Part shown: positions 1 to 64,000 of the stretch, one piece after another
Layout of the letters: every line of letters starts with the position of its first letter
How positions within the stretch are numbered: the stretch's first letter is position 1
Source of the DNA: Arachnia propionica
GTDB lineage: Bacteria; Actinomycetota; Actinomycetes; Propionibacteriales; Propionibacteriaceae
Length of the DNA stretch: 64,000 nucleotides
Reading direction: 5' to 3'
Assembly (NCBI RefSeq): GCF_037055325.1
Contig: NZ_CP146373.1
Location: forward strand, 2,604,001 to 2,668,000
Position numbers and translations under genes: made by a program
Notes under the pieces: model-generated
What the model saw: the letters and a program-made list of their open reading frames with translations, nothing else
Told to the model about the DNA's origin: nothing
The model's database searches: none

Positions 1-627
1 ACCATCCAGCGACGCCCCCGTCAGCGCCTCAACGTTGTGCTCCGGGTGGGGCATCAGGCCGACGACATTGCCGCGCTCGTTGGTGATCCCGGCGATGTCG
101 TTGGCCGATCCGTTGGGGTTGTCGAGGTAACGGAAAACCACCTGGGCGTTGTCCTCGAGACGTTTCAGGGTCTCGGGGGCGGCCTGATAGTTGCCCTCGC
201 CGTTCTTCAAGGTGATGACGATCTCCTCACCCCTGGCGAAACCACAGGTCCAGGTGGTGTCGATGGATTCGACGCGGAGCCTCTCATCGCGACAGATGAA
301 ATGCTGATTGACGTTGCGGATCATGGCGCCGTCGAGAAGGTGGGCCTCGCAGAGCAGCTGGAACCCGTTGCAGATCCCCAGCACTGGCAGCCCCTTGTTC
401 GCGGCATCGATGACGGTTTCCATCACGGGGCTGAACCGCGCGATGGCCCCGCACCGCAGGTAGTCACCGTAGGAGAAACCGCCCGGGAGAATGACGGCAT
501 CCACGCCATCGATGGAGTCCGAGCCGTGCCACAGCGGGACGGCCTCGGCACCGCACAGCTTCACGGCGCGCAACGCGTCATGGTCGTCGAGTGACCCCGG
601 GAAGGTGACCACGCCGATGCGGGGCAT
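1..627 (-). CDS. purQ: Phosphoribosylformylglycinamidine synthase, glutaminase subunit (PurQ), 3' end cut by window edge
   Basis: Supplies ammonia from glutamine to the FGAM synthase complex (PurL-PurQ-PurS) in step four of purine synthesis; cytoplasmic. The reverse strand is open from an ATG at 627 to base 1 (209 codons, no stop). It begins [12 protein letters not shown] and carries the class I amidotransferase nucleophile motif around [10 protein letters not shown] (Cys) and a C-terminal PHPEHN motif (His). The family is usually about 220-230 residues, so only the last few codons are missing. The start codon overlaps the purS stop by one base (TGATG), so the two are translationally coupled. 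Confidence 0.95.
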
Positions 628-866
628 CAGTCGGTCACCACTTCGTAGGCCTCTATGACTGTGTTGGCGAGCAATTTCTCCGCGGCCTGGGAGACCCGTT
701 CCAGAACCTCGGGGGTGACCTCGCCCTCCACTTCCACCTCGAAGCGTTTGCCCTGGCGGACGGTCATCCCGTCGAACCCGAGGCGCGCGAGGGCACCGGT
801 GACTGCCTTGCCCTGTGGATCGAGGATCTCGGGTTTGGGCATGACGTTAACGACGACGCGTGGCAT
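627..866 (-). CDS. purS: Phosphoribosylformylglycinamidine synthase subunit PurS
   Basis: Small structural subunit bridging PurL and PurQ in the FGAM synthase complex. 79 residues, the normal family length; begins [22 protein letters not shown], the typical PurS beginning, followed by the conserved RLGF segment and the [11 protein letters not shown] strand. Lies directly upstream of purQ with a one-base overlap and 55 bp downstream of purC, so purC-purS-purQ are probably one transcript. Confidence 0.95.
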
Positions 867-921
867 GGAAACACCCTAGCGGGCCGGCACTGACTGGGAT
901 TGGTGCGGCTCGCCCGAAACA

Positions 922-1794
922 TCAGGCCAAGGGGTCCTGGAACCGTTGCCCCGTCAGGCGTTCGTAGGCCTCGACGTAGCGGGCGCGGGTGGCCTCGACC
1001 ACCTCAGCAGGCAGCTCCGGCGGGGTCGTCTCGCGGTCCCATCCGGACTCCTCGGCCAGCCAGTCGCGGACATACTGCTTGTCGAAGCTGGGCAGCGACT
1101 CCCCAGGACGCCACAGCTCCGCGTCCCAGAACCGCGACGAGTCGGGGGTGAGCACCTCGTCGGCCAGGACGAGGGTTCCGTCGTCGCGACGCCCGAACTC
1201 GACCTTGGTGTCGGCCAGGATGATGCCGCGTCCGGCGGCGATCTGCTCGGCCCGCACGTACACCTCGAGGGTGAGGTCCCGCAGCCGGGTGGCCAGGTCG
1301 TCGCCGTGGAGACGGGCGATCGTGGCGAAGTCGACGTTTTCGTCGTGTTCCCCCAGCTCTGCCTTGATGGCGGGGGTGAAGATCGGAGCCGGAAGTTTGT
1401 CGCCGTCGCGCAACCCGTCGGGCAGCGGCACCCCGCACACGATCCGCGACCGCTGGTACTCGACCCATCCCGACCCGGTGAGATAGCCGCGCGCCACGCA
1501 CTCGACCGGCACCATGTCGAGTTTCTCCACGACGATGGCGCGCCCCTTGACCGCGTCGGGAACGTCCACCGAGACGACGTGGTCGGGAACCAGGTCGCGC
1601 AGCCGTTCGAACCACCACAGCGACAGCTGCGTGAGCACGGCCCCCTTGCCGGGGATGGGCGTGGGCAGGATGTGGTCGAAGGCGGAGATGTTGTCGGTGG
1701 CCACCATCAGCACGTCACCGGCGGGTAGCGCGTACATCTCGCGCACCTTCCCGGCGTGGATGAGGGGCAGACCAAGCGATTCGAACTGGCTCAC
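922..1794 (-). CDS. purC: Phosphoribosylaminoimidazole-succinocarboxamide synthase (SAICAR synthetase)
   Basis: Condenses CAIR with aspartate using ATP in purine synthesis. 290 residues. Visible family features are the N-terminal GKVREMY nucleotide loop (near residue 16), the ATDNISAFDHILP segment, VECVARGYLTGSGW in the middle, and LADEVLTPDSSRFW toward the C terminus. It heads the visible purC-purS-purQ run. The companion genes purB and purD lie on the same strand about 6.5 kb upstream, separated by unrelated genes. Confidence 0.96.
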   Translation of the reverse strand: MSQFESLGLPLIHAGKVREMYALPAGDVLMVATDNISAFDHILPTPIPGKGAVLTQLSLWWFERLRDLVPDHVVSVDVPDAVKGRAIVVEKLDMVPVECVARGYLTGSGWVEYQRSRIVCGVPLPDGLRDGDKLPAPIFTPAIKAELGEHDENVDFATIARLHGDDLATRLRDLTLEVYVRAEQIAAGRGIILADTKVEFGRRDDGTLVLADEVLTPDSSRFWDAELWRPGESLPSFDKQYVRDWLAEESGWDRETTPPELPAEVVEATRARYVEAYERLTGQRFQDPLA

Positions 1795-1926
1795 GACGCC
1801 AGCCTAGAGGCTCCGCTGCCGGACGGCGGGAACGCCTGTCCTGTGGTCGAGTACCTGCACCACGGCACACGCAGGCAGCTGCGAACCATGCATGTACGGT
1901 GCTCGTGAAACATTTATCATCACACC

Positions 1927-3153
1927 ATGGCTTCACGCGCACTGCCCGAGAACTGGCTGAGGCAGGACCTGATCGTCACCGCCGTGGCCGTGGCGGCGGG
2001 ATGCCTGATGGCCTGGCTGACCTTCGTCCTGGGGTCAACGACCTTCGCCACCCCCATTGAGACACAGTTGATCGGTTGCCTGCTGCTCCCTCTTCCCCTG
2101 ATCTGGCGGCGAAGCCACCCGCTGGCCTCCGGGATTGCTGTCAACGCGCTTTACATAGCCTTGGTCAACACCACCGGGATGGATCTCTTCGCATCCCAGG
2201 TCACGCTTTTCCTGTCGTTCTACTCGATCGGGGCATGGTCGGCCCGACGCGGGGCGGCTCTCGCCGCCCGGAGCGTCATCAGCATCGCCATGGGATTGAG
2301 TGTCTGCCTGAACATACTGGTCAACCTGGGGTCGGCGAAACTGAACGTGCAGTTCGCTTCCGCCAGCACCCTGGCGGCGTTGTTCGCCTTCTTTCTGATG
2401 ATCAACCTCTCCTTCTTCGCGGGCGCCTGGGTCTTCGGTGACCGGGCCTGGCAGCAGGCTTTGGAGCGGCAGGAACTGGTCGAGGCCAACAGGAACGTCA
2501 AGGCGCTGCAGGCCGAGCTGATCAGCCGCGCTATCGAGGAGGAAAGGCTCCGGATCGCGCGTGAGCTGCACGATGTCGTCGCCCATCACGTCACCACCAT
2601 GTCGGTGCAGGCCGCGGCCACCCGGCGCCTGTTGGGCAGGGACCCGGAGCACACCGAGACATCACTGAAGCAGATCGAGGCCAGCGCGCGACAGGCGGTA
2701 AACGACCTGCGCTCGATGGTGTTCACTTTGCGGGAGACCGACGCGACGGAGGAGGGTCTGCCAACCGTGGAGGACATACCGGGCCTGGTGGAATCCGCGC
2801 GCCTGGCGGAGGCGCGCGTCAGCTACGAGACGATCGGGGAGCTTCCCAACCTCAGCCCCGCGGTGGAGCTGACCCTCTACCGGGTCGCGCAGGAAGCCCT
2901 CACCAACGCCGCCAAGCACGCCGGCCCGACCGCCAGCGTCGCCGTTCGCCTGCGCTCCCGGAAGGATTCCGTGGAACTGGAGGTCTCGGACGACGGTTTT
3001 GGGATGCGGCGCAACATCCCGGGTACCGGCACCGGACTGACCGGGATGCGGGAGCGGGTGACGGCCCTCGGGGGCAGCCTCGAGGCCGGTTCGAAACCCC
3101 GAGGTGGTTTCCGGGTGCGAGCCGAGATCCCGATGGCGAGAGCGACCGCATGA
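1927..3153 (+). CDS. NarL/DesK-type sensor histidine kinase
   Basis: Membrane sensor kinase of a two-component pair. 408 residues with about six hydrophobic segments in residues 15-170, a short coiled coil (170-205), then a HisKA_3 dimerisation domain with the phospho-acceptor His at about 215 (RELHDVVAHH) and a C-terminal HATPase domain (NAAKHA, DDGFGM, GTGLTGMRERV). Its stop overlaps the start of the response regulator by 4 bp (ATGA), and an ABC exporter follows, a common bacitracin/lantibiotic-type stress or transport-control arrangement. The signal sensed is unknown. An AT-rich stretch just before the ATG is the probable promoter area. Confidence 0.9.
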   Translation: MASRALPENWLRQDLIVTAVAVAAGCLMAWLTFVLGSTTFATPIETQLIGCLLLPLPLIWRRSHPLASGIAVNALYIALVNTTGMDLFASQVTLFLSFYSIGAWSARRGAALAARSVISIAMGLSVCLNILVNLGSAKLNVQFASASTLAALFAFFLMINLSFFAGAWVFGDRAWQQALERQELVEANRNVKALQAELISRAIEEERLRIARELHDVVAHHVTTMSVQAAATRRLLGRDPEHTETSLKQIEASARQAVNDLRSMVFTLRETDATEEGLPTVEDIPGLVESARLAEARVSYETIGELPNLSPAVELTLYRVAQEALTNAAKHAGPTASVAVRLRSRKDSVELEVSDDGFGMRRNIPGTGTGLTGMRERVTALGGSLEAGSKPRGGFRVRAEIPMARATA

Positions 3154-3809
3154 TCCGGGTCCTGCTGGTCGACGACCAGCCCCTCATCCGCACCGGCTTC
3201 AAGACCATTCTGGAGACCGAGCCCGGCATCGAGGTGGTGGGCGAGGCGGGCGACGGCGCCCAGGGCGTCGAGCTGGCCCTCGACCTGCGCCCCGACGTGG
3301 TCTGCATGGATGTGCAGATGCCTCGGATGAACGGGATCGAAGCAACCCGCGAGCTCACGTCCCGGGGCTGTGGCTCAGCTGTGTTGATCCTGACCACCTT
3401 CGACCGCGACGACTTCCTGTTCGAGACCCTCCAGGCGGGTGCGTCGGGGTTCCTGCTGAAAACCGCGGAGGCCGAGAAACTCATCGAGGCCGTGCAGATC
3501 CTGGGGCGCGGCGAGGGGTTGCTGTCGCCGCAGGTCACCCGCCGGGTCATCGAACGCTTCACCGCACCCCAGCAGGAACCCCACTGCCCCGGCGGCGCAT
3601 CAACTGGAGTATTGACGGAACGCGAACACGACACCCTGCTGCACCTGGCACGGGGCCTCAGCAACGCCGAGATCGCGTCCGAGATGTTCGTCAGCCCCGA
3701 AACCGTCAAGACCCACGTGTCCAACATCCTCACCAAGCTGGGTTTGCGCGACCGCATCAACGCAGTCATCTGGGCCTACGAGAACGGCCTCATACTCCGG
3801 TCGAACTGA
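3150..3809 (+). CDS. LuxR/NarL-family response regulator
   Basis: DNA-binding partner of the upstream kinase. 219 residues: receiver domain (1-120) with acidic pocket DD at 8-9, phospho-acceptor Asp at about 54 (CMDVQMPRMNG), conserved Thr/Lys (TTF, LLKTA); then a GerE/LuxR helix-turn-helix (about 150-210) with LTEREHDTLLHLARGLSNAEIA and ETVKTHVSNIL. It most likely controls the ABC exporter that begins about 170 bp downstream; the gap before the ATPase gene leaves room for a separate promoter. Confidence 0.92.
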   Translation: MIRVLLVDDQPLIRTGFKTILETEPGIEVVGEAGDGAQGVELALDLRPDVVCMDVQMPRMNGIEATRELTSRGCGSAVLILTTFDRDDFLFETLQAGASGFLLKTAEAEKLIEAVQILGRGEGLLSPQVTRRVIERFTAPQQEPHCPGGASTGVLTEREHDTLLHLARGLSNAEIASEMFVSPETVKTHVSNILTKLGLRDRINAVIWAYENGLILRSN

Positions 3810-3982
3810 CCCGAGCGCCAGCGAGCAGGTCGAGCCGACACCAGCTCGCGACCGAACCACACGGCGGGTGTTCCCTCGCGAGAGCAGGCGGCTCACCATC
3901 CCGTATCCCCCGTGCGGGGGAGGACGGATTTCCCCCTGCCGCGGGAAGCGCCAACCGGGTCCCGATCCGTAGCGTTGAGGTC

Positions 3983-4861
3983 ATGATCAGCGTACGGAAC
4001 GTTCACCGGTTCTTCGGTGACAAGCATGTGTTGAACGATGTCTCCTTCGACATCAGGCCCGGCCTCATGACGGGTTTCGTCGGCGGCAACGGAGCCGGCA
4101 AGACCACGACCATGCGGATCATCCTGGGCGTGCTGGCGGCCAATGAGGGACAGGTCCTGGTCGACGGCCAGCCCATGAACGCCGATCAGCGCGCCACCAT
4201 CGGCTACATGCCGGAGGAACGCGGCCTCTACCCCAAGATGAAGATCATCGACCAGCTCGTCTACCTGGCCCAGCTGCACGGCAGCGACGCCGCCGAGGCG
4301 CGCCGCTATGGCCTGGAGCTGCTGGAGCGTCTCCAGCTCAACGGCAAACCCACCGACACCCTGGAGTCGCTGTCGCTCGGCAATCAGCAGCGGGTGCAGA
4401 TCGCCGCGGCCCTCATCCACCGGCCCAACGCGCTGGTTCTTGACGAACCGTTCTCCGGTCTCGACCCGGATTCGGTGGACATCACCGTCGACGTGCTCCG
4501 TGAGGTCGCAGCCACGGGCGCCCCCGTCTTGTTCTCCTCGCACCAGCTCGACGTGGTGGAGCGGCTCTGCGACCAGCTCGTGATCATCTCCCGGGGCGAG
4601 ATCCGTGCCAACGGCACCCGCGCCGAACTCCAGGCCGCCAACGCCGGAAACGAGTGGGATCTCGAGACGAGCACCGACACCGGCTGGGTGCGCGACCTCG
4701 TCCCGGTGGTCGAATTCGACGGCGGCTACGTCCGGTTCCAGGCACCCGACGAGGAGACCGCCAACCGCGTCCTGGCCGCTGCCCTGGAACGCGGCACCGT
4801 CCACACATTCGGGCGCGTGACCCGCAGCCTGCACGAGATCTACAAGGAGATGGCCCAGTGA
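3983..4861 (+). CDS. ABC transporter ATP-binding protein (NatA-like exporter)
   Basis: ATPase subunit of a drug/peptide/sodium-type ABC exporter. 292 residues from the ATG at 3983, chosen because the typical ATPase beginning (MISVRNVHRFFGDKHVLNDVSF) starts there, although the frame is open further upstream. Walker A GGNGAGKTT (34-42), signature LSLGNQQR (about 129; canonical LSGGQ is degenerate), Walker B LVLDEPFSGLDP, H-loop SSHQLD. The C-terminal extension after residue 215 is typical of the NatA/YhaQ group. Its stop overlaps the GTG of the permease gene by 4 bp. Confidence 0.93.
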   Translation: MISVRNVHRFFGDKHVLNDVSFDIRPGLMTGFVGGNGAGKTTTMRIILGVLAANEGQVLVDGQPMNADQRATIGYMPEERGLYPKMKIIDQLVYLAQLHGSDAAEARRYGLELLERLQLNGKPTDTLESLSLGNQQRVQIAAALIHRPNALVLDEPFSGLDPDSVDITVDVLREVAATGAPVLFSSHQLDVVERLCDQLVIISRGEIRANGTRAELQAANAGNEWDLETSTDTGWVRDLVPVVEFDGGYVRFQAPDEETANRVLAAALERGTVHTFGRVTRSLHEIYKEMAQ

Positions 4862-5967
4862 ACACCCAGACCCCCGCCCGTCCGAGCTTCTGGAGCACCG
4901 TCGGTATCGTCGCCAAACGAGAAATCGTGGTGCGGTGCATGTCGAAATCGTTCATCATTTCGACCCTCATCATCTTGGCCATCATGTTCTTCGCCGTCGT
5001 TTTCACCCCCCAGCTCGGGAAACTCATGAGCGGTGGCACCACCACGGTCGCCGCCACTGCCGACCTTGCCCCAAAGCTCAGCAACCTGCCACACACCACA
5101 GTGATCGAGGTCGCGGACCAGGACGCGGCGCGCAACGCCGTGCTCTCCGAGGAAGCGAACGCCGCCGTGGTTCCGGACGCATCAAACCCGCTGGGAATCG
5201 AGGTGTTGGCGCTGCGGGACGCCCCGGCCAGCCTGCTCTCGTCTCTGTCGGTGTCCCCGAACGTTCAACTGCTCGATCCCAACACGCCGCATCCCACCCT
5301 TCGCTATTTCCTGGGACTTGGTTTCGGCATGGTGTGGTTGATGGCGGTCGTACTTTTCGGCATGGGTATTGCCAACTCGGTGGTCGAGGAGAAACAGACG
5401 CGCATCGTCGAGATCCTGCTGGCCAGCGTCTCCTCGAAGGCACTGCTCACCGGGAAGATCATCGGCAACTCCGCCGCGGCACTCGCGCAGATCCTCGCCA
5501 TCGCGGCCACCGTCATCGGGGGACTGGCGATCAACGGCAGCGTCCTGCCGGTGGCGGACATGGTGTGGCCCATCGTGTGGTTCGTCGTCTTGTTCATGTT
5601 CGGCTTCGTCATGATCGCGGCCCTGTACGCGGCGACCGCCGCGCTGGTCTCCCGCACTGAGGACCTCAACACCGCGCTGCAACCCCTCAGCTGGCTCGTG
5701 ATGCTGCCTTATTTCGGCATCATCGTCGGCAACAGCAATCCCCTGGCCATGACGGTGATGAGCTACATCCCGTTCTCCGCCCCGGTCGCCGTTCCGGTAC
5801 GCATCTTCCTCGGCCAAAGCGCCGGCTGGGAGCCGTTCGCCTCACTGGCCCTGCTCATCCTCACCACCGTCGCAGCGGTCTGGCTCGCGGCCCGGATCTA
5901 CGACCGCGGCCTGCTTCGCACCGGCAAACCCCTGAAGTGGCGAGAGGCCCTCACCGCCGCCTCGTGA
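4858..5967 (+). CDS. ABC-2 type exporter permease (NatB/YhaP-like)
   Basis: Membrane subunit of the ABC exporter encoded just upstream. 369 residues from a GTG at 4858 that overlaps the ATPase stop (GTGA). One N-terminal membrane segment (about 37-57), a roughly 120-residue external loop, then five or more hydrophobic segments (about 155-345), the ABC2_membrane_3 pattern; the motif VVEEKQTRIVEILLASVSSKALLTGKI is a family hallmark. The substrate is not evident. The gene ends just before a strong hairpin terminator. Confidence 0.9.
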   Translation: MNTQTPARPSFWSTVGIVAKREIVVRCMSKSFIISTLIILAIMFFAVVFTPQLGKLMSGGTTTVAATADLAPKLSNLPHTTVIEVADQDAARNAVLSEEANAAVVPDASNPLGIEVLALRDAPASLLSSLSVSPNVQLLDPNTPHPTLRYFLGLGFGMVWLMAVVLFGMGIANSVVEEKQTRIVEILLASVSSKALLTGKIIGNSAAALAQILAIAATVIGGLAINGSVLPVADMVWPIVWFVVLFMFGFVMIAALYAATAALVSRTEDLNTALQPLSWLVMLPYFGIIVGNSNPLAMTVMSYIPFSAPVAVPVRIFLGQSAGWEPFASLALLILTTVAAVWLAARIYDRGLLRTGKPLKWREALTAAS

Positions 5968-5983
5968 CCTTCCCGAAAGATAA

Positions 5984-6020
5984 GGGGCTGTCGGCCGGAC
6001 ACAACCCGGTCGACAGCCCC
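5984..6020. terminator. Bidirectional rho-independent-like terminator hairpin
   Basis: GGGGCTGTCG pairs with CGACAGCCCC, extended by GCCGG/CCGG around a short ACAAC-type loop. It sits between the convergent ABC permease gene and the minus-strand membrane protein gene, so it can serve both. Confidence 0.8.
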
Positions 6021-6029
6021 GTTGCCGTG

Positions 6030-6530
6030 TCAGCGCCGTACCACCCAGAACATTGCCCCGGTCAGGCCGATAAGAAGAAACACCCCCAGGAAGATCCCGA
6101 ACACGATCAGGGTGGCGCGCGCAAAGTTCTGTTTGGCACGCGAGAAACTCGACGAGCACGCCATCACCAGAACCGTGACGATATTCACCACGGGGAGAGA
6201 CATGAGGAGCACAACCCCGACCCAGCTTGCCACGCTGTCACGGCTCGGATCTTCCCAGCGTTGGGACGAGAACTCGCCCGCGGCAGGGGGAGCGTAGGGG
6301 TCATACCCGGACGATGACTGCCCGGGGGCATACAGGTACTGGTTGAGGGCGGCTGTCTCGTCTGTCGGGTAGGGCTGCCCTGTCACGACACCACACTCTC
6401 CGGTTGGAACGCCCACCGGAGGGGTCGGTTCACCCACCTGACCGGTCGAGTTGCTGACGCCAAAGTCGGGGACATCGCCGCCCAAGGGATCTCGTCCACT
6501 TGGGTCGGTGTTCTGGGGAGGCTGACTCAT
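6030..6530 (-). CDS. Small proline-rich membrane protein with two membrane segments
   Basis: Unrecognised function. 166 residues from the ATG at 6530, preceded by AGAGGAG. The first 100 residues are rich in Pro, Gly, Ser and Gln (disordered cytoplasmic part); two hydrophobic segments follow (SVASWVGVVLLMSLPVVNIV and a C-terminal one ending FLLIGLTGAMFWVVRR) separated by a basic loop. This resembles the many actinobacterial DUF4190/DUF4282-style proteins but matches none securely. Stands alone between a terminator and the MFS region. Confidence 0.7.
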   Translation of the reverse strand: MSQPPQNTDPSGRDPLGGDVPDFGVSNSTGQVGEPTPPVGVPTGECGVVTGQPYPTDETAALNQYLYAPGQSSSGYDPYAPPAAGEFSSQRWEDPSRDSVASWVGVVLLMSLPVVNIVTVLVMACSSSFSRAKQNFARATLIVFGIFLGVFLLIGLTGAMFWVVRR

Positions 6531-6751
6531 GGTGCTCCTCTGAAGCTCTGATGGTCCTGGAATGCTAACCCCTCCAGGGGCATAGTCGTGGCGGAATCCA
6601 AGAATTGCGAGCCGAACCCACGGGGGTGTTCTTCCGGTTGCAACCGGGTGGGACAGCATCCTAGGAAATCGACACCATCCCGCAGCCACGTCGCAGGCCC
6701 GTTGGGGAAACCATCCCGTGTTCGGGCCATACTGGTGTTGCGCATGGCAGT

Positions 6752-6807
6752 AGCAATGTGAAGTGAGCTCGGCAGCCTTAGCAATGTGAAGTGAGCTCGG
6801 CAGCCTT
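6752..6807. repeat. Perfect tandem duplication of a 28-bp unit
   Basis: Two identical adjacent 28-bp copies (6752-6779 and 6780-6807), each beginning AGCAATGTGAAGTG and ending GGCAGCCTT. Lies in the non-coding stretch upstream of the MFS gene, about 190 bp before its start. Could be a slipped-strand duplication or a doubled regulator site; no gene is affected. Confidence 0.9.
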
Positions 6808-6996
6808 CCGGACGGTCGCGAGCCGGGCTTCGCGTTTCACGGTGACGGTTCCTCGAAACCCGAACGAAGTCCACCAGGAATGGAGGCAAACCGAGACAGC
6901 AGCCTCAACCACAATTCAGGTTTTCACCACCCCCACACAACCTATAGCAGTCCGGCTTGAAGAGGACGTGAACATGCTGAGAGCATCGGAGCCTTC

Positions 6997-8220
6997 GTGA
7001 GGAACCTTGAATACCGCAAGCTGTGGGTCGGGAATGCAGCATCCAATCTCAGCGATGGACTGGTATTCATCGCCATGCCCCTGATTGCTACTACGCTGAG
7101 CAAAGACCCGTTTGTCATCTCCGGCCTGACTGTTGCCTACACGGTTCCCCGAATCGGTGTGGTGCTCGGTATCGGCGTCATGATCGACCGTTATGATCGC
7201 CGTCATCTGCTGTACGTGGCGAATCTCTTGCGATTCCTCGCCTACGGTGCTCTCGCCATCCTGTTGGTCAAAGGTGCCGTGAATCTACCCCTTCTCTACG
7301 TCATCTACGCCGCAGTGGCGCTGGTCGAGACCATATCCGACACTGCAGTGTTCTCTGTGCTCCCTTCAATCATTCCGGCCAAAGAACTCGATCGAGTGAA
7401 TTCGCAGATCACCGGCACTCAGCTCGTCATTGATGAATTCGTTGGGCCCCCGTTGGGAGGTTTCCTGTTCGCGGTGACCGCCGCATTACCCATTGGGGCT
7501 AGTTCCTTTGCCTGCGGCGTCGCATCCCTGGCCTTCTTCCTCCTACGGGGACCGTACCGAGGCAGTGAGGCCGGTGCGGAACGTACATCCATCTGGAACG
7601 ATCTGAGTACGGGCCTGGCGTGGCTCCACACAAACGAGATCGTTGCTGGTCTGGTCGCGATCAGCGGGCTAGCGAGCGTCGCCTACAGCCTGCCGTTTTC
7701 GTTCCTCGTTGTTTTCGCTCAACGCGTCCTCAGGCTGGATAGCGGAGGCTACGGACTCATGATGTCTTTCTCGGCGTTGGGCGGGCTCCTGGGGAGCTTC
7801 GTTTCGCCGCGGCTCCGTCAGCGATTCGGGTACGGCACCAGCATCGTCCTGGCTCTGTTTCTGGGGGCTGTCTCGATCACCATCTGCGGAGCCACTTCGA
7901 ACACCTTCGTTGCAGCAATAGCGATGGCCGCGTACATCTGTCATGCGGTGATCTGGAGTGTGCTCGCAGGCTCGGTTCGACAGAAGATCATTCCGCAGGA
8001 CCTGTTGGGACGAATCGGGTCTGCGGGACGGCTGCTGAGCTACCTTGGCTTTGCGACCGGGGCGGCTGCGGGCGGGTGGATGGCTGCAACACTGGATCTG
8101 CGGGTCCCGTTCTACCTGTCTGGGCTGTGTTTCCTGGGCTGCGTAGCGATTTCGGTTCGTCTCTACGGCGCGATTCGCGCCTGGGAGAGTGCTCAAGACG
8201 AGACGGCCGTCACGGAATGA
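6997..8220 (+). CDS. Major facilitator superfamily transporter, macrolide-efflux (MefA) style
   Basis: Twelve-segment proton-driven exporter, 407 residues from a GTG (MRNLEYRKLWVGNAASNLSDGLVFIAMPLIA). The N-terminal NLSDG and the loop 2-3 signature GVMIDRYDRRHLL are typical of the MFS_3/MefA group of drug exporters. No regulator is adjacent. It sits between purC and purB together with the two-component/ABC genes, so this block interrupts the purine locus. Base composition is somewhat lower in GC than the adjoining purB. Confidence 0.85.
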   Translation: MRNLEYRKLWVGNAASNLSDGLVFIAMPLIATTLSKDPFVISGLTVAYTVPRIGVVLGIGVMIDRYDRRHLLYVANLLRFLAYGALAILLVKGAVNLPLLYVIYAAVALVETISDTAVFSVLPSIIPAKELDRVNSQITGTQLVIDEFVGPPLGGFLFAVTAALPIGASSFACGVASLAFFLLRGPYRGSEAGAERTSIWNDLSTGLAWLHTNEIVAGLVAISGLASVAYSLPFSFLVVFAQRVLRLDSGGYGLMMSFSALGGLLGSFVSPRLRQRFGYGTSIVLALFLGAVSITICGATSNTFVAAIAMAAYICHAVIWSVLAGSVRQKIIPQDLLGRIGSAGRLLSYLGFATGAAAGGWMAATLDLRVPFYLSGLCFLGCVAISVRLYGAIRAWESAQDETAVTE

Positions 8221-8317
8221 AACTTATTCACAGGCGACGCGTCGATCGGTAAAACCCATAGTCAGAGCGCGGTTGAGGGTGACTGTGGATGGGCCTTTTG
8301 AACGCGGAGTTCTTTCT

Positions 8318-9748
8318 CTACAGCACGGCCCCCGGACGATAGGCGGCCGCCTCCGGGTGGGTCGCCGTGATCTTCGCGACCTCCTCCGCTATCCGCCCCA
8401 CCTGCGCCTCGGCGGTGCCTGCCAGGTCGAGGGGATCGGTGACAAGAGCGCCCAGTTCGTCACGAGTCAGCCTGAGGCGGGGGTCGGCGGCGAGGCGGTC
8501 GAGGAGGTCGTTGGTCCTCATGCCGTGGCGCATCTCCAGTGCGACGGCGACCGCGTGTTCCTTGATGGCCTCGTGGGCTTCCTCGCGACCCACTCCCCTG
8601 CGCACCGCCGCCATCAGCACCTTCGTGGTGGTCAGGAAGGGCAGGTAGCGATCCAGTTCGGCGGCGATCACCTCGGGGAAAGCCCCGAAGTCGGCGAGCA
8701 CGGTGAGGAAAGTCTCAAACAGCCCGTCGAGCGCAAAGAACGCGTCGGGCAGCGCCACCCGCCGCACCACCGAGCAGGAGACATCGCCCTCGTTCCACTG
8801 GTCCCCGGCCAGCTCACCGATCATGGAGACGTAGCCGCGCAGGATCACCGACAGCCCGTTGACGCGCTCGCAGGAGCGGGTGTTCATCTTGTGGGGCATG
8901 GCGGAGCTGCCGACCTGTCCCTCCTTGAACCCCTCCGTGACCAATTCGAGACCCGCCATCAGGCGGATGGTGGTGGCCACGTTCGACGGGGCCGCGGAGG
9001 TCTGCGCCAAGGCGGTGACGACGTCGTAGTCAAGGCTACGCGGATACACCTGTCCCGTGGAGGTGAGAACGGCCTCGAAACCCAGCTCGGAGGTGACCCG
9101 GCGTTCCAGCTCGGCCAGCCTGCCTGCGTCGCCACCGAGGAGGTCGAGCATGTCCTGGGCGGTTCCGACCGGCCCCTTGATCCCGCGCGCCGGGTAGCGG
9201 GCGATGAGCTCCTCCAGTCTCCGGTACGCCACCAGCAGCTCGTCGGCGGCGGTGGCGAACCGTTTGCCCAGGGTGGTGATCTGGGCCGCGACATTGTGGG
9301 AACGACCGGTCAGCGGCTGCTCGGCCCATGCGACGGCCAGCCGGGCTAGTTGCGCCAGGGCGGCGACGGCGCGGTCGCGGATCACGCACAGCGAGGACAG
9401 GACCTGGTATTGCTCGATGTTCTCGGTGAGGTCGCGCGAGGTCATGCCCTTGTGGACGTGTTCGTGGCCGGCGAGGGCGTTGAACTCCTCGATCCGGGCC
9501 TTGACGTCGTGGCGGGTGACGCGTTCGCGGGCCGCGATGGATTCGAGGTTCACCTCGCCTGTGACCGCCTCGTAGGCGGCGATCACCTCGTCGGGATCGC
9601 CCCCCCCGAAGTCGACACCCAGGTCACGTTGGGCGCGCAGCACCGCCAGCCAGAGCCGGCGCTCGGCAACCACCTTTGCCTCGGGCGCCCAGATGTCGCG
9701 CATCTGCGCGGAGGCGTAACGGGTGGCCAGCACATTGGGGACGCTCAT
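8318..9748 (-). CDS. purB: Adenylosuccinate lyase
   Basis: Cleaves SAICAR to AICAR and adenylosuccinate to AMP, releasing fumarate. 476 residues from the ATG at 9748 (MSVPNVLATRYASAQMRDIW). The frame is open upstream into purD-antisense sequence, but family alignment fixes this start. Motifs: HVHKGMTSRDLTEN (catalytic His region), TGRSHNVAAQ, and the fumarase/aspartase signature GSSAMPHKMN. Located 62 bp downstream of purD. Confidence 0.96.
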   Translation of the reverse strand: MSVPNVLATRYASAQMRDIWAPEAKVVAERRLWLAVLRAQRDLGVDFGGGDPDEVIAAYEAVTGEVNLESIAARERVTRHDVKARIEEFNALAGHEHVHKGMTSRDLTENIEQYQVLSSLCVIRDRAVAALAQLARLAVAWAEQPLTGRSHNVAAQITTLGKRFATAADELLVAYRRLEELIARYPARGIKGPVGTAQDMLDLLGGDAGRLAELERRVTSELGFEAVLTSTGQVYPRSLDYDVVTALAQTSAAPSNVATTIRLMAGLELVTEGFKEGQVGSSAMPHKMNTRSCERVNGLSVILRGYVSMIGELAGDQWNEGDVSCSVVRRVALPDAFFALDGLFETFLTVLADFGAFPEVIAAELDRYLPFLTTTKVLMAAVRRGVGREEAHEAIKEHAVAVALEMRHGMRTNDLLDRLAADPRLRLTRDELGALVTDPLDLAGTAEAQVGRIAEEVAKITATHPEAAAYRPGAVL

Positions 9749-9810
9749 GCGGGCAACTCTATTGTCTCCACCGCACTTTCTCCCGAATTCCCGGAGGGCC
9801 TGCGGGCTCC

Positions 9811-11037
9811 TCAGTGTGGGATGCCGATGTCGGTGCGGTGGAAGCCGTCGGGGAAGTTCACCCGCGACAGGTGGTCGTAGGCGCGGTCGCGGGCCTGGTC
9901 GAGGTCCTCTCCCAGCCCGACGATCCCCAGCACCCGCCCCCCGGATGCGACGAGTCTCCCCTCGATCGTTATTGTCCCGGCGTGCACCGTCCATGCGCGG
10001 TCGGTGTCGGCGGGCAGCTCGATGCATCCTCCCCCAACCGGGATGCCGGGGTAGCCCCGCGCCGCCTCGACGACCACCACGGCGGCGCCGTCGCGCCACC
10101 GCAGCGGCGGCAGGCCGGCCAGTTCGCCGCGGGCCGCGGCGCGCAGCACACCGGCGAGGGGGGTCTCTAGCAACGCCAGGACGGCCTGGGTCTCGGGATC
10201 GCCGAACCGGACGTTGAACTCCACCACCCGCACCCCGCGACCGGTCAAGGCCAGTCCCGCGTACAGCAGTCCGGTGAAGGGCGTGCCGCGGCCCCTCATC
10301 TCGGTCAGTGTCGGGACGATCACTCGGGTCATGACCTCCTCGACAAGCCCGTCCGGGGCCCACGGCAGTGGACAGTAGGCCCCCATGCCGCCGGTGTTGG
10401 GGCCGGCATCGCCGTCGCCGACGCGTTTGAAGTCCTGGGCGGGCAGCAGCGGCACCGCGGTGGCGCCGTCACAGATCGCGAACAACGACACCTCCGGCCC
10501 GTCGAGGAACTCCTCGATCACCACCTTCCCGCAGGCCTCGGCGTGCGCCAGGGCGGCGGCACGATCGGGGGTGACGACGACCCCCTTGCCAGCCGCCAGG
10601 CCGTCGTTCTTGACGACATACGGCGGACCGTAGGCGTCGAGGGCGGCAGCGACCTCATCAGGTGTCGCGCACACGCGGGCATCGGCGGTTGGCACCCCGG
10701 CGGCTCGCATCACCTCCTTGGCGAAGGCCTTGGAGCCCTCCAGTTCGGCGGCTGCCGCGGACGGACCGAAGCAATCGATGCCTGCCTCCTGGACGGCGTC
10801 GGCCACCCCCGCCACCAGGGGCGCCTCAGCTCCCACGACCACCAGATCGCCCCCGATCCGCCGGGCCAGTGCGACAACGGCTGCGGGATCGGAGGGATCG
10901 ACGGCGTGCAGGGTTCCGATCCCGGCCAGTCCCGGATTCCCGGGGGCGGCGTGCAACTGGACGGAGGGATCGGCGACGAGAGCGCGGCCCAGGGCGTGCT
11001 CACGCCCCCCAGAGCCGAGGAGCAAAACAGTGGTCAC
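9811..11037 (-). CDS. purD: Phosphoribosylamine-glycine ligase (GAR synthetase)
   Basis: ATP-grasp enzyme joining glycine to phosphoribosylamine, second step of purine synthesis. 408 residues; begins MTTVLLLGSGGREHALGRAL; contains GPSAAAAELEGSKAFAKEVM, YVVKNDGLAAGKGVVV, the GGMGAYCPLP segment and the metal-binding VEFNVRFGDPETQ. Transcribed toward purB; the 180-bp gap to the divergent WD40 gene contains its promoter. Confidence 0.96.
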   Translation of the reverse strand: MTTVLLLGSGGREHALGRALVADPSVQLHAAPGNPGLAGIGTLHAVDPSDPAAVVALARRIGGDLVVVGAEAPLVAGVADAVQEAGIDCFGPSAAAAELEGSKAFAKEVMRAAGVPTADARVCATPDEVAAALDAYGPPYVVKNDGLAAGKGVVVTPDRAAALAHAEACGKVVIEEFLDGPEVSLFAICDGATAVPLLPAQDFKRVGDGDAGPNTGGMGAYCPLPWAPDGLVEEVMTRVIVPTLTEMRGRGTPFTGLLYAGLALTGRGVRVVEFNVRFGDPETQAVLALLETPLAGVLRAAARGELAGLPPLRWRDGAAVVVVEAARGYPGIPVGGGCIELPADTDRAWTVHAGTITIEGRLVASGGRVLGIVGLGEDLDQARDRAYDHLSRVNFPDGFHRTDIGIPH

Positions 11038-11219
11038 GCCCCGAGCTTAGATCCTGCCCCATGGGTCGCGGCACACCGGCTCTTCCGATGCGTCACGCCC
11101 GGATGTGTGGATCGCAGCAGCCAGTCCTGTCGGGCGATTGGCCGACAGCAAACCTCCTGGGTCATGCCAAAGTCTCGATTAACCTGTATCTATCGGCGTG
11201 CAGAGGCGTGAGGAGCCAG

Positions 11220-12962
11220 ATGAGCATCCATTCAGGATCACCTGCCCATCTCGCCATGCACGCAGACATCACTCATGAGGAGGAAGCGACGCTTCCCGCC
11301 CGCTCGGGCGTGCAGGCGTGGCTGCAGGAACTGGCCGAGAACGAGCTCGCCATGGACCGCATTAGCCCTCGTGAACTGACCCAGCGAATCATGCAGGACG
11401 CCTTCGGGCGATACTCGCTGCCTCCCCGGGTCGCGGGGATGCTGGCCGCCAGCCATCTGCTGCGCGACGCGGACCCGCAGGACCGGCAGGGCATCCGGCA
11501 GCTCGCCACCGCCTGGTTCACGTCCATGCCTCCGAGCGCCGTCGACGAATCCACATGGTTCGTCCGGCAGGCCGTCCGACGCCCCCAGACTCCGCACCTG
11601 ACGCTCGCGGGACACACCAGCGATGTCCTCGAACTCTCCCGCTGCAACGCCCGGGATGGCCGTCCCCTGCTCGTCTCCGAGAGCGAGGACGCCACCACAC
11701 GCATGTGGGATCCCAGTACCGGCGAGGAGACCAGCGAGCCCGTCGACTCGCCACTGTCGGGCATCCCCACCAGACGTGAGGCCACGTTCACCGACGCCTA
11801 CGGTCGGACCCTGTTGGCCACCCCGGACGGGAACAACGTCCAGATCACGGATCGCACGACCGGCGAGGAGGTCGGGGTGCCGCTGCGCGGCCACGATTCC
11901 GAGGTGACGGATGTCTTTTCCTTCTACGGTCCCGCCGGGCGTCCATTGCTGGCTTCCGCCTCCCGCGACCACACCATCAGGGTCTGGGATCCGGCCTCCA
12001 AGTCGCGCCCGGCGGCGAGATTCGTCGAACAACTGGACGAGATGCAGGTGATCACCTGGTTCACGGCTAGCGACGGTTCGCCGCGGGTCGGTACCATCGG
12101 ACACCCCTACGACGACGTCCTCCAGATCTGGGAGCCCGACACGGGCCAGTGGGTCGGGGCGTTGAACGCCTGTCCCGGCCAGCTCTGGGCGGAGACGTGC
12201 AGCGCCCGGTTCACCACCCAGCAAGGCAACCAGATGCTCGCTGTCGCGGAACAAGAATCCCTGCGATTCTGGGATCTCGATTCGGGACAGCTCGTCGGCG
12301 ATTCCCTGAACGGACACACCGCACGCATCAACGACATCCTGGCCTGGACCACACCTTTCGGGGACATCCGGCTGGCCACGGCCAGCAGCGACGGCAGCAT
12401 CCGGCTCTGGGATCCGGTCCGGGGCACTCAGGTTGGTCGGTCGCTGACGGGGCACGCCGGACCGGTCAGGGCCTTGAGCACCTTCACCACCCGTCACGGC
12501 GACGCCTGGCTGGCCTCCGTCGGCGACGACGGCGCCATCCGCGTCTGGGATCCCGACGTGGGCCGACAGATCGGCAGGCCCCTGCAGGGACCGTCCTGCC
12601 CGATGACCCGCGTGGTCGCCTTCTCCGCCGCGAACGGCGAACCCCGGCTGGTGACCACCGGGGACGACTACATCGTCCGCGTCTGGGATCCGGGCAACGG
12701 TCGGCAACTGGGACGTCTCAGCAGCGGCGAGGAGAACCTCTGCGACGTCGTCCTGGTGGGGACGAACCGGGAGGGGCGCACCCGCTTGGTCACGTCAGGA
12801 CTCGACCGCTCCATCAGGTTCTGGGACATCGCGACGGGCAGGATGACCTACGCCATGCACGCCCTGGACTACACCGAAACCATCATGTCGCTGCGTTACG
12901 GCGACCTGGCCGTGAGCCTCAACGACGGCTGGGCGCTGCTGCGGCTGCCGCTGGGGGTGTGA
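11220..12962 (+). CDS. WD40 beta-propeller repeat protein
   Basis: Unknown role, probably a protein-protein scaffold. 580 residues from the ATG at 11220 (preceded by GAGGAG). Residues 1-120 form a helical region without a recognised family; from about 125 there are WD-type repeats, each roughly 45-60 residues, with recurring (I/V)R(V/L/F)WDP and GH motifs, e.g. HTIRVWDPASKS, SIRLWDPVRG, AIRVWDPDVG, IVRVWDPGNG and SIRFWDIATG. No signal peptide or kinase domain is seen. Followed by a second, shorter WD-type gene in the same direction. Confidence 0.85.
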   Translation: MSIHSGSPAHLAMHADITHEEEATLPARSGVQAWLQELAENELAMDRISPRELTQRIMQDAFGRYSLPPRVAGMLAASHLLRDADPQDRQGIRQLATAWFTSMPPSAVDESTWFVRQAVRRPQTPHLTLAGHTSDVLELSRCNARDGRPLLVSESEDATTRMWDPSTGEETSEPVDSPLSGIPTRREATFTDAYGRTLLATPDGNNVQITDRTTGEEVGVPLRGHDSEVTDVFSFYGPAGRPLLASASRDHTIRVWDPASKSRPAARFVEQLDEMQVITWFTASDGSPRVGTIGHPYDDVLQIWEPDTGQWVGALNACPGQLWAETCSARFTTQQGNQMLAVAEQESLRFWDLDSGQLVGDSLNGHTARINDILAWTTPFGDIRLATASSDGSIRLWDPVRGTQVGRSLTGHAGPVRALSTFTTRHGDAWLASVGDDGAIRVWDPDVGRQIGRPLQGPSCPMTRVVAFSAANGEPRLVTTGDDYIVRVWDPGNGRQLGRLSSGEENLCDVVLVGTNREGRTRLVTSGLDRSIRFWDIATGRMTYAMHALDYTETIMSLRYGDLAVSLNDGWALLRLPLGV

Positions 12963-13079
12963 GCTCCGCCTCCGGTTTGTCGATGACGCCGGGTACTGTT
13001 CAGGCCATGAGCAACCTGAATGCCTGCTCCGGAGAACGCCGGATGACATGCGACGTCACGATTCCGGAAGGCTGATCGG

Positions 13080-14057
13080 ATGCGTCGGATCCCGAGGAAG
13101 ATCGTTGCCGCCACCACCGTGGGTGTGTTGGCACTGGCCAGGCTTAGGAATGCCCGCAGACGCGGTGCCGTCAGGTCGATCGCGACCTTCACCACCGCGG
13201 ACGGGAAACCGCGGGTGGCAACGCTCGGTCGCGGTCGTTTCGTCCGCATCTGGGACGCCGATTCGGGACGCCGGCTGCGAAGGCTGCCGATGAGCGGCGC
13301 CTCCGTTCACCTGGCCACCTTCGTATCGAGCACCGGAAGTCCCCGACTCGCGGTGCTCACCGCCGATCAGGAGATCCACATCTGGAATCCGGTCGCGGGA
13401 GACCGGATCGGTGAGCTACGGGTCGCGGAAGCAGACATGGGATCACGGCTGGTGGCGTGGAACACCACGTCGGGTCACCCCCGGATCGCAGTCACCTGTG
13501 GTGATGCCGGTATCCGCATCATCGATCCCGAGGCCGGGGCACAGGACGGGCTCGTGCTCATGGGCCACGAGGTCGCGGTCGTCGACCTCGTCACCTGGTT
13601 CACCCCCGGAGGTCAGCCACGGCTCGCATCCAGCGGCGATGGCGTCACCTTGTTGTGGGACCCGGAAACCGGTCACAACCTGGGGCAGTTGACCGGGCCT
13701 GACGAATGGTTGAACAGCATCACCGCCCACACCTCCCCGGAGCGGACGCTGTTGGTGGTGATCGACGAGGAGGGCGGTTACACGCTGTGGGATCCGCAGG
13801 CCGAACAGAAAGTGGCTTCCTATCGACTTCCCTCAGGGCTTGAACCCGGTCTCGGGATATCGTTGCCCGGGCTGCGGATTGCCACGGGGCACGGTGACGG
13901 CACGGTTCGGGTGACGGACCCCGCTACGGGCGATCAGCTCCACGAGACCCGCTTCAGACGACCGGTCCGGGCGATCGCTTCCCTTCCCGATGGGATGGTG
14001 GTCGGCCTAGACGACGGGTGGCGAATGGTGCGGCTCCCCGAGAGCGAGGCGGCCTGA
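13080..14057 (+). CDS. WD40-type propeller protein, short paralogue with N-terminal hydrophobic segment
   Basis: 325 residues, function unknown. The N terminus (MRRIPRKIVAATTVGVLALA) is basic then hydrophobic and could be a membrane anchor or signal sequence. The rest has degenerate WD-type blades (FVRIWDADSGRRL, EIHIWNPVAGDRI, VTLLWDPETGHNL, GYTLWDPQAEQKV, TVRVTDPATG). The end (VVGLDDGWRMVRLPE) is nearly the same phrase as the end of the preceding gene (AVSLNDGWALLRLPL), indicating paralogy by duplication. Only 117 bp separate the two. Confidence 0.8.
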   Translation: MRRIPRKIVAATTVGVLALARLRNARRRGAVRSIATFTTADGKPRVATLGRGRFVRIWDADSGRRLRRLPMSGASVHLATFVSSTGSPRLAVLTADQEIHIWNPVAGDRIGELRVAEADMGSRLVAWNTTSGHPRIAVTCGDAGIRIIDPEAGAQDGLVLMGHEVAVVDLVTWFTPGGQPRLASSGDGVTLLWDPETGHNLGQLTGPDEWLNSITAHTSPERTLLVVIDEEGGYTLWDPQAEQKVASYRLPSGLEPGLGISLPGLRIATGHGDGTVRVTDPATGDQLHETRFRRPVRAIASLPDGMVVGLDDGWRMVRLPESEAA

Positions 14058-14112
14058 TCCTCGGCTCCGCCGGTCGGTGAGCCTCCACGTTTGGCTCAAC
14101 CCTGCAATTAGT

Positions 14113-14134
14113 GAGTATACGTATGCATATACTC
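14113..14134. promoter_or_regulatory. Operator-like inverted repeat upstream of EXLDI gene
   Basis: GAGTATA-(8 bp)-TATACTC; the 8-bp centre (CGTATGCA) is itself nearly symmetric. It ends five bases before the ATG at 14140, so a bound repressor would block transcription or translation. ATAC/GTAT-rich palindromes of this kind are typical of PadR/TetR-type sites (family knowledge, not tested). No such regulator gene is adjacent. Confidence 0.55.
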
Positions 14135-14139
14135 ATCTC

Positions 14140-14646
14140 ATGCCACGACGAACGATCTACGTCTCGGAGAACGATCAAGAGCTCTTCGAGCGTGCCGCAC
14201 AGGAACCCGGGGGCCTGTCCCCCACCGTCGCCATCGCCCTGAACGAATACATGGCCAGGGCGGTGCTGCGCAACGAGGGGATGGAGGTCATCGACCTGAC
14301 CATCGATGACAACGGCGTCAGCCACAAGGTCCGTTTCACCGGTCGGAAGCTGCTTCGTCTGGAGGAGAAGGTCGCCAACGGGGTCCGTGTCCGGTTCGCC
14401 TACCTCACCAAACAGAACCGCTACGCCATCCACGAGAAGATCATCGCCGATCCAGCCGACTGGGAGGGGCAGGGAGAACGCCTCTGGTGTGACCCCCTCA
14501 CATGGACCCACAGTTTCTGGATCCGCAGCGACCGCACCCTGGAGGTCTACGACACACTCGACCAGCTGCGCGAGAAAGACCCGGACCTGGCCGACCGGGT
14601 CGCCGCCGCCCAGAAGACCCCACCCCTCGAGGAACTCGACATCTAG
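14140..14646 (+). CDS. EXLDI-family protein
   Basis: 168 residues from the ATG at 14140 (MPRRTIYVSENDQELFERA). The C terminus ends PPLEELDI, the E-x-L-D-I tail that names the EXLDI family. The first half starts like a ribbon-helix-helix/CopG-type protein (basic N terminus, strand, helix); the second half contains WIRSDRTLEVYDTLDQL. Function is not established for the family; members are usually small, soluble and in actinobacteria. An inverted repeat lies over the start region. I use this start because the upstream alternative would run through that operator. Confidence 0.75.
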   Translation: MPRRTIYVSENDQELFERAAQEPGGLSPTVAIALNEYMARAVLRNEGMEVIDLTIDDNGVSHKVRFTGRKLLRLEEKVANGVRVRFAYLTKQNRYAIHEKIIADPADWEGQGERLWCDPLTWTHSFWIRSDRTLEVYDTLDQLREKDPDLADRVAAAQKTPPLEELDI

Positions 14647-15126
14647 CATGTCGCACCGTTGAGTGGTTTCTGGTTTTGCGGGGTGGAGCAGGACCTGAAT
14701 TGCCTGAGTTGACGCTCACAGATGATTGAGCGTGCTCAGCTGCGTCGCCGTGAGTCCGCACAGAATCTCGCGTTTCATTCCTGGGCAGTATTGGAATACG
14801 CGCCGAGTTTTCCAGGCCGATACCGTCGCACCCTTCGATGCACCACGGGGCGAAACCTAAACCGCACATAACGACGCAGGCCAACAACCATGAGAAGCAC
14901 CCCGATATACCGAACCGCTCACTCCTTGGCGCCAGATGTGGATCACCGGTCATAACAAACCCAGCTGCAGCCCAGCGAGCCCGACCGGATCTGAGTTCTG
15001 CACTCAACTGTGAAGAGTCGTCAACGCCTAGCACTCACCATGGAAGCTGAATTCCATGCTCGAACGTGGATACTCCCAGCGCAGGGCTCCCGGCTTGGAG
15101 GATAGGCCTGCCGGTCTCAGCTCTGC
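14647..15126. other. 480 bp without a supportable gene
   Basis: Short open frames only, none with a convincing start or similarity. Marks the change from high-GC core sequence to lower-GC accessory sequence. No tRNA-like cloverleaf or repeat was recognised by eye. Confidence 0.5.
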
Positions 15127-16095
15127 CTAGCTGATGAGGTTGCGGAGCTCTCGTTCCTCATCATCGCTGAGGCCGGCCTGTCTCACGTCCTGACGGCTCT
15201 CCTCGTAACGCTGTGCAGCTGCAAGAGTCTCTTCCACGCGTCTGGTGGAGAAACCCTGCAGCTTCGCTTTACTGCAGTCGAGGATGCTCATGTATCGAAG
15301 CGCGGGGTCAGGAATCCAGAGCGGAAGGGAACGCGGCCCCATCCAAGGTCGGACCCCGTGCTTCAGGAGCATCGTGTCATCAACAACACGAGCCTGTGCG
15401 GAGCTTCCTGTGATGGCTACGCAGTGAGCATAAACCTCACCAAGCGTTGTGGCCTCTCCCCCGATATTGAACGTTCCACAGATTTTGTTCACCACACAGT
15501 GAACAATCCAGCCGGCGAGGTCTGCCACATCCAAGATCGCCGTCGGCTGGGTGGCGTCGGGGACCAGGACATCATTCCCTGTGGGATGAGCAAACCGCCA
15601 AGGGTAGTAGCCGGATCGTCCAGTCCAATCGCCGTTGCCACCAATCAGACCGGGACGGATGATCGTGAGCGCTTTGTGGTGGTCTCGGTACGCTTCTTCA
15701 CACGCCACCTTTGCCGGCCCATACTGACTCATGTCTCCCATGACTTCGGCCTCAAGAGCATCGTGGACCTCGGCCATTTCCGTCGTCGCTGTCGCATCGA
15801 AGTGGGTGTAGGCACTCCCCGAGGAGACATAAACCCAGTGCTTGGCAGTCAGTCGCTGGGCTGCACGTCGTGCATGACTGGGTTGAGTAGCCACATCGAT
15901 TACCGCACCCCAGTCTCGTCCAGCAACCGGCTCCAGCGAATCGGGCTGGTCTCGATCCGCTTTGATGAGCACTGCACCGGCAGGAACTTGACCAGAACCT
16001 CGCGCCACGCACGTGACCGAGTGCCCAGCAGTCATTAGTTGGCACGCAACCTCGCGCCCTAGGAAACCAGTACCGCCGAGCAAGAGAATGTCCAT
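15127..16095 (-). CDS. NAD-dependent epimerase/dehydratase (extended SDR)
   Basis: 322 residues. Rossmann motif GGTGFLG at 7-13 (MDILLLGGTGFLGREVACQL), then a short-chain dehydrogenase core with VYVSSGSAYT (Ser) and a MSQYGPAKVACEEAY segment holding Tyr-x-x-x-Lys (YGPAK). The C-terminal half resembles reductases acting on sugars or isoflavone-like substrates; the substrate cannot be named. A small XRE regulator lies 57 bp upstream on the same strand and may control it. Confidence 0.8.
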   Translation of the reverse strand: MDILLLGGTGFLGREVACQLMTAGHSVTCVARGSGQVPAGAVLIKADRDQPDSLEPVAGRDWGAVIDVATQPSHARRAAQRLTAKHWVYVSSGSAYTHFDATATTEMAEVHDALEAEVMGDMSQYGPAKVACEEAYRDHHKALTIIRPGLIGGNGDWTGRSGYYPWRFAHPTGNDVLVPDATQPTAILDVADLAGWIVHCVVNKICGTFNIGGEATTLGEVYAHCVAITGSSAQARVVDDTMLLKHGVRPWMGPRSLPLWIPDPALRYMSILDCSKAKLQGFSTRRVEETLAAAQRYEESRQDVRQAGLSDDEERELRNLIS

Positions 16096-16152
16096 GGCAC
16101 AACTGTTGCAGCTGCGCTACTACACATGCAGTTCATTCTGCTGTGAGCAGCT

Positions 16153-16461
16153 TCAAGTCATGAGCTGCGCACCCGAGTCCGCCACAACCTGTTCCAAGGC
16201 ATCTGCTGCTTGTCGTGCAAGCTCCGGAACCTCGAGCCCCATCGCTCCGGTGATTGCGTGCAGCATCTCCGACGAGGGATCTTTCAACCCACGTTCGACC
16301 TCTGACAGGTACTGTGGAGAGAGCCCAGCTCGCCTTGCCACATCAGCGAGACGCTCACCATGCTTGACACGCTGACCTCGGATCACCTCCCCGACGGCTT
16401 CACGCCACAGGCCACCGCCTTGCACCCGAGTTACCGCTCTCAGCGAAAACACAACGCCCAT
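16153..16461 (-). CDS. XRE-family helix-turn-helix transcriptional regulator
   Basis: 102 residues. A Cro/C1-type HTH spans about 27-80 (LWREAVGEVIRGQRVKHGER, ADVARRAGLSPQYLSEVERG, PSSEMLHAITGAMGL), the pattern seen in actinobacterial ClgR/PopR-type activators. Upstream of the epimerase gene on the same strand. Confidence 0.85.
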   Translation of the reverse strand: MGVVFSLRAVTRVQGGGLWREAVGEVIRGQRVKHGERLADVARRAGLSPQYLSEVERGLKDPSSEMLHAITGAMGLEVPELARQAADALEQVVADSGAQLMT

Positions 16462-16864
16462 GGCTCCAAGCTACTAAAGCAGTCCTACCAATACTTGGAT
16501 GGAAGATAGCGAGGCACCGCCGACTGGCGATGCCGAAAACGATCCTGCAAAGCGGCGTGGTTGTCATCTCGCGAGTCTCATAGCCAAGTAGAAACACGGC
16601 CCAGGCGCGAGCACATTCCTAGCCCGAGGCTCCACGCTGCGAGGCGCCACCCTTATCTCCCGGGTAGTCACCGAAACCGCCACTGCTTTCACGGTAAGCC
16701 CAGATGAGCAAACCCGAGGGCCGTGGTCGGGGGCGCGGGTGAAGGTCTCACAGGATCGGTGGTACAACACTCACCGATCGTCTTCCCAGAAGGAACAGAT
16801 TCACTCAAGGACACCGCTCTGGAGGCCCTCGGCACCGCGCCCCACGCTCTCATTGGTTCTGGGG
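16462..16864. other. 400 bp without a supportable gene
   Basis: Holds the start region of the XRE gene and the 3' side of the MATE gene. Short frames here show no recognisable motif. No terminator stronger than a few base pairs was seen. Confidence 0.45.
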
Positions 16865-18220
16865 CTACACCTGCGGCAACGACATTGGACGGTTGGTCAG
16901 GTGGTTGAGGCGCCATGTGAACGCGCTGCCGAGCACGATGGTCGGAATCACCGCGAGAGCAAACGCCCAGAAGGCGGAGCGCAGGACGAAAATACCGAGG
17001 GCGGCGAACCCTATGTTTCCAAGCCAGGTGGTCAGCGTCGACGTCCACGACATGAAACCCCCGTCTTCGAGCACTGACAGCAGTTCCCCGTTGAGCCCTT
17101 CGAAGAAGTAGGGCACGACGACGATGAAGAAGGCAGCCACCATGATCATGCCGGTCTGGATATCGAGGTTCCCGGCGGTCAAGATCCAGATCAGGGCCGG
17201 CGACAGTGCGAGGAAGACCACGACGGCCACTGCCATGGGGATGGCGGAGTAGATGGCGATGCGTCGACGAACCTCGCGCGCGACCGCCCCGCCGCTTTCG
17301 CTGACGTAGCCGTAGAACACGAAAGCAGCTCCGAAACAGGCCTGCGGTACCCGACAGAACAGGGTCCAGATGGTGGATGCCACAGTACTTGCAGCCACCC
17401 ATGTGACTCCGAGCGTGCCAGCCATGACGAACGGAATAGTGTTTCCTGCGTAGTCATTGAGATGCCGCACCCCAACCCCGGCGCCCCGGGCCGCCAAGGT
17501 GCGGATCTGCTCCCACACGTTGGCTGCAGAAGGGGGCACGAATTCCCGAACAGCCAGGTGACGCCGCAGCAGGATGCCGCCGATGATCGTCATGCCAAAC
17601 TGGGCGACGAGAGTGGCTATGGCCACTGCCACTGTGACGGCTCCGGCCAGGGTGCCAGGAATGACATACAGGAAGATGGCGTTCAGCGCGGCGTTCATAC
17701 CGAGACCCACCGCATACACTGCGAGGCTGCCAGTACGCGCCCCAACGATCTTCAATGCCTCCCGAACACCTGCCAACGCGGCGACGAGAGTGACCCCCAG
17801 CAGCCGCACGGCGGCGTACTGACGGGCAGCATCCGCGAGTGCGTGGTCAGAGACAACCAGCGGCAGCACGACCCACACAGCAGCAGCGACAACCACGGCC
17901 AGGAGTTCCATCAGCCCGACGACGACAATATAAGCGCGCAGAAGCTCCGGGAACACCCGATCGGACTGCCCAGCTCCCTCCGCACGAGCCAGCCGCGCAG
18001 TGAACACGTCGATGAAACCAACGAAGAATGCCAGGAGCAGCGACACCACAGACTCCCCAAGGCCAACCGCGGCGACCGGCACCAGCCCGAATGGGGCCAC
18101 CATCGCGGTGTCGATGACACTGAACCCGACCGAGAGCAGCCCCAGACCGAGCATCATCAGACCGAAGGAGGCGAACGAACGCGGGGTCAGCTTGGTGTGC
18201 TCTCCGGGCCCCTCGCTCAT
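16865..18220 (-). CDS. MATE-family multidrug efflux transporter
   Basis: About 451 residues from the ATG at 18220 (a TTG six codons upstream is the alternative). Twelve hydrophobic segments in two similar halves, without a signal peptide; the beginning (FGLMMLGLGLLSVGFSVIDTAMVAPFG) matches MatE repeat one, and RHLNDYAGNTIPFVMAG starts the second half. Exports cationic drugs or metabolites by Na+/H+ exchange in known members. It is the nearest intact exporter to the biosynthetic island but lies outside its IS-marked left edge. Confidence 0.82.
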   Translation of the reverse strand: MSEGPGEHTKLTPRSFASFGLMMLGLGLLSVGFSVIDTAMVAPFGLVPVAAVGLGESVVSLLLAFFVGFIDVFTARLARAEGAGQSDRVFPELLRAYIVVVGLMELLAVVVAAAVWVVLPLVVSDHALADAARQYAAVRLLGVTLVAALAGVREALKIVGARTGSLAVYAVGLGMNAALNAIFLYVIPGTLAGAVTVAVAIATLVAQFGMTIIGGILLRRHLAVREFVPPSAANVWEQIRTLAARGAGVGVRHLNDYAGNTIPFVMAGTLGVTWVAASTVASTIWTLFCRVPQACFGAAFVFYGYVSESGGAVAREVRRRIAIYSAIPMAVAVVVFLALSPALIWILTAGNLDIQTGMIMVAAFFIVVVPYFFEGLNGELLSVLEDGGFMSWTSTLTTWLGNIGFAALGIFVLRSAFWAFALAVIPTIVLGSAFTWRLNHLTNRPMSLPQV

Positions 18221-18544
18221 GCGACCAGCTTTGAGCAATCGCGGAGCGACGCACTACCGATATCGAGCATTCCTTCAACTCCTTGATTGGCGTGGAGCCT
18301 TGAATCTAGCTCTTCACACCACATTGTGGGGAACGCCTGTTGTGACAAGCCACGTGCGGGCTGCATCAACGAGGTGAGCGGACACCGCGTCATGGCCATC
18401 CGCACCCAGGACGCCCAGCACCATGCCCTGATGGAGCAGGACCTGCACAGCAGCGCAGCGGCCACGAGCCGGTGTGCAGCCCACTTGTCCCCCGCCTCAC
18501 GAAGTGATCTGCGGATCCCAGGACCTCCTGCAACACCACCGCGT
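18221..18544. other. Gene-free stretch ending in a DUF488 gene remnant
   Basis: No intact gene. About 18500-18544 reads like the 3' end of the DUF488 gene near 49.57-49.62 kb (ATCC..AGGA.CTCCTGCA.CACCACCG), with several substitutions; the rest of that gene is deleted here. It runs straight into the direct repeat at 18545. Confidence 0.5.
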
Positions 18545-18837
18545 GGAAGTCATAGTGTCATTCTTCGCCCGAGACTTCCACCGACACCGGATCCTTCAAC
18601 ACGTAGTGGAACCCACGTCCCTTCCGGTGGGCCCACGCAGGCTGTACCACCCCGACTCGTTCCAGCTTCTGGATCAACGGGACCGCTCCAGCCGCCGATA
18701 TTCCGAGGATCGATCCCAGCTCCGTCGTAGACAACCTACCCCTCGACTGCACGTAGCTACGCGCCACGGCCTGCCGATCGCGCCCCGGCATGGCGAGTTT
18801 CACCCGCTCATACAGGGAAGTCAGTCCCTCCCGTGCC
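18545..18837. repeat. Left copy of a 293-bp direct repeat
   Basis: Matches 49926-50218 in the same orientation with only four differences seen by eye. The right copy is part of an intact gene pair (DUF488 start and the C-terminal coding part of a RecG-like ATPase); this left copy is only a fragment. The two copies are 31381 bp apart and bracket the biosynthetic island. Confidence 0.93.
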
Positions 18838-18842
18838 AGCTG
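18558..18842 (-). pseudogene. Truncated 3' fragment of RecG-like ATPase gene
   Basis: Encodes the last 95 or so residues of the 433-residue ATPase at 49939-51240 (from AREGLTSLYERVKLAMPGRD through KDPVSVEVSGEE), nearly identical. Upstream coding sequence is replaced at about 18843 by IS3-type sequence, so the gene is broken and cannot be expressed as a whole. Confidence 0.85.
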
Positions 18843-18849
18843 GAACCTC

Positions 18850-19375
18850 GCCTCGACTCTCCACGCGGAGGTGCTCCCACTGCACACGTTCAACACTCAG
18901 GAATCACTCAACGAGCTGGTCCATCACACGGATCACGGGTCGAATCACCTCTCGATTGTGTAAACAGATCAGACCGTCGAGCTCAGTGCAAAACCCTCGA
19001 CGAGAACCATCAGCGGACCCGCATGCCAATGCCCTCACTGAGGCGGTAAACAGACTCTACAAAACCGAGCTGATCCACCGACATGGCCCGCAGAAGACGA
19101 CCGAGCAGATCGAGCTGGCAACACTCGAATACGTGCGGTGGTGGAACAAAACCCGCCCCCGCCAAAGGCTCGGCCACCACATCCCGACCAAGGCCGAAAC
19201 AACCTACTACCCCGGTCGCAAATCAACCCAACCAGCACTCGCTGAACAAGAAACCAAGCAGGAACGAAACCCAAGGCGATTCAGTCACACTCCTGCCCGG
19301 TCCGACCCTCCGGAACCACCATGGTCCCGGAGAGGATCGACCCGTCGGTGTCAGGACAGCACCGTTAACTAATCG
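18850..19375 (+). pseudogene. IS3-family transposase OrfB, C-terminal remnant
   Basis: Translates as ELVHHTDHGSNHLSIV then a stop (18961), continues TDQTVELSAKPST, and after a frameshift near 19015 gives NALTEAVNRLYKTELIHRHG and TLEYVRWWNKTRPRQRLGH, the typical end of IS3-family integrase-like transposases (DDE core with the final Glu region). N-terminal part absent, one stop and one frameshift: dead element. It joins abruptly to the truncated ATPase fragment, marking the left edge of the island. Confidence 0.8.
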
Positions 19376-19446
19376 GCAAGTCAGGCTCGCCCCAAAACCA
19401 CAACATCATCTTCATGATTAACCGGATACCCCTCTTTTGGAAGTTA

Positions 19447-20385
19447 TTAGGGGGCGTGCGACGCGGCGCGGAAATCACGGGGACTAAGTCCGTATCGATT
19501 CTTGAATGCGGAGGAGAAGCTGAAAGGGCTAGCATACCCCACCTGGTGGGCAATGGCGGACAAATTGGCATCACTGCGGATCAGGAGATCGGCGGCCAAC
19601 CCCAACCGCCACTGGGTCACGTAGGTCATGGGAGAGACACCAAGAGTGGCGTTGAAGCGTCTCGTTAGGGAGGCCCGGGAGACACCTGCTACAGCCGCAA
19701 GCGACTCTACCGCCCAGTCGTGTGAGGGGTCCGCATGAACCGCTTCCGTGGCTCTGCGAACCACGTCGTCCCGGGGGGCGGAGAGGAGACTGGCATGATC
19801 CTGTGCCCCGGTGTCTATCCAGGCACGCAGTGTAGTGACCAACAGGACGTCCAGAAGCCTGTCCAGGACGCTGGACTGTGCAAACCCGTCGTGGGCGGTC
19901 TCGCGGGTCAACAGACTGACCAGCTCCGGGATAGGGGAGCTCACCAGAAACCATGGCGGCAGTGACTGCAGCATCAGTCGCCCCAGCTCGGAGTGGTGCC
20001 GATAGGTGCCCACCAACAGTTGATCTTCACCCTGTGGATCATTGCCCCAGGTACGGACCCCGGCATTCAGCTCTTCCGATAGATCACGGCCATCTGGACC
20101 TGAGCAGACTTGCCCTGCCCCGATCCTGGTGAAAACACCACCGTTGTCCTGGTCCGAACTCAGGGTGTAGGTCGTAGGAGAGCGCACTACAAGGACTTCA
20201 CCGGCCTCGAACCAACGCGAGCGTGATCCGTTTGCAGTGAGCCACGCCCCGCCGCTGAGCACAGCGACGATGGACAGCGGCGCCTTATCTTCTACTGACA
20301 ACGACCAGGGACGCCCCATGACCACGTGCAGCAGGAACGCGTCGCGAGCGCGAGGCTGCGCCAAGAAGTCCTCCAGCAGGTCCAT
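19447..20385 (-). CDS. AraC-family transcriptional regulator with cupin sensor
   Basis: 312 residues from the ATG at 20385 (MDLLEDFLAQPRARDAFLLHV); the upstream extension of the frame shows no family features. N-terminal cupin_6 domain (about 20-190), C-terminal double helix-turn-helix (about 205-308) with SLAAVAGVSRASLTRRFNATLG and the second motif NLSAIAHQVGYASPFSFSSAFKNRYGLSP. Such proteins usually regulate a neighbouring oxidoreductase or efflux gene; here the neighbours are IS remnants, so the target is unclear. It is separate from, and only distantly similar to, the second AraC regulator at 46.3 kb. Confidence 0.85.
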   Translation of the reverse strand: MDLLEDFLAQPRARDAFLLHVVMGRPWSLSVEDKAPLSIVAVLSGGAWLTANGSRSRWFEAGEVLVVRSPTTYTLSSDQDNGGVFTRIGAGQVCSGPDGRDLSEELNAGVRTWGNDPQGEDQLLVGTYRHHSELGRLMLQSLPPWFLVSSPIPELVSLLTRETAHDGFAQSSVLDRLLDVLLVTTLRAWIDTGAQDHASLLSAPRDDVVRRATEAVHADPSHDWAVESLAAVAGVSRASLTRRFNATLGVSPMTYVTQWRLGLAADLLIRSDANLSAIAHQVGYASPFSFSSAFKNRYGLSPRDFRAASHAP

Positions 20386-20852
20386 GCGCCTAAGTCTAGG
20401 TATGGCATCGGGGCACGTTGGTCGAGTCGGTTCAATTAATCTGCTCGAGGTATGGATCGGGGAAATCTCCCGTGGTGAAATGGAACTATCAGGGAACCAG
20501 CCCCACAACGAGAGATTTTCCGGAGCCCCACGCCACCTAAGCCAACACTGTCCCCACGCCCCGAACCCGCTCGGCTGATCGTCGAGGGGCAACTGACCTA
20601 TCCACGCCACACTCCAATCCGCCAGGCGGAGAGGAACCACGGTTTGCGTATTCGCCTCAGATCGAGGTCCTGTCGAGATTACCGATCACCTCCCCATGGC
20701 TACACCCGCCATCCGTGTCGCAGCCACTTCGTTACCGATTGAACCGACTCACCCACCTTGTCCGGATCACCTGCGAACCCTTCCACCACCTGCGAACGTA
20801 ACCTGGTTGGCGAGCTGCTCTGTCACGCGTCAGATTTAGTGGCAGGATCGTT
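20386..20852. other. Gene-free stretch between AraC gene and IS fragment
   Basis: About 470 bp. Should contain the promoter of the minus-strand AraC gene. Open frames here are antisense extensions without motifs. No repeat recognised. Confidence 0.45.
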
Positions 20853-21100
20853 ATGCAGATTCTGGGGGAGAGACCGACAGGGGGGAAGGCCGCCAGTGAT
20901 TCTGGTGGAGAAGGAGACAAGGATCGCGTCGAGTACCCTGACCGCGAGATGACGATCACTGAGGCTGCCCGGCGAGAGAAGCTCAATGAGCAGTCGATCG
21001 GGCGACAGAAGACCGATTTCCTTGAAGCGGGAAGGACCGGGTTGACTGCCGGAAATTCTGGGCCCTCGAAGAGGGAGCAGCAGGTGGAGGCCAAGGCTTG
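20853..21100 (+). pseudogene. IS3-family OrfA-like fragment
   Basis: Contains MTITEAARREKLNEQSIGRQ, KTDFLEAGRTGLTAGNSGPS and KREQQVEAKA, the helix-turn-helix part of a common actinobacterial IS OrfA. Similarity stops at the 120-bp repeat starting at 21083, which belongs to a different element, so the gene is truncated and fused to foreign sequence. Confidence 0.6.
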
Positions 21101-21202
21101 CCATGATCATCGTCCCAAGGGCCCGTGGCCGTAACCGGCCCGTGAGGCTGCCCGGGATCTGGTGATCGGTCATGCGTTGGCCAGGTCAACGTGGGGCATC
21201 AC
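21083..21202. repeat. Left arm of a 120-bp inverted repeat
   Basis: Reverse complement of 49419-49538 with one difference seen. The right arm belongs to an IS481-like transposase remnant. Together the two arms bracket 28 kb including the whole biosynthetic cluster. Confidence 0.92.
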
Positions 21203-22310
21203 AAGGTCTGGGTGTTGACCCGGCATGATGGGCACCTAGTGGCGTTGAGGTGAGTTTACGTTTGCGGTCGATTTTGGCGAGGATTTCTTCTGAGGTTTTG
21301 GTCCAGACAAACGGGTATTTCCGGTTGTCCCACCCGTTGACGAATTCGCGGATTTTGCCGATCAACTCACGGACTGAAACAAAGGTACCGCCTCGGATGA
21401 TCTGACGCTCGAAAATGCCGAACCAAACCTCGACCAGATTCAACCATAACCCCAACATCAGAGCGAAGCGAATCCTGATACGCGAGTTCGCTGTAAACCA
21501 ATAACAGACCTCAACTCGCTTGTACGCGACGTAGTTGTCCACCACCAAGTGGAATTCCCGTCCCAGGTAAGCACGAGCCACATACTTGAGGAAACCCAGG
21601 AACTCTTGATGGCGGTACCGGTCCTCAAAGAACCCGGCCACCTTCCCGGTGACGATCTCTAGAGCAGCGAACAAGATGCTGGCGCCATGGCGAACGTAGC
21701 CGTGACTACGTCACTCGTTATGACCAGATTCCATCGCACACACCTTCTGGATGCGATCCAACTCCTGGGCCTCGGAATTCTCATCGACACACAACACGAC
21801 CACGTCAACCGGCGAATACAAATACAGACCTACAACATCGGCAACCTTAACCTCCAGTTCCGAGACGATGGAGAACTTAAACGTGTCAGCCTCCCACGGC
21901 CGAACCCCTGTACTTCTTCCAGGCCTTGGTGACCTCGGACTTGTATACCCCCAAGCGGACAGCCAACAACCAACTCGACCGGTAAGTCACCCCCACACTT
22001 CAGGAGGAGGCCTAGGCGCTGCGATGACGATCGCCGCATCATCAACCACCGTCGATCAGCCCGGACACGGGATATCAACCAGCCCCTCCAGACCGTATTC
22101 CAGATAGCGACCCCACCACAGATTCACCGTCGGCCGAGACACCCCCACCAACTCAGAGACCAACACATTCACAACTCCTCGGGAGACCAATAACACGATC
22201 CTCGCCCACTGCACTACCCCCACCGTTGCGACACTCGAACGCACCACCTTCTCAAGTATCACTTGGTCACCATCACGAAACAGCAGGACCAGCACTGGCT
22301 TGCTCGCCAT
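21203..22310 (-). pseudogene. IS630-family transposase, degenerate
   Basis: N-terminal part at 22310-22056 (MASKPVLVLLFRDGDQVILE, SRPTVNLWWGRYLEYGLEGL) and C-terminal DDE part at 21674-21203 (EFHLVVDNYVAYKRVEV, WLNLVEVWFGIFERQIIRGG, VNGWDNRKYPFVWTKTSEEIL), both of IS630 type. The middle (about 21680-22050) is broken by frame changes. A single ancestral gene of about 360 codons is implied; it is not functional. Confidence 0.85.
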
Positions 22311-22852
22311 GACCCATTACCCCACCAAACCATAAAGCTATTCAAACGCCACACCACTAGGGTGGCGGGCGAGCATGTCGCGCTTCTGTGGGGTTGAAGC
22401 ATGTCCGCACCAGGGTCACAGCCCCGGGCAGAACGAGTCACGCGAACGTGGGTTCGAGGCGCTGGCCTACGAGCGGTTGTTCCCCAGCGAGATCCCTGAC
22501 GCACTCACCTTGGCCTTTGAAGAAGAAATCCCTGCCACCTACTTGACACGGAACAACTACAGGCAACTTCGCAAGATCGCCCGGACCGGTGTCGCATGGT
22601 CTTCACAAGCGACGTTAGGCCCAAACAGGAGAGTGCCGTGGGCACCCTGCATCAGCCGACCGCAACGCCAGCAATTTCACTTCCGCGCTCAACGCATCCA
22701 GCGGCTGTCCGAGTCGACATCGCATGGAAGTGAGTCGCCAGCCCATGGAGCTGTGGACGCCCCACCGATGGAATGGAAGTGACCAAAATAGCGATCGCAG
22801 AAGCGGCACCCATGGTCTCGGTGGTCACACCGGTTTTCGAAAGAGAGAAGTA
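22311..22852. other. 540 bp without a secure gene, upstream of DUF1772 gene
   Basis: One 135-codon plus-strand frame (22375-22782) is open but shows no family, no clear ribosome site and an irregular composition; I treat it as non-coding or a remnant. The last part must hold the promoter of the DUF1772 gene. Confidence 0.4.
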
Positions 22853-23350
22853 ATGTCACTAATCAACATTGTGTCCGCATGCGGTGCGGTCGGTTCCGCC
22901 ATTGTGGGGGGTATCTACACCAACTTCTCGGCTAGGGTGATGCCTCGGTTGGGTTCGCTGCCAGACGTTGAGGCGATTGAGACCATGCAGCAATTCAACC
23001 GCGATGCCCTGCAACTGCCGTTCACGACCTTCTTCTTCGGAACAGCGGTCGCCAGCGTGTGGAGCCTGGTGCACAGCTTGTGCAAGGGGGATCGGACTGT
23101 TGGAGACCAGGTATCCGCTGTAGGAGGCGTTCTATATTTAGCGGGCTGGGTACTGACCATCGTCTACAACGTTCCGCGCAACAACCGCTTGGACGCCGTG
23201 GTGGCGGGGACTGCTGAGGCATCCCAAGTCTGGCACATGTACCTGAATGAATGGACCTCTGCAAACAGCGTGCGAGCTGTTCTTTCGCTTTTGGGTGCTG
23301 TGGGGCTGGGCGTTGGAACTGCCATGAATGTCTTCTCCAACTCGCGGTGA
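22853..23350 (+). CDS. DUF1772 (anthrone-oxygenase-like) membrane protein
   Basis: 165 residues from the ATG at 22853, preceded by a purine-rich AGAGAG. Four hydrophobic segments (about 5-25, 60-80, 85-110, 145-163), with the family features N-x-x-F-R/N pattern (IYTNFSARVMPRL), YNVPRNNRLDAV and W(T/S)xxNxxRA (WTSANSVRAV). Some members are cofactor-free oxygenases in aromatic polyketide pathways; others have unknown roles. Convergent with the thioesterase gene, so it may be a tailoring oxygenase of the cluster or simply adjacent. Confidence 0.75.
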   Translation: MSLINIVSACGAVGSAIVGGIYTNFSARVMPRLGSLPDVEAIETMQQFNRDALQLPFTTFFFGTAVASVWSLVHSLCKGDRTVGDQVSAVGGVLYLAGWVLTIVYNVPRNNRLDAVVAGTAEASQVWHMYLNEWTSANSVRAVLSLLGAVGLGVGTAMNVFSNSR

Positions 23351-23437
23351 CCGGCTAACCGGTACGGTCAGAGCTATCGGCGCGATCAGAGCAGACGAGA
23401 AGTTGTTTTCCTTTGCGGCGGCTCCGTCTTTACCTGA

Positions 23438-24184
23438 TCACTTACCCGATAAACGATGCAGGCTGAGCAGCTTTTGTAGACCTGCTCCAACCAGTTCGCC
23501 CTGTTCCTGAGGAAAGTTGTGAAACCCTTGGAAGACCCGGGTGTGGAAACCGGCACCTGCATGCATCGCCCAGTGGGGGGCACACTCCAAGGGAGCCACC
23601 AAGTCTTGGTCAGCATGCCAAGCGTGCAGAGGAACGGTCAAGCGCGTCACATCAGTTGGTCGTGGCGAGTACCCGCAGACCAAACGGATGTCCCTCCTCA
23701 GGGTGGGGATGAACAGGGCCCCGGCGTGGCTGTCCACAAGATCTTGCGCAGCAGCTCCCATAGCCACCATCACATTCAGGAACGCCGCATCGTCCAGGGA
23801 CAGCAACGGCTGGAACAGCTGTGCGGTTCCTTGCATGGGCGGACGGCTGCCCATGACGACCACGGCACAAGGCATTCGATCTCCCGCGACCTGTCGAGCA
23901 GCCGCTGCCTCCACGGCTAGCAAACCCCCCAGGCTGTGTCCTGCCAGAACGTACGGTGTCTGAGGCAGCTGCTCAGACACAACCTGTGCGACCTGGCGTA
24001 GACGACCTCCCTCTTCAGGCGGAGGAACGGGACCGGAGCTTTCGAGATCACACAGGATGCGACGCACATTCGGCACCATGATGCGCGTAGCCCGATCAAG
24101 ATGAGGCCTCCAAGGGCGGACCACGCTGGCAGAGCCACCTGCCGGAGGCAGAGCAACCAAGGTATCTACGCTCAGCTCAGTCAT
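23438..24184 (-). CDS. Type II thioesterase (alpha/beta hydrolase)
   Basis: Removes stalled or mis-primed acyl groups from carrier proteins. 248 residues from the ATG at 24184. N-terminal VALPPAGGSASVVRPW (oxyanion region), nucleophile Ser at about 84 in AGHSLGG, acid in HADQDLVAP, catalytic His in FQGFHNF. This is the TE II/GrsT/RedJ form. The last gene of the long minus-strand operon; its start lies 8 bp inside the trpC-like gene. Confidence 0.9.
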   Translation of the reverse strand: MTELSVDTLVALPPAGGSASVVRPWRPHLDRATRIMVPNVRRILCDLESSGPVPPPEEGGRLRQVAQVVSEQLPQTPYVLAGHSLGGLLAVEAAAARQVAGDRMPCAVVVMGSRPPMQGTAQLFQPLLSLDDAAFLNVMVAMGAAAQDLVDSHAGALFIPTLRRDIRLVCGYSPRPTDVTRLTVPLHAWHADQDLVAPLECAPHWAMHAGAGFHTRVFQGFHNFPQEQGELVGAGLQKLLSLHRLSGK

Positions 24185-24884
24185 GAATTCCATTCCCTGC
24201 CCTGATGCTGCCAATATCAGACCATACGTCCAGTTGAACGGCGTCCAGAAGAGCAGTGCCAACTAAGAGACCGCGGTACCCCCAGGAAAGCACCTTCCGA
24301 GCATCTTCCGGGGTGTCAATGCCGCTGGCACTAACCGGGAGCGCACAGCCAGTTTCCAACACTGCGGACAAGAGACGTCGGCTGCGATCAAGATCAGCAG
24401 CCTCCCGCTCCTGGGTACGAATGTCCTTGTTGTTGACGGCCACGATTGATTGCTGAGCCACGTGACGGACAGCAGCGATCTCCTTAGCTGAGACCACCTC
24501 GATGAACGGCGTCAACCCACACTCTAAGGCCTCCCTAGCAAGTCGCAGCAAGGCTTCCGAGGGCAGTAGTTGGGCAGTAAGGAGAACAGCGTCCCCGCCG
24601 AGTTCAACTGTTTGCTCCAGCTGGGACCTTCTGGTGATGAAATCCTTGCGCAGGATGGGCAGATCAGTGCGGGAGCGAACATCGGCCACTAACTGTGGGG
24701 TCCCCCCGAACCACTTGCCGGTGACTACGGAGATGCAGGGCGCCTGAGCTTGCTCGTAGGCATTCACGATCTCACTCAAAGACCTCCCACCGAGAAGGTC
24801 GACACCATCGGCGCTCCGCGGCTTGACCTCCATTATCAGAGGAAGGGCCGCCTCATGCAGTGCATCATGGAAACGCGTGCTCAC
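24177..24884 (-). CDS. Diverged indole-3-glycerol-phosphate synthase homologue (TrpC-like)
   Basis: Canonical TrpC closes the pyrrole ring of CdRP with loss of CO2 and water to give indole-glycerol phosphate. 235 residues, shorter than usual: only about 17 residues precede the first strand, so the N-terminal helix extension is missing. By-eye alignment to Sulfolobus TrpC: Glu51/Lys53 kept (Glu19, Lys21 in MEVKPRS), Lys110 kept (Lys80 in LRKDFI), Glu159 kept (Glu129 in FIEV), Asn180 kept (VNNKDI), but Glu210 of ESGI is Ala186 (SASGI), and SPS is SAD. GTG start overlaps the trpF-like stop (GTGA). Retained chemistry with altered substrate pocket suggests a non-standard substrate. Confidence 0.85.
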   Translation of the reverse strand: MSTRFHDALHEAALPLIMEVKPRSADGVDLLGGRSLSEIVNAYEQAQAPCISVVTGKWFGGTPQLVADVRSRTDLPILRKDFITRRSQLEQTVELGGDAVLLTAQLLPSEALLRLAREALECGLTPFIEVVSAKEIAAVRHVAQQSIVAVNNKDIRTQEREAADLDRSRRLLSAVLETGCALPVSASGIDTPEDARKVLSWGYRGLLVGTALLDAVQLDVWSDIGSIRAGNGIHD

Positions 24885-25579
24885 GAAACCGCCGCCGGGT
24901 CTGTCATGGTCCAGGCCGCCACGAGGTCACTGACTCGATCCGAGCAAATCGTACCGTCAGAGCCACGGGCACCAGAATCCACGTCAATTCCACGGAACAA
25001 CGAGAGCGCCCGCACTTGCAGTTGCTCCGGGCTGGGCTTCCCATCTAGTCCCCCAGCCAGCAAGAAGGGATGGTCCGCCTGGAAGACAGCCGCATTGATG
25101 GTGGCGGGTTTCAATGCTTCCCCGGTGCTTCCCACGCGGTCATGTTGCATCGCGTCTAGGAGGAACATGTTCGCCCCCGCTCTTCGATGGGCTGCAGCGA
25201 ACCGCAAGTCCGGTGACGTGCCGTCTGGGTTAACGTGCAGAGCCTTGATTATCACCGCGCTGTCTCCAAGCATGTCGCGCAAAGCGCTGACCACCAGGGG
25301 GCCTTGAAATGCGTGCAACTGGATCCAGTCGATGTCCGCCGTTGAAGCGACTTTGGCGATCTCTGATGGATCGGCCGAAAATGTCACGAGCACCGGAATC
25401 AGGCCTTCCGACCTGGCCTGCCTCGCAAGACCCCCCATTTCCTTGGAAGTGAGTTCATGTTCGGCACCGGCCAGGTGCCACCAGAGTCCCACATGAGTGC
25501 CACCACCTTGAGCGATCGCGACAACTTCCGAGGACGTGGTGGCACCACAGACCTTCACCACGTTCTTCCCTTCGCTCAT
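24881..25579 (-). CDS. Diverged phosphoribosylanthranilate isomerase homologue (TrpF-like)
   Basis: Canonical TrpF performs the Amadori rearrangement of phosphoribosylanthranilate. 232 residues. The catalytic pair is present: Cys11 in KVCGAT and Asp142 in FLLDAM; IQLHA and LAGGL are also kept. The Arg-containing loop after the second strand (usual PxSxRxV) is replaced by HLAGAEHEL, and the phosphate-side DVSSGVE is DVDSGAR. So chemistry looks retained while substrate contacts changed. Start ATG overlaps the acyl-CoA dehydrogenase stop (ATGA). Part of a trp subset without trpE, trpG and trpB. Confidence 0.83.
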   Translation of the reverse strand: MSEGKNVVKVCGATTSSEVVAIAQGGGTHVGLWWHLAGAEHELTSKEMGGLARQARSEGLIPVLVTFSADPSEIAKVASTADIDWIQLHAFQGPLVVSALRDMLGDSAVIIKALHVNPDGTSPDLRFAAAHRRAGANMFLLDAMQHDRVGSTGEALKPATINAAVFQADHPFLLAGGLDGKPSPEQLQVRALSLFRGIDVDSGARGSDGTICSDRVSDLVAAWTMTDPAAVS

Positions 25580-26676
25580 CGAAGCCCCATTACCGAGGCA
25601 ATTCGATTGAGCTGGATCTCATTCGTTCCCGAGTAAATCGAACCTGCCAGCGAGTTGCGAACGTCACGTTCAAGGCCAAAGGATTTCAGATACCCGCGGC
25701 CACCGAAAACCTGGACGGCATCCTGCGCAGTCCGTTGATGGGCACGGGACGCAATGACTTTGGCGATCGAGACGTCGAGTGTGGCTGAGCGGCCGCTGTC
25801 CACCGTTTGAGCGGCCCGGATGAGCCACATGCGCGCAGTATCCACCTGGATGCGCATCTCCGCCAACCTATGGGACACCGCTTGTTGGGCAGAAATTGGC
25901 TGCCCGAACTGTTGCCGGTCTCGTGCCCAACTGACACACCGTTGGACCCTTCGCTCCATCTCGCCCACGTTGAACATGAAAGAAAAGATGATCTCTCGTT
26001 GCATCACGTGGTCGAGCACCAAGAACCCACCACCCACGCGACCGATCAGGGCGTCTGCTCCCAATCGGCAGCCGTCCAGTACGAGCGTGGTGACCGGTGA
26101 CGCCTCCAGTCCCATGGTCTCCAAGGGCGGTCCTGGCGTGAGCCCCGCCGTGTCCGCAGGGACCAGGAATGCGCTCAGCCCAAGGGGTGAGGCACGATTC
26201 GAGGTTCGGGCGTAGACGACATACACGTCCGCCAGCCCGCCATTGGTGACGAATGTCTTGGAGCCGGTGAGTACCCAGCTTTCTCCATCTCGAACGGCTT
26301 GAGTGGACATGTTGAGCGCATCCGAGCCGACCAGCTCTTCGGTTATTGCGTGGGCCCCAATCACATCCCCAGATACCAAGCCCGGCAGCCATTGCATCTG
26401 CTGCCTCTCGGTACCAAAGTCGCTCAGCGCAACTCCTGTGGAGGCCATGGAAGTGACTGCGGAAAAAGCCAATCCGGCGTCCGTCCCCAACAACCCAAGC
26501 TCTTCCAGTTTCAGGCTCGTGGACTCTACGTTCAACCCGCCTCCTCCATGACGGCGAGCCACATGAGCACCGGTGTAGCCGGCTTCCGCGATCTCTCGCA
26601 GCGTGCCCGGACCGGAGACGTCTGGAAGAATGGTCGAGGCGTCCGTAACCGCACTTTCTACCACGGGAATCATCAC
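25576..26676 (-). CDS. Acyl-CoA-dehydrogenase-family flavoenzyme, probable L-prolyl-PCP dehydrogenase
   Basis: 366 residues with all three ACAD domains. In many ACADs the catalytic Glu is in the C-terminal Y-E-G-T; here it is IYSGTNEIQ, so the base must come from elsewhere, as in isovaleryl-CoA dehydrogenase and the prolyl-PCP oxidases (RedW, PigA, PltE, CloN3); Glu228 in VMQREII is the candidate. With the prolyl-AMP-ligase-like gene and free-standing carrier protein in the same operon, oxidation of prolyl-S-PCP to pyrrolyl-2-carboxyl-S-PCP is the likeliest role (inference). Ordinary acyl-chain desaturation is the alternative. Confidence 0.8.
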   Translation of the reverse strand: MMIPVVESAVTDASTILPDVSGPGTLREIAEAGYTGAHVARRHGGGGLNVESTSLKLEELGLLGTDAGLAFSAVTSMASTGVALSDFGTERQQMQWLPGLVSGDVIGAHAITEELVGSDALNMSTQAVRDGESWVLTGSKTFVTNGGLADVYVVYARTSNRASPLGLSAFLVPADTAGLTPGPPLETMGLEASPVTTLVLDGCRLGADALIGRVGGGFLVLDHVMQREIIFSFMFNVGEMERRVQRCVSWARDRQQFGQPISAQQAVSHRLAEMRIQVDTARMWLIRAAQTVDSGRSATLDVSIAKVIASRAHQRTAQDAVQVFGGRGYLKSFGLERDVRNSLAGSIYSGTNEIQLNRIASVMGLR

Positions 26677-26685
26677 CTCTCTTTC

Positions 26686-27060
26686 TCAGTATCCCGAGTA
26701 GCCGTCATTGCTGAGCACGTGAGCTTCCGTGCCCTGGATGGCAGGACAAAATACAGAAACGAGAATCAAGTCCTCATTCTCACCACCACACAGCACGTGA
26801 GCATCATGCTGGTCCAGCACGTAGACCGTTCCCGGGGTGATGTCATGCACGGTGCCGTCGGGTTCACGGACAGAGCCAGATCCCCCGATGCAGTAGCAAG
26901 CCTCTAGGTGATTCAGGTATTGCAATTTTGACTCGGTGCCGGCACGTACAACAGTGTGGGCCAGCGCGAACCCCATGGCGTCGGCGGCATTGATCAGCCG
27001 ATCACTGGTACCGGCTCCCCATTCGACTGTGTTGACCTCGGACCTGTGACGAGTGAACAT
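26686..27060 (-). CDS. Ectoine-synthase-like cupin (EctC family), stand-alone
   Basis: 124 residues, close to the 130 of EctC. Strong family pattern: MGFALAHTVVRAGTESKLQYLNHLEACYCI, PGTVYVLDQHDAH, SVFCPAIQGTEAH (each shown only in part). The three Fe(II) ligands known for EctC (Glu57, Tyr85, His93) correspond to Glu53, Tyr80 and His88. EctC makes ectoine by intramolecular condensation of N-acetyl-diaminobutyrate with loss of water. No ectA or ectB is present, so a cyclodehydration on a pathway intermediate is more likely than osmolyte synthesis. Ten bp upstream of the ACAD gene. Confidence 0.85.
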   Translation of the reverse strand: MFTRHRSEVNTVEWGAGTSDRLINAADAMGFALAHTVVRAGTESKLQYLNHLEACYCIGGSGSVREPDGTVHDITPGTVYVLDQHDAHVLCGGENEDLILVSVFCPAIQGTEAHVLSNDGYSGY

Positions 27061-27121
27061 GACTGTACTCCTTTCGGGTATGACCGATGTGTTATTTCAG
27101 TAGGTTTAGGTGAAGAAAGAA

Positions 27122-27937
27122 TTAGATGGGTGATGATGATCCAGTGCCTGTCAGCTCGGCCAGAAATTCACGGAAGCGAGGCAGAAGCCGGCCCTCAGCC
27201 AAGCCCTCCTCCACGGCCAGGACAGCGGCAGAGCCAATGATCGCGACATCCGCACCGGTCTGACCGACCTGTTCCACCTCACGGCGGCTGGAGACACCAA
27301 ATCCGATGGCTATCGGCGCGTCGCCGTGCCGCCGAATCTCTGTGACGGTGTCCGTCAACCCCGTCACATCCAGTTCGGCTGTACTTCCAGAACGCCCGAA
27401 TCGAGAGACCAGATAGACATAGGACGTGGCTTCTCGGGCGGCTTGGGCCAGCACTGAAGGGGAAGAATGCCTGTGATAGCAGGTGGTGACGATGGGCATC
27501 CCGACCGAGTGCGCGACTGAGATGGTGTTTGCTCGCTCCTTCGGCGGCATGCCGTGCAGAAGAATGCCGTCCGCCCCGGCGGCGGCAGCAGCAGCCAGCG
27601 TAGGTTCCAGCCCCCGCGGCCTGACGGTCCATGCCCAGTCGAGCAGAAGCACCAGTCGGGTCTGCCGAAGCTGAGGGCTGACCGTCCGCACGATACCGAG
27701 TGCGGATTCCAGGTCTGCACCGGCTTGCAGAGCACGGTTCGCAGAACGGCGGATAGTGGGCCCGTCGGTCGGGGAGTCTGGGAAAGGAACAGCCAATTCC
27801 ACAGCGGCAATGCCGAATTCGTCACATGCCAGCAGCAGATCGATCAGTTCCTCACCTGGCGGATCGCCTACATGAAGGAAGAGGATGATACCTACCTCAT
27901 CACCGGAAGCCCGGCGAGGTAGTGCCCGAGGTGTCAT
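27122..27937 (-). CDS. Tryptophan synthase alpha-chain homologue (TrpA-like), no TrpB partner
   Basis: Canonical TrpA cleaves indole-glycerol phosphate to indole and glyceraldehyde 3-phosphate. 271 residues from the ATG at 27937, preceded by GGAGGTG and overlapping the trpD-like stop (ATGA). Both catalytic acids are present: Glu47 (VELAVPFPD) and Asp58 (TDGP), canonical Glu49 and Asp60; the phosphate-binding GFGVSS and GSA motifs remain. Loop 6 reads SRFGRSG rather than SRxGVTG. With no trpB in the window, it may act as a free indole (or indole-analogue) lyase, like plant BX1/IGL. Confidence 0.88.
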   Translation of the reverse strand: MTPRALPRRASGDEVGIILFLHVGDPPGEELIDLLLACDEFGIAAVELAVPFPDSPTDGPTIRRSANRALQAGADLESALGIVRTVSPQLRQTRLVLLLDWAWTVRPRGLEPTLAAAAAAGADGILLHGMPPKERANTISVAHSVGMPIVTTCYHRHSSPSVLAQAAREATSYVYLVSRFGRSGSTAELDVTGLTDTVTEIRRHGDAPIAIGFGVSSRREVEQVGQTGADVAIIGSAAVLAVEEGLAEGRLLPRFREFLAELTGTGSSSPI

Positions 27938-28965
27938 TTTTTCACCTCCATCAGCTTGGGCCACGCGGAAGAGACGGACTCCAGAAGGACAACGGCGGAG
28001 CCGCTATGGATCACATCGATTGCCAAGGCGACCCCTTCCTTCAACGTGGCGCACTCGCCAGCAGCCATCAGACCCGCCCCTGCGTTCAGCGCTACGGTGT
28101 GGGTGGCCGTGTGGTTGAGCTGCCCTGTAAGAACCTCACATAGGTGGTGGAGCGCTGCCTCAGGTTGAGCGGCGGGCAGCAGGTCTTCCGGAGAACCGCC
28201 CGCAGGAACCACATCTCCCGGTTCGATGACTTTCGGGGCTGACCGCGGGGCACGGAGCCGAGAGGTGGTGAAGCTGATCAACTCATCTGCTCCGAAACGA
28301 CTCTCACAAATCCACAGGGAACGGCTTTCTTCGAGGTCGGCCCATGCCGCCGCACAGTCGAAGGGAAGACGTGACGAGACGCCAGTCAGCTGGCTGCTAA
28401 CCGGGACATCCGCTACGAATGGCCCCAACGAGTTGAAGAGCCGACCGAAGTGGCTGAGCCCCAAAGGCAGAATCGCCCGTGCCACCCGAACGAAAACAGA
28501 GGGATAGACTCCGATGCTCGCGAAGGAGAGCGGCCCCTTGCCTAGGTCGTCAAGGATTTCCCGGGCACTGTGCTGGAGATCCACCCCCAAGGTTCCTAGG
28601 AGGTCCAGGGCTCCCCTGCTCGAGGAATAGGACCTGGATCCGGTCTTGACGGTCGGGACTTTCAGGGCGGCGACCACCAGCGCGGCCGCCGTAGAGATGT
28701 TAAATGTGGAAGGTCCGCCTCCAGTGCCAACGATGTTCAGAGCTGTCGTCTGCTGCTTTTCAGTCAGACCTGGAGGAACCAAGCTACCGACCAGCGCTAC
28801 GAAGGTCTCGGGGGTGGGCATGCGGTTTGCCGTTGCTGCAAGCACAGCAGCAATCTCCACTCCCTCCACACGATGTTCTCGAACGTCATCCCAGAAGGCT
28901 TTCCAGGTCATCACGTCTGTGGGGGGCATGGCAAGAATCGATGCCACTCTCTCTGAGGCAGTCAC
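27934..28965 (-). CDS. Diverged anthranilate phosphoribosyltransferase homologue (TrpD-like)
   Basis: Canonical TrpD joins anthranilate and PRPP. 343 residues, usual length. The fold signature is clear (NIVGTGGGPSTFNIST; GADELISF), but positions that touch anthranilate differ: GTGGD lacks its Asp (80-84), the KHGNR motif is KTGSR (107-111; His to Thr, Asn to Ser), and HPAM is YPSV. PRPP-side residues (Lys107, Ser of NIST, Asp-Glu pair) are kept. This pattern points to phosphoribosylation of an acceptor other than anthranilate, or to a relaxed enzyme. Lies between the carrier protein and trpA-like genes. Confidence 0.87.
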   Translation of the reverse strand: MTASERVASILAMPPTDVMTWKAFWDDVREHRVEGVEIAAVLAATANRMPTPETFVALVGSLVPPGLTEKQQTTALNIVGTGGGPSTFNISTAAALVVAALKVPTVKTGSRSYSSSRGALDLLGTLGVDLQHSAREILDDLGKGPLSFASIGVYPSVFVRVARAILPLGLSHFGRLFNSLGPFVADVPVSSQLTGVSSRLPFDCAAAWADLEESRSLWICESRFGADELISFTTSRLRAPRSAPKVIEPGDVVPAGGSPEDLLPAAQPEAALHHLCEVLTGQLNHTATHTVALNAGAGLMAAGECATLKEGVALAIDVIHSGSAVVLLESVSSAWPKLMEVKK

Positions 28966-28976
28966 AGTTATCAGAC

Positions 28977-29240
28977 CTAATCACCTTGGCGAGAGGTCAC
29001 GAACTCAGTGATTGCCTGGATGCTGGAGAAATTCTCAGGATCGAGGTCAGCATCACCCACCGTGATGGAGAACTGGTTTTCAATCCAAGCGATCAGCTTA
29101 AGCAGGCCCAAGCTGTCTACGATCCCAGAGTTCATCAGGTCCATGCCCATGGTAATTTCTTCAGCACGGCCTTCGGGATGGAACTCAGTGATCAAGTAGG
29201 TGCGAATTTCATCAGCGATTGTTTGCTCATTAATGATCAT
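28977..29240 (-). CDS. Free-standing peptidyl carrier protein (RedO/PltL type)
   Basis: 87 residues from the ATG at 29240 (a TTG five codons upstream is less likely). Phosphopantetheine Ser at about 43 in SGIVDSLGLLKLI, with the D-S-L-G context and following IAWIENQF that are typical of carrier proteins loading proline for pyrrole formation. Lies 11 bp downstream of the adenylation gene, the same pairing as RedM/RedO, PigI/PigG and PltF/PltL. Activated by the cluster's own phosphopantetheinyl transferase. Confidence 0.88.
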   Translation of the reverse strand: MIINEQTIADEIRTYLITEFHPEGRAEEITMGMDLMNSGIVDSLGLLKLIAWIENQFSITVGDADLDPENFSSIQAITEFVTSRQGD

Positions 29241-29251
29241 TTCATGCCCTT

Positions 29252-30769
29252 TCAAGGAAGGTTCTCCTGTGGGAGGACTTCATGGGTGATGTGAGGTTCA
29301 TGGCGGTCAGCGAAGATGGCTCTACGGTCCAACTTTCCCGTGCCGGTCCTGGCCAGCGCATGGGTAGTGAAGGTGAACTGATCTGGAACCGCGGCCGCAG
29401 GCAATCGCAGGGCGCAGTGTTCCCTGAGAGTGCTGATGAGCGGTGGGCTCGGCGCGGCTCGCGCTACCACCACGACATGTTGCCCACCGCGGTCTCCCTG
29501 CTGGACTTGTGCGGCAGCCTCCACGATCTCAGGGTGTTCGGTTACGGTCTTTTCGATCTCGTCCAAGTTCACCGCGATACCACGGACTTTGGCCTGCCGG
29601 TCAGTGCGACCGGAGAGCCGGAAAGTTCCTTCCTGGGTGCGGACAACGAGATCCCCGGTGCGGAACCATTCCCGGGGGCCGGTACCAGTGCGGGGGTCCG
29701 GAAGAAATCTGTCGACGTCCCGAGAAGGATCGGTGTATCCAGCGGCGCCGAAAGGGGAGCGCACCCATAGTTCGCCGGCGCTCTCACCGTCTACGATTCC
29801 ACCAGCCTCGTCTAGTACGAGCACCTCTACTCCCGGCAAAGGCTGTCCGATCGGCAGCGGGACGACATCGCTCGGATCCACAACATGCATAAAGGTGTCG
29901 TTGGATTCCGTGGAGCCGTAGATGTTTACGATCCGTGCCCGAGGAAAGAGCCGACGGACGGTGTGCAGGGTGGCTGCGTCCACCGTGTCCCCCGTTATGA
30001 TGACGTGCTCTACGCTCACGCAGGGTTCAGAGACCTCAGACATTCCCGTGTAGAACAGAGGCACGGCCTGGATGACGTGCGCACCGTGTTTGCGTACCTG
30101 ATTCAGCACCGAGGACCCCCGCAGAGATTCCAGCTGGGTTGGGACCACCACGGTGCCACCAAATGACAACGTGGCCCAGATGTCCAGCAAGGAGATGTCG
30201 AAACTGAACGGGGCCAGGGAGAGTGTCGTGCGGTTGGCACCCAGGCCGAACTCCTCAGCGGCCCAGTCCACAAACCGATCGACGCCCGAGGGTGTGAGAC
30301 GCACACCCTTTGGTGTCCCAGTCGAACCGGACGTCGTGAGAATCATAAAGGTGTCCGTCAGGACGCGAACAGAAGCGCCGGCCTTCTCCTGTATGACCTC
30401 CGTACCATCCAGCCACGCTGCCACCCCTGCATCCTGGGCAACGGCATCACGTATCCCGGAAGGCAAAGTGCGAGAGAGCACCAAGGGCGGATGCCCGCCG
30501 AATAGACAAGCGAGGATACCGGTCAGGGTAGTGATGTCGCGGTCAGCGAGCACTGCCACAGGTTGCCCCGGCTGGACCAGCGTATGCAAGCGCATAGCCT
30601 CCAAGAGGTCGAGGGCCTGTTCGGTAAGCTGCCGATAGGTGACCGTACCCGCCCGGTGGTGGACGGCTATCGTATCCGGAGACTTCTCGGCTTGCTCCAA
30701 GATTCGACGGACAGTGGCGGACAGTCCGCAGAGTGTCACTTCTGTACGAAACGTTTCTCTGTGCGTCAC
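29252..30769 (-). CDS. Stand-alone adenylation enzyme, probable L-prolyl-AMP ligase
   Basis: Activates an amino acid and loads it on the adjacent carrier protein. 505 residues from a GTG at 30769 overlapping the dehydratase stop (GTGA). P-loop TSGSTGTPKG (146-155), FSFDISLLDIW (188-198) with the Asp that binds the substrate amine, IYGSTESNDTF (283-293), YRTGD-like WFRTGDLV, and core Lys in RTGTGKLDRR near the end. The STESND context after YG is what I recall for prolyl-AMP ligases (RedM/PltF/CloN4). With carrier protein and ACAD this makes a pyrrolyl-S-PCP module (inference). Confidence 0.83.
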   Translation of the reverse strand: MTHRETFRTEVTLCGLSATVRRILEQAEKSPDTIAVHHRAGTVTYRQLTEQALDLLEAMRLHTLVQPGQPVAVLADRDITTLTGILACLFGGHPPLVLSRTLPSGIRDAVAQDAGVAAWLDGTEVIQEKAGASVRVLTDTFMILTTSGSTGTPKGVRLTPSGVDRFVDWAAEEFGLGANRTTLSLAPFSFDISLLDIWATLSFGGTVVVPTQLESLRGSSVLNQVRKHGAHVIQAVPLFYTGMSEVSEPCVSVEHVIITGDTVDAATLHTVRRLFPRARIVNIYGSTESNDTFMHVVDPSDVVPLPIGQPLPGVEVLVLDEAGGIVDGESAGELWVRSPFGAAGYTDPSRDVDRFLPDPRTGTGPREWFRTGDLVVRTQEGTFRLSGRTDRQAKVRGIAVNLDEIEKTVTEHPEIVEAAAQVQQGDRGGQHVVVVARAAPSPPLISTLREHCALRLPAAAVPDQFTFTTHALARTGTGKLDRRAIFADRHEPHITHEVLPQENLP

Positions 30770-31626
30770 GACCCAACCGCCAACATCACATGCCCGTTCT
30801 TCACGCTGGTTCCCAAAGGACCTGTCACTTTGAATGAAACCGCCCCTTGCCCCGGCGACCCCGTTATCTCGCACCGTGAAACCGCGTCCACGGGCGTCGC
30901 AGCGGAAAAGCGGGCGGCAAGTCGCGATACGCGCCTGATGTCGTTGTCGGCGAAGGCGTTCAACACGGTCTCGAACGACGCAGCGACAACTGCCATCCCA
31001 TGAACGATCGCCCCCTCGAAACCTGCTGCCCGCCCGGCCTTGTCATCGAGATGGATGGGATTGTCATCCCCGGAGCACCGAGCGTATTCGACCACGTCAG
31101 CGTGGGTGAAACGCAGACTGCTGGTCTGCTGCATCCCCTCCCGTACTGGGTGTATGCGAGCAACGGCCGGAGTGTCCTGGTTGATCTCGACAGCGCTGAT
31201 TTCTTCCGGGCTGACGCCACCCAGGCGGATCTGTGCCCGTAGAACCGCAGCCACCTCTGCATGTTCCGCGGTATCCAGTGTGCAAGTGACCATGACGTCA
31301 GCACCACCAACTGCCGCGCGGGCCATCGTGATATAGCTCGAACTGGTGTAGGCCGTGTCCACGCTGAGCTCTTGCCGCAACTCGATGTCCTGCGAAACAT
31401 GGACCAAGCTTGTGTGTCCAGGAAAATGGTCCGTCACTAGAGCCTGCACGCATGGATGGGTAATGATGAAGGCGTCCACAGGACCGGGGCGGTTTAGCCC
31501 AGCCCCCCGCTCCGGGAGGCCGGCACATCGACGTACGAGCCGACGCAGCGTTGCGGTACGTTGCGCGTCTAGAACGGCCGTGTTTCGAAAGGGCAATTGT
31601 AAGGACTCAGATTCTGCGATGTTCAC
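30766..31626 (-). CDS. MaoC-like double hot-dog dehydratase
   Basis: 286 residues from a GTG at 31626 that follows AAGGAG at good spacing. Two hot-dog halves: N-terminal FAS1/HadA-like half without catalytic residues, and C-terminal MaoC half with RFTHADVVEYARCSGDDNPIHLD (split here only by eye) and FEGAIVHGMAVVA, containing the catalytic Asp and His. Expected to dehydrate 3-hydroxyacyl thioesters during chain extension with the KS, KAS III and ketoreductase of the operon. No enoyl reductase is encoded, so chains stay unsaturated unless a housekeeping reductase helps. Confidence 0.82.
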   Translation of the reverse strand: MNIAESESLQLPFRNTAVLDAQRTATLRRLVRRCAGLPERGAGLNRPGPVDAFIITHPCVQALVTDHFPGHTSLVHVSQDIELRQELSVDTAYTSSSYITMARAAVGGADVMVTCTLDTAEHAEVAAVLRAQIRLGGVSPEEISAVEINQDTPAVARIHPVREGMQQTSSLRFTHADVVEYARCSGDDNPIHLDDKAGRAAGFEGAIVHGMAVVAASFETVLNAFADNDIRRVSRLAARFSAATPVDAVSRCEITGSPGQGAVSFKVTGPLGTSVKNGHVMLAVGS

Positions 31627-31708
31627 GGAATTCTCCTTGGCAGATCGTTTTCGGGCAATCATCATCGAGGCAAGCATTGGTTGTTGTGCGGCAGGGACGC
31701 GCTACCAC

Positions 31709-32932
31709 TCAGACGACGACAAGGGCGGCATTGTGTCCCCCGAATCCGAACGAATTAGTAAGCGCTGGTCCGGGTCGGAGCTGACGGGAATCACCTGTCA
31801 CCACGTCTACGGGACATTCGGGGTCTGTGAGCGAGTGGTTCGCCACTGGAGGGACAATGCCTTCAGACACCGAGCGCACCGTGACGATAACCTCTGCGGT
31901 TCCAGAAGCACCGAGCATGTGCCCGGTGACGCCTTTCAAGGCTGTCACGGGAGGACTATGGTTTGTGAACACCCGATGGATCACCTGTGCCTCCACTTTG
32001 TCGTTTAAAGGTGTGGAGGTGCCATGGGAATTCACATGGGAAATCTCATCCGACCCCACCCCTGCTTCTGCCAGTGCCTGTCGGATGGCCGCCTCAGCGC
32101 CAACACCGCCAGGATGTGGCTGGGTGAGATGGAACGCATCGGTGGTGGACCCGTAACCCAAGACCGTCCCCCAGATCCGGGCACCCCTTGCTACTGCGTC
32201 CTTCTCGCGTTCCAGGACCACGAAGGCCCCGCCTTCGCCCATAACGAATCCGTCCCGGTCCCGATCAAAGGGGCGTGACGCTCCGGACGGATCCTCACGT
32301 CGTGTGGACAAGGCGTTCAAAGCGGCGAAGGCAGCCATGGTGACCGGGGTCAGGGTGCTCTCGCAGCCGCCCGCCAGCACCACATCAACGCGGCCGGAAC
32401 GCAGTAAGGTCATGCCATAACCAATGGCATCAAGACCACTCGCGCAGGTAGTTGCTACAGTATGAGCCGGCCCAGATATCCCCAAATGAATGGCAATCAT
32501 TGCAGCTGCCGCATTCGGCATTGTCATGGTCGGCATAAGCGGACTAACGGCGGATGGGCCAGCAACTGCGTATTGAGCCGACTCCCGATCACTTGCAGCT
32601 CGCCCACCCACGGCATTCCCGACGACGACGGCGACCCGAGTCGGATCAGCTCCGCTCACACCAGAATCATGGTAGGCCTCCACACCGGCTGAAACCCCCA
32701 GCTGGGCGAACCTGTCCATCCGGCGAAAATTTTTGGCTGACATACCTTCGGGTACCTGGGGACTGACTGCGGGGCTACCGAAGGGAACGGAGTGTCCGGA
32801 CGCCTGTAGATGAGGGATGATCTGAGTCGTTGGCTGGGCGCGGAGCGCACCCGCCCATAGGTCGGACGCCGTCGCACCGACGGGCGTCACAGCACCCATG
32901 CCAGTAATGGAGATGCGATGGGAATCTGCCAT
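31709..32932 (-). CDS. Beta-ketoacyl-ACP synthase II (FabF/RedR-like)
   Basis: 407 residues from the ATG at 32932, two bases past the oxoamine synthase stop. Catalytic Cys163 (TTCASGLDAI), His of VNSHGTSTPLND, and Lys/His of ALKGVTGHMLGASG are all present, so it can decarboxylate malonyl-ACP and condense. There is no chain-length-factor partner, hence FabF-like single KS rather than a type II aromatic PKS pair. Probably elongates an acyl or pyrrolyl chain on the operon's carrier proteins. Confidence 0.9.
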   Translation of the reverse strand: MADSHRISITGMGAVTPVGATASDLWAGALRAQPTTQIIPHLQASGHSVPFGSPAVSPQVPEGMSAKNFRRMDRFAQLGVSAGVEAYHDSGVSGADPTRVAVVVGNAVGGRAASDRESAQYAVAGPSAVSPLMPTMTMPNAAAAMIAIHLGISGPAHTVATTCASGLDAIGYGMTLLRSGRVDVVLAGGCESTLTPVTMAAFAALNALSTRREDPSGASRPFDRDRDGFVMGEGGAFVVLEREKDAVARGARIWGTVLGYGSTTDAFHLTQPHPGGVGAEAAIRQALAEAGVGSDEISHVNSHGTSTPLNDKVEAQVIHRVFTNHSPPVTALKGVTGHMLGASGTAEVIVTVRSVSEGIVPPVANHSLTDPECPVDVVTGDSRQLRPGPALTNSFGFGGHNAALVVV

Positions 32933-32933
32933 C

Positions 32934-34163
32934 TCAGAGGTCCTCAACGATTCCCTGACGTCGTGCAGCGGTCGTGAAGACTTCCGCGGCGGCGTTGATG
33001 TCATCCTGCGTGTGCATGGCCGTGATCGCGATACGCAGTCGTGCCAGGTTGGTTGGTACCGCCGGAGTCACCACAGGTAGTCCCACGACTCCGAGGTCTC
33101 GGCAGAGAGTGGCGAAGGCATACGCCTCAGCGTCGCTACCGATGATCAGTGGTACTACGGCCGTCTCACTATCGCCTGTACGCAGCCCAGACTCGGTCAT
33201 GATCGTCCTAAAGCGGGTCGACTCGGTCTGGATGTGCTTCACGCGCCATGGCTCGGATTCAAGGATGCGCAAGGACTCCAGCGCCGCGCCGACCTGCGCC
33301 GCCGGAAGGGCTGCTGAGAAGAGGAAAGGACGTGCAGCGTAGCGCAGGTGATATACGAGTTCCTCGCTTCCCATCACCCAGCCGCCTACTGACGGAATAC
33401 CCTTGGAGAGCGTACCCACTTTGATGTCGGCCCGAACAGAGTTGCCGAAGTGTTCTTCGATGCCTTTTCCGGTCTCACCTATCACTCCCAGCGCATGAGC
33501 TTCGTCCACCATCAGGAGAGCACCGTGCTGATCACATACTTCCCGCAGTTCAGGTAAAGGAGCGATATCCCCATCCATGGAGTAGACGCTGTCCACGATC
33601 ACCAGGCGAATTCCGCCGGCGGGTGTGCTACTCAGCCGCGCGTCCAAATGGACAGGATCGTTGTGGCGGAACCTGACCGTGTTGGCGCCGCTGAGTTTGG
33701 CACCGTCCACCAAGCTGGCATGGGCGTACTTATCGAGCAGAATCGTGTCACCTTCTCCAGTCAGCGCGCCGATTACGCCCATGTTGACCGCGTACCCGGA
33801 GGTGAAAACAAGAGCATTCTCGCGGTTTCCCCAAGCGGCAATCCGTTGCTCGAGTTCCCTGTGAATGGGCATCGTACCGGCGAGGGCACGAACGCCGTGA
33901 GCGCCTGTGCCATAGGTCTCCGCCGCCTCCTTGGCAGCCGCGATCACCCGAGGATCACCGTTGAGACCGAGGTAGCTATAGCCGGACATCATGAGTAGTT
34001 CGCGATCGCCCAGTCTGACGAAGGGTCGGGAAGTACTGGGGGCGTAGGGCACGAAGCTGTTGTAGTCGTGCTCGGTAGGCTCCAAGCGACCGACGCGGCG
34101 AATCGTGGCGTCAATGCGGTCTTGCAGTAACTCGGCGGACGAGATCGGGGAGGTACTTTTCAT
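32934..34163 (-). CDS. Alpha-oxoamine synthase (PLP; KBL/AONS family)
   Basis: Decarboxylative condensation of an amino acid with an acyl thioester, giving an alpha-amino ketone. 409 residues. PLP Lys254 in VGTLSKGIPSVGG, PLP Asp in MVDEAHALGVIG, and GTGAHGVRALAGT/HRELE of the family. Homologues act in biotin and sphingolipid synthesis and, as domains or proteins, in prodiginine pathways (RedN, RedL C terminus, PigH). Its setting between KS and phosphopantetheinyl transferase argues for chain release or pyrrole-ring formation here and not biotin synthesis; no other bio gene is nearby. Confidence 0.88.
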   Translation of the reverse strand: MKSTSPISSAELLQDRIDATIRRVGRLEPTEHDYNSFVPYAPSTSRPFVRLGDRELLMMSGYSYLGLNGDPRVIAAAKEAAETYGTGAHGVRALAGTMPIHRELEQRIAAWGNRENALVFTSGYAVNMGVIGALTGEGDTILLDKYAHASLVDGAKLSGANTVRFRHNDPVHLDARLSSTPAGGIRLVIVDSVYSMDGDIAPLPELREVCDQHGALLMVDEAHALGVIGETGKGIEEHFGNSVRADIKVGTLSKGIPSVGGWVMGSEELVYHLRYAARPFLFSAALPAAQVGAALESLRILESEPWRVKHIQTESTRFRTIMTESGLRTGDSETAVVPLIIGSDAEAYAFATLCRDLGVVGLPVVTPAVPTNLARLRIAITAMHTQDDINAAAEVFTTAARRQGIVEDL

Positions 34164-34181
34164 GGAATCGGTCCCTCTAGT

Positions 34182-34859
34182 CTAAAAGCTGGATGATGAT
34201 GTGGGGTGGTCACTCAGGGGTACGTGGACGGCGAAGGCAGCGATGAAACCGCGCCCCATGACCCACTTGCCACGGAAGAGCCGTGCTCCGGAGGTCCAGC
34301 CGGGGAGCCGGACACTGAACCTCCCCCCTCTCAGCAGATGCGCTTCCCCGTCTGTCATGGGTAGCCACTGCTGATTGATTCGATACGAAGCTTTGTAGGC
34401 CGCCTCCTTGACGCAGAAATAGACGACTGGCCATGGGATGTTCGGCTCTCTGCACCGAAGCCGTTGCAGCCCCTGCTGCTCACGGTCGGTAGTGAAGGGG
34501 AGGCGCTCCCCATCAAGGTGACGAGCCGTCTCCACATCGATCCCAAAGTCGGCCGTGGTCGATCGGGCAACAGCTGCGCCTGCATAATTGCGGGTGTGGG
34601 TCAGACTCCCTTGGTATCCCATAGGAAACAGCGGGATACCGCCGGCACCCCGACCGATCACGGTCTCCTTCACTCCCCAGCGAGCAAGAGCTCGGCGCGC
34701 CTGATCACGGGCCACCAACGACTGCAACCTCTGGGGACCCTGGCTTTGCCCCACTAAATGCTGCTCGGCGGGCAGGCCAGCGATATCAGGAAAGGGGCCG
34801 TAGTGCTCTGCTACTTGGACCCAAGGTGGAACCACGGAAGCGAGGAGTTTGGTTGTCAT
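34182..34859 (-). CDS. 4'-phosphopantetheinyl transferase (EntD/Sfp type)
   Basis: Converts the two apo-carrier proteins of the cluster to holo form. 225 residues; GIDVE (about 105-109) and FCVKEAAYKA (about 150) are the two signature motifs, and the SLTHTRNYAGAAVA segment has the conserved His. Dedicated transferases like this accompany secondary-metabolite clusters (e.g. RedU). Eighteen bp separate it from the oxoamine synthase gene. Confidence 0.9.
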   Translation of the reverse strand: MTTKLLASVVPPWVQVAEHYGPFPDIAGLPAEQHLVGQSQGPQRLQSLVARDQARRALARWGVKETVIGRGAGGIPLFPMGYQGSLTHTRNYAGAAVARSTTADFGIDVETARHLDGERLPFTTDREQQGLQRLRCREPNIPWPVVYFCVKEAAYKASYRINQQWLPMTDGEAHLLRGGRFSVRLPGWTSGARLFRGKWVMGRGFIAAFAVHVPLSDHPTSSSSF

Positions 34860-34866
34860 GTCGGTC

Positions 34867-35640
34867 TTACACCACCGTCACTCCACCATCGACGCTGATG
34901 ACCTGACCGGTCATGTAGTCCACTTCTAAGAAGACCCCGATGGCGCGTGCAATTTCTTCAGCAGTGCCGAAGCGCTGCATGGGGCACTTACTTCGAATGG
35001 CCTCTTTAGCACTGTCCTGGAGGTTCTCCGTCATCCCTGTAATCATGAATCCGGGTGAGAGCGCGTTCACTGTGACACCCCGTTTGGCGCACTCCGCGGC
35101 CAACGTTCGGGTGAGCCCCATAACCCCGGCCTTCGATGCGGAATAGGCGGTCTGACCGCTGGTGGCAATAAACCCGGATGGTGACACGATATTCACGATC
35201 CGTCCCCAGCGACGTGCAAGCATCCCCGGAACGACTGCCCGCGACATGTGGAACGTGCCAATCAGATTTGTCTGGATCACTCGGGCCCAGTCGGCGGGAT
35301 CCTGCATGGCCATCAGAGCATCTAGCCGGATTCCGCTGTTGTTGACCAGAACGTCCACCGGACCAAGCGTCTGCTCCACCTGCGCAACCAGGGCCGTTGC
35401 CTGATCCCACTCTGCGATGTCACCGCCCACGACGCTGGAAGGATGATTCAGCATGGCGGCAGTCTCGTTGGCGGCGTCGAGAGAAGAGTTGTAATGAACT
35501 GCAACTGAGCAGCCACGCCGATCCAGTTCTACGGCCAAGGCGCGTCCGAAACCACCTGAGGCACCCGTCACAAGTGCGATTGGGACATCTGGGCGATGTC
35601 CGCGGCGCCGAGGCGCGTTACTGTCTCTGCTAGTGCTCAT
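34867..35640 (-). CDS. 3-ketoacyl-ACP reductase (FabG-like SDR)
   Basis: NADPH-dependent reduction of 3-ketoacyl thioesters. 257 residues with an N-terminal basic extension (about 18 residues), nucleotide motif TGASGGFG, NNSG, catalytic Ser in NIVSPSGF, Tyr/Lys in YSASK, and the FabG-type C terminus with TGQVISVDGG. Start overlaps the KAS III stop (ATGA). Confidence 0.92.
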   Translation of the reverse strand: MSTSRDSNAPRRRGHRPDVPIALVTGASGGFGRALAVELDRRGCSVAVHYNSSLDAANETAAMLNHPSSVVGGDIAEWDQATALVAQVEQTLGPVDVLVNNSGIRLDALMAMQDPADWARVIQTNLIGTFHMSRAVVPGMLARRWGRIVNIVSPSGFIATSGQTAYSASKAGVMGLTRTLAAECAKRGVTVNALSPGFMITGMTENLQDSAKEAIRSKCPMQRFGTAEEIARAIGVFLEVDYMTGQVISVDGGVTVV

Positions 35641-36656
35641 GCCATGGCCGTTTCTTGCTGGCCAGCTTCCTTCGCGCCGGCATCAACGGATCCACCCCAT
35701 CGAAGCAACATGGACCCCCAAGTCATTCCGGCACCGAAACCAGCAAGCAGTACGAGGTCTCCTTCATGAATGCGTCCTTCTGTCAGCGCTTCAGTGAGAG
35801 CAATGGGGATGGAAGCTGCAGCCGTGTTTCCGTAGCGCTCCAGGTTTGTGAAGACTTTCGAGCGATCCAATCCTGAATGTGTGGCGATAGAATTCACGAT
35901 CCGGATATTGGCCTGGTGGGGGATCATCAGGTCAACATCGGAGACGTCCACTCCGGCCTGAGCGAGCGTCTTGCGAAGGGTCGCCACGGTCAGACGTACA
36001 GCATTGAGATAGATCTCGTTGCCGTTGATCTTGGCATAGTGCAGTCCCTTTTCTACTGTTTCGACGCTGGCCGGTAGGCGACTTCCTCCGGCTTCCACCT
36101 TGAGGCTCCCGGTCCAGCGCCCTTCAGCGCCGAGATCCCAGCCCAGTATCCATTCGGAATCGTTTGGTTCGAGCAGCAGCGCACCCGCACCGTCCCCCAC
36201 AAGAATTCCGAGGTCCCGATCATTCGGATCTGCTGTCAACGAATGCGTGTCGGAGCCGATCACCAGTATCGGACGCGGGTCAATTCGAATGAGGGCTGCC
36301 GCGGTCACGAGAGCGTACATGAAACCAGCGCACTCAGCGTTTACGTCGTGAGCGCTACCCCTGATCCCCAACTCGTGTTGGACAAAAGCTGACGTAGCCG
36401 GGGAGGGCTGCTCGGGAGTGGCCGTTGCTACGAAGAGGTGTGCGACCTCCTCGGGCGCGCAGCCCGCACGCTCCAGCGCTCGGCGTCCAGCTTCCACCGC
36501 AAGCGAAGCGGTGGTCTGCCCCGGGCTAACCCAACGGCGTTCACGGATACCGCAGCGGCTCGTGATCCACTCCTCGTCCAGCCCGAATCCGGCGGCCAGC
36601 TCTGCACTGTGTATGGTGCGCTCAGGGACACTCATACCCCAGCCAGTGATGGACAT
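35637..36656 (-). CDS. Beta-ketoacyl-ACP synthase III (FabH/RedP-like)
   Basis: Starts chains from an acyl-CoA and malonyl-ACP. 339 residues from the ATG at 36656 (MSITGWGMSVPERTI); a GTG eight codons upstream is possible. Catalytic Cys109 (AECAGFMYAL), His in MIPHQANIRI, Asn in ERYGNTAAAS. Together with the first carrier protein, ketoreductase, dehydratase and KAS II it forms a dedicated small fatty-acid-type line resembling RedP/RedQ/RedR. Confidence 0.92.
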   Translation of the reverse strand: MSITGWGMSVPERTIHSAELAAGFGLDEEWITSRCGIRERRWVSPGQTTASLAVEAGRRALERAGCAPEEVAHLFVATATPEQPSPATSAFVQHELGIRGSAHDVNAECAGFMYALVTAAALIRIDPRPILVIGSDTHSLTADPNDRDLGILVGDGAGALLLEPNDSEWILGWDLGAEGRWTGSLKVEAGGSRLPASVETVEKGLHYAKINGNEIYLNAVRLTVATLRKTLAQAGVDVSDVDLMIPHQANIRIVNSIATHSGLDRSKVFTNLERYGNTAAASIPIALTEALTEGRIHEGDLVLLAGFGAGMTWGSMLLRWGGSVDAGAKEAGQQETAMA

Positions 36657-36666
36657 GCTCGGCACG

Positions 36667-36909
36667 TCAGGCCACCACACTTACGAGGCGGGTATGGAAA
36701 GTACGCAGAGTGGCCCGACCGTCCTCGTTCTCGAAAACTGCAGCATCCACGCCGCTGCCCGGGTTTTCAGTTTGGAACTTGTACAGCCACTCCATGAGAT
36801 CCATCGAGTCCACGTCTGACACTTCGGCCAATGGGGTGTCCGGATCGATCGCCGAAGCACCGGAGACCTCTTCCAGTTGACGGGCGAAGTCTTCAAGGGT
36901 CAAATTCAT
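36667..36909 (-). CDS. Acyl carrier protein, first gene of the main biosynthetic operon
   Basis: 80 residues from the ATG at 36909, nine bases after a GGAG (an in-frame TTG five codons upstream is less likely). Phosphopantetheine Ser35 in VDSMDLMEWL. Differs clearly from the second carrier protein at 29 kb (DSMD versus DSLG), so the two probably serve the acyl line and the prolyl line separately. First gene downstream of the divergent promoter region. Confidence 0.87.
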   Translation of the reverse strand: MNLTLEDFARQLEEVSGASAIDPDTPLAEVSDVDSMDLMEWLYKFQTENPGSGVDAAVFENEDGRATLRTFHTRLVSVVA

Positions 36910-37059
36910 TCTTCTTTTCTCCAATATGGGCGTCGGATTCGATGGCTGCCTGCCGTTTCATGCAGAGTGCGTAACCGGCAGCACGGGCAATAGTAAACAA
37001 GCAGGGCGCAACAGCGCTGCAAAGTCAATCGATCAACTTGATTCGGGGAATTCTAGTGC

Positions 37060-37078
37060 GCGTTGCGCCTGCGTTGCG
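37060..37078 (+). promoter_or_regulatory. SARP-type direct repeat in the divergent biosynthetic promoter
   Basis: GCGTTGCG occurs at 37060-37067 and again at 37071-37078, exactly 11 bp apart, i.e. one helical turn, as in sites of SARP regulators. On the other strand of the same 240-bp intergenic region (36910-37150) GTTGCGC, CTTGTTT and TTGCCCG follow at the same 11-bp step but match poorly. A SARP-type gene lies at 42.9-46.2 kb. Binding is inference. Confidence 0.55.
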
Positions 37079-37150
37079 ATGGTCCAGAAGAGTTGCAGCC
37101 GAAATCACTCAAGTCACGCCTCCTTACCCCAGGTCACGCAGGAGAAATTC

Positions 37151-38728
37151 ATGTCAAACGGCAGCGCCAAGATGCAGGATTCTGCAGCACAGTCGAGGGG
37201 ACACTCGACCCCCCAGCCCTCTGCAACCAGGATCGTCATCGTGGGGGCCGGATTCTCCGGCATCGCGGTTGGAATCCGGCTCCTTCGGTCCGGCCGGACG
37301 GACTTTGTCATCCTTGAGCGCGCTGACGAAGTGGGCGGCACTTGGCGGGACAACTCCTACCCTGGAGCCGGCTGCGACATTCCCTCACTTCTGTACTCTT
37401 TCTCTTTCGCGCAGAATCCTGGGTGGTCGAACACTTTTGGATCCCAGGACGAGATCTTGGACTACTTAAAGAGCACTGTGGATCGCTTCGGACTGCGGGA
37501 ACATATCCGCTTTAAAGAGGAGCTGAAGGATGCATCTTGGGACGACGAGACTCGCACTTGGACTATCGCCACGGACAGGGGGAAGCTGATCGCAGATATT
37601 CTAGTGCTGGCAACGGGATACCTCAGCGATCCCCAGCTGCCTGATGTCGCGGGAATCGAGGACTTCGGCGGGCCGATGTTCCACACGGCGCAGTGGGACC
37701 ACGAGGTGCAGCTCGAAGGACGCGATGTGGCTGTGGTGGGCACTGGGGCTTCGGCCATCCAGCTGGTTCCTGCTATTGCTGGAGAAGTCGGCCATCTCAC
37801 CCTCTACCAACGCACCCCGGCTTGGGTGAATGCAAAACCGGACACTCCAGTCACCGGACGTGAGCAACGTCGCCGTGCTGGCATCCCCGGCTATCAGCGA
37901 TTCCAGCGCAACATCAACAAATATGGACGTGAGATAATCGCACTGCTGATGTCCAAGCCCAAACTCATTCAGAAGACGCTCCAGCCGCAGATCGAATCCT
38001 ATCTGGCTGATCAGATCCCAGACGAGGACCTCCGACGCGATCTGACACCTGACTACGTAGTTGGATGCAAGCGGATCCTCTTCTCGAATGAGTACTATCC
38101 AGCCCTGCGCCGGGACAACGTGGAGGTGGTACCACACGCGGTAGACACCTTCCGACCCGGTATCGCTGTTGCGGGGGGAGTTGAGCGAAAGCATGACGTG
38201 GTTATCTTCGCTACGGGCTTCAGTGCAGTGGACCGAGCAGCAGCCCACCTGATCCGATCGCGTGGTAAGACCCTCTCTTCCGTATGGGCCCACTCCATGA
38301 GCGCCTATGTAGGAAGCACAGTGGCAGGATTTCCGAATCTGATCACCATGCTTGGCCCGAACACCGCATTGGGACACCACTCACAGACCGTCATGTTGGA
38401 GGCGCAGGCCGACTATCTGGTCGCCATGCTCGAATACATGGAGAAGAACGACTTGGACAGCGTTGAGGTACGTGAGGACAGTCAACGGGAGTACAACAAG
38501 TGGCTTGACATGAAGTTGGACGGAACGGTCTGGCAGACCGGCGGCTGTACCAGTTGGTACCAGGACGCCAGTGGCCACAATCCCATCACATACCCCACCT
38601 ATACCTGGACCTTCCGACGCCACCTCCGACGCTTCCGTCCCGAGCACTACCGGGCAACCACCCCTGAGATCGGGGCACGCGGCATTGATGTTCCAAGACT
38701 GCTCACCGTCGCTGCAGAGGATCGCTAA
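37151..38728 (+). CDS. Baeyer-Villiger-type flavin monooxygenase
   Basis: FAD/NADPH enzyme inserting oxygen next to a ketone or hydroxylating a substrate. 525 residues from the ATG at 37151, five bases after AGGAGAA. FAD motif GAGFSG (32-37), second Rossmann GTGASA (197-202), and between them the BVMO fingerprint F-x-G-x-x-x-H-x-x-x-W-D (FGGPMFHTAQWD, 172-183). Resembles the 4-hydroxyacetophenone/cyclohexanone monooxygenase group. First gene of an operon divergent from the main one; an alpha-amino ketone from the oxoamine synthase is a conceivable substrate. Confidence 0.88.
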   Translation: MSNGSAKMQDSAAQSRGHSTPQPSATRIVIVGAGFSGIAVGIRLLRSGRTDFVILERADEVGGTWRDNSYPGAGCDIPSLLYSFSFAQNPGWSNTFGSQDEILDYLKSTVDRFGLREHIRFKEELKDASWDDETRTWTIATDRGKLIADILVLATGYLSDPQLPDVAGIEDFGGPMFHTAQWDHEVQLEGRDVAVVGTGASAIQLVPAIAGEVGHLTLYQRTPAWVNAKPDTPVTGREQRRRAGIPGYQRFQRNINKYGREIIALLMSKPKLIQKTLQPQIESYLADQIPDEDLRRDLTPDYVVGCKRILFSNEYYPALRRDNVEVVPHAVDTFRPGIAVAGGVERKHDVVIFATGFSAVDRAAAHLIRSRGKTLSSVWAHSMSAYVGSTVAGFPNLITMLGPNTALGHHSQTVMLEAQADYLVAMLEYMEKNDLDSVEVREDSQREYNKWLDMKLDGTVWQTGGCTSWYQDASGHNPITYPTYTWTFRRHLRRFRPEHYRATTPEIGARGIDVPRLLTVAAEDR

Positions 38729-38793
38729 GCCACACCCGGATACCGAAAAACCCACTATTTCCCCACCAGCACTGCCCATAGTAAGGATTCCCC

Positions 38794-40326
38794 GTGAGCC
38801 GAATTACTGACGCCCCCTCCAACTTGCCCCAAATCTCTCGACGTCTTCTTTTCCGCACAGCCGCCACTACGGTGGTCGGCTATTCATTGACAAATGGCTG
38901 GATATCGGAGGCCGAGGCCGATGATTCCGAGACGTCGGAGGCCGAGGCAGAGCGTCTATTTCGGCGACTTCCTCGCCTGCAGGGAACTGTTACCCGAGAG
39001 GCTGCCGGTTTTATCACCGATTTCGGTCGTGAGATCAGCGCCCAGCCAATAGCTGTGCTGCACCCCGAGGGTACTGAGGATATCGTCGCTATGTCCCGTT
39101 TCTGCACGCTTCACGGCATCCCTATGGCGATGAACGGTCAGTCTGGTGAGACCGACAAGCATGAGTCGCACTCCAACTACGGGCAGGCGCTCACCAAGGG
39201 AGGCCTTCAAATCAACGCCCGCAAACTCGCCGAAGTCCGCAAGCTGACCGAGGGCACGGCCGTCGTGGGAGCCGGTACCACATGGGCTGAGCTCGTCGAA
39301 GCAGCACTGGATACCGGACAGACGGTTGCCACCCTTCCTGACTATCTCAACCTCTCCATCGGAGGAACTGTTTCCGTGGGCGGCGTGGGAGGCAACGTCC
39401 AGCGGTTCGGGCTCTGTTCTGACCTGGTGCAGGAAATCGAGATCGTCGCACCGACAGGAATTGTATACAGGGCCAGTCGTCAGCAGAACGCATCACTGTT
39501 TAAGGCGGCTCTCGGCGGGGCTGGCCAATATGGTGTCATCACAGAGGTAACGCTGAACCTTGTTCCGGCGCAGGAGATGGCCACAATCATCAGCCTGTAT
39601 TATTCGTCGTCAGCGGACTACCTACGTGATCAGCGCACGCTTCTTAAAGTAAAAGACCTGCAGCATCACACAGGAGAGTTCATCCGTGTGGAAGATGACA
39701 CGGAATGGAACTTCAAAATCGACTTGGGCGTCTATCATCCATCGGGGCAGCCTCGCGACCTAGAGGACATACTTTCCGAGCTGAGCGACGACCGTGACCG
39801 ACGAACCACAGTTACCATGCCATATCACGACTGGGCATTCCGTGTCACGCCTACCATGCAGTCTCTCTCCGAGTCCGGACATCTAGAGATGAAGAAACCA
39901 TGGGCCAGTTTCCTGATCCCCGGCGACCGGGTGCAAGAGTTCGTGGACTGGGTCTCGCCGCAGATGTCTCAGCAGGATCTCGGTGCCGGTTTGTGTCTTC
40001 TCTCCCCGCTGACTCCTGAATCAATCGCCACGGAGATGTTCATGGTGCCGAGCTCCTCAGACGGTCTGGCGTTTTTCTTTGACCTGTTGGCTTTCCCAGA
40101 CCCTGACACGCCCGACGTGGATGGGATGTTCGAGCGGAACCGACGCTTCTACGACAAAGTAACCAGCTTGGGAGGTAAGCGCTATATCATCGGTGCCATA
40201 CCTGGGATGACGAAGTCAGACTGGGTCAATCACTATGGGTCATCACGGTACAGTTGGCTCTCCGTGTTCAAACGGATCTACGATCCACGCGGCGTGCTTA
40301 CGCCTGGGCAGAGGATCTTCTCATGA
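38794..40326 (+). CDS. FAD-linked (VAO/cytokinin-dehydrogenase-like) oxidase with likely Tat signal
   Basis: 510 residues from a GTG at 38794 after AAGGA. Residues 15-21 (SRRLLFR) followed by TAATTVVGYSLTN look like a twin-arginine signal, and a charged linker with Glu/Asp precedes the fold. FAD_binding_4 domain about 75-250 (GGTVSVGGVGGNVQRFG, LGGAGQYGVITEV), then a substrate domain with a CKX/BBE-like end (RIYDPRGVLTPGQRIF). It may oxidise an amine or alcohol at or outside the membrane. Its stop overlaps the start of the next gene (ATGA). Confidence 0.85.
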   Translation: MSRITDAPSNLPQISRRLLFRTAATTVVGYSLTNGWISEAEADDSETSEAEAERLFRRLPRLQGTVTREAAGFITDFGREISAQPIAVLHPEGTEDIVAMSRFCTLHGIPMAMNGQSGETDKHESHSNYGQALTKGGLQINARKLAEVRKLTEGTAVVGAGTTWAELVEAALDTGQTVATLPDYLNLSIGGTVSVGGVGGNVQRFGLCSDLVQEIEIVAPTGIVYRASRQQNASLFKAALGGAGQYGVITEVTLNLVPAQEMATIISLYYSSSADYLRDQRTLLKVKDLQHHTGEFIRVEDDTEWNFKIDLGVYHPSGQPRDLEDILSELSDDRDRRTTVTMPYHDWAFRVTPTMQSLSESGHLEMKKPWASFLIPGDRVQEFVDWVSPQMSQQDLGAGLCLLSPLTPESIATEMFMVPSSSDGLAFFFDLLAFPDPDTPDVDGMFERNRRFYDKVTSLGGKRYIIGAIPGMTKSDWVNHYGSSRYSWLSVFKRIYDPRGVLTPGQRIFS

Positions 40327-41684
40327 GTCAGCTAATCGAGATCACAGACTCGGTCCGACTCCCAGCCGACCGTGAGGTGGTATGGGATTTGCTGACGGCA
40401 GAACTGGCCGGGGCTGGCGCTTGGTGGAACCGGACCAACACCTTTGCCGCAGACAGAGATCCGGGGACACTGGGCAGCAGAATCCGCTGGACGATTGCGC
40501 CGAACGGGATCAACAAGCCCGGACCACGGTTCCGATTCACATCAGTCACCGTTGAAGCAGTTCGTCCATCTCGGCTGGAACTATCCTTTCGGGGTGATTT
40601 TGAGGGCAAGAGTGTATTCCGACTGGAAGACGTAGAGGAAGACACTCGCCTGTCCTTGGAATTTAGTGCAGAATGCCGCGGATGGGCCGGTGTGTTCTCT
40701 CGGCTGGTTGACATGTCCGCTAGTCGTTCCCGGAGCACTCGGGACGCTTTCAGACGACTTCGCGAGCTGTTTTTGCAAGTTCCTGATCAAGGAACAACCT
40801 CCCCAGAATTCCGACTGTGCGGCACCACCTCTGCTGCGCGTACGGCGATGGACCTGCGCACCGCGTACGGCGATGTCTTGCGCATGTGGCACTGGCAGCC
40901 GGTCGATGAACCTCCCGCCAGAGCCACGGCGGTCCTGACACATGGTTGGGGATCATCTTCACGAGCGTTCGACAGCACGGTGGAGAAGCTCCTGCTGCAA
41001 GGGATGGACGTGGTTACTCTCGACTGGCCGGGCCATGGCGCCAGTGTCCTTCATCCGACAGGGCAACTGAGTCTGGAACGCTTGGCAGCCGGCCTCTGCG
41101 GGGTGCTTGACCTCATTGAGGTGAGGCCCGTCATTCTAGTAGGACACTCGGGCGCGGCTCTCGTCGGGACACTCGCTGCGGCGCAGGCCTCCACAATCGA
41201 TGGCTTCGTGTTCCTTTCCGCTGCACTCCAGGACCCGGGAGCCACCGCCGCAATGCTCAGGGTCCAAGGAGGTCGGCTACTCGACATCGTCCTGAGCAGC
41301 CCAGTGCTCTCCGAAATAGTGCTTTCGCGGATCTTGGGCCCATCCCTGCCGACTGCCACTCGTGCTCTCACAGCCGCTCGTCTACGAGCCGTTGCGCCTG
41401 CTGTGCGTCGGTCATACTTCGAAGCAAGTCGTAATGTGGACCTTACAGATTTCGGACGCCGGGTCAGTGTACCTACTTTGGTGATGACCGGGTCGGAGGA
41501 CATGATGTTCCCGATTCATTCGGCCCGTACCACAGCACTCACCTTTCCACATGGACGCTTCAGGTTGCTGACGGGGCGTGGACATGCACTTCCCGAGGAG
41601 GCACCGGACGAGATTGCGCGCGCGGTGCTGGAGTTGGCTCCCAGGGTCGGGGATGGAACGTTCGGGAGCTTCCTACACCAGTAG
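40323..41684 (+). CDS. SRPBCC (polyketide-cyclase-like) domain fused to alpha/beta hydrolase
   Basis: 453 residues from the ATG at 40323. Residues 1-155 have the SRPBCC/Bet v1 pattern (VRLPADREVVWDLLTAEL; repeated strands; long C-terminal helix). Residues about 185-445 are an alpha/beta hydrolase: VLTHGWGSSSRAFDS, LDWPGHGAS, nucleophile Ser in VGHSGAAL, acid in GSEDMMFP, His in GRGHALPEEAP. I know of no named family with this pair. A binding/cyclising domain coupled to a hydrolase or lyase could fold and release an intermediate (inference). Last gene of the three-gene divergent operon. Confidence 0.82.
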   Translation: MSQLIEITDSVRLPADREVVWDLLTAELAGAGAWWNRTNTFAADRDPGTLGSRIRWTIAPNGINKPGPRFRFTSVTVEAVRPSRLELSFRGDFEGKSVFRLEDVEEDTRLSLEFSAECRGWAGVFSRLVDMSASRSRSTRDAFRRLRELFLQVPDQGTTSPEFRLCGTTSAARTAMDLRTAYGDVLRMWHWQPVDEPPARATAVLTHGWGSSSRAFDSTVEKLLLQGMDVVTLDWPGHGASVLHPTGQLSLERLAAGLCGVLDLIEVRPVILVGHSGAALVGTLAAAQASTIDGFVFLSAALQDPGATAAMLRVQGGRLLDIVLSSPVLSEIVLSRILGPSLPTATRALTAARLRAVAPAVRRSYFEASRNVDLTDFGRRVSVPTLVMTGSEDMMFPIHSARTTALTFPHGRFRLLTGRGHALPEEAPDEIARAVLELAPRVGDGTFGSFLHQ

Positions 41685-41697
41685 GCAATGAACTTGA

Positions 41698-42897
41698 GTG
41701 TCTGCCACATGTCACTTCCGTGCTCATCAGGATTACATGATTCCGGGGGAGCGAACTTTTGAGTTTTCTGGATTCAGTTGTTACGAAGGACAGTGGGCCG
41801 TGATGAGGTGTGCACGGGAGAACGGGCTCAAGCCATATGAGCCGGAGAGCAGGGGCAATCGCTTCGCAGCGCCTCGGAAGGCACAACCGGCAGAGGAGCG
41901 CGTCTTCCCACAGCCCTCGGGCCCACACCTCACGCTCCATCCGGGAGACGACCGGCCAGGCACCGTCCTCTTCTCTGCTTTCCGAGACTGGGGGGGTCTG
42001 CGCAGAGCAGAGTGCGGTAGGTGGTCGTTCCCGTCCTATTTCGCGGCCTTGGCCGCCGTATTGGCGGCTTGGCGGAAAGAAGCCATGGGGTGGCTGTTTC
42101 TCCACAGTCAGTCTGACGCAACAGCAGATTGCAAGATTCTGACGCATCCAGTCGCGAACGACGACACTCGGCGGCTTCAGTTACACATGGACGAGGCATC
42201 AGCGCTGGTCATCTGGCCCCTTCTACCCCGCGAGTGGGAAATCGTACGGATCGAGGCACCAGAGTGGTGGGCGGGGAGATGGGTATACCGACTTGTCTGC
42301 AGCACTTCGGACGACGAGCGGTCCGTTGAGCTGCGACCTACTTGGGCGCTATGGGACACCTACAACACCAAGAGTCGCTTCATTGCACCTTCAGGTAGCA
42401 CTGTCGGCGATGTCACCGCAATTACTGGACCTGGAGTCGATCTGGAATTAGCGATGTCGGACACCGCATTGAAATGGCACGCCGAGGGTCGAATCGTAGG
42501 CAAGACTCACTTGGACGTTGGCCGTGTGCCTTTATCCGCGTTCGATCTTCAGCCATTCGGCACGAGCAGGAGACATCGTTACTTGGGCGCGAAAGAGGCC
42601 GGCTTTAGTCATCGGAACGTCGGGCGCTCACCAGCTTTTGGTTCGTCCCGGCAACGGCCCCAAACTGCTCTTTCAGGCCCTCTGAAAGAGGCCTGTACTT
42701 GGTCTGACCTGAACGGGTGGCTTCGCACTCTGGATCCTGAGACGGAGGTCGGCATCATTCTGACCTGTGACAGGGTGCTCGAACCGGAGGAGCATGCCGA
42801 GGTCCTGAGACTACTGGCAGCATATCCTGGTCGAATATTGATCTTGGTTGCTTGTCGACAAGAAGAAATTACAGGGATTCAAGCCATGCGATGGTGA
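41698..42897 (+). CDS. Hypothetical protein, long open frame downstream of the oxidase operon
   Basis: Up to 399 residues with no recognised family. The second half (from about WPLLPREWEIVRIEAPEWW onward) has ordinary protein-like composition; the first 130 residues are rich in Arg and Trp and may be upstream of the true start, which I cannot fix. No signal peptide or membrane segment. It follows the SRPBCC-hydrolase gene by 13 bp and overlaps the 3' end of the convergent regulator gene by 19 bp. Could be a real accessory protein or chance; the length without a stop favours a gene. Confidence 0.42.
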   Translation: MSATCHFRAHQDYMIPGERTFEFSGFSCYEGQWAVMRCARENGLKPYEPESRGNRFAAPRKAQPAEERVFPQPSGPHLTLHPGDDRPGTVLFSAFRDWGGLRRAECGRWSFPSYFAALAAVLAAWRKEAMGWLFLHSQSDATADCKILTHPVANDDTRRLQLHMDEASALVIWPLLPREWEIVRIEAPEWWAGRWVYRLVCSTSDDERSVELRPTWALWDTYNTKSRFIAPSGSTVGDVTAITGPGVDLELAMSDTALKWHAEGRIVGKTHLDVGRVPLSAFDLQPFGTSRRHRYLGAKEAGFSHRNVGRSPAFGSSRQRPQTALSGPLKEACTWSDLNGWLRTLDPETEVGIILTCDRVLEPEEHAEVLRLLAAYPGRILILVACRQEEITGIQAMRW

Positions 42898-45800
42898 CTC
42901 GTAGGTGTGGACTCAAGCAGTTGGCATTGCTTTACGCATAGGCGAGCCGCCTCTCTACGCAGCTCGCGGGCAGCTGCTGCTGCACCGGGTGCAGATCGAT
43001 ACGCTAAAAGTTTTGCCGTCTCACGCATTGCATGACCCACCCAAAGAGGCTGCCTCATCTGGAATGCTGCCGAACTTGCAAAATTCAGATAGTCGGCAGC
43101 CTCCTCCAGGCGACCTAGACGAAGAGAGAGTCGGCCGAGGTGGTAGGACACCGGTCCCCAAGAAGTGCGGTACCCCTCCCCGCAACCCAGAGCCGCGTAA
43201 GGCATGAGCTTATCAATAAGCATGTCCATAGAGTCGGGGTCCTCCGCCTCACTAGAAGCCACCGCCAGGGCACCCAAGTCGTGGAACCCAGCGTCGGATA
43301 CACTGTCAGGCAAAGATGCCACCAAGAACCGGAACTGTTCACGGCCGTCAGACAAACGTCCTTGAAGCTGGTGAACCAGTGCACTTTCGGCTGCCGAGTA
43401 CTGGATTTTAATATTGAGAACCAGCGAATGCGTGAATAAACCGCGATCGCCTAGGGCCCAAAGGGCCACAAGACCCTGCCGCAGACAATATCGCTGGTCT
43501 AATGGCGGTCTCCATTCACCTTGACAGAAGATGCGCACAGTATCGTACTCACTTTGGATAGCACGGACCTCTGGTAACGTTTCTGCTGTGGATCGGAGTC
43601 GTTCTTCGAAACGCTGAACTATCTCATGGTCATTTAGAATGGCGCCAGCAGACAACCCGTGTCGCAGGGCCAATTCTATTGCATCTGAGAAACCGGAGTG
43701 CGCGGCAACAACCCACAGGTCCTCGGCGATGACTGCGCGATGCAATGCATTCAGCGGGTTGGTGGACATCAGCTGCAACCGCTCACTAAGTGCGTGGAGC
43801 GCCGCTTCCAGGGCTTGCTTTGGCACCTCCAAGCTCTTGTGGCGCAGGACCGATGCCGTAAAACGTGCTGCTTGGAGACAACCCGCGTCTTCCTCATGCC
43901 CACGCCACGAGTGCGAGATGACGTCCAGGATGGGTCCCGGAGAGGGGAAATCAGCCGGGTGCTGTTGGAAGCACTCTTCGATCACCTGGACAGATTCCAT
44001 GGCACGCGGGAGATCGTTCGTACGAATCGCCGCTCCTGCTGTGTCTAGCAGGAGATCGCGCGCCGCAGCGGTGTCCAACGGGACCAGCGCTCGTGCCAAT
44101 TTTAGACGGAGACTCAGGGCGGTTGCCTCATCGAAGTTGGGCAACAAGCCAACTACTGAGTGACAAAGTTCCTCGACCTCGAGTCGGTCCCCCGCCGCAA
44201 TGGCCTCCTTGAGGCATTCGAGAATGGACTGGGGACACATCTTGGGGCAGTTCTGCAAATGTGCAACTGACATCCCCTTCAGGATCTTTCGGGCATAGAG
44301 TCTAGGAGTCCCGACGTCATCGTGGAACACCGCCCGAGTCAGCTTCCGCGCGATACGTTCCGCCGTAGTCGGGGAGACCGAAGCCAGGATCGCCTCGCCG
44401 TACACCCCGTGAGAGAAACGGACAGCCTGCGTGTCAGGGAGAGCATCGGGCAGTGGTACGTCCGTCAGCAAGTGGAGCCGCTTGAGTGTGGCCAAGGAGC
44501 TCAGCACCGCCGGCATTTGGATGGATAGGACTGCGGCGAGAACCGATGACTCCACTATCGGACCACACAAGGCAGTCGCCTCCAGAACAGCCAAGTCATC
44601 AGACCCCAGTGTCCTGGTCCGGTATCGGAGATGCGCATGGGCGACCGAATCAACGTCGCCCTCGTCTGGGCTGGTAGATATCAATGATGCCAGCAGAGGA
44701 TTACCACCGGACAGCTCGTAGATCCTATTGACCTGTCCAGGCAATAGGTCTGGCTGTCCCAAGTCCGCCAAGAATTTTTGAATCTCATCCGGCCGCAGCC
44801 GGCGAAGCGTCACAGTCCTGCTCCATGGAGCTGCTTGCGGGAGAAGGGAATGCGGGGGGTCAGCATCAAGGAAGTCCTCGATTCCTTCCGTGGAGACCAC
44901 CATGAGGCGATGCGGCCAACGTTGGGATGCCATGAGTGCGGTGAGTGTCCGCCGTGTGATCTCATCACTGCGATCCAGGTCATCTATCAGTAAGAGCACC
45001 GGTTCTTCGACGCCCACGTTCTGCAGATATCGGACCAAGTCCGCCACAGTCTCATTTCGGCTCACAGATCTAGATTCCAGGCACTGACTGGATAATCGAT
45101 GATATGAGGCTAAGGCATGAGCGAGCACCGATCGGTCCTCCAGAACTTCCCATGCATTGCAGACAATCACATGCTCTGCCTGCGCACCGAACTCACGTAG
45201 GAGTGCCTGGATGAACGTAGATTTTCCAGAGCCTGGTTCGCCACGCACCCGTAGGTGCCCGCCGCGGCCTCGGACCGTATCCTGCCAACAGCGCCTAGCC
45301 TGATTGAGCTGATCCGTTACGCCATACTGCATGACCGCGGCCCGGGACTGTCGGCGCGGGTTTTTCGGTGCCCCTGTGCGGGTGCCGAGTGCCGAGAGGT
45401 AGATGTGCTGGGTCTCATCCTCGGGGGCTATGCCCAACTCATCGTTCAGATGATCCCGGAAACGGATGTACTCATCAATGGCTCGAGCTCTGTTCCCCGC
45501 CGCAATCAGAGCGCGCAGCCGGAGGCGCATCGAGCGATCTGACAGCGAATCCGCTGCCACCGCCATGGACGAGAACTCCAAGGCCATGGAGTCGTGCCCA
45601 GTTTCCAGCGTGTATTGCGCAGCTAGCTGTGCCAACTCGAGATGCGCGGTCTGGAGTTTGTGACGAACGAGATTGACCCATTCACCATCGACATCAGGCA
45701 GGAAGGGTTTGCCCAGTACTTCCAAAGCGCGGACCATCGGGGAAGCGCCGTCCCCGAAGGACAAGAGAGAATTCAGCTGCCCGAGGTCTTTGGAGAGTGC

Positions 45801-46190
45801 ATCGGCTTGGCACTGAACGTACTTTAGAAGATTCAGCGCTTCCTCGACGTCCACCGCAACAGAACGGTCCAGGACCAGCCGGTACAACTCACCGTTGAAT
45901 TTCAATGAAGTTCTACTGTGTAGCGTATTCAAGCTCCTACGGGCCTTCGAGATGAGACCGCGCAACGCGGATGCCCATGTGTTCGGCCAGTCATCGCCCC
46001 ATATTGTTGTCGCCAACTGCCCGGGCGTGAGCCCCCCGCGCTCGCGTTCCAGGACGAGGCGCGCCGTCAGCACTTGGACTCGCCGACCCGCCAGCGGTGA
46101 GCTAACAGGCGTCCCGTCGATGTTGTCCGTCACCTGTGGCGTCCCACAGAGGGTTATCAAGGAGCGGCGCACTCCCCTTGTGTTCTCCAT
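42879..46190 (-). CDS. Large SARP/AfsR-type transcriptional regulator with ATPase domain
   Basis: 1103 residues. OmpR-type winged helix about 30-105, BTAD domain about 110-260 (ALNLLKYVQCQADAL, RLRLRALIAAGNRARAID), AAA/NB-ARC ATPase with Walker A GEPGSGKST (317-325) and Walker B LLLIDDLDRS (398-407), then a long helical, TPR-like C-terminal half. Regulators of this build (AfsR, PimR type) activate antibiotic and pigment clusters. It is the only cluster-type regulator next to the biosynthetic operons and the natural candidate to bind the direct repeat at 37.06 kb. Confidence 0.9.
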   Translation of the reverse strand: MENTRGVRRSLITLCGTPQVTDNIDGTPVSSPLAGRRVQVLTARLVLERERGGLTPGQLATTIWGDDWPNTWASALRGLISKARRSLNTLHSRTSLKFNGELYRLVLDRSVAVDVEEALNLLKYVQCQADALSKDLGQLNSLLSFGDGASPMVRALEVLGKPFLPDVDGEWVNLVRHKLQTAHLELAQLAAQYTLETGHDSMALEFSSMAVAADSLSDRSMRLRLRALIAAGNRARAIDEYIRFRDHLNDELGIAPEDETQHIYLSALGTRTGAPKNPRRQSRAAVMQYGVTDQLNQARRCWQDTVRGRGGHLRVRGEPGSGKSTFIQALLREFGAQAEHVIVCNAWEVLEDRSVLAHALASYHRLSSQCLESRSVSRNETVADLVRYLQNVGVEEPVLLLIDDLDRSDEITRRTLTALMASQRWPHRLMVVSTEGIEDFLDADPPHSLLPQAAPWSRTVTLRRLRPDEIQKFLADLGQPDLLPGQVNRIYELSGGNPLLASLISTSPDEGDVDSVAHAHLRYRTRTLGSDDLAVLEATALCGPIVESSVLAAVLSIQMPAVLSSLATLKRLHLLTDVPLPDALPDTQAVRFSHGVYGEAILASVSPTTAERIARKLTRAVFHDDVGTPRLYARKILKGMSVAHLQNCPKMCPQSILECLKEAIAAGDRLEVEELCHSVVGLLPNFDEATALSLRLKLARALVPLDTAAARDLLLDTAGAAIRTNDLPRAMESVQVIEECFQQHPADFPSPGPILDVISHSWRGHEEDAGCLQAARFTASVLRHKSLEVPKQALEAALHALSERLQLMSTNPLNALHRAVIAEDLWVVAAHSGFSDAIELALRHGLSAGAILNDHEIVQRFEERLRSTAETLPEVRAIQSEYDTVRIFCQGEWRPPLDQRYCLRQGLVALWALGDRGLFTHSLVLNIKIQYSAAESALVHQLQGRLSDGREQFRFLVASLPDSVSDAGFHDLGALAVASSEAEDPDSMDMLIDKLMPYAALGCGEGYRTSWGPVSYHLGRLSLRLGRLEEAADYLNFASSAAFQMRQPLWVGHAMRETAKLLAYRSAPGAAAAARELRREAARLCVKQCQLLESTPTSHHRMA

Positions 46191-46326
46191 ACGTTCTGAT
46201 CTCCTCGTTCTTCACACGTTTCGCCCCGTGCCTACCTAGCAGTAGACCCGATCTCCTGTCACATCCATCATGTCTATTGATCCTGCTTCAGGTGATATGG
46301 CCGCAATAGTGATTTTGATGACACTT

Positions 46327-47400
46327 TCAGCGCCCCGACCCGAGGCGAAGTGATGTGGACCTGTCATCGGCGCTGATCCCGGTGACCCCAACCGCCCCAC
46401 CCGCGAACGAGCGTCGCCATGCGCTTGGAGGCGACCCCACAGTGCGTGTAAAAGCTCTGCTGAATGAGGCCTCCGAGCCGTACCCGACCTGTCGTGCGGT
46501 CTCGGCCACGCTCAGGTCCGATCGACTCAAAAGAAGACGAGCCTTGTCCATACGCCAACGTGTCAGGTAGGCGATGGGTGTCTCTCCCACGAGCTGGGAG
46601 AACCGAGCACTAAAAAGAGACCGGGAACTTGCTGCCACTCTGGCCAGGCTGGCGACATCCCAAGGGTGTCCTGGGTTGGAGTGTATGGCCAGGAGCGCAG
46701 GGCCGATCCGCTCGTCGTTAACCGCTGCAAACCAGCCCACGCGTGCAGAGTGAGTTTCGGCCAACCATGAGCGGATGGCCTGGACCACGATGATGTCTGC
46801 GAGCCGAGAGGCAACCACGTCGCCACCCACCTGCTGCGTGGCGAGCTCAGTACCCATGAGCCGGATGGATTCTAGGATCTGTGAATGAGAAACTACAGAA
46901 TCTCGGGTGAGGACGAGCAAGGGAGGCAGCTGACGCGCCAGCTGCCGGGCTGCCGGCTCCTCGAACCCCACGATCCCGCAAGCAACCCGAGTGGATTCCC
47001 CACCCTCGCCGTGCTTTAGAAGCGAGTAACTCGGACCTAAATACTCCTGGGGAAGAAGATCCACCCGGTGGGGCACCATGGTCAAGGTGTCCTCCTCCAG
47101 CAGGTCATGGCTGTGCATGATGTGGCCCGTGCCGTGTGGCACCAGCGCAAGATCACCAGGGCGCAAATACTCCGGATCCAGGCCGTCTACCCGGAGCACA
47201 CAGTGTCCTTCCGTAACAACATGGAAGCTGATGGTCTCTTCCGATGCCGGCATCTCCAACGCCCAAGGTGCGCTCAGCTCGGTCTGGCAGTAGAAATCAC
47301 CCCGCAGCCGCATTCTATGTAGGATCTCGTCGAGTCTGGATGAGGGTGCGTAGGCAGTGCGCTGGCCTTCACCGGCCAAGGGGTGTGTGGTGGAGGTCAT
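46327..47400 (-). CDS. AraC-family regulator with cupin sensor domain
   Basis: 357 residues. N-terminal cupin_6 domain (about 25-210, with CVLRVDGLDPEYLRPGDLALVPHG) and C-terminal AraC double HTH (about 230-335; VASLARVAASSRSLFSARFS, SVAETARQVGYGSEASFSRAF). Divergent from an NmrA-type oxidoreductase gene 238 bp away, a frequent pairing in which the AraC protein controls the oxidoreductase. The 136-bp gap to the SARP gene holds that gene's promoter. Confidence 0.87.
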   Translation of the reverse strand: MTSTTHPLAGEGQRTAYAPSSRLDEILHRMRLRGDFYCQTELSAPWALEMPASEETISFHVVTEGHCVLRVDGLDPEYLRPGDLALVPHGTGHIMHSHDLLEEDTLTMVPHRVDLLPQEYLGPSYSLLKHGEGGESTRVACGIVGFEEPAARQLARQLPPLLVLTRDSVVSHSQILESIRLMGTELATQQVGGDVVASRLADIIVVQAIRSWLAETHSARVGWFAAVNDERIGPALLAIHSNPGHPWDVASLARVAASSRSLFSARFSQLVGETPIAYLTRWRMDKARLLLSRSDLSVAETARQVGYGSEASFSRAFTRTVGSPPSAWRRSFAGGAVGVTGISADDRSTSLRLGSGR

Positions 47401-47638
47401 ATGACCATGCTGTCACTTATCGGTCGAAAATCCATGAACTATAGACGATTGATCAAGGATTCTGGAGGAATGAACATTCAGAAACCCGCCGAACCCCCTA
47501 CTGTTGAATGTAGTCGCTTGCAATGGCAAGCATCATCATGATCGATACCGAGCAGCCAGGCTGCATCACAGGTGACATTCCTACCTACAGCAGCACACCT
47601 TGCTCGAGAAGATCAGCTATACAGAATCAGGAGTCACC

Positions 47639-48505
47639 ATGTACGTCATCTCTGGAGCCACCGGTCGTATCGGCTCAGCCATTGCCGACCGCCTACTCAG
47701 ATCCGGCCACCCCGTCCGCGCTATCGTTCGCCGTCCAGATGCAGCCACCGACTGGACCTCCCGAGGGGCCGAGGCGGCTGTCTTGGATCTGCGTGACAGC
47801 CAGAAGCTCACCGAGGCTCTGAACGGTGCAAAGGCCTTCTTCGCCATGATGCCCTTCGATCTTTCCGTACCGGACTTGGATCAGTACGCCACAGAGGTGG
47901 CGAATTCAGTTTCCAACGCGGTCAAAGACTCTGGCGTTCGCCATACCGTGATGCTTTCCTCCGGTGGTGCCGACCTAACCGAAGGCACCGGCCCGATCCT
48001 GGGTCTGCACCACATGGAGCAAGCCCTCGCGCAGACGGGCACTATCCTGACTGCATTGCGCCCGGGGCATTTCCAGGAGAAGTTCGGGGATGTCCTCGGA
48101 GCTGTCCTGCACGAGGGGATATTCCCGGTATTCGCCTCAAGCGCAGACACGCCCCTGCCCATGGTGGCAACCCGCGACATTGCGGAGGTCGCGGTCCAGG
48201 AACTGCTGGCAGATGCGCAGTCCAGCGAGGCTGTAGACATCGTGGGTCCGGAGTACACGGAGCGCCAGGTTGCCAAGTCGCTGAGTAACGCCCTGGGCAA
48301 GTCACTTGAGGTTGTGACGATTCCCGAGCCTGGCTGGATGGACGCCTTGCTGAAGGCTGGCTTCGCACCACACATCGCGGAGAGCCTGATAGATCTGTAC
48401 CGGGCGGACGAACAGAAGCGTCTGGGGCCACGCGGCAATCGAAGCATTCGCGTGACCACAGATATCGACAGCACGGTCCAGCACGTGCTCGCGCAGGAGG
48501 CCTGA
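47639..48505 (+). CDS. NmrA-like NAD(P)-binding protein
   Basis: 288 residues from the ATG at 47639 after AGGAG (AGGAGTCACC). Rossmann motif GATGRIG (6-12), beginning MYVISGATGRIGSAIADRLL; atypical SDR/NmrA layout without the usual Tyr-x-x-x-Lys, so it may be a redox sensor or quinone-type reductase. Its divergent AraC neighbour probably regulates it. Lies at the right end of the island and may not belong to the biosynthetic pathway. Confidence 0.83.
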   Translation: MYVISGATGRIGSAIADRLLRSGHPVRAIVRRPDAATDWTSRGAEAAVLDLRDSQKLTEALNGAKAFFAMMPFDLSVPDLDQYATEVANSVSNAVKDSGVRHTVMLSSGGADLTEGTGPILGLHHMEQALAQTGTILTALRPGHFQEKFGDVLGAVLHEGIFPVFASSADTPLPMVATRDIAEVAVQELLADAQSSEAVDIVGPEYTERQVAKSLSNALGKSLEVVTIPEPGWMDALLKAGFAPHIAESLIDLYRADEQKRLGPRGNRSIRVTTDIDSTVQHVLAQEA

Positions 48506-49075
48506 CCCTCGCCTCCATGTCGGCAGGCAGCTTCCCTATAACGGGGAATCGGTCGGATAGCGAACATCTCTCGTGATGAAACCGTGCAAGATCCTTCGAA
48601 TCAAGTGACGAGGATTTGACTCGAGCCCCTGATGTCCAAGGCCTCACAAGTTCTCGCCGGAAGGTCTCCATAGGGATAGGGACTGAAGGAAGGTTTTAGA
48701 GACGGGACAGTGCGGAGAACCGGGATGTCGGCGACTCTGCGGGAGTTATGGATCGAGTGATGATGGGCCCTGGGGCTATCTCGGCGAGAGATCACAAGGC
48801 CCTTACCACGATCCCCCGCAAGGATGGGATGGGCGTCAACGATCTGTTAAGTCCAAGGCTCACCACCACGGTGCTGGGCCTTGGACTTACTCATCCGGGT
48901 GTGGTGATGGGCATGGCCTCATCCGGGCAAGGCAGCGAGATGGTCGGCGTCCGAGGGTCATAGAACTTCTTGAACGCCCAACCCCCGGCAAGCCCGCGGT
49001 GAATTCGTTCCCTCTTACTGCTGGTCAGCGGCGTCTGTGCTTGTGAGTGTTTCTGATTTCGGTACAGGTGTCACG
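48506..49075. other. 570 bp without a supportable gene
   Basis: Short frames only (one of 71 codons at 48748-48963 has no features). Separates the NmrA gene from the IS481-like remnant; probably degenerate mobile-element DNA. Confidence 0.45.
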
Positions 49076-49459
49076 TTAGGGGTGGGCGCGGTAGTGATCG
49101 TCGTTGTCAGTCAGGAACTGGATGGTGTTTCCTCGTTCATGGAACCAGGCAACAGCATTGCGTAAGACCTCAGCAATCATTTCCTTAGGTCTTGTCCTCC
49201 TGGGCTTCGACGTGGGCGAGATGGGGAGTGGCCGTCGAGCACGGTGTGTAGGGCAAAAGGTCCTGATCAAGGGGCGGTGGTGGGTGTTCATGGCGACCCT
49301 AGTCCAGGCCGGGGCCAACGTTTGGCGCTTGAATCTTTGTTGGCCTCTACATGGTGCCGGCCTCCGTTGTCGAACCTTGCCGAATTTCTTGGTGTTTATG
49401 TGGAACTGTTCCGCGTCAGTGATGCCCCACGTTGACCTGGCCAACGCATGACCGATCAC
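49076..49459 (-). pseudogene. IS481-like transposase remnant
   Basis: About 127 codons: [15 protein letters not shown] matches the conserved H-x-D-x-K-K-x-G start of the IS481 catalytic domain (Asp replaced by Asn), and AVAWFHERGNTIQFLTDND matches the AVAWFxxxGxxVERVLTDNG part. The segment between is compressed and the ends are missing; the first catalytic Asp is gone. Not functional. Contains part of the right 120-bp repeat arm. Confidence 0.7.
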
Positions 49460-49538
49460 CAGATCCCGGGCAGCCTCACGGGCCGGTTACGGCCACGGGT
49501 CCTTGGGACGATGATCATGGCAAGCCTTGGCCTCCACC
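49419..49538. repeat. Right arm of the 120-bp inverted repeat
   Basis: Inverted match to 21083-21202, one difference seen. It overlaps the 5' end of the IS481-like remnant and ends about 35 bp before the intact DUF488 gene, marking the right edge of foreign DNA. Confidence 0.92.
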
Positions 49539-49571
49539 GGCACCACTTCTGCTCAGGCATGTCGATCAACT

Positions 49572-49934
49572 TCACGAGATCGCCTGCAGATCCTCCAGGA
49601 GCTCCTGCAGCACCACCGCCTGGTTCATCCGCGGGTCGCGGGCCGCGTACAGCAACGTCACCACCGGCTGATCGGCGAGTCTCTCCGCCAGGGCCCCGGC
49701 CGCGCCAGAGGCCTTCAGCTCGGCCCGGTAGCGGTCCCTGAATTCCTCGAACCGGGACGGGTCGTGCCCGAAGTCGCGTCTCGTCTCGGTGCTCGGCGCC
49801 ACGTCCTTGCACCACTCATCCAGGTGCGCGGTCTCCTTCGAGATCCCACGAGGCCAGAGCCGGTCAACGAGAACGCGGTAGCCGTCCGTCCCGGCGGGTT
49901 CCTCGTAGATGCGCTTGATACGCCAGGAAGTCAT
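49572..49934 (-). CDS. DUF488-family protein
   Basis: 120 residues from the ATG at 49934 (MTSWRIKRIYEEPAGTDGYR). Hallmarks of the family: RVLVDRLWPRGISKETAHLDEW, CKDVAPS, and RRDFGHDP. Role unknown; often near stress or DNA-maintenance genes. The ATPase gene ends 4 bp upstream. An internally deleted copy of its 3' end is found at about 18.5 kb. Confidence 0.88.
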   Translation of the reverse strand: MTSWRIKRIYEEPAGTDGYRVLVDRLWPRGISKETAHLDEWCKDVAPSTETRRDFGHDPSRFEEFRDRYRAELKASGAAGALAERLADQPVVTLLYAARDPRMNQAVVLQELLEDLQAIS

Positions 49935-50218
49935 GGTGTCATTCTTCACCCGAGACTTCCACCGACACCGGATCCTTCAACACGTAGTGGAACCCACGTC
50001 CCTTCCGGTGGGCCCACGCAGGCTGCACCACCCCGACTCGTTCCAGCTTCTGGATCAACGGGACCGCTCCAGCCGCCGATATTCCGAGGATCGATCCCAG
50101 CTCCGTCGTAGACAACCTACCCCTCGACTGCACGTAGCTGCGCGCCACGGCCTGCCGATCGCGCCCCGGCATGGCGAGTTTCACCCGCTCATACAGGGAA
50201 GTCAGTCCCTCCCGTGCC
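49926..50218. repeat. Right copy of the 293-bp direct repeat
   Basis: Spans the first codons of the DUF488 gene and the last 93 codons or so of the ATPase gene; matches 18545-18837. This copy is in an intact genetic context and is probably the original. Confidence 0.93.
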
Positions 50219-51240
50219 GGTTGGGACAGGGTCCACACCTCGGGGCCTTCCGTCGGCACACCGGCCACCGGGACGAGAAACCAGGCGCCGGAAACCTTGA
50301 TGCTGCTCAGTCTTCTCAGCAGCGTACGGGCCATGAACTCATTCGTGTGGGTGATCCTGGCCGCGGTCCTGATGTCGATCCAGCGGTGATCCGCGACCCG
50401 CCGTAGCAGCAACAGCAGGCGGTGGTCCTCCAGCACCCGAGGCCGCCCGAGTTCCGAGATCCAGAGCTGCCAGGCAGGATCGGGGGGACGACCGCCCAGA
50501 AATACCTCGACGCTGCTGCCTTCCACCTCCCGGAAGGTCGGGGCGGGTTGGCCGTGCCCGACCAGTCCGGAGACCATCCTGTGGATCCCGGCCCCCCGCA
50601 TCTCCACCAGCCCGAGTGGCTTCAAGAGCTTCATCAGATGGGCGTTACGGGGAAACTGTGGCCGGGAGAACATGTTGTACTCCCCGAATCCCCCGACGAA
50701 CCCCCCAGGGCTGCGCACCCTCAGCGTCCCGAGACGGTGCTCCTGCTCCACCTCGGTGGCGTGCGAGACGCTCCAGTCGCGGTGCACCACCCCGTTGATG
50801 ACGGCCTCCCGGGTCGCCTGGGCACTCAGGGCGGGGACGGTTTCCTCCTCCACCCAGTCGGGCATCCGGACCTCGGGGTTGTTCCTGCGGACAGCATCGA
50901 GCACCAGCGTCAACTGCTCCAAACCGGAGAGTTCTCCGCTCAGCCGCAGCTCCCTGTGTCCGCCCCGGAGTCGATACTCGATGACCAGACGTCCGCTCCC
51001 CACGAACATCCACCAGGCGGCGTTGGTGAGCATTCCGTCGTCCCCGACTGCTCCCAGACGCTGCAGGAGTTCGAGGTCGTGCGCGACCGCGAGGTCACGG
51101 GACTCCGCTTCCCCCGACGCCTCGAGGTATCTCCTGACCAGCTGGAGAGCCTCAGGGCGCACCAGGTCCGGGGTCTTGCCGGAAGATTTTCCGGACCAGG
51201 TCAGTTTCGGGCGTTTCCTGTGAGATCCCACCGAGGTCAT
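49939..51240 (-). CDS. RecG-like/AlbA-group ATP-binding protein (COG2865 type), without clear N-terminal AlbA domain
   Basis: 433 residues from the ATG at 51240. The HATPase_c_4 signature is clear: REAVINGVVHRDWS (about 165-178), RSPGGFVGGF and RGAGIHRM. The C-terminal 100 residues form a winged-helix region (RLSTTELGSILGISAAGAVP). Most relatives carry a Schlafen-AlbA_2 domain of about 120 residues at the N terminus; here that part is short and not recognisable. Probably a DNA-binding regulator. Its 3' end is the source of the fragment at 18.56 kb. Confidence 0.8.
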   Translation of the reverse strand: MTSVGSHRKRPKLTWSGKSSGKTPDLVRPEALQLVRRYLEASGEAESRDLAVAHDLELLQRLGAVGDDGMLTNAAWWMFVGSGRLVIEYRLRGGHRELRLSGELSGLEQLTLVLDAVRRNNPEVRMPDWVEEETVPALSAQATREAVINGVVHRDWSVSHATEVEQEHRLGTLRVRSPGGFVGGFGEYNMFSRPQFPRNAHLMKLLKPLGLVEMRGAGIHRMVSGLVGHGQPAPTFREVEGSSVEVFLGGRPPDPAWQLWISELGRPRVLEDHRLLLLLRRVADHRWIDIRTAARITHTNEFMARTLLRRLSSIKVSGAWFLVPVAGVPTEGPEVWTLSQPAREGLTSLYERVKLAMPGRDRQAVARSYVQSRGRLSTTELGSILGISAAGAVPLIQKLERVGVVQPAWAHRKGRGFHYVLKDPVSVEVSGEE

Positions 51241-51334
51241 GTGCCCAATACTCACCTAACCTTCGGTCAGCTCGGGGGAATCGCGCCCTTTCCTTGCCCA
51301 AACCGGCCCAAAAGCCGACACGATCTTGGACGGT

Positions 51335-51538
51335 TCAGCGTCCCAGAAGCTTCTCCCTCAGCTGTGTCACGCGACGTTGCTTGGTCTCGTGGCGTTTCGC
51401 ATCCTCGAAACTCTTGACCCATTCACGCTGATGGCTGGGAGGAAGTCGTTCCCAGGCGGCACGCAGTTCCCCGTCCTCGGCGAGGGCCGCATCCAACGGG
51501 GCTGGCGGGGTGACGACAACGCGCGGTTTCGATGTCAT
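51335..51538 (-). CDS. YdeI/OmpD-associated (OmdA-like) short protein
   Basis: 67 residues. Matches only the C-terminal piece of the family: LPPSHQREWVKSFEDAKRHE followed by TKQRRV, where the typical sequence is PSHxREYVxWIxEAKRxETRxRRI. Function unknown. Lies 20 bp downstream of purA on the same strand and is likely cotranscribed with it. Confidence 0.75.
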   Translation of the reverse strand: MTSKPRVVVTPPAPLDAALAEDGELRAAWERLPPSHQREWVKSFEDAKRHETKQRRVTQLREKLLGR

Positions 51539-51558
51539 GTCGTCAACTTACTGGCCCG

Positions 51559-52977
<1,419 letters not shown>

Positions 52978-53057
52978 TCACGCGCTCCTTGCTTGATTCA
53001 CAAGCAGTTTCGCGCGAGCATCGGGAATGAACGATCGCAAGGGAGCAGGAGCACCCC

Positions 53058-54052
<995 letters not shown>

Positions 54053-54053
<1 letters not shown>

Positions 54054-54679
54054 TGCTCACCCACGAGCAGTGCATGGCCTGGCTGCAGGCCTTCGCTGCC
54101 CTGATCAACGACAACGCGGTTTTCCTCACCGACCTCGATGCGGCCATAGGCGACGCCGATCACGGCACCAACATGGCCCGCGGCACGACGGCGACCCTGG
54201 GCAAGCTCGACGCCACAATCCCGCTCGGGGCGATGTTCAAATCCGTCGGCATGACCCTGGTCAGTACCGTCGGCGGATCCGCCGGGCCGCTGTACGGAAC
54301 CTTCTTCATGAGATTCGGGACGCGACTCGGCGACGTCGAGGACGTGTCCCTGCCCACCTTCGCGGCTGCCCTGAAAGCCGGGCGGGATGGGGTGGTCGAG
54401 CGCGGCAAGGCATCCGTGGGCGAGAAAACCATGCTCGACGCCATGACCCCGGCGGTCGAGGCCTTCGAGTCACACGTCGCCGACGGCGATGGACCCCTGG
54501 CAGCCGCCACGGCGGCCCTGGCAGCCGCAGAACAGGGCCGGGATGCCACCATTCCACTGGTGGCGCGGAAGGGTCGCGCCTCCTATCTGGGAGAACGTTC
54601 CGCCGGACACCAGGACCCGGGTGCCACCTCCACCGTCTACCTGTTCAAGGCCCTCGTGACAGCCGTCGAGGAGGGCTGA
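54053..54679 (+). CDS. dhaL: Dihydroxyacetone kinase subunit DhaL (ADP-binding)
   Basis: Carries tightly bound ADP that is recharged to ATP by DhaM and passes phosphate to DhaK-bound dihydroxyacetone. 208 residues; DLDAAIGDADHGTNMARG is the Mg-ADP motif and GGSAGPLYGTFF, KGRASYLGERSAGHQDPGA the conserved end. The ADP-requiring, PTS-dependent type is confirmed by the neighbouring dhaM. Confidence 0.95.
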
Positions 54680-54682
54680 CCC

Positions 54683-57085
54683 GTGGCTCTGGTCGGGCTC
54701 GTCGTCGTCTCCCACTCCCGCCCGCTCGCCGAGGCCGCGGTGGAGTTGTCGTTGCAGATGGTGCACGGACCACGACCGGAGATCGTGATCGCCGCCGGAA
54801 CCCCTGACGGCAGGTTCGGCACGGACGCCACACAGGTGGCGGACGCGATCCGGGCCGCCGACCTGGGCGCTGGTGTGGTGGTTCTGACGGACCTGGGCTC
54901 CGCGGTATTGAGCGCCGAATTCGCCCTGGACCTGGTCCAGGACGCGAACGCGATCCTGGTCGCGGCCCCGTTCGTCGAGGGCCTATTGGCCGCGACGGTA
55001 CGTTCCGCAATGGGCGGCACCATGGAGGAGGTCGCCGACGAAGCCCAGGCCGCGCTCACCCCGAAACTGACCGCGCTGGGGCCAGACCCCTGCGAACTTG
55101 ACGAAACCGCGGAAGAAACCGGCGAGCTGCTGTGGCTGACCGACGCGGAGAATCACATCACACTCCACAACGCGTCCGGTCTGCACGCCCGGCCTGCCGC
55201 CCTGCTGGTCGCCAAGGCCCGGGAGTTCGACGCCGAGGTGCGGCTGCGCTGCCACGGCTTGGAGGGAGGGGCTACCTCACCGATCGCCCTGGCAACCCTG
55301 AACGCCCGGCAGGGCGACGATGTGTGGATCGGGGCGCGCGGCCCACAGGCCGCCGAGGCCGTGGCGGCCCTGACCTCCCTGATCGCCGATGGTTTCGGGG
55401 AACCGTCGAGGAGCCCGAAAACGACTGCCGTGACACCGACCGGTCCGTTGGGAGTCAGTCCGGGACGTGTCGTGGGCATTGCCCGGCTGATGGCACCCCC
55501 ACTGGTCGATCCCCCGGTGGAGGCTCGGGTGCGGACCTCGCAGCTGTCCGGAGAGAAGAAACGCCTGGAGACCGCGCTGGAGGAGGTCGCCGCCGACTAC
55601 GAGGCGCGCGCCGACGCATCCGGGGACGATGCGGCCCAGATCATGCGGACTACCGCCACCTTGACCCGGGATCCCGAGTTGCTCCGGTCAGCGCAAGCCC
55701 TCATCGACGCCCTGCGCCTGGGCGCTGCGACGGCGGTGTGGCGCACCGCCAACGACATCGTGGAGCGGCTGCACACAGCAGGCGGTCTCCTCGCGGAACG
55801 CACCACCGACATCACCGACATCCGCGACCGCATCATCTGCCGCCTGACGGGATGTCCCATGCCCGGAATCCCGGAGTCCGAAGATCCCTTCGTGTTGGTT
55901 GCCCACGACCTGGCGCCTTCCGACACCGCTTCCTTGGATCGGGAGCGTTGCCTGGGCATCGTCACCGTGGAAGGTGGCCCCACCGCTCACACCTCAGTCC
56001 TGGCACGCAGCATGGGTATCCCCGCCGTCGTGGGTTTCGGCGATGCCCTCTCGATTCCCGACGGAGCCGAGGTGCTGGTGGACGGCACCTCGGGCGAGGT
56101 GATCGTCTCCCCGGACGAAACCCAGCGCGCCGGCGCATGCACCACTCCCAGCCCCCTGGAGCCGTTGAGCGCCCCTGGCGCGACCCGCGACGGCGTTCCC
56201 GTACCGTTGCTGGCCAACGTGGGCTCCGTCGCCGAGGCCCGGGCCGCGGTGAAGGCAGGAGCAGAAGGGATCGGGCTTTTCCGCACCGAAATCTGCTTCC
56301 TCGACGCCGCTGTGGAACCGGATCTCGAACAGCAGTTCACCACCTATCGCGACGCCCTGGCACAGTTCTCGGGACGTCGCGTGGTGGTGCGCACCCTGGA
56401 CGCGGGCAGCGACAAACCAATGCCTTTTCTCACCATTCCCGGCGAGGAGAACCCCGCGCTGGGGGTGCGCGGCTACCGCACCGCGATCCGTTCCCCCGGG
56501 GTGCTCACTCGGCAACTCGAGGCCATCGCCCGGGCCGCGCGGGTGAGCGAAACCGAGGTCTGGGTGATGGCGCCGATGATCTCCACCCCGACCGAGGCCG
56601 CGGAATTCGCAGAGCTGGCCCACGCCGCCGGGTTGGAGCGGGTCGGGGTGATGGTGGAGATTCCTTCAGCCGCGCTCCAGGCGGAGGAGATCCTCACCAC
56701 TGTGGACTTCGTCAGCATCGGAACCAACGACCTCGCCCAGTACACGATGGCCACCGACCGCCAGGCAACGGGCCTGGGCGACCTCCAGGACCTGTGGCAG
56801 CCCGCCGTGCTGAGGCTGCTGCACATGGTTGGCGACGCGGGAAGGCGCGCGGGCAAACCGGTCGGCGTCTGCGGGGAGGCCGCAGCCGACCCCGCGCTGG
56901 CAGCTGTGCTGGTCGGGCTCGGGGTGACGTCGCTGTCCATGGCCCTGCGCGCGCTGGAGCCGGTGCGCCGCGCGCTGGCCCGGGTCACCATCGAGGACTG
57001 CCGACGGGCAGCCGAAGCGGCACTCATGTCCAGCGATCCCGCAGCAGCCAGCGCAGAGGTGTCCCGTCTCCTCGCAATGAGGTGA
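54683..57085 (+). CDS. dhaM: DhaM-HPr-Enzyme I fusion, PTS phosphotransfer protein for dihydroxyacetone kinase
   Basis: 800 residues from a GTG. Order: DhaM/EIIA domain (1-130, His9 in VVSHSRPLAE), HPr domain (about 155-240, phospho-His in NASGLHARPAAL), enzyme I (about 250-800) with phospho-His in GGPTAHTSVLARSMG, PEP-binding LFRTEICFLD, and C-terminal Cys in VCGEAAADP. In E. coli DhaM the enzyme I part is truncated; here it looks complete, so the protein could take phosphate straight from PEP without separate EI/HPr. Four bp from dhaL. Confidence 0.93.
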   Translation: MALVGLVVVSHSRPLAEAAVELSLQMVHGPRPEIVIAAGTPDGRFGTDATQVADAIRAADLGAGVVVLTDLGSAVLSAEFALDLVQDANAILVAAPFVEGLLAATVRSAMGGTMEEVADEAQAALTPKLTALGPDPCELDETAEETGELLWLTDAENHITLHNASGLHARPAALLVAKAREFDAEVRLRCHGLEGGATSPIALATLNARQGDDVWIGARGPQAAEAVAALTSLIADGFGEPSRSPKTTAVTPTGPLGVSPGRVVGIARLMAPPLVDPPVEARVRTSQLSGEKKRLETALEEVAADYEARADASGDDAAQIMRTTATLTRDPELLRSAQALIDALRLGAATAVWRTANDIVERLHTAGGLLAERTTDITDIRDRIICRLTGCPMPGIPESEDPFVLVAHDLAPSDTASLDRERCLGIVTVEGGPTAHTSVLARSMGIPAVVGFGDALSIPDGAEVLVDGTSGEVIVSPDETQRAGACTTPSPLEPLSAPGATRDGVPVPLLANVGSVAEARAAVKAGAEGIGLFRTEICFLDAAVEPDLEQQFTTYRDALAQFSGRRVVVRTLDAGSDKPMPFLTIPGEENPALGVRGYRTAIRSPGVLTRQLEAIARAARVSETEVWVMAPMISTPTEAAEFAELAHAAGLERVGVMVEIPSAALQAEEILTTVDFVSIGTNDLAQYTMATDRQATGLGDLQDLWQPAVLRLLHMVGDAGRRAGKPVGVCGEAAADPALAAVLVGLGVTSLSMALRALEPVRRALARVTIEDCRRAAEAALMSSDPAAASAEVSRLLAMR

Positions 57086-57165
57086 CACATTCGGGGTTAA
57101 CGACGAAGCCTCCACCCATGTCATACTATTTGCAGTCGCAAACAATCCGGACTGAAGGAAACCCC

Positions 57166-58530
57166 ATGAGCCGCCGTCTCTCCACCATCGTGGCCACCTC
57201 CCTTGCTGCCCTCAGCCTCGGTCTGAGCGCCTGCTCAAGCACCATTCCCGCCAACCCTTCACCCGCCGACACCGTCGCTCCAGGACTGACGCAGTCAACC
57301 GGGGACGCACCGGGAGGCAATTCCGATCTCGCCTCCAAGCTCCTGGTCGGCCAGGTAGCGGGCGTCACCCTCGCCCAGGTGCAGGTTCACGAGGACGCCA
57401 CCAGCCCGTTCCCGGACCTGGAGAACCCCTACTACGACAGCGATGTGGACCACAAGATCGAGCCCGCCGGCTGCGAGGCCACCGGCATCGAGCAGCTCCT
57501 CGTGGGATCCGAAGGGAAGACCGAGAACGAGGGCATCCGGGTCGCGCTGGGCACTGGCACTTCCTCCCCCCGGAAGCACAAGGACTACGCGAACAAGTGC
57601 GCCGAGATCACCAACCACCTCACCGAAACCCCCACCCAGGACAGCATCCAGACGCAGCAGATTCCCGCCATTGACGGCGTCATCGATGTCGTCGCGACGA
57701 AAACCCAGCACGGCTTCGTCGGCACGGAGGGGGACGCAGGCTTCTCCACCTACCTGATCACCGGAAACGTCGGCAACATCAACATCACAGTCCAGACATA
57801 CCCATCCCAAACAGACACCTCCACGGGCAAGGAAGCATCCCTCGACACAGCCGTGAAGATCTTCGAAGCCCAGGTCAAGAAGCTCACTGGCTCCTCCGAC
57901 TCCACCGAGGGTTCCACCGCTCCTGCCCCCCAGAAGCCGCCTGCATCCTCGCAGGAGAGCAGCGCTCCCTCCCAGAACACCTCGAACCAGGATCTGTCCT
58001 CGAAACTCATCAACGGTTCCGTGGCCGGTTTCTCCTTGGCACCGATGGAATCCCCCAGCCCGCTCGCGGCAATCTCCAATTCCTTCTACGAGGCCATGGA
58101 GCACAACATCAACCCCGATGGATGCGACCAGACCGGCCTCGACAACCTCACCGCAGGAACCGAAGGCTCCCACGGCCCCGTACACGCCAGGGTCGCGTTG
58201 GGGACCGACACCTCCTCTCCCCAGAAGCACAAGCAGTACGCGCAGAAGTGCTCCACGATCACCGGAACCGTCAACGGGGAAGCCATCTTCGAGTCCGTCA
58301 CGCTGGAGGAAGCCCCCGTGGTTAACGGCGCCACCAACATTGTGGCGACCTCGATGAGCGGCAGCACCCCCAACACCAATGAGGTCGGCCCCAAGTCCTA
58401 CCTGATCACCGGAAACGTCGGCAACATCAACGTCGTGGTCCACCTGTTCCCGATCGAGGACGGCCAGGATGCCTCCTTCACGGACGCCGTGGCGCTCTTC
58501 AAGGCCCAGGTCGAGAAGCTCAACAGCTGA
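57166..58530 (+). CDS. Lipoprotein with two copies of an unnamed ~190-residue domain
   Basis: 454 residues from the ATG at 57166 after GAAGGAA. Lipobox LSAC with Cys near 24. Domain one about 50-245, Ser/Pro/Gln linker 246-280, domain two about 280-454. Each copy has LxxxVAG(V/F)(T/S)L near its start, a GC..TG(I/L) Cys, an HK.YA.KC Cys (likely disulphide), TYLITGNVGNIN or SYLITGNVGNIN, and a final F(E/K)AQV(K/E)KL. First of four paralogous genes. Function unknown; resembles actinobacterial sensor-type lipoproteins only in general form. Confidence 0.85.
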   Translation: MSRRLSTIVATSLAALSLGLSACSSTIPANPSPADTVAPGLTQSTGDAPGGNSDLASKLLVGQVAGVTLAQVQVHEDATSPFPDLENPYYDSDVDHKIEPAGCEATGIEQLLVGSEGKTENEGIRVALGTGTSSPRKHKDYANKCAEITNHLTETPTQDSIQTQQIPAIDGVIDVVATKTQHGFVGTEGDAGFSTYLITGNVGNINITVQTYPSQTDTSTGKEASLDTAVKIFEAQVKKLTGSSDSTEGSTAPAPQKPPASSQESSAPSQNTSNQDLSSKLINGSVAGFSLAPMESPSPLAAISNSFYEAMEHNINPDGCDQTGLDNLTAGTEGSHGPVHARVALGTDTSSPQKHKQYAQKCSTITGTVNGEAIFESVTLEEAPVVNGATNIVATSMSGSTPNTNEVGPKSYLITGNVGNINVVVHLFPIEDGQDASFTDAVALFKAQVEKLNS

Positions 58531-58553
58531 GAGCTGACCCCGGCCCCAACCCC

Positions 58554-58595
58554 GAGGACGACCTGCGGACGCGCACACTTCCGCAGGTCGTCCTC
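58554..58595 (+). terminator. Strong hairpin terminator after the two-domain lipoprotein gene
   Basis: A perfect 16-bp stem (58554-58569 with 58580-58595; GAGGACGACCTGCGGA side) and 10-base loop, 24 bp after the stop codon. No long T run follows, as is common at high GC. Confidence 0.8.
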
Positions 58596-58669
58596 TGCGT
58601 CTCCCGGGACCGGATGACCCGCCGGAATGCGATGATGCCCACACCCTTTCCCTTCGCAAGGAGGACCCA

Positions 58670-59410
58670 ATGCTCCGTCGCATGTACGCTGTCGCAATCG
58701 CCGTGCTGACGGCCCTGGTTCTGGGATCCTGCGCGGGGGCGTCATCCACTGACCAGCAGACAACACCTCCCCACCAGGACTCCAACGCCTCACACACCAC
58801 CGGAAGCCCCGGGGCGGCCGCATCCCCGAGCGCCACCGATGTGTCCCCGTCGTCCGGTTCCGCCCTGTCCGCGAAGCTCCTGACCGGCCCAGTCGCCGGG
58901 GTCACTCTCCAAGAAATCGACCGAATCGAGCTTCCACACGACATAGGAAGCGTCTTCGGGCACTGCGGGGACTGCGAGATCGATCCCCCTGAGTGCCTCA
59001 CGACCGGCCTCAGTTCTCCCGATGCGGCCTCCCAGACAGACGGTGACGCCATGGCCACCACCGTCATGCTGGGCTCCGCCACCTCCTCCCCCGGGAAACA
59101 CAGGGAATACGCACAACGCTGCCCTTCCGCCAGCGGGACCGCCAGTTCGGTGCCCTTCACCATGAATGTGAAGCTGCTGCCGGAGCCTGACATTGCAGGC
59201 GTCAGTGACATCGTCGTGACGGCGAGCATCTGGCACCACGAAGACGAGACAGCACCCGCGAACGAACCATGGCTGATCGTCGTCAGCGGCAATGTCGGCG
59301 ACATCAACGTCGTGGTTCGTACACGTTCGGCATCAGATGACCAGGACTCCCCGTCCGCCGACGTCGCAACGGAGATCTTCAAGGCCCAGGTCGAGAAACT
59401 CAGCGGCTGA
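58670..59410 (+). CDS. Lipoprotein, paralogue 2 of the array
   Basis: 246 residues. Signal with lipobox LGSC (Cys about 21), Ser/Thr-rich linker to about 60, then one domain: KLLTGPVAGVTLQEI, CLTTGL, GKHREYAQRC, IVVSGNVGDINVVV and IFKAQVEKLSG. The most diverged copy in the first half, where CGDCEIDPPEC adds extra Cys residues. Preceded by GCAAGGAGG. Confidence 0.83.
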   Translation: MLRRMYAVAIAVLTALVLGSCAGASSTDQQTTPPHQDSNASHTTGSPGAAASPSATDVSPSSGSALSAKLLTGPVAGVTLQEIDRIELPHDIGSVFGHCGDCEIDPPECLTTGLSSPDAASQTDGDAMATTVMLGSATSSPGKHREYAQRCPSASGTASSVPFTMNVKLLPEPDIAGVSDIVVTASIWHHEDETAPANEPWLIVVSGNVGDINVVVRTRSASDDQDSPSADVATEIFKAQVEKLSG

Positions 59411-59522
59411 CCCCATGGCCCTGCCCTGTCCCGGCGCGACCCGCCCGGGGCAGGTCGTGGAGGCATCATGGCCCATCGACGTGACAGGATGGTCGCACAT
59501 GCAAATGCCCCAAGGAGTCCCC

Positions 59523-60302
59523 ATGCCCCGTCTCCTCCCCGCGATCGCAGCAACCTCCGCAGCAGCCATCCTCGTCGGTCTGAGCGCCTGCTCGAGTACC
59601 GCGCCTGCCGGCCCCGCCTCCAGCACCCAGCAGTCGACGCCCCAGGAACCGAAGACGTCCGCTCCGGCCACTGACTCCCCACTGGTCACGGCCTCCGCGG
59701 ATCCCACGGCTTCCCCCGAATCCTCCTCCCACGAGGACGGGTCGTTTCCAGCCTCAAAGATCCTGACCGGGTCCGTGGCCGGTTTCACCCTCGAGAAGGT
59801 AGAGGAGACCAACTCCGAGCCGCTCACGCAACTGTCACATCCCTACTACTTCGAGGAGCATCAGCTCGACCCAGCCGCATGTGATGCGACCGGCATCGAG
59901 AGCCTCGTCGTGGGCTCCCATGCGCAGACCGAACACGAGATCGTCACGGTCGCGCTGGGCAGCGACGTCATGTCCCCCGAGAGGCACCAGACGTACGCGA
60001 AGAAATGCGCCGAGGTCAATGGCACCATCGACGGTTATCCCGTGCTGCTGAACATCGAGAAACAGAAGATCCCCCACATCGAGGGCGCCGGCGATGTCGT
60101 CGCCACGATGACCGACCACGGCGTCCCGAATTCGGAAGGGGACGCCGGTTACAAGTCCTACGTGATCACCGGAAACGTCGGCAACACCAACATCGTGGCC
60201 TACACGACCACCACATTCGACGGCAACGGTGCCGGCGTGGAGGCCTCCTTCGACACCGTCGTGGCGATTTTCAAGGCCCAAGTGGACAAACTCAGGAGTT
60301 AA
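59523..60302 (+). CDS. Lipoprotein, paralogue 3 of the array
   Basis: 259 residues from the ATG at 59523 after AAGGAG; the upstream open frame is ignored because the signal peptide starts here (MPRLLPAIAATSAAAILVGL, lipobox LSAC). Linker rich in Ser/Thr/Pro to about 75, then the array domain with ILTGSVAGFTLEKV, ACDATGIESLVVG, HQTYAKKC, VITGNVGNTNIV and IFKAQVDKL. Sits on the cell surface, attached to the membrane. Confidence 0.84.
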   Translation: MPRLLPAIAATSAAAILVGLSACSSTAPAGPASSTQQSTPQEPKTSAPATDSPLVTASADPTASPESSSHEDGSFPASKILTGSVAGFTLEKVEETNSEPLTQLSHPYYFEEHQLDPAACDATGIESLVVGSHAQTEHEIVTVALGSDVMSPERHQTYAKKCAEVNGTIDGYPVLLNIEKQKIPHIEGAGDVVATMTDHGVPNSEGDAGYKSYVITGNVGNTNIVAYTTTTFDGNGAGVEASFDTVVAIFKAQVDKLRS

Positions 60303-60355
60303 CCCTGGAACAATGACACCTTGACCCAGTTGTCACACCCATCGGAGGACTGTTC

Positions 60356-61069
60356 ATGTTCCGTCGTTTCCCCCACATCGCAGTCGCCTCACTGGCCGCC
60401 CTCACCATCGGCTTGAGCGCATGCTCCAACACCACACCCACAGCATCCCCGTCCGCGAATCAGCAGACGACCTCGCGGACATCCCCCGCGGCGACGAATC
60501 CCGAGAGCACTGCCGATACCGCACAGAAAACAGCCGATCCCGATCTGGCCTCCAAGATCCTGACCGGTGAGGTCGCGGGGGTGACTCTCAAGGAGATGCC
60601 CGAGATCCCGGACCTGGACAGCGCTCTCAAGGGTGCCGATGTCCAGGTCGAACCCGACGGCTGCCTCAACACGGGTATCACGCAACTCGTGGCGGGCGCC
60701 ACGTCGGTCACCCAGACCGGGGTCGTGTCGCTCCTGCTGAGCTCCGATTCCGCAGTCCCCGGCAAGTACAAGGAATATGCGCAGAAGTGCGCCTCGGCCA
60801 GCGGAACCGTGGCTGGAAGCCCCGTCAAGCAGAGCATCGAGAAGCAGCAGGCACCCGCCGTCGAGGGCGTGAACGACCTCGTCGCAGTGATAGTCACATC
60901 CGATTCCACCGTCAATGGCAAACCGTTGAACACCAAGGCCTACCTGCTGATCGGCAGCATCAATGGCAACACTGTCATTGCCCAGTTGCTGAACCTCAAC
61001 GGCGGGGATCCCTCCACGGAAACTGTCACAGAAATTTTCAAGGCCCAGGTCGAGAAACTCAAGGGCTGA
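60356..61069 (+). CDS. Lipoprotein, paralogue 4 of the array
   Basis: 237 residues (MFRRFPHIAVASLAALTIGL, lipobox LSAC). One array domain: ASKILTGEVAGVTLKEM, CLNTGITQLVAG, GKYKEYAQKC, LIGSINGNTVIA and IFKAQVEKLKG. Preceded by GGAGGA. The next hairpin (61083-61111) probably ends its transcript. Confidence 0.84.
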   Translation: MFRRFPHIAVASLAALTIGLSACSNTTPTASPSANQQTTSRTSPAATNPESTADTAQKTADPDLASKILTGEVAGVTLKEMPEIPDLDSALKGADVQVEPDGCLNTGITQLVAGATSVTQTGVVSLLLSSDSAVPGKYKEYAQKCASASGTVAGSPVKQSIEKQQAPAVEGVNDLVAVIVTSDSTVNGKPLNTKAYLLIGSINGNTVIAQLLNLNGGDPSTETVTEIFKAQVEKLKG

Positions 61070-61082
61070 TTCCTCCTCTTCC

Positions 61083-61111
61083 CGGCCCCGGGCGCGAGCC
61101 GCCCGGGGCCG
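61083..61111 (+). terminator. GC-rich hairpin terminator
   Basis: A perfect 12-bp stem, CGGCCCCGGGCG (61083-61094) with its complement at 61100-61111 and a 5-base loop. Follows the last lipoprotein stop by 13 bp and precedes typA. Confidence 0.8.
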
Positions 61112-61186
61112 TCTCATGCCAAGGACACGGGTTTCCGGGGCGTACACTGTCCCGCGGCCCTGCCACCAACCCTTCGAGGAGCCCGC

Positions 61187-63037
61187 ATGCCCATCCGTCA
61201 TGACCTGCGCAACGTGGCGATCGTCGCCCACGTCGATCACGGGAAGACGACGCTCGTTGACGCCATGCTGTGGCAGTCGGGCGCCTTCCGGGAGGGCGCC
61301 GACGTCAACAAACGGGTCATGGATTCCATGGACCTGGAACGCGAGAAGGGCATCACGATCCTGGCGAAGAACACCGCCGTGCGACACCGGATGTCCGACG
61401 GTCGGGATGTGACCATCAACATCATCGACACTCCCGGCCACGCTGACTTCGGCGGCGAGGTGGAACGGGGCCTGGAGATGGTCGACGGCGTGGTGCTGCT
61501 GGTCGACGCCTCCGAGGGTCCGCTGCCGCAGACCCGGTTCGTGCTGCGCAAGGCCCTGGCGAAGAAGCTGCCGCTGATCGTCGTGGTCAACAAGGTGGAT
61601 CGTTCCGACACCCGGATCTCCGCGGTGGTGGAGGAGACCTACGACCTGTTCATGGACCTGCTCGACGACGACGCCTCCGACGCGCTGGACTTCCCGATCG
61701 TCTACGCCTCCGCGAAAGCGGGGCGCGCATCCCTGAACCAGCCCGCCGACTCCGAGATGCCGGACTCACCGAACCTGGAACCACTGTTCGAGACGATCCT
61801 GGAACACGTACCCGCCCCCTCCTACGAGGAGGGCGCTACCCTCCAGGCACACGTGACGAACCTGGATGCCTCCCCCTACCTGGGCAGGCTGGCGCTGTGC
61901 CGAGTGGTGGCGGGTGAGCTGAAACGCGGCCAGCAGGTGGCGTGGTGCCGTCATGACGGCAGCGTCCAGGACGTGAAACTCACCGAACTGCTGGTCACCG
62001 AGGCCCTGGAGCGCGTCCCGGCAGAGTCCGCCGGTCCCGGCGACATCGTCGCCATCGCGGGCATCCCGGAGATCACCATCGGAGAGACCCTCTCTGATCC
62101 GAACGACCCGAAACCGCTGCCGCTGATCCACGTCGACGAGCCGTCGATCTCCATGACCATCGGCATCAACACTTCCCCGCTGGCGGGCAGGTCGGGCAAG
62201 CACCTGACTGCTCGGCTGGTGAAGGCGCGGCTGGAGCAGGAGCTGATCGGCAACGTCTCGATCCGGGTGAAACCGACCGACCGTCCCGACACCTGGGAGG
62301 TGCAGGGCCGCGGTGAGCTGCAGCTGGCGGTGCTGGTGGAGATGATGCGGCGCGAGGGTTTCGAACTGACCGTGGGCAAACCGCAGGTGGTGACGAAGGT
62401 CATCGACGGGAAGGTGCACGAACCGATCGAACGCCTCACCGTGGATGCCCCCGAGGAGTTCGTTGGCGTAACCACCCAGCTGATGGGGTTGCGTCGCGGT
62501 CGCATGGAGCAGATGGTCAACCACGGCACCGGCTGGGTGCGCATGGAATTCCTGGTGCCGGCGCGCGGCCTGATCGGGTTCCGCACCGAGTTCCTGACTG
62601 AAACCCGCGGGACCGGGATCATGAACCACGTCGCGGAGGGCTACGAACCGTGGGCCGGGGACTTCCGCACACGCCCGACGAGTTCCCTGGTGGCCGACCG
62701 CACCGGCGTGGTCACCTCCTACGCGCTGTTCAACCTGCAGGAGCGGGGCACTTTGTTCGTCGGCCCGGGGGCCGAGGTGTACGAAGGCATGATCGTCGGC
62801 GAGAATCCTCGCCCCGACGACATGGACGTCAACCCCACCAAGGAGAAGAAGCTCACCAACGTGCGTTCCTCCACCGGCGAGGAACTGGAGCGCCTCATCC
62901 CGCCGCGCCTGATGTCGATGGAACAGCAACTCGAATTCTGCGCCGCCGACGAATGCCTGGAGGTCACCCCCGCGGTGGTGAGGATCCGCAAGGTGGTGCT
63001 GGGCCAGAAGGACCGAGCCCGCCTGAAACGCAGCTGA
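61187..63037 (+). CDS. typA: Ribosome-associated GTPase TypA/BipA
   Basis: Translational GTPase binding the 70S ribosome and needed under stress or cold. 616 residues, normal length. G1 AHVDHGKTTLVD (about 15-26), effector EREKGITILAKN, G3 DTPGHADFGGEVER, G4 NKVDR; domains II-III-V follow, and the C-terminal TypA-specific region carries DDMDVNPTKEKKLTN. Monocistronic between a terminator and a convergent gene. Confidence 0.95.
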   Translation: MPIRHDLRNVAIVAHVDHGKTTLVDAMLWQSGAFREGADVNKRVMDSMDLEREKGITILAKNTAVRHRMSDGRDVTINIIDTPGHADFGGEVERGLEMVDGVVLLVDASEGPLPQTRFVLRKALAKKLPLIVVVNKVDRSDTRISAVVEETYDLFMDLLDDDASDALDFPIVYASAKAGRASLNQPADSEMPDSPNLEPLFETILEHVPAPSYEEGATLQAHVTNLDASPYLGRLALCRVVAGELKRGQQVAWCRHDGSVQDVKLTELLVTEALERVPAESAGPGDIVAIAGIPEITIGETLSDPNDPKPLPLIHVDEPSISMTIGINTSPLAGRSGKHLTARLVKARLEQELIGNVSIRVKPTDRPDTWEVQGRGELQLAVLVEMMRREGFELTVGKPQVVTKVIDGKVHEPIERLTVDAPEEFVGVTTQLMGLRRGRMEQMVNHGTGWVRMEFLVPARGLIGFRTEFLTETRGTGIMNHVAEGYEPWAGDFRTRPTSSLVADRTGVVTSYALFNLQERGTLFVGPGAEVYEGMIVGENPRPDDMDVNPTKEKKLTNVRSSTGEELERLIPPRLMSMEQQLEFCAADECLEVTPAVVRIRKVVLGQKDRARLKRS

Positions 63038-63074
63038 CGCGTCTCTTCTCGAAGCCGGTTGAACCGCGCCGAGC

Positions 63075-63968
63075 TCAGTCCCGGGGTTTCAGCAGGTCGA
63101 CCACAGAGGCCACGACCTTGAGCCTGGTCTCGACGTTGGCCCCAGCCGGGGCCTTGACCCTTGCACCCAGGTAGGCAACCCGGTCGCCGGCGCTGGAGAC
63201 GCAGTCGGTCACACGCTGCGGGGTCATCAGCGAGGTCGGCTCGTCGATGGACAGAGGAAGGTGAAGATCCGTCCACGCCCTTCCCCAGCGGGTGTCGATG
63301 GCCGCAACACCGGAGAACACCAGGCCGCGCAGCCGTCCGGCCTCGGCGAGGATCTCGACGTGTTGGCGGGGGCGGTCGGGATTCTGCCATTCGAGGGCGG
63401 AACTGCCCCAGCTGATCGCGAATCCACAGTCATCGGCGACAGCAAGTTCGGTGATGAGGCTGAGGAATCTCTTGTCTCCGGGAAAGATCGGCGAGTAGGC
63501 GTCGCAGTGCTCGATCACAATCTCCGCCCGGAACCTGTCGTCGACCTCCAGGTCGGCGAGGGAACGATGGAAGGCGTCAGCAGATGCCCTCATCCCCGGG
63601 GCCGAATGGACGTGAACGAACGAGACGGTTTCTTCCCCGGTCAGCTGGTTCAGATCCTCAGCTGCCTGCCGCACCTCGGTGATCCACTCGACGGCGGCCC
63701 GCCTCCCCTGGTCGTCGGTGGAGGCCAGTCCGAAGGCAGGATCATCGGCGAGGCGTCTCACCGTGCCGGGAAGGGCCGTGACGACGCCATGCCGAAATCG
63801 GCCACGGACTTGGGTTGCAAACCAAGCCGGATCCTCATGAATGGAATCCGCATAGGGAATCTCGAGCGCCGTCGCAAGATCTCGCTCCGCCAGTCCCGCG
63901 TAGAAACTCTCCTGATCGCCCCGTTCACGCGGCATTGTGGCATGGGCACTGACGATGATTTCCGGCAT
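63075..63968 (-). CDS. DUF4862-family protein (TIM-barrel-like)
   Basis: 297 residues, begins MPEIIVSAHATMPRERGD. Family features: LEIPYADSIH, LPGTVRRLADDPAFGLASTDDQGRRAA, VHVHSAPG, VIEHCDAY and FAISWGSSALEW, consistent with a xylose-isomerase/TIM-type barrel with conserved His/Glu. Enzymatic role unknown, perhaps sugar metabolism. Convergent with typA (38-bp gap). Confidence 0.8.
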   Translation of the reverse strand: MPEIIVSAHATMPRERGDQESFYAGLAERDLATALEIPYADSIHEDPAWFATQVRGRFRHGVVTALPGTVRRLADDPAFGLASTDDQGRRAAVEWITEVRQAAEDLNQLTGEETVSFVHVHSAPGMRASADAFHRSLADLEVDDRFRAEIVIEHCDAYSPIFPGDKRFLSLITELAVADDCGFAISWGSSALEWQNPDRPRQHVEILAEAGRLRGLVFSGVAAIDTRWGRAWTDLHLPLSIDEPTSLMTPQRVTDCVSSAGDRVAYLGARVKAPAGANVETRLKVVASVVDLLKPRD

Positions 63969-64000
63969 GGTTCCTCCCCCTCATAATGAACAGCCGAAGA

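Follow-up and report, generated by a model that had tools for sequence, protein, structure and literature searches.

What could be made by a gene cluster that joins homologues of four tryptophan enzymes to an ectoine-synthase homologue, a carrier-protein module and a small fatty-acid line? This question is raised by a locus of Arachnia propionica in the 64-kb window, by which we mean the whole stretch of DNA that was analysed. From position 36924 down to 23438, 16 minus-strand ORFs follow each other head to tail, many with overlapping ends, in the order acyl carrier protein (ACP), FabH, FabG, 4'-phosphopantetheinyl transferase (PPTase), alpha-oxoamine synthase (AONS), FabF, MaoC, adenylation enzyme (A), peptidyl carrier protein (PCP), TrpD, TrpA, EctC, acyl-CoA-dehydrogenase-family enzyme (ACAD), TrpF, TrpC and thioesterase; three divergent ORFs are located on the plus strand (36926-41684, Table 1). 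The Pfam scan covered 30 proteins of the window, not all of its ORFs. The gathering score was passed by 15 of the 16 minus-strand genes and all three divergent genes, and the ACP gave no Pfam match at E 0.001. With these matches and the main catalytic residues intact, the gene content given in a preliminary description, 16 coupled and three divergent genes of these families, is borne out. We consider it probable, judging from sequence, that the cluster is a kosinostatin-type pyrrolopyrrole module fused to a fatty-acid/alpha-oxoamine line.

Table 1 Features of the cluster and its flanks, in order of position in the window.
Feature	Coordinates	Strand	Match or motif
AraC-family regulator with Cupin_6 domain, probable cluster regulator	19447..20640	-	Pfam
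Anthrone-oxygenase-like (DUF1772) membrane protein, probable tailoring oxygenase	22724..23350	+	PF08592 49.9 bits, cut-off 27.3
Thioesterase, TTG start; true start may be later	23438..24262	-	PF00975 74.9 bits
TrpC-like ring-closing synthase	24177..24884	-	PF00218 (IGPS) 135.8 bits
TrpF-like Amadori isomerase	24881..25579	-	PRAI match 49.2 bits
ACAD, predicted pyrroline-PCP dehydrogenase	25576..26676	-	RedW model 297 bits, PigA 284; cut-offs 650, 500
EctC-like cyclodehydratase, predicted glutamine (or glutaminyl) cyclase	26686..27060	-	PF06339 (Ectoine_synth) 107.3 bits
TrpA-like retro-aldolase	27122..27964	-	PF00290 (Trp_syntA) 142.7 bits, TIGR00262 140.6 bits over cut-off
TrpD-like phosphoribosyltransferase, apparently altered acceptor pocket	27934..28965	-	PF00591 (Glycos_transf_3) 113.3 bits
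PCP	28977..29255	-	PF00550 28.2 bits
Stand-alone adenylation enzyme, code D-I-L-Q-I-T-I-D-T	29252..30874	-	PF00501 173.6 bits
MaoC-type dehydratase	30766..31677	-	PF01575 64.5 bits
FabF-like ketosynthase	31709..33004	-	fabF model 426 bits (cut-off 494), PRK07314 416 over cut-off
AONS (BioF-like PLP enzyme)	32934..34163	-	bioF model 383 bits, below cut-off 426
PPTase	34182..34859	-	PF17837 and PF01648 over cut-off
FabG-like ketoreductase	34867..35640	-	TIGR01830 237 bits, cut-off 298
FabH-like ketosynthase III	35637..36680	-	PRK09352 324 bits over cut-off
ACP, 85 aa	36667..36924	-	DSM motif
Baeyer-Villiger-type flavin monooxygenase, start may be later	36926..38728	+	PF13738/PF00743
FAD-linked oxidase (cytokinin-dehydrogenase-like)	38794..40326	+	PF09265, PF01565
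SRPBCC (polyketide-cyclase-like) and alpha/beta hydrolase fusion	40254..41684	+	PF10604, PF12697
SARP/BTAD-AAA regulator, probable pathway activator	42879..46190	-	PF03704 52.4 bits
Second AraC/Cupin_6 regulator, membership uncertain	46327..47400	-	Pfam

The genes were sought by tblastn in a comparison set of 80 other loci, all of which (80/80) contain the TrpC homologue. TrpF was found at 76 of them, ACAD at 73, EctC and TrpD at 70 each, TrpA and PCP at 69 each and A at 67. All eight core genes (A-PCP-TrpD-TrpA-EctC-ACAD-TrpF-TrpC) were present at 62/80 loci, and 59/80 had them in the order of the window on a single strand. With conservation at this level, chance is excluded as the source of the gene set. 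Ten of the 80 loci for which 10 kb on either side were available lack core members by tblastn, so that the TrpC homologue is not always accompanied by the full core; TrpC is the sole core member found at L046, L101 and L102, and L033 has the other seven genes but no EctC match. These exceptions speak against our reading. The core is joined by AONS, FabF and MaoC in the window and at 38/80 loci, which are spread over several actinobacterial families, and in the fullest loci FabH, FabG, ACP and flavoenzymes are added. In the tree, the window groups with the AONS-type loci of Arthrobacter and Kineococcus and not with L074 and L107, the kosinostatin-like loci described below. The distribution is sporadic: when an even, phylum-wide sample of 396 genomes was searched with the TrpC alignment (E 1e-45), the genome of the window was the sole match, so that the module is rare in this sample, which does not mean absent. 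Sporadic distribution, a low G+C island around the cluster and a transposase fragment (21186-21674; 25.5 bits, under the cut-off) would fit a decayed or silent island without a product. Against this stand ORFs of usual length, kin elsewhere with the same set, and intact catalytic residues in the PCP, the ACP, both ketosynthases, AONS, FabG, thioesterase, MaoC, EctC and the Trp-like enzymes of the window (the TrpD, TrpF, TrpC and EctC exceptions described below aside). We regard decay as very unlikely, and the cluster is coherent and apparently intact, as had been claimed.

Adenylation codes were compared in 78 rows. Position 278 is Gln and position 330 Asp in 74/75 rows each, and two prolyl-like enzymes have Tyr and Val there; the code of the window reads DILQITIDT versus DLFYLALVC (L124) and DLFYIAWVC (L030), which we take to be prolyl on the basis of the PltF code. 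The code at L123, a locus without EctC, is DLFFLCLVA. Going by its code, the pocket of the window enzyme is not prolyl-like; it is one of two rows with Thr at 331, which tells somewhat against our reading. The same code class occurs in kosinostatin-like loci (L074 and Lentzea albidocapillata L080, L104) as well as in Trp-free ones (L024, L120, L122). The phosphopantetheine Ser of the PCP is kept in 75/75 rows, and the best PDB match of the ACAD is the prolyl-ACP dehydrogenase 4irn. At 64 of the 67 loci with an A gene the carrier module goes together with the EctC homologue, and this link is seen also where Trp genes are absent, as would be expected if glutamine were cyclised and oxidised to an aminopyrrole in the way proposed for showdomycin.

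The EctC homologue scored 131.6 bits against PRK13290, just above the cut-off of 128. With PlEctC residues as reference, W21, R25, T40, Y52, H55, E57, Y84, H92 and F106 are kept in 76/76 rows, among them all Fe ligands (E57, Y84, H92); the counts leave out L129-L132, for which the pairwise alignment was shifted. The exception among the residues looked at is the carboxylate-contact residue Asn38 (0/76); further, Cys104 is Ser in the window protein. The homologues share cupin, Fe ligands and W21, R25, T40, Y52 and F106 with ectoine synthase but differ by the loss of Asn38 and by linkage to carrier-protein enzymes. Neither EctA nor EctB was found among the window proteins scanned with Pfam, and there is no other EctC in the host genome. 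Formation of ADPC from glutamine is described as a side reaction of EctC in PMC6344544 and PMC5924519, and in the latter's survey 145/582 EctC proteins are solitary and termed functionally unresolved. In the showdomycin proposal, as outlined in a review (PMC8724604), glutamine is cyclised by SdmE, activated, PCP-loaded and oxidised. SdmE is, as we infer, EctC-like; showdomycin-like regions are classed as 'ectoine' in two genome papers (PMC9120177, PMC8782336). In the front end proposed for showdomycin (SdmE, SdmC, SdmD; PMC8724604), a glutamine-cyclising enzyme acts with A and PCP, and oxidation yields an aminopyrrole; the window has a gene set predicted to do the same. No YeiN-like C-glycosynthase or HAD phosphatase was found among the 30 window proteins scanned and, unlike in showdomycin, ribose carbons would be added through Trp-like enzymes. 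A-PCP-EctC-ACAD sets without Trp matches were found in the fetched stretches of four same-order genomes and in Burkholderia stagnalis, there beside pseudouridine-phosphate-glycosidase and HAD genes; such Trp-free loci fit the showdomycin proposal (PMC8724604).

The window shares the families TrpD, TrpF, TrpC and TrpA, and most of their catalytic residues, with the canonical tryptophan pathway. In TrpD, His107 and Arg164, which we take to be the anthranilate-binding residues, are each kept in 0/72 rows (the alignment has gaps around R164, which weakens our reading), although the host's canonical TrpD and four PDB chains compared, two of them near-identical, keep both. The PRPP/Mg motif GTGG (71/72) and D223/E224 (72/72) are conserved, and D83, which follows GTGG, is Gly in 72/72. 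These patterns suggest an altered acceptor pocket from which the anthranilate contacts were removed. TrpF has a predicted PRAI fold with the catalytic Cys7 and Asp126; the column of Arg36, presumably the carboxylate-binding residue, is Arg in 9/77 ungapped rows, some loop Arg is present in 25/78, and the loop of the window has none. By this alignment the R36 contact is not lost everywhere in the family, a point against our reading, as is the loss of E210 in TrpC (0/82; 81 Ala, 1 Pro), whose E51, K53, K110, E159 and N180 are kept in 82/82. TrpA keeps catalytic Glu49 and Asp60 in 70/70. Ordinary TrpD, TrpC and TrpA are encoded elsewhere in the host genome, and neither TrpE, TrpG nor TrpB was found by Pfam among the cluster proteins scanned. 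The cluster could be read as turning proline into pyrrolyl-PCP and anthranilate into indole via TrpD/F/C/A, giving a pyrrole/indole alkaloid, with EctC doing an unrelated cyclisation. An ACAD nearest to prolyl-ACP dehydrogenase and the RedW/PigA models, both catalytic residues in TrpA and the lack of a TrpB among the cluster proteins scanned, as expected if free indole is formed, would agree with this, but the A code, the tie of EctC to A, PCP and ACAD even without Trp genes, and the TrpD residues, lost here and kept in the canonical enzymes, disagree, and we rate it as most improbable. The pyrrolyl-carrier module of the preliminary description, read as loading proline, is wrong or doubtful, and its indole-type product is unlikely because the TrpD homologues lack the anthranilate-binding residues in all 72 rows. 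Instead, going by these residues, the Trp homologues should build a dihydropyrrolo[2,3-b]pyrrole.

The ring-making genes resemble those for kosinostatin, a known antibiotic. Two organisms of the comparison set are listed in PMC7918784 as kosinostatin-like, with a cluster that is almost or possibly complete: N. alkaliphila (L074), which has the whole core, and A. bangkokensis (L107), which by tblastn has the core less PCP. With the kosinostatin/quinocycline genes (kstB, kstC), as tabulated there, the window would share loading of a precursor on a PCP, formation of a pyrrole and ring building that depends on PRPP. Window and L074 share eight genes in order, L107 seven, a comparison made via kosinostatin-like genomes and not the kst cluster (JN038178) itself, and the window has the stand-alone A enzyme and PCP of a kosinostatin-type module. 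A type II ketosynthase/chain-length-factor pair or a clear branched-octose set was not found among the 30 window proteins (Pfam); unlike kosinostatin clusters, the window has AONS, FabF, MaoC, FabH, FabG, ACP and flavoenzymes instead. L107 also contains a ketosynthase-like ORF of 423 aa, and L108 has at its edge a stretch of 166 aa that resembles it at the 79% level. The pyrrole of kosinostatin was reportedly proposed by Ma et al. 2013 to come from nicotinic acid, with labelling data behind the proposal. If this held for the module, nicotinic acid would be loaded and contracted to a pyrrole before the pyrrolopyrrole is formed; a table in PMC7918784 that cites Ma et al. 2013 has the kstB genes load nicotinic acid to give the pyrrole, which counts against glutamine as in our reading. 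We consider the nicotinate route unlikely, since the A-code class is common to kosinostatin-like and Trp-free loci, where glutamine is the proposed showdomycin-type substrate (PMC8724604), the EctC cyclodehydratase residues are kept, and the proposed deformylase gene kstB7 is missing from the cluster of a second producer according to PMC7918784.

The second half of the cluster resembles prodiginine (Red/Pig) genes in its FabH, ACP, FabF, AONS, PCP, dehydrogenase, PPTase and thioesterase types, and the likeness to Red genes noted before stands. Unlike in prodiginine clusters, the A code is not prolyl-like, and no RedH/PigC ligase, methyltransferase or Rieske protein was found among the 30 window proteins scanned, in line with a product other than a standard prodiginine. 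AONS homologues of 60-70% identity occur at 38/80 loci. The MaoC motif Asp is kept in 43/44 and His in 44/44 rows. FabH matches at 70-72% in L119, L031, L037 and L092, FabG at 63-65% in the first three; the ACP, with its Ser in 6/6 rows, resembles FabH-adjacent carrier proteins of other loci at 38-49% (48-49% in L037 and L119). A thioesterase follows TrpC at 3/80 loci, the nearest kin of the window. The flavin monooxygenase (PtlE model 193.7 bits, cut-off 1100) matches at 49-52% in L037, L092 and L119, the FAD-linked oxidase at 36% in G133, and the SRPBCC-hydrolase fusion in 2/80 loci (L037, L092). For the acyl line, we tentatively propose that the pyrrolopyrrole carbonyl is extended in the manner of an acyl- or alkylpyrrole. 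In a variant that draws on RedN-type logic, the FabH line would extend this carbonyl and AONS would make a second pyrrole, so that the product would be a conjugated pigment akin to prodiginines. FabH, FabG and ACP accompany the core at L022, L043 and L110 with no AONS of the window's type alongside and may thus act on the shared heterocycle, but the FabF of the window is of the plain type (426 bits with the fabF model) and not like PigJ (82 bits with the PigJ model), and we regard this variant as possible but rather doubtful.

The cluster probably extends beyond 23438-41684, since the flanking DUF1772 gene and the regulators at 19447-20640 and 42879-46190 have counterparts in some related loci. 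The first AraC protein has homologues in 7/80 loci (41-49% identity; 42% in G133), adjoining AONS in Arthrobacter L061 and Kineococcus L063. The anthrone-oxygenase-like protein has tblastn matches in 9/80 loci (27-32%), with two copies in L119 (26-29%), and the SARP-type regulator in 17/80. The second AraC protein matched in 7/80 loci, at none of which it outscored the first. One NAD-epimerase-like protein is encoded at 15127-16095 (Pfam scan, 30 window proteins), and a padloc scan of 49939-51255 gave weak matches only. The cluster, in our reading a pyrrolopyrrole module of the kosinostatin type with a small fatty-acid/alpha-oxoamine line attached, was probably acquired horizontally.

From the genes, their order and conservation, the residue patterns and the predicted TrpF fold we infer the following chemistry, in which glutamine and a ribose sugar (PRPP) would yield a two-ring pyrrolopyrrole, a unit that is rare. 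The EctC homologue would cyclise glutamine (or glutaminyl), the A enzyme would load the cyclised glutamine onto the PCP, and the RedW/PigA-like ACAD would aromatise it to 5-aminopyrrole-2-carboxyl-S-PCP. The amino group of this aminopyrrole would be phosphoribosylated by TrpD with PRPP, followed by the Amadori step of TrpF; TrpC would close the second pyrrole ring onto the neighbouring free carbon without decarboxylation, in agreement with the missing carboxylate contacts, and TrpA would remove the glycerol-phosphate chain as glyceraldehyde 3-phosphate to leave a dihydropyrrolo[2,3-b]pyrrole with an activated carboxyl. We hold this ring-making half to be highly likely. FabH, ACP, FabG, FabF and MaoC would build or extend an acyl chain, AONS would join an acyl thioester and an amino acid, as in prodiginine-type routes, and the flavoenzymes and the anthrone-oxygenase-like protein would carry out the final oxidation.

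The eight-gene core is of a known kind; its coupling to AONS, FabF and MaoC is the new part. The earlier statement that no such pathway is described thus fails for the core, which is present in two organisms listed as kosinostatin-like in PMC7918784, and stands, as far as we know, for the core joined to AONS, FabF, MaoC and FabH. A literature search that covered few subscription journals gave no treatment of the AONS-type cluster and no product for the combination. To our knowledge, no product is known for the A/PCP/EctC/ACAD/TrpD/A/F/C core joined to AONS/FabF/MaoC/FabH. We give somewhat less than an even chance to the wider proposal that AONS-type clusters (window and 38/80 loci) make an undescribed class of natural products, in which a dihydropyrrolo[2,3-b]pyrrole with an acyl- or alkylpyrrole extension arises from glutamine and PRPP through a second-generation Trp pathway that works on an aminopyrrole bound to its carrier, that the kosinostatin pyrrolopyrrole likewise comes from glutamine and not nicotinate, and that glutamine cyclases, recognisable by Thr or Cys in place of Asn38, account for many 'orphan' ectoine synthases. 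If true, the AONS-type product could be called a 'prodiginine with a bicyclic amidine head'. The analysis also points to a cluster family in Streptomyces, Arthrobacter, Kineococcus and others whose product was not found in the literature searched. Our reading turns an unexplained gene mixture into concrete, testable chemistry and challenges nicotinate as the kosinostatin precursor. The A code together with EctC position 38 may serve as a diagnostic for sorting solitary EctC proteins, and the findings suggest that the tryptophan pathway was recruited, with its anthranilate contacts removed, for a different bicycle.

The cluster had been described as sixteen minus-strand genes and three divergent ones, and open reading frames in that number and arrangement are present in the window. 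The gene families named in the preliminary description were largely recovered under the same names with Pfam and NCBIfam profiles. The TrpA homologue scored over the cut-off of its NCBIfam model, the TrpD, TrpF and TrpC homologues scored below the curated NCBIfam cut-offs (best scores 138.6, 68 and 134.6 bits, respectively) and the dehydrogenase (ACAD, of the acyl-CoA dehydrogenase family) was well below the cut-offs of the NCBIfam RedW and PigA models.

Table. Features of the cluster and its surroundings, in positions of the window.
Feature	Position	Strand	Remarks
Sixteen ORFs	36924 down to 23438	-	
Three ORFs	36926 to 41684	+	
ORF of 399 aa directly after the SRPBCC-hydrolase gene	41698-42897	+	no Pfam match
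IS630-like transposase fragment between AraC regulator and cluster	21186-21674	-	DDE_3 25.5 bits, under cut-off
HATPase_c_4/RecG-C-like protein at the margin of the low-G+C island	49939-51255	-	Aga_SIR2-PNTD defence models matched weakly (32.6 bits)

The code of the adenylation enzyme (A) was read at nine pocket positions from an alignment of 78 rows, after two of 73 family rows had been dropped as too short. In the 75 rows that include the window and leave out the loci L030, L123 and L124, position 278 is Gln in 74, 301 is Thr in 71, 330 is Asp in 74 and 331 is Ser in 73; the code of the window is DILQITIDT. At the three loci left out, where no EctC was found, the codes are DLFYIAWVC (L030), DLFYLALVC (L124) and DLFFLCLVA (L123), the first two of which presumably agree with the prolyl code of PltF. 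Since the code of the window is unlike these prolyl-like codes, the carrier module is probably not a prolyl loader. EctC is also present in 64 of the 67 loci with an A match, and of the three A loci without it, L085 and L093 lack full sequence.

A side activity described for ectoine synthase is the formation of ADPC from L-glutamine (PMC6344544, PMC4795551, PMC5924519), with two glutamine molecules taking part in one of these accounts (PMC4795551). For showdomycin, a review presents a proposed route in which L-glutamine is first cyclised by the cyclase SdmE and then activated, loaded on the PCP and oxidised (PMC8724604); we infer that SdmE is an EctC homologue, helped by the fact that genome papers put showdomycin-like regions in the class ectoine (PMC9120177, PMC8782336). 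The Fe ligands of EctC as well as W21, R25, T40, Y52, H55 and F106 are conserved in 76/76 rows of the window family. Asn38, the residue that in PlEctC touches the carboxylate of the substrate (PMC6344544), is replaced in this family by Thr (67/76), Cys (6/76) or Ala (3/76), the window having Ala. Proteins from Burkholderia, Vibrio, S. globosus and Rhizobium gallicum likewise have Cys at this position. After the cassette of Burkholderia stagnalis come genes for a transglutaminase-like protein, a pseudouridine-5'-phosphate glycosidase and a HAD hydrolase, and at a greater distance one for a nucleoside deaminase, a neighbourhood as expected of a showdomycin-like cluster. On the R. gallicum plasmid (L125), EctC with Cys at position 38 lies at 6001-6384, and no A, PCP or ACAD annotation was found within 6 kb of it. 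EctC matches (E 1e-15) occurred in 82 plasmid records, 19 of them from Rhizobium.

The likeness of kosinostatin ring building to the tryptophan pathway was reportedly already drawn by Ma et al. in 2013. The pyrrolopyrrole is borne by kosinostatin and isoquinocycline B, and kstB and kstC are described for pyrrole formation and joining with PRPP (PMC7918784). The kosinostatin cluster is stated to be almost complete in Nocardiopsis alkaliphila and perhaps complete in Actinokineospora bangkokensis (PMC7918784), the organisms of L074 and L107, and a kosinostatin-like cluster is listed for a strain of Lentzea albidocapillata subsp. violacea (PMC9120177), the subspecies of L080. Since these listings cover organisms of loci related to the window, the eight-gene core A-PCP-TrpD-TrpA-EctC-ACAD-TrpF-TrpC is of a known kind. 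The published proposal for the pyrrole source of kosinostatin is nicotinic acid (table in PMC7918784). This source disagrees with the evidence from EctC and the A code, but labelling data reportedly back it for kosinostatin. The earlier view that no described pathway has this combination of genes thus fails for the core; it stands, within the literature searched, for the coupling of the core to AONS (alpha-oxoamine synthase), FabF and MaoC together with FabH, FabG and ACP, for which no precedent was found. FabH, ACP, FabG, FabF and MaoC would make up an acyl-chain line, no enoyl reductase being found among the proteins scanned, and AONS would join an acyl thioester and an amino acid to an alpha-aminoketone. 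A tailoring role is likely for four further proteins: the flavin monooxygenase (FMO), the FAD-linked oxidase, the SRPBCC-hydrolase and the anthrone-oxygenase-like protein.

One scan of the genomes of 84,980 species with two TrpC-like peptide patterns, which relatives lacking both patterns escape, gave 84 relatives; the best 80 loci were retained, some genomes contributing two. By tblastn with the window proteins, TrpC was found in 80, TrpF in 76, ACAD in 73, EctC and TrpD in 70 each, TrpA and PCP in 69 each and A in 67. FabF (44, including matches of only 29-38% in L107 and L108), MaoC (43), AONS (38), SARP (17), FabG (10), FabH (5), ACP (4) and FMO (3) were rarer, counts of outlying genes being minima, as these often lie beyond the 10 kb flank. 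All eight core genes are present in 62/80 loci, in the order of the window on one strand in 59 and rearranged in L071, L096 and L097. Eight of the 18 loci without the full core have an incomplete flank; the other ten are L031, L033, L046, L070, L083, L095, L098, L101, L102 and L107. Of these, L033 lacks EctC only, and in L046, L101 and L102 the TrpC homologue is the sole core match, 10 kb being covered on each side. AONS, FabF and MaoC occur together in 38/80 loci. The fullest match among the loci looked at is on a plasmid of Streptomyces sp. NBC_00726 (FMO 51%, FabH 72%, FabG 63% and AONS 65% identity), with two anthrone-oxygenase-like genes. A reduced variant on an Aliiroseovarius crassostreae plasmid (L121) has EctC, two ketosynthases, ACAD, A, PCP, TrpD, a TrpC-like protein and a transglutaminase; neither TrpF nor TrpA was matched in the 17 kb fetched. 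The dehydrogenase is present in eight plasmid records of Aliiroseovarius.

In the family of the host, EctC matches (E 1e-8) were found in 6/198 genomes: its own, G133 at 52% and four at 35-38%. G133 was also found with the dehydrogenase in a search of 391 genomes of the same order; its A, PCP, TrpD, TrpA, EctC, ACAD, TrpF and, at some distance, TrpC all run in one direction. The two G133 loci (L022, L023) have a third architecture, in which the core is accompanied by FabH, FabG, ACP, an FAD oxidase and a second PCP. FabF and MaoC gave no match there, and AONS matched at 35% only, about 5 kb past the A gene. The dehydrogenase search also led to four genomes of another family of this order, in whose fetched stretches solely A-PCP-EctC-ACAD gave matches.

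In a quick tree of four proteins (71 rows; all four were long enough in 70 of 81 loci), the window grouped with two Arthrobacter loci and one Kineococcus locus of the AONS type (SH-aLRT 100), apart from G133 of its own family, which suggests horizontal gain of the cluster; the tree program warned of long branches, that of the window included. Apart from the adjoining transposase fragment, no signs of decay were seen in the cluster genes. The low-G+C island (14001-50000) extends beyond the cluster. Its G+C content is 59.6% versus 65.9% and 65.7% on the flanks, and outside the cluster the host has separate, stronger TrpD, TrpC and TrpA family matches (255.3, 262.1 and 215.7 bits) and no second copy of EctC. 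Because of this drop in G+C, the separate Trp matches, the single EctC and its presence in few genomes of the family, the cluster is something added to a host that has ordinary TrpD, TrpC and TrpA of its own.
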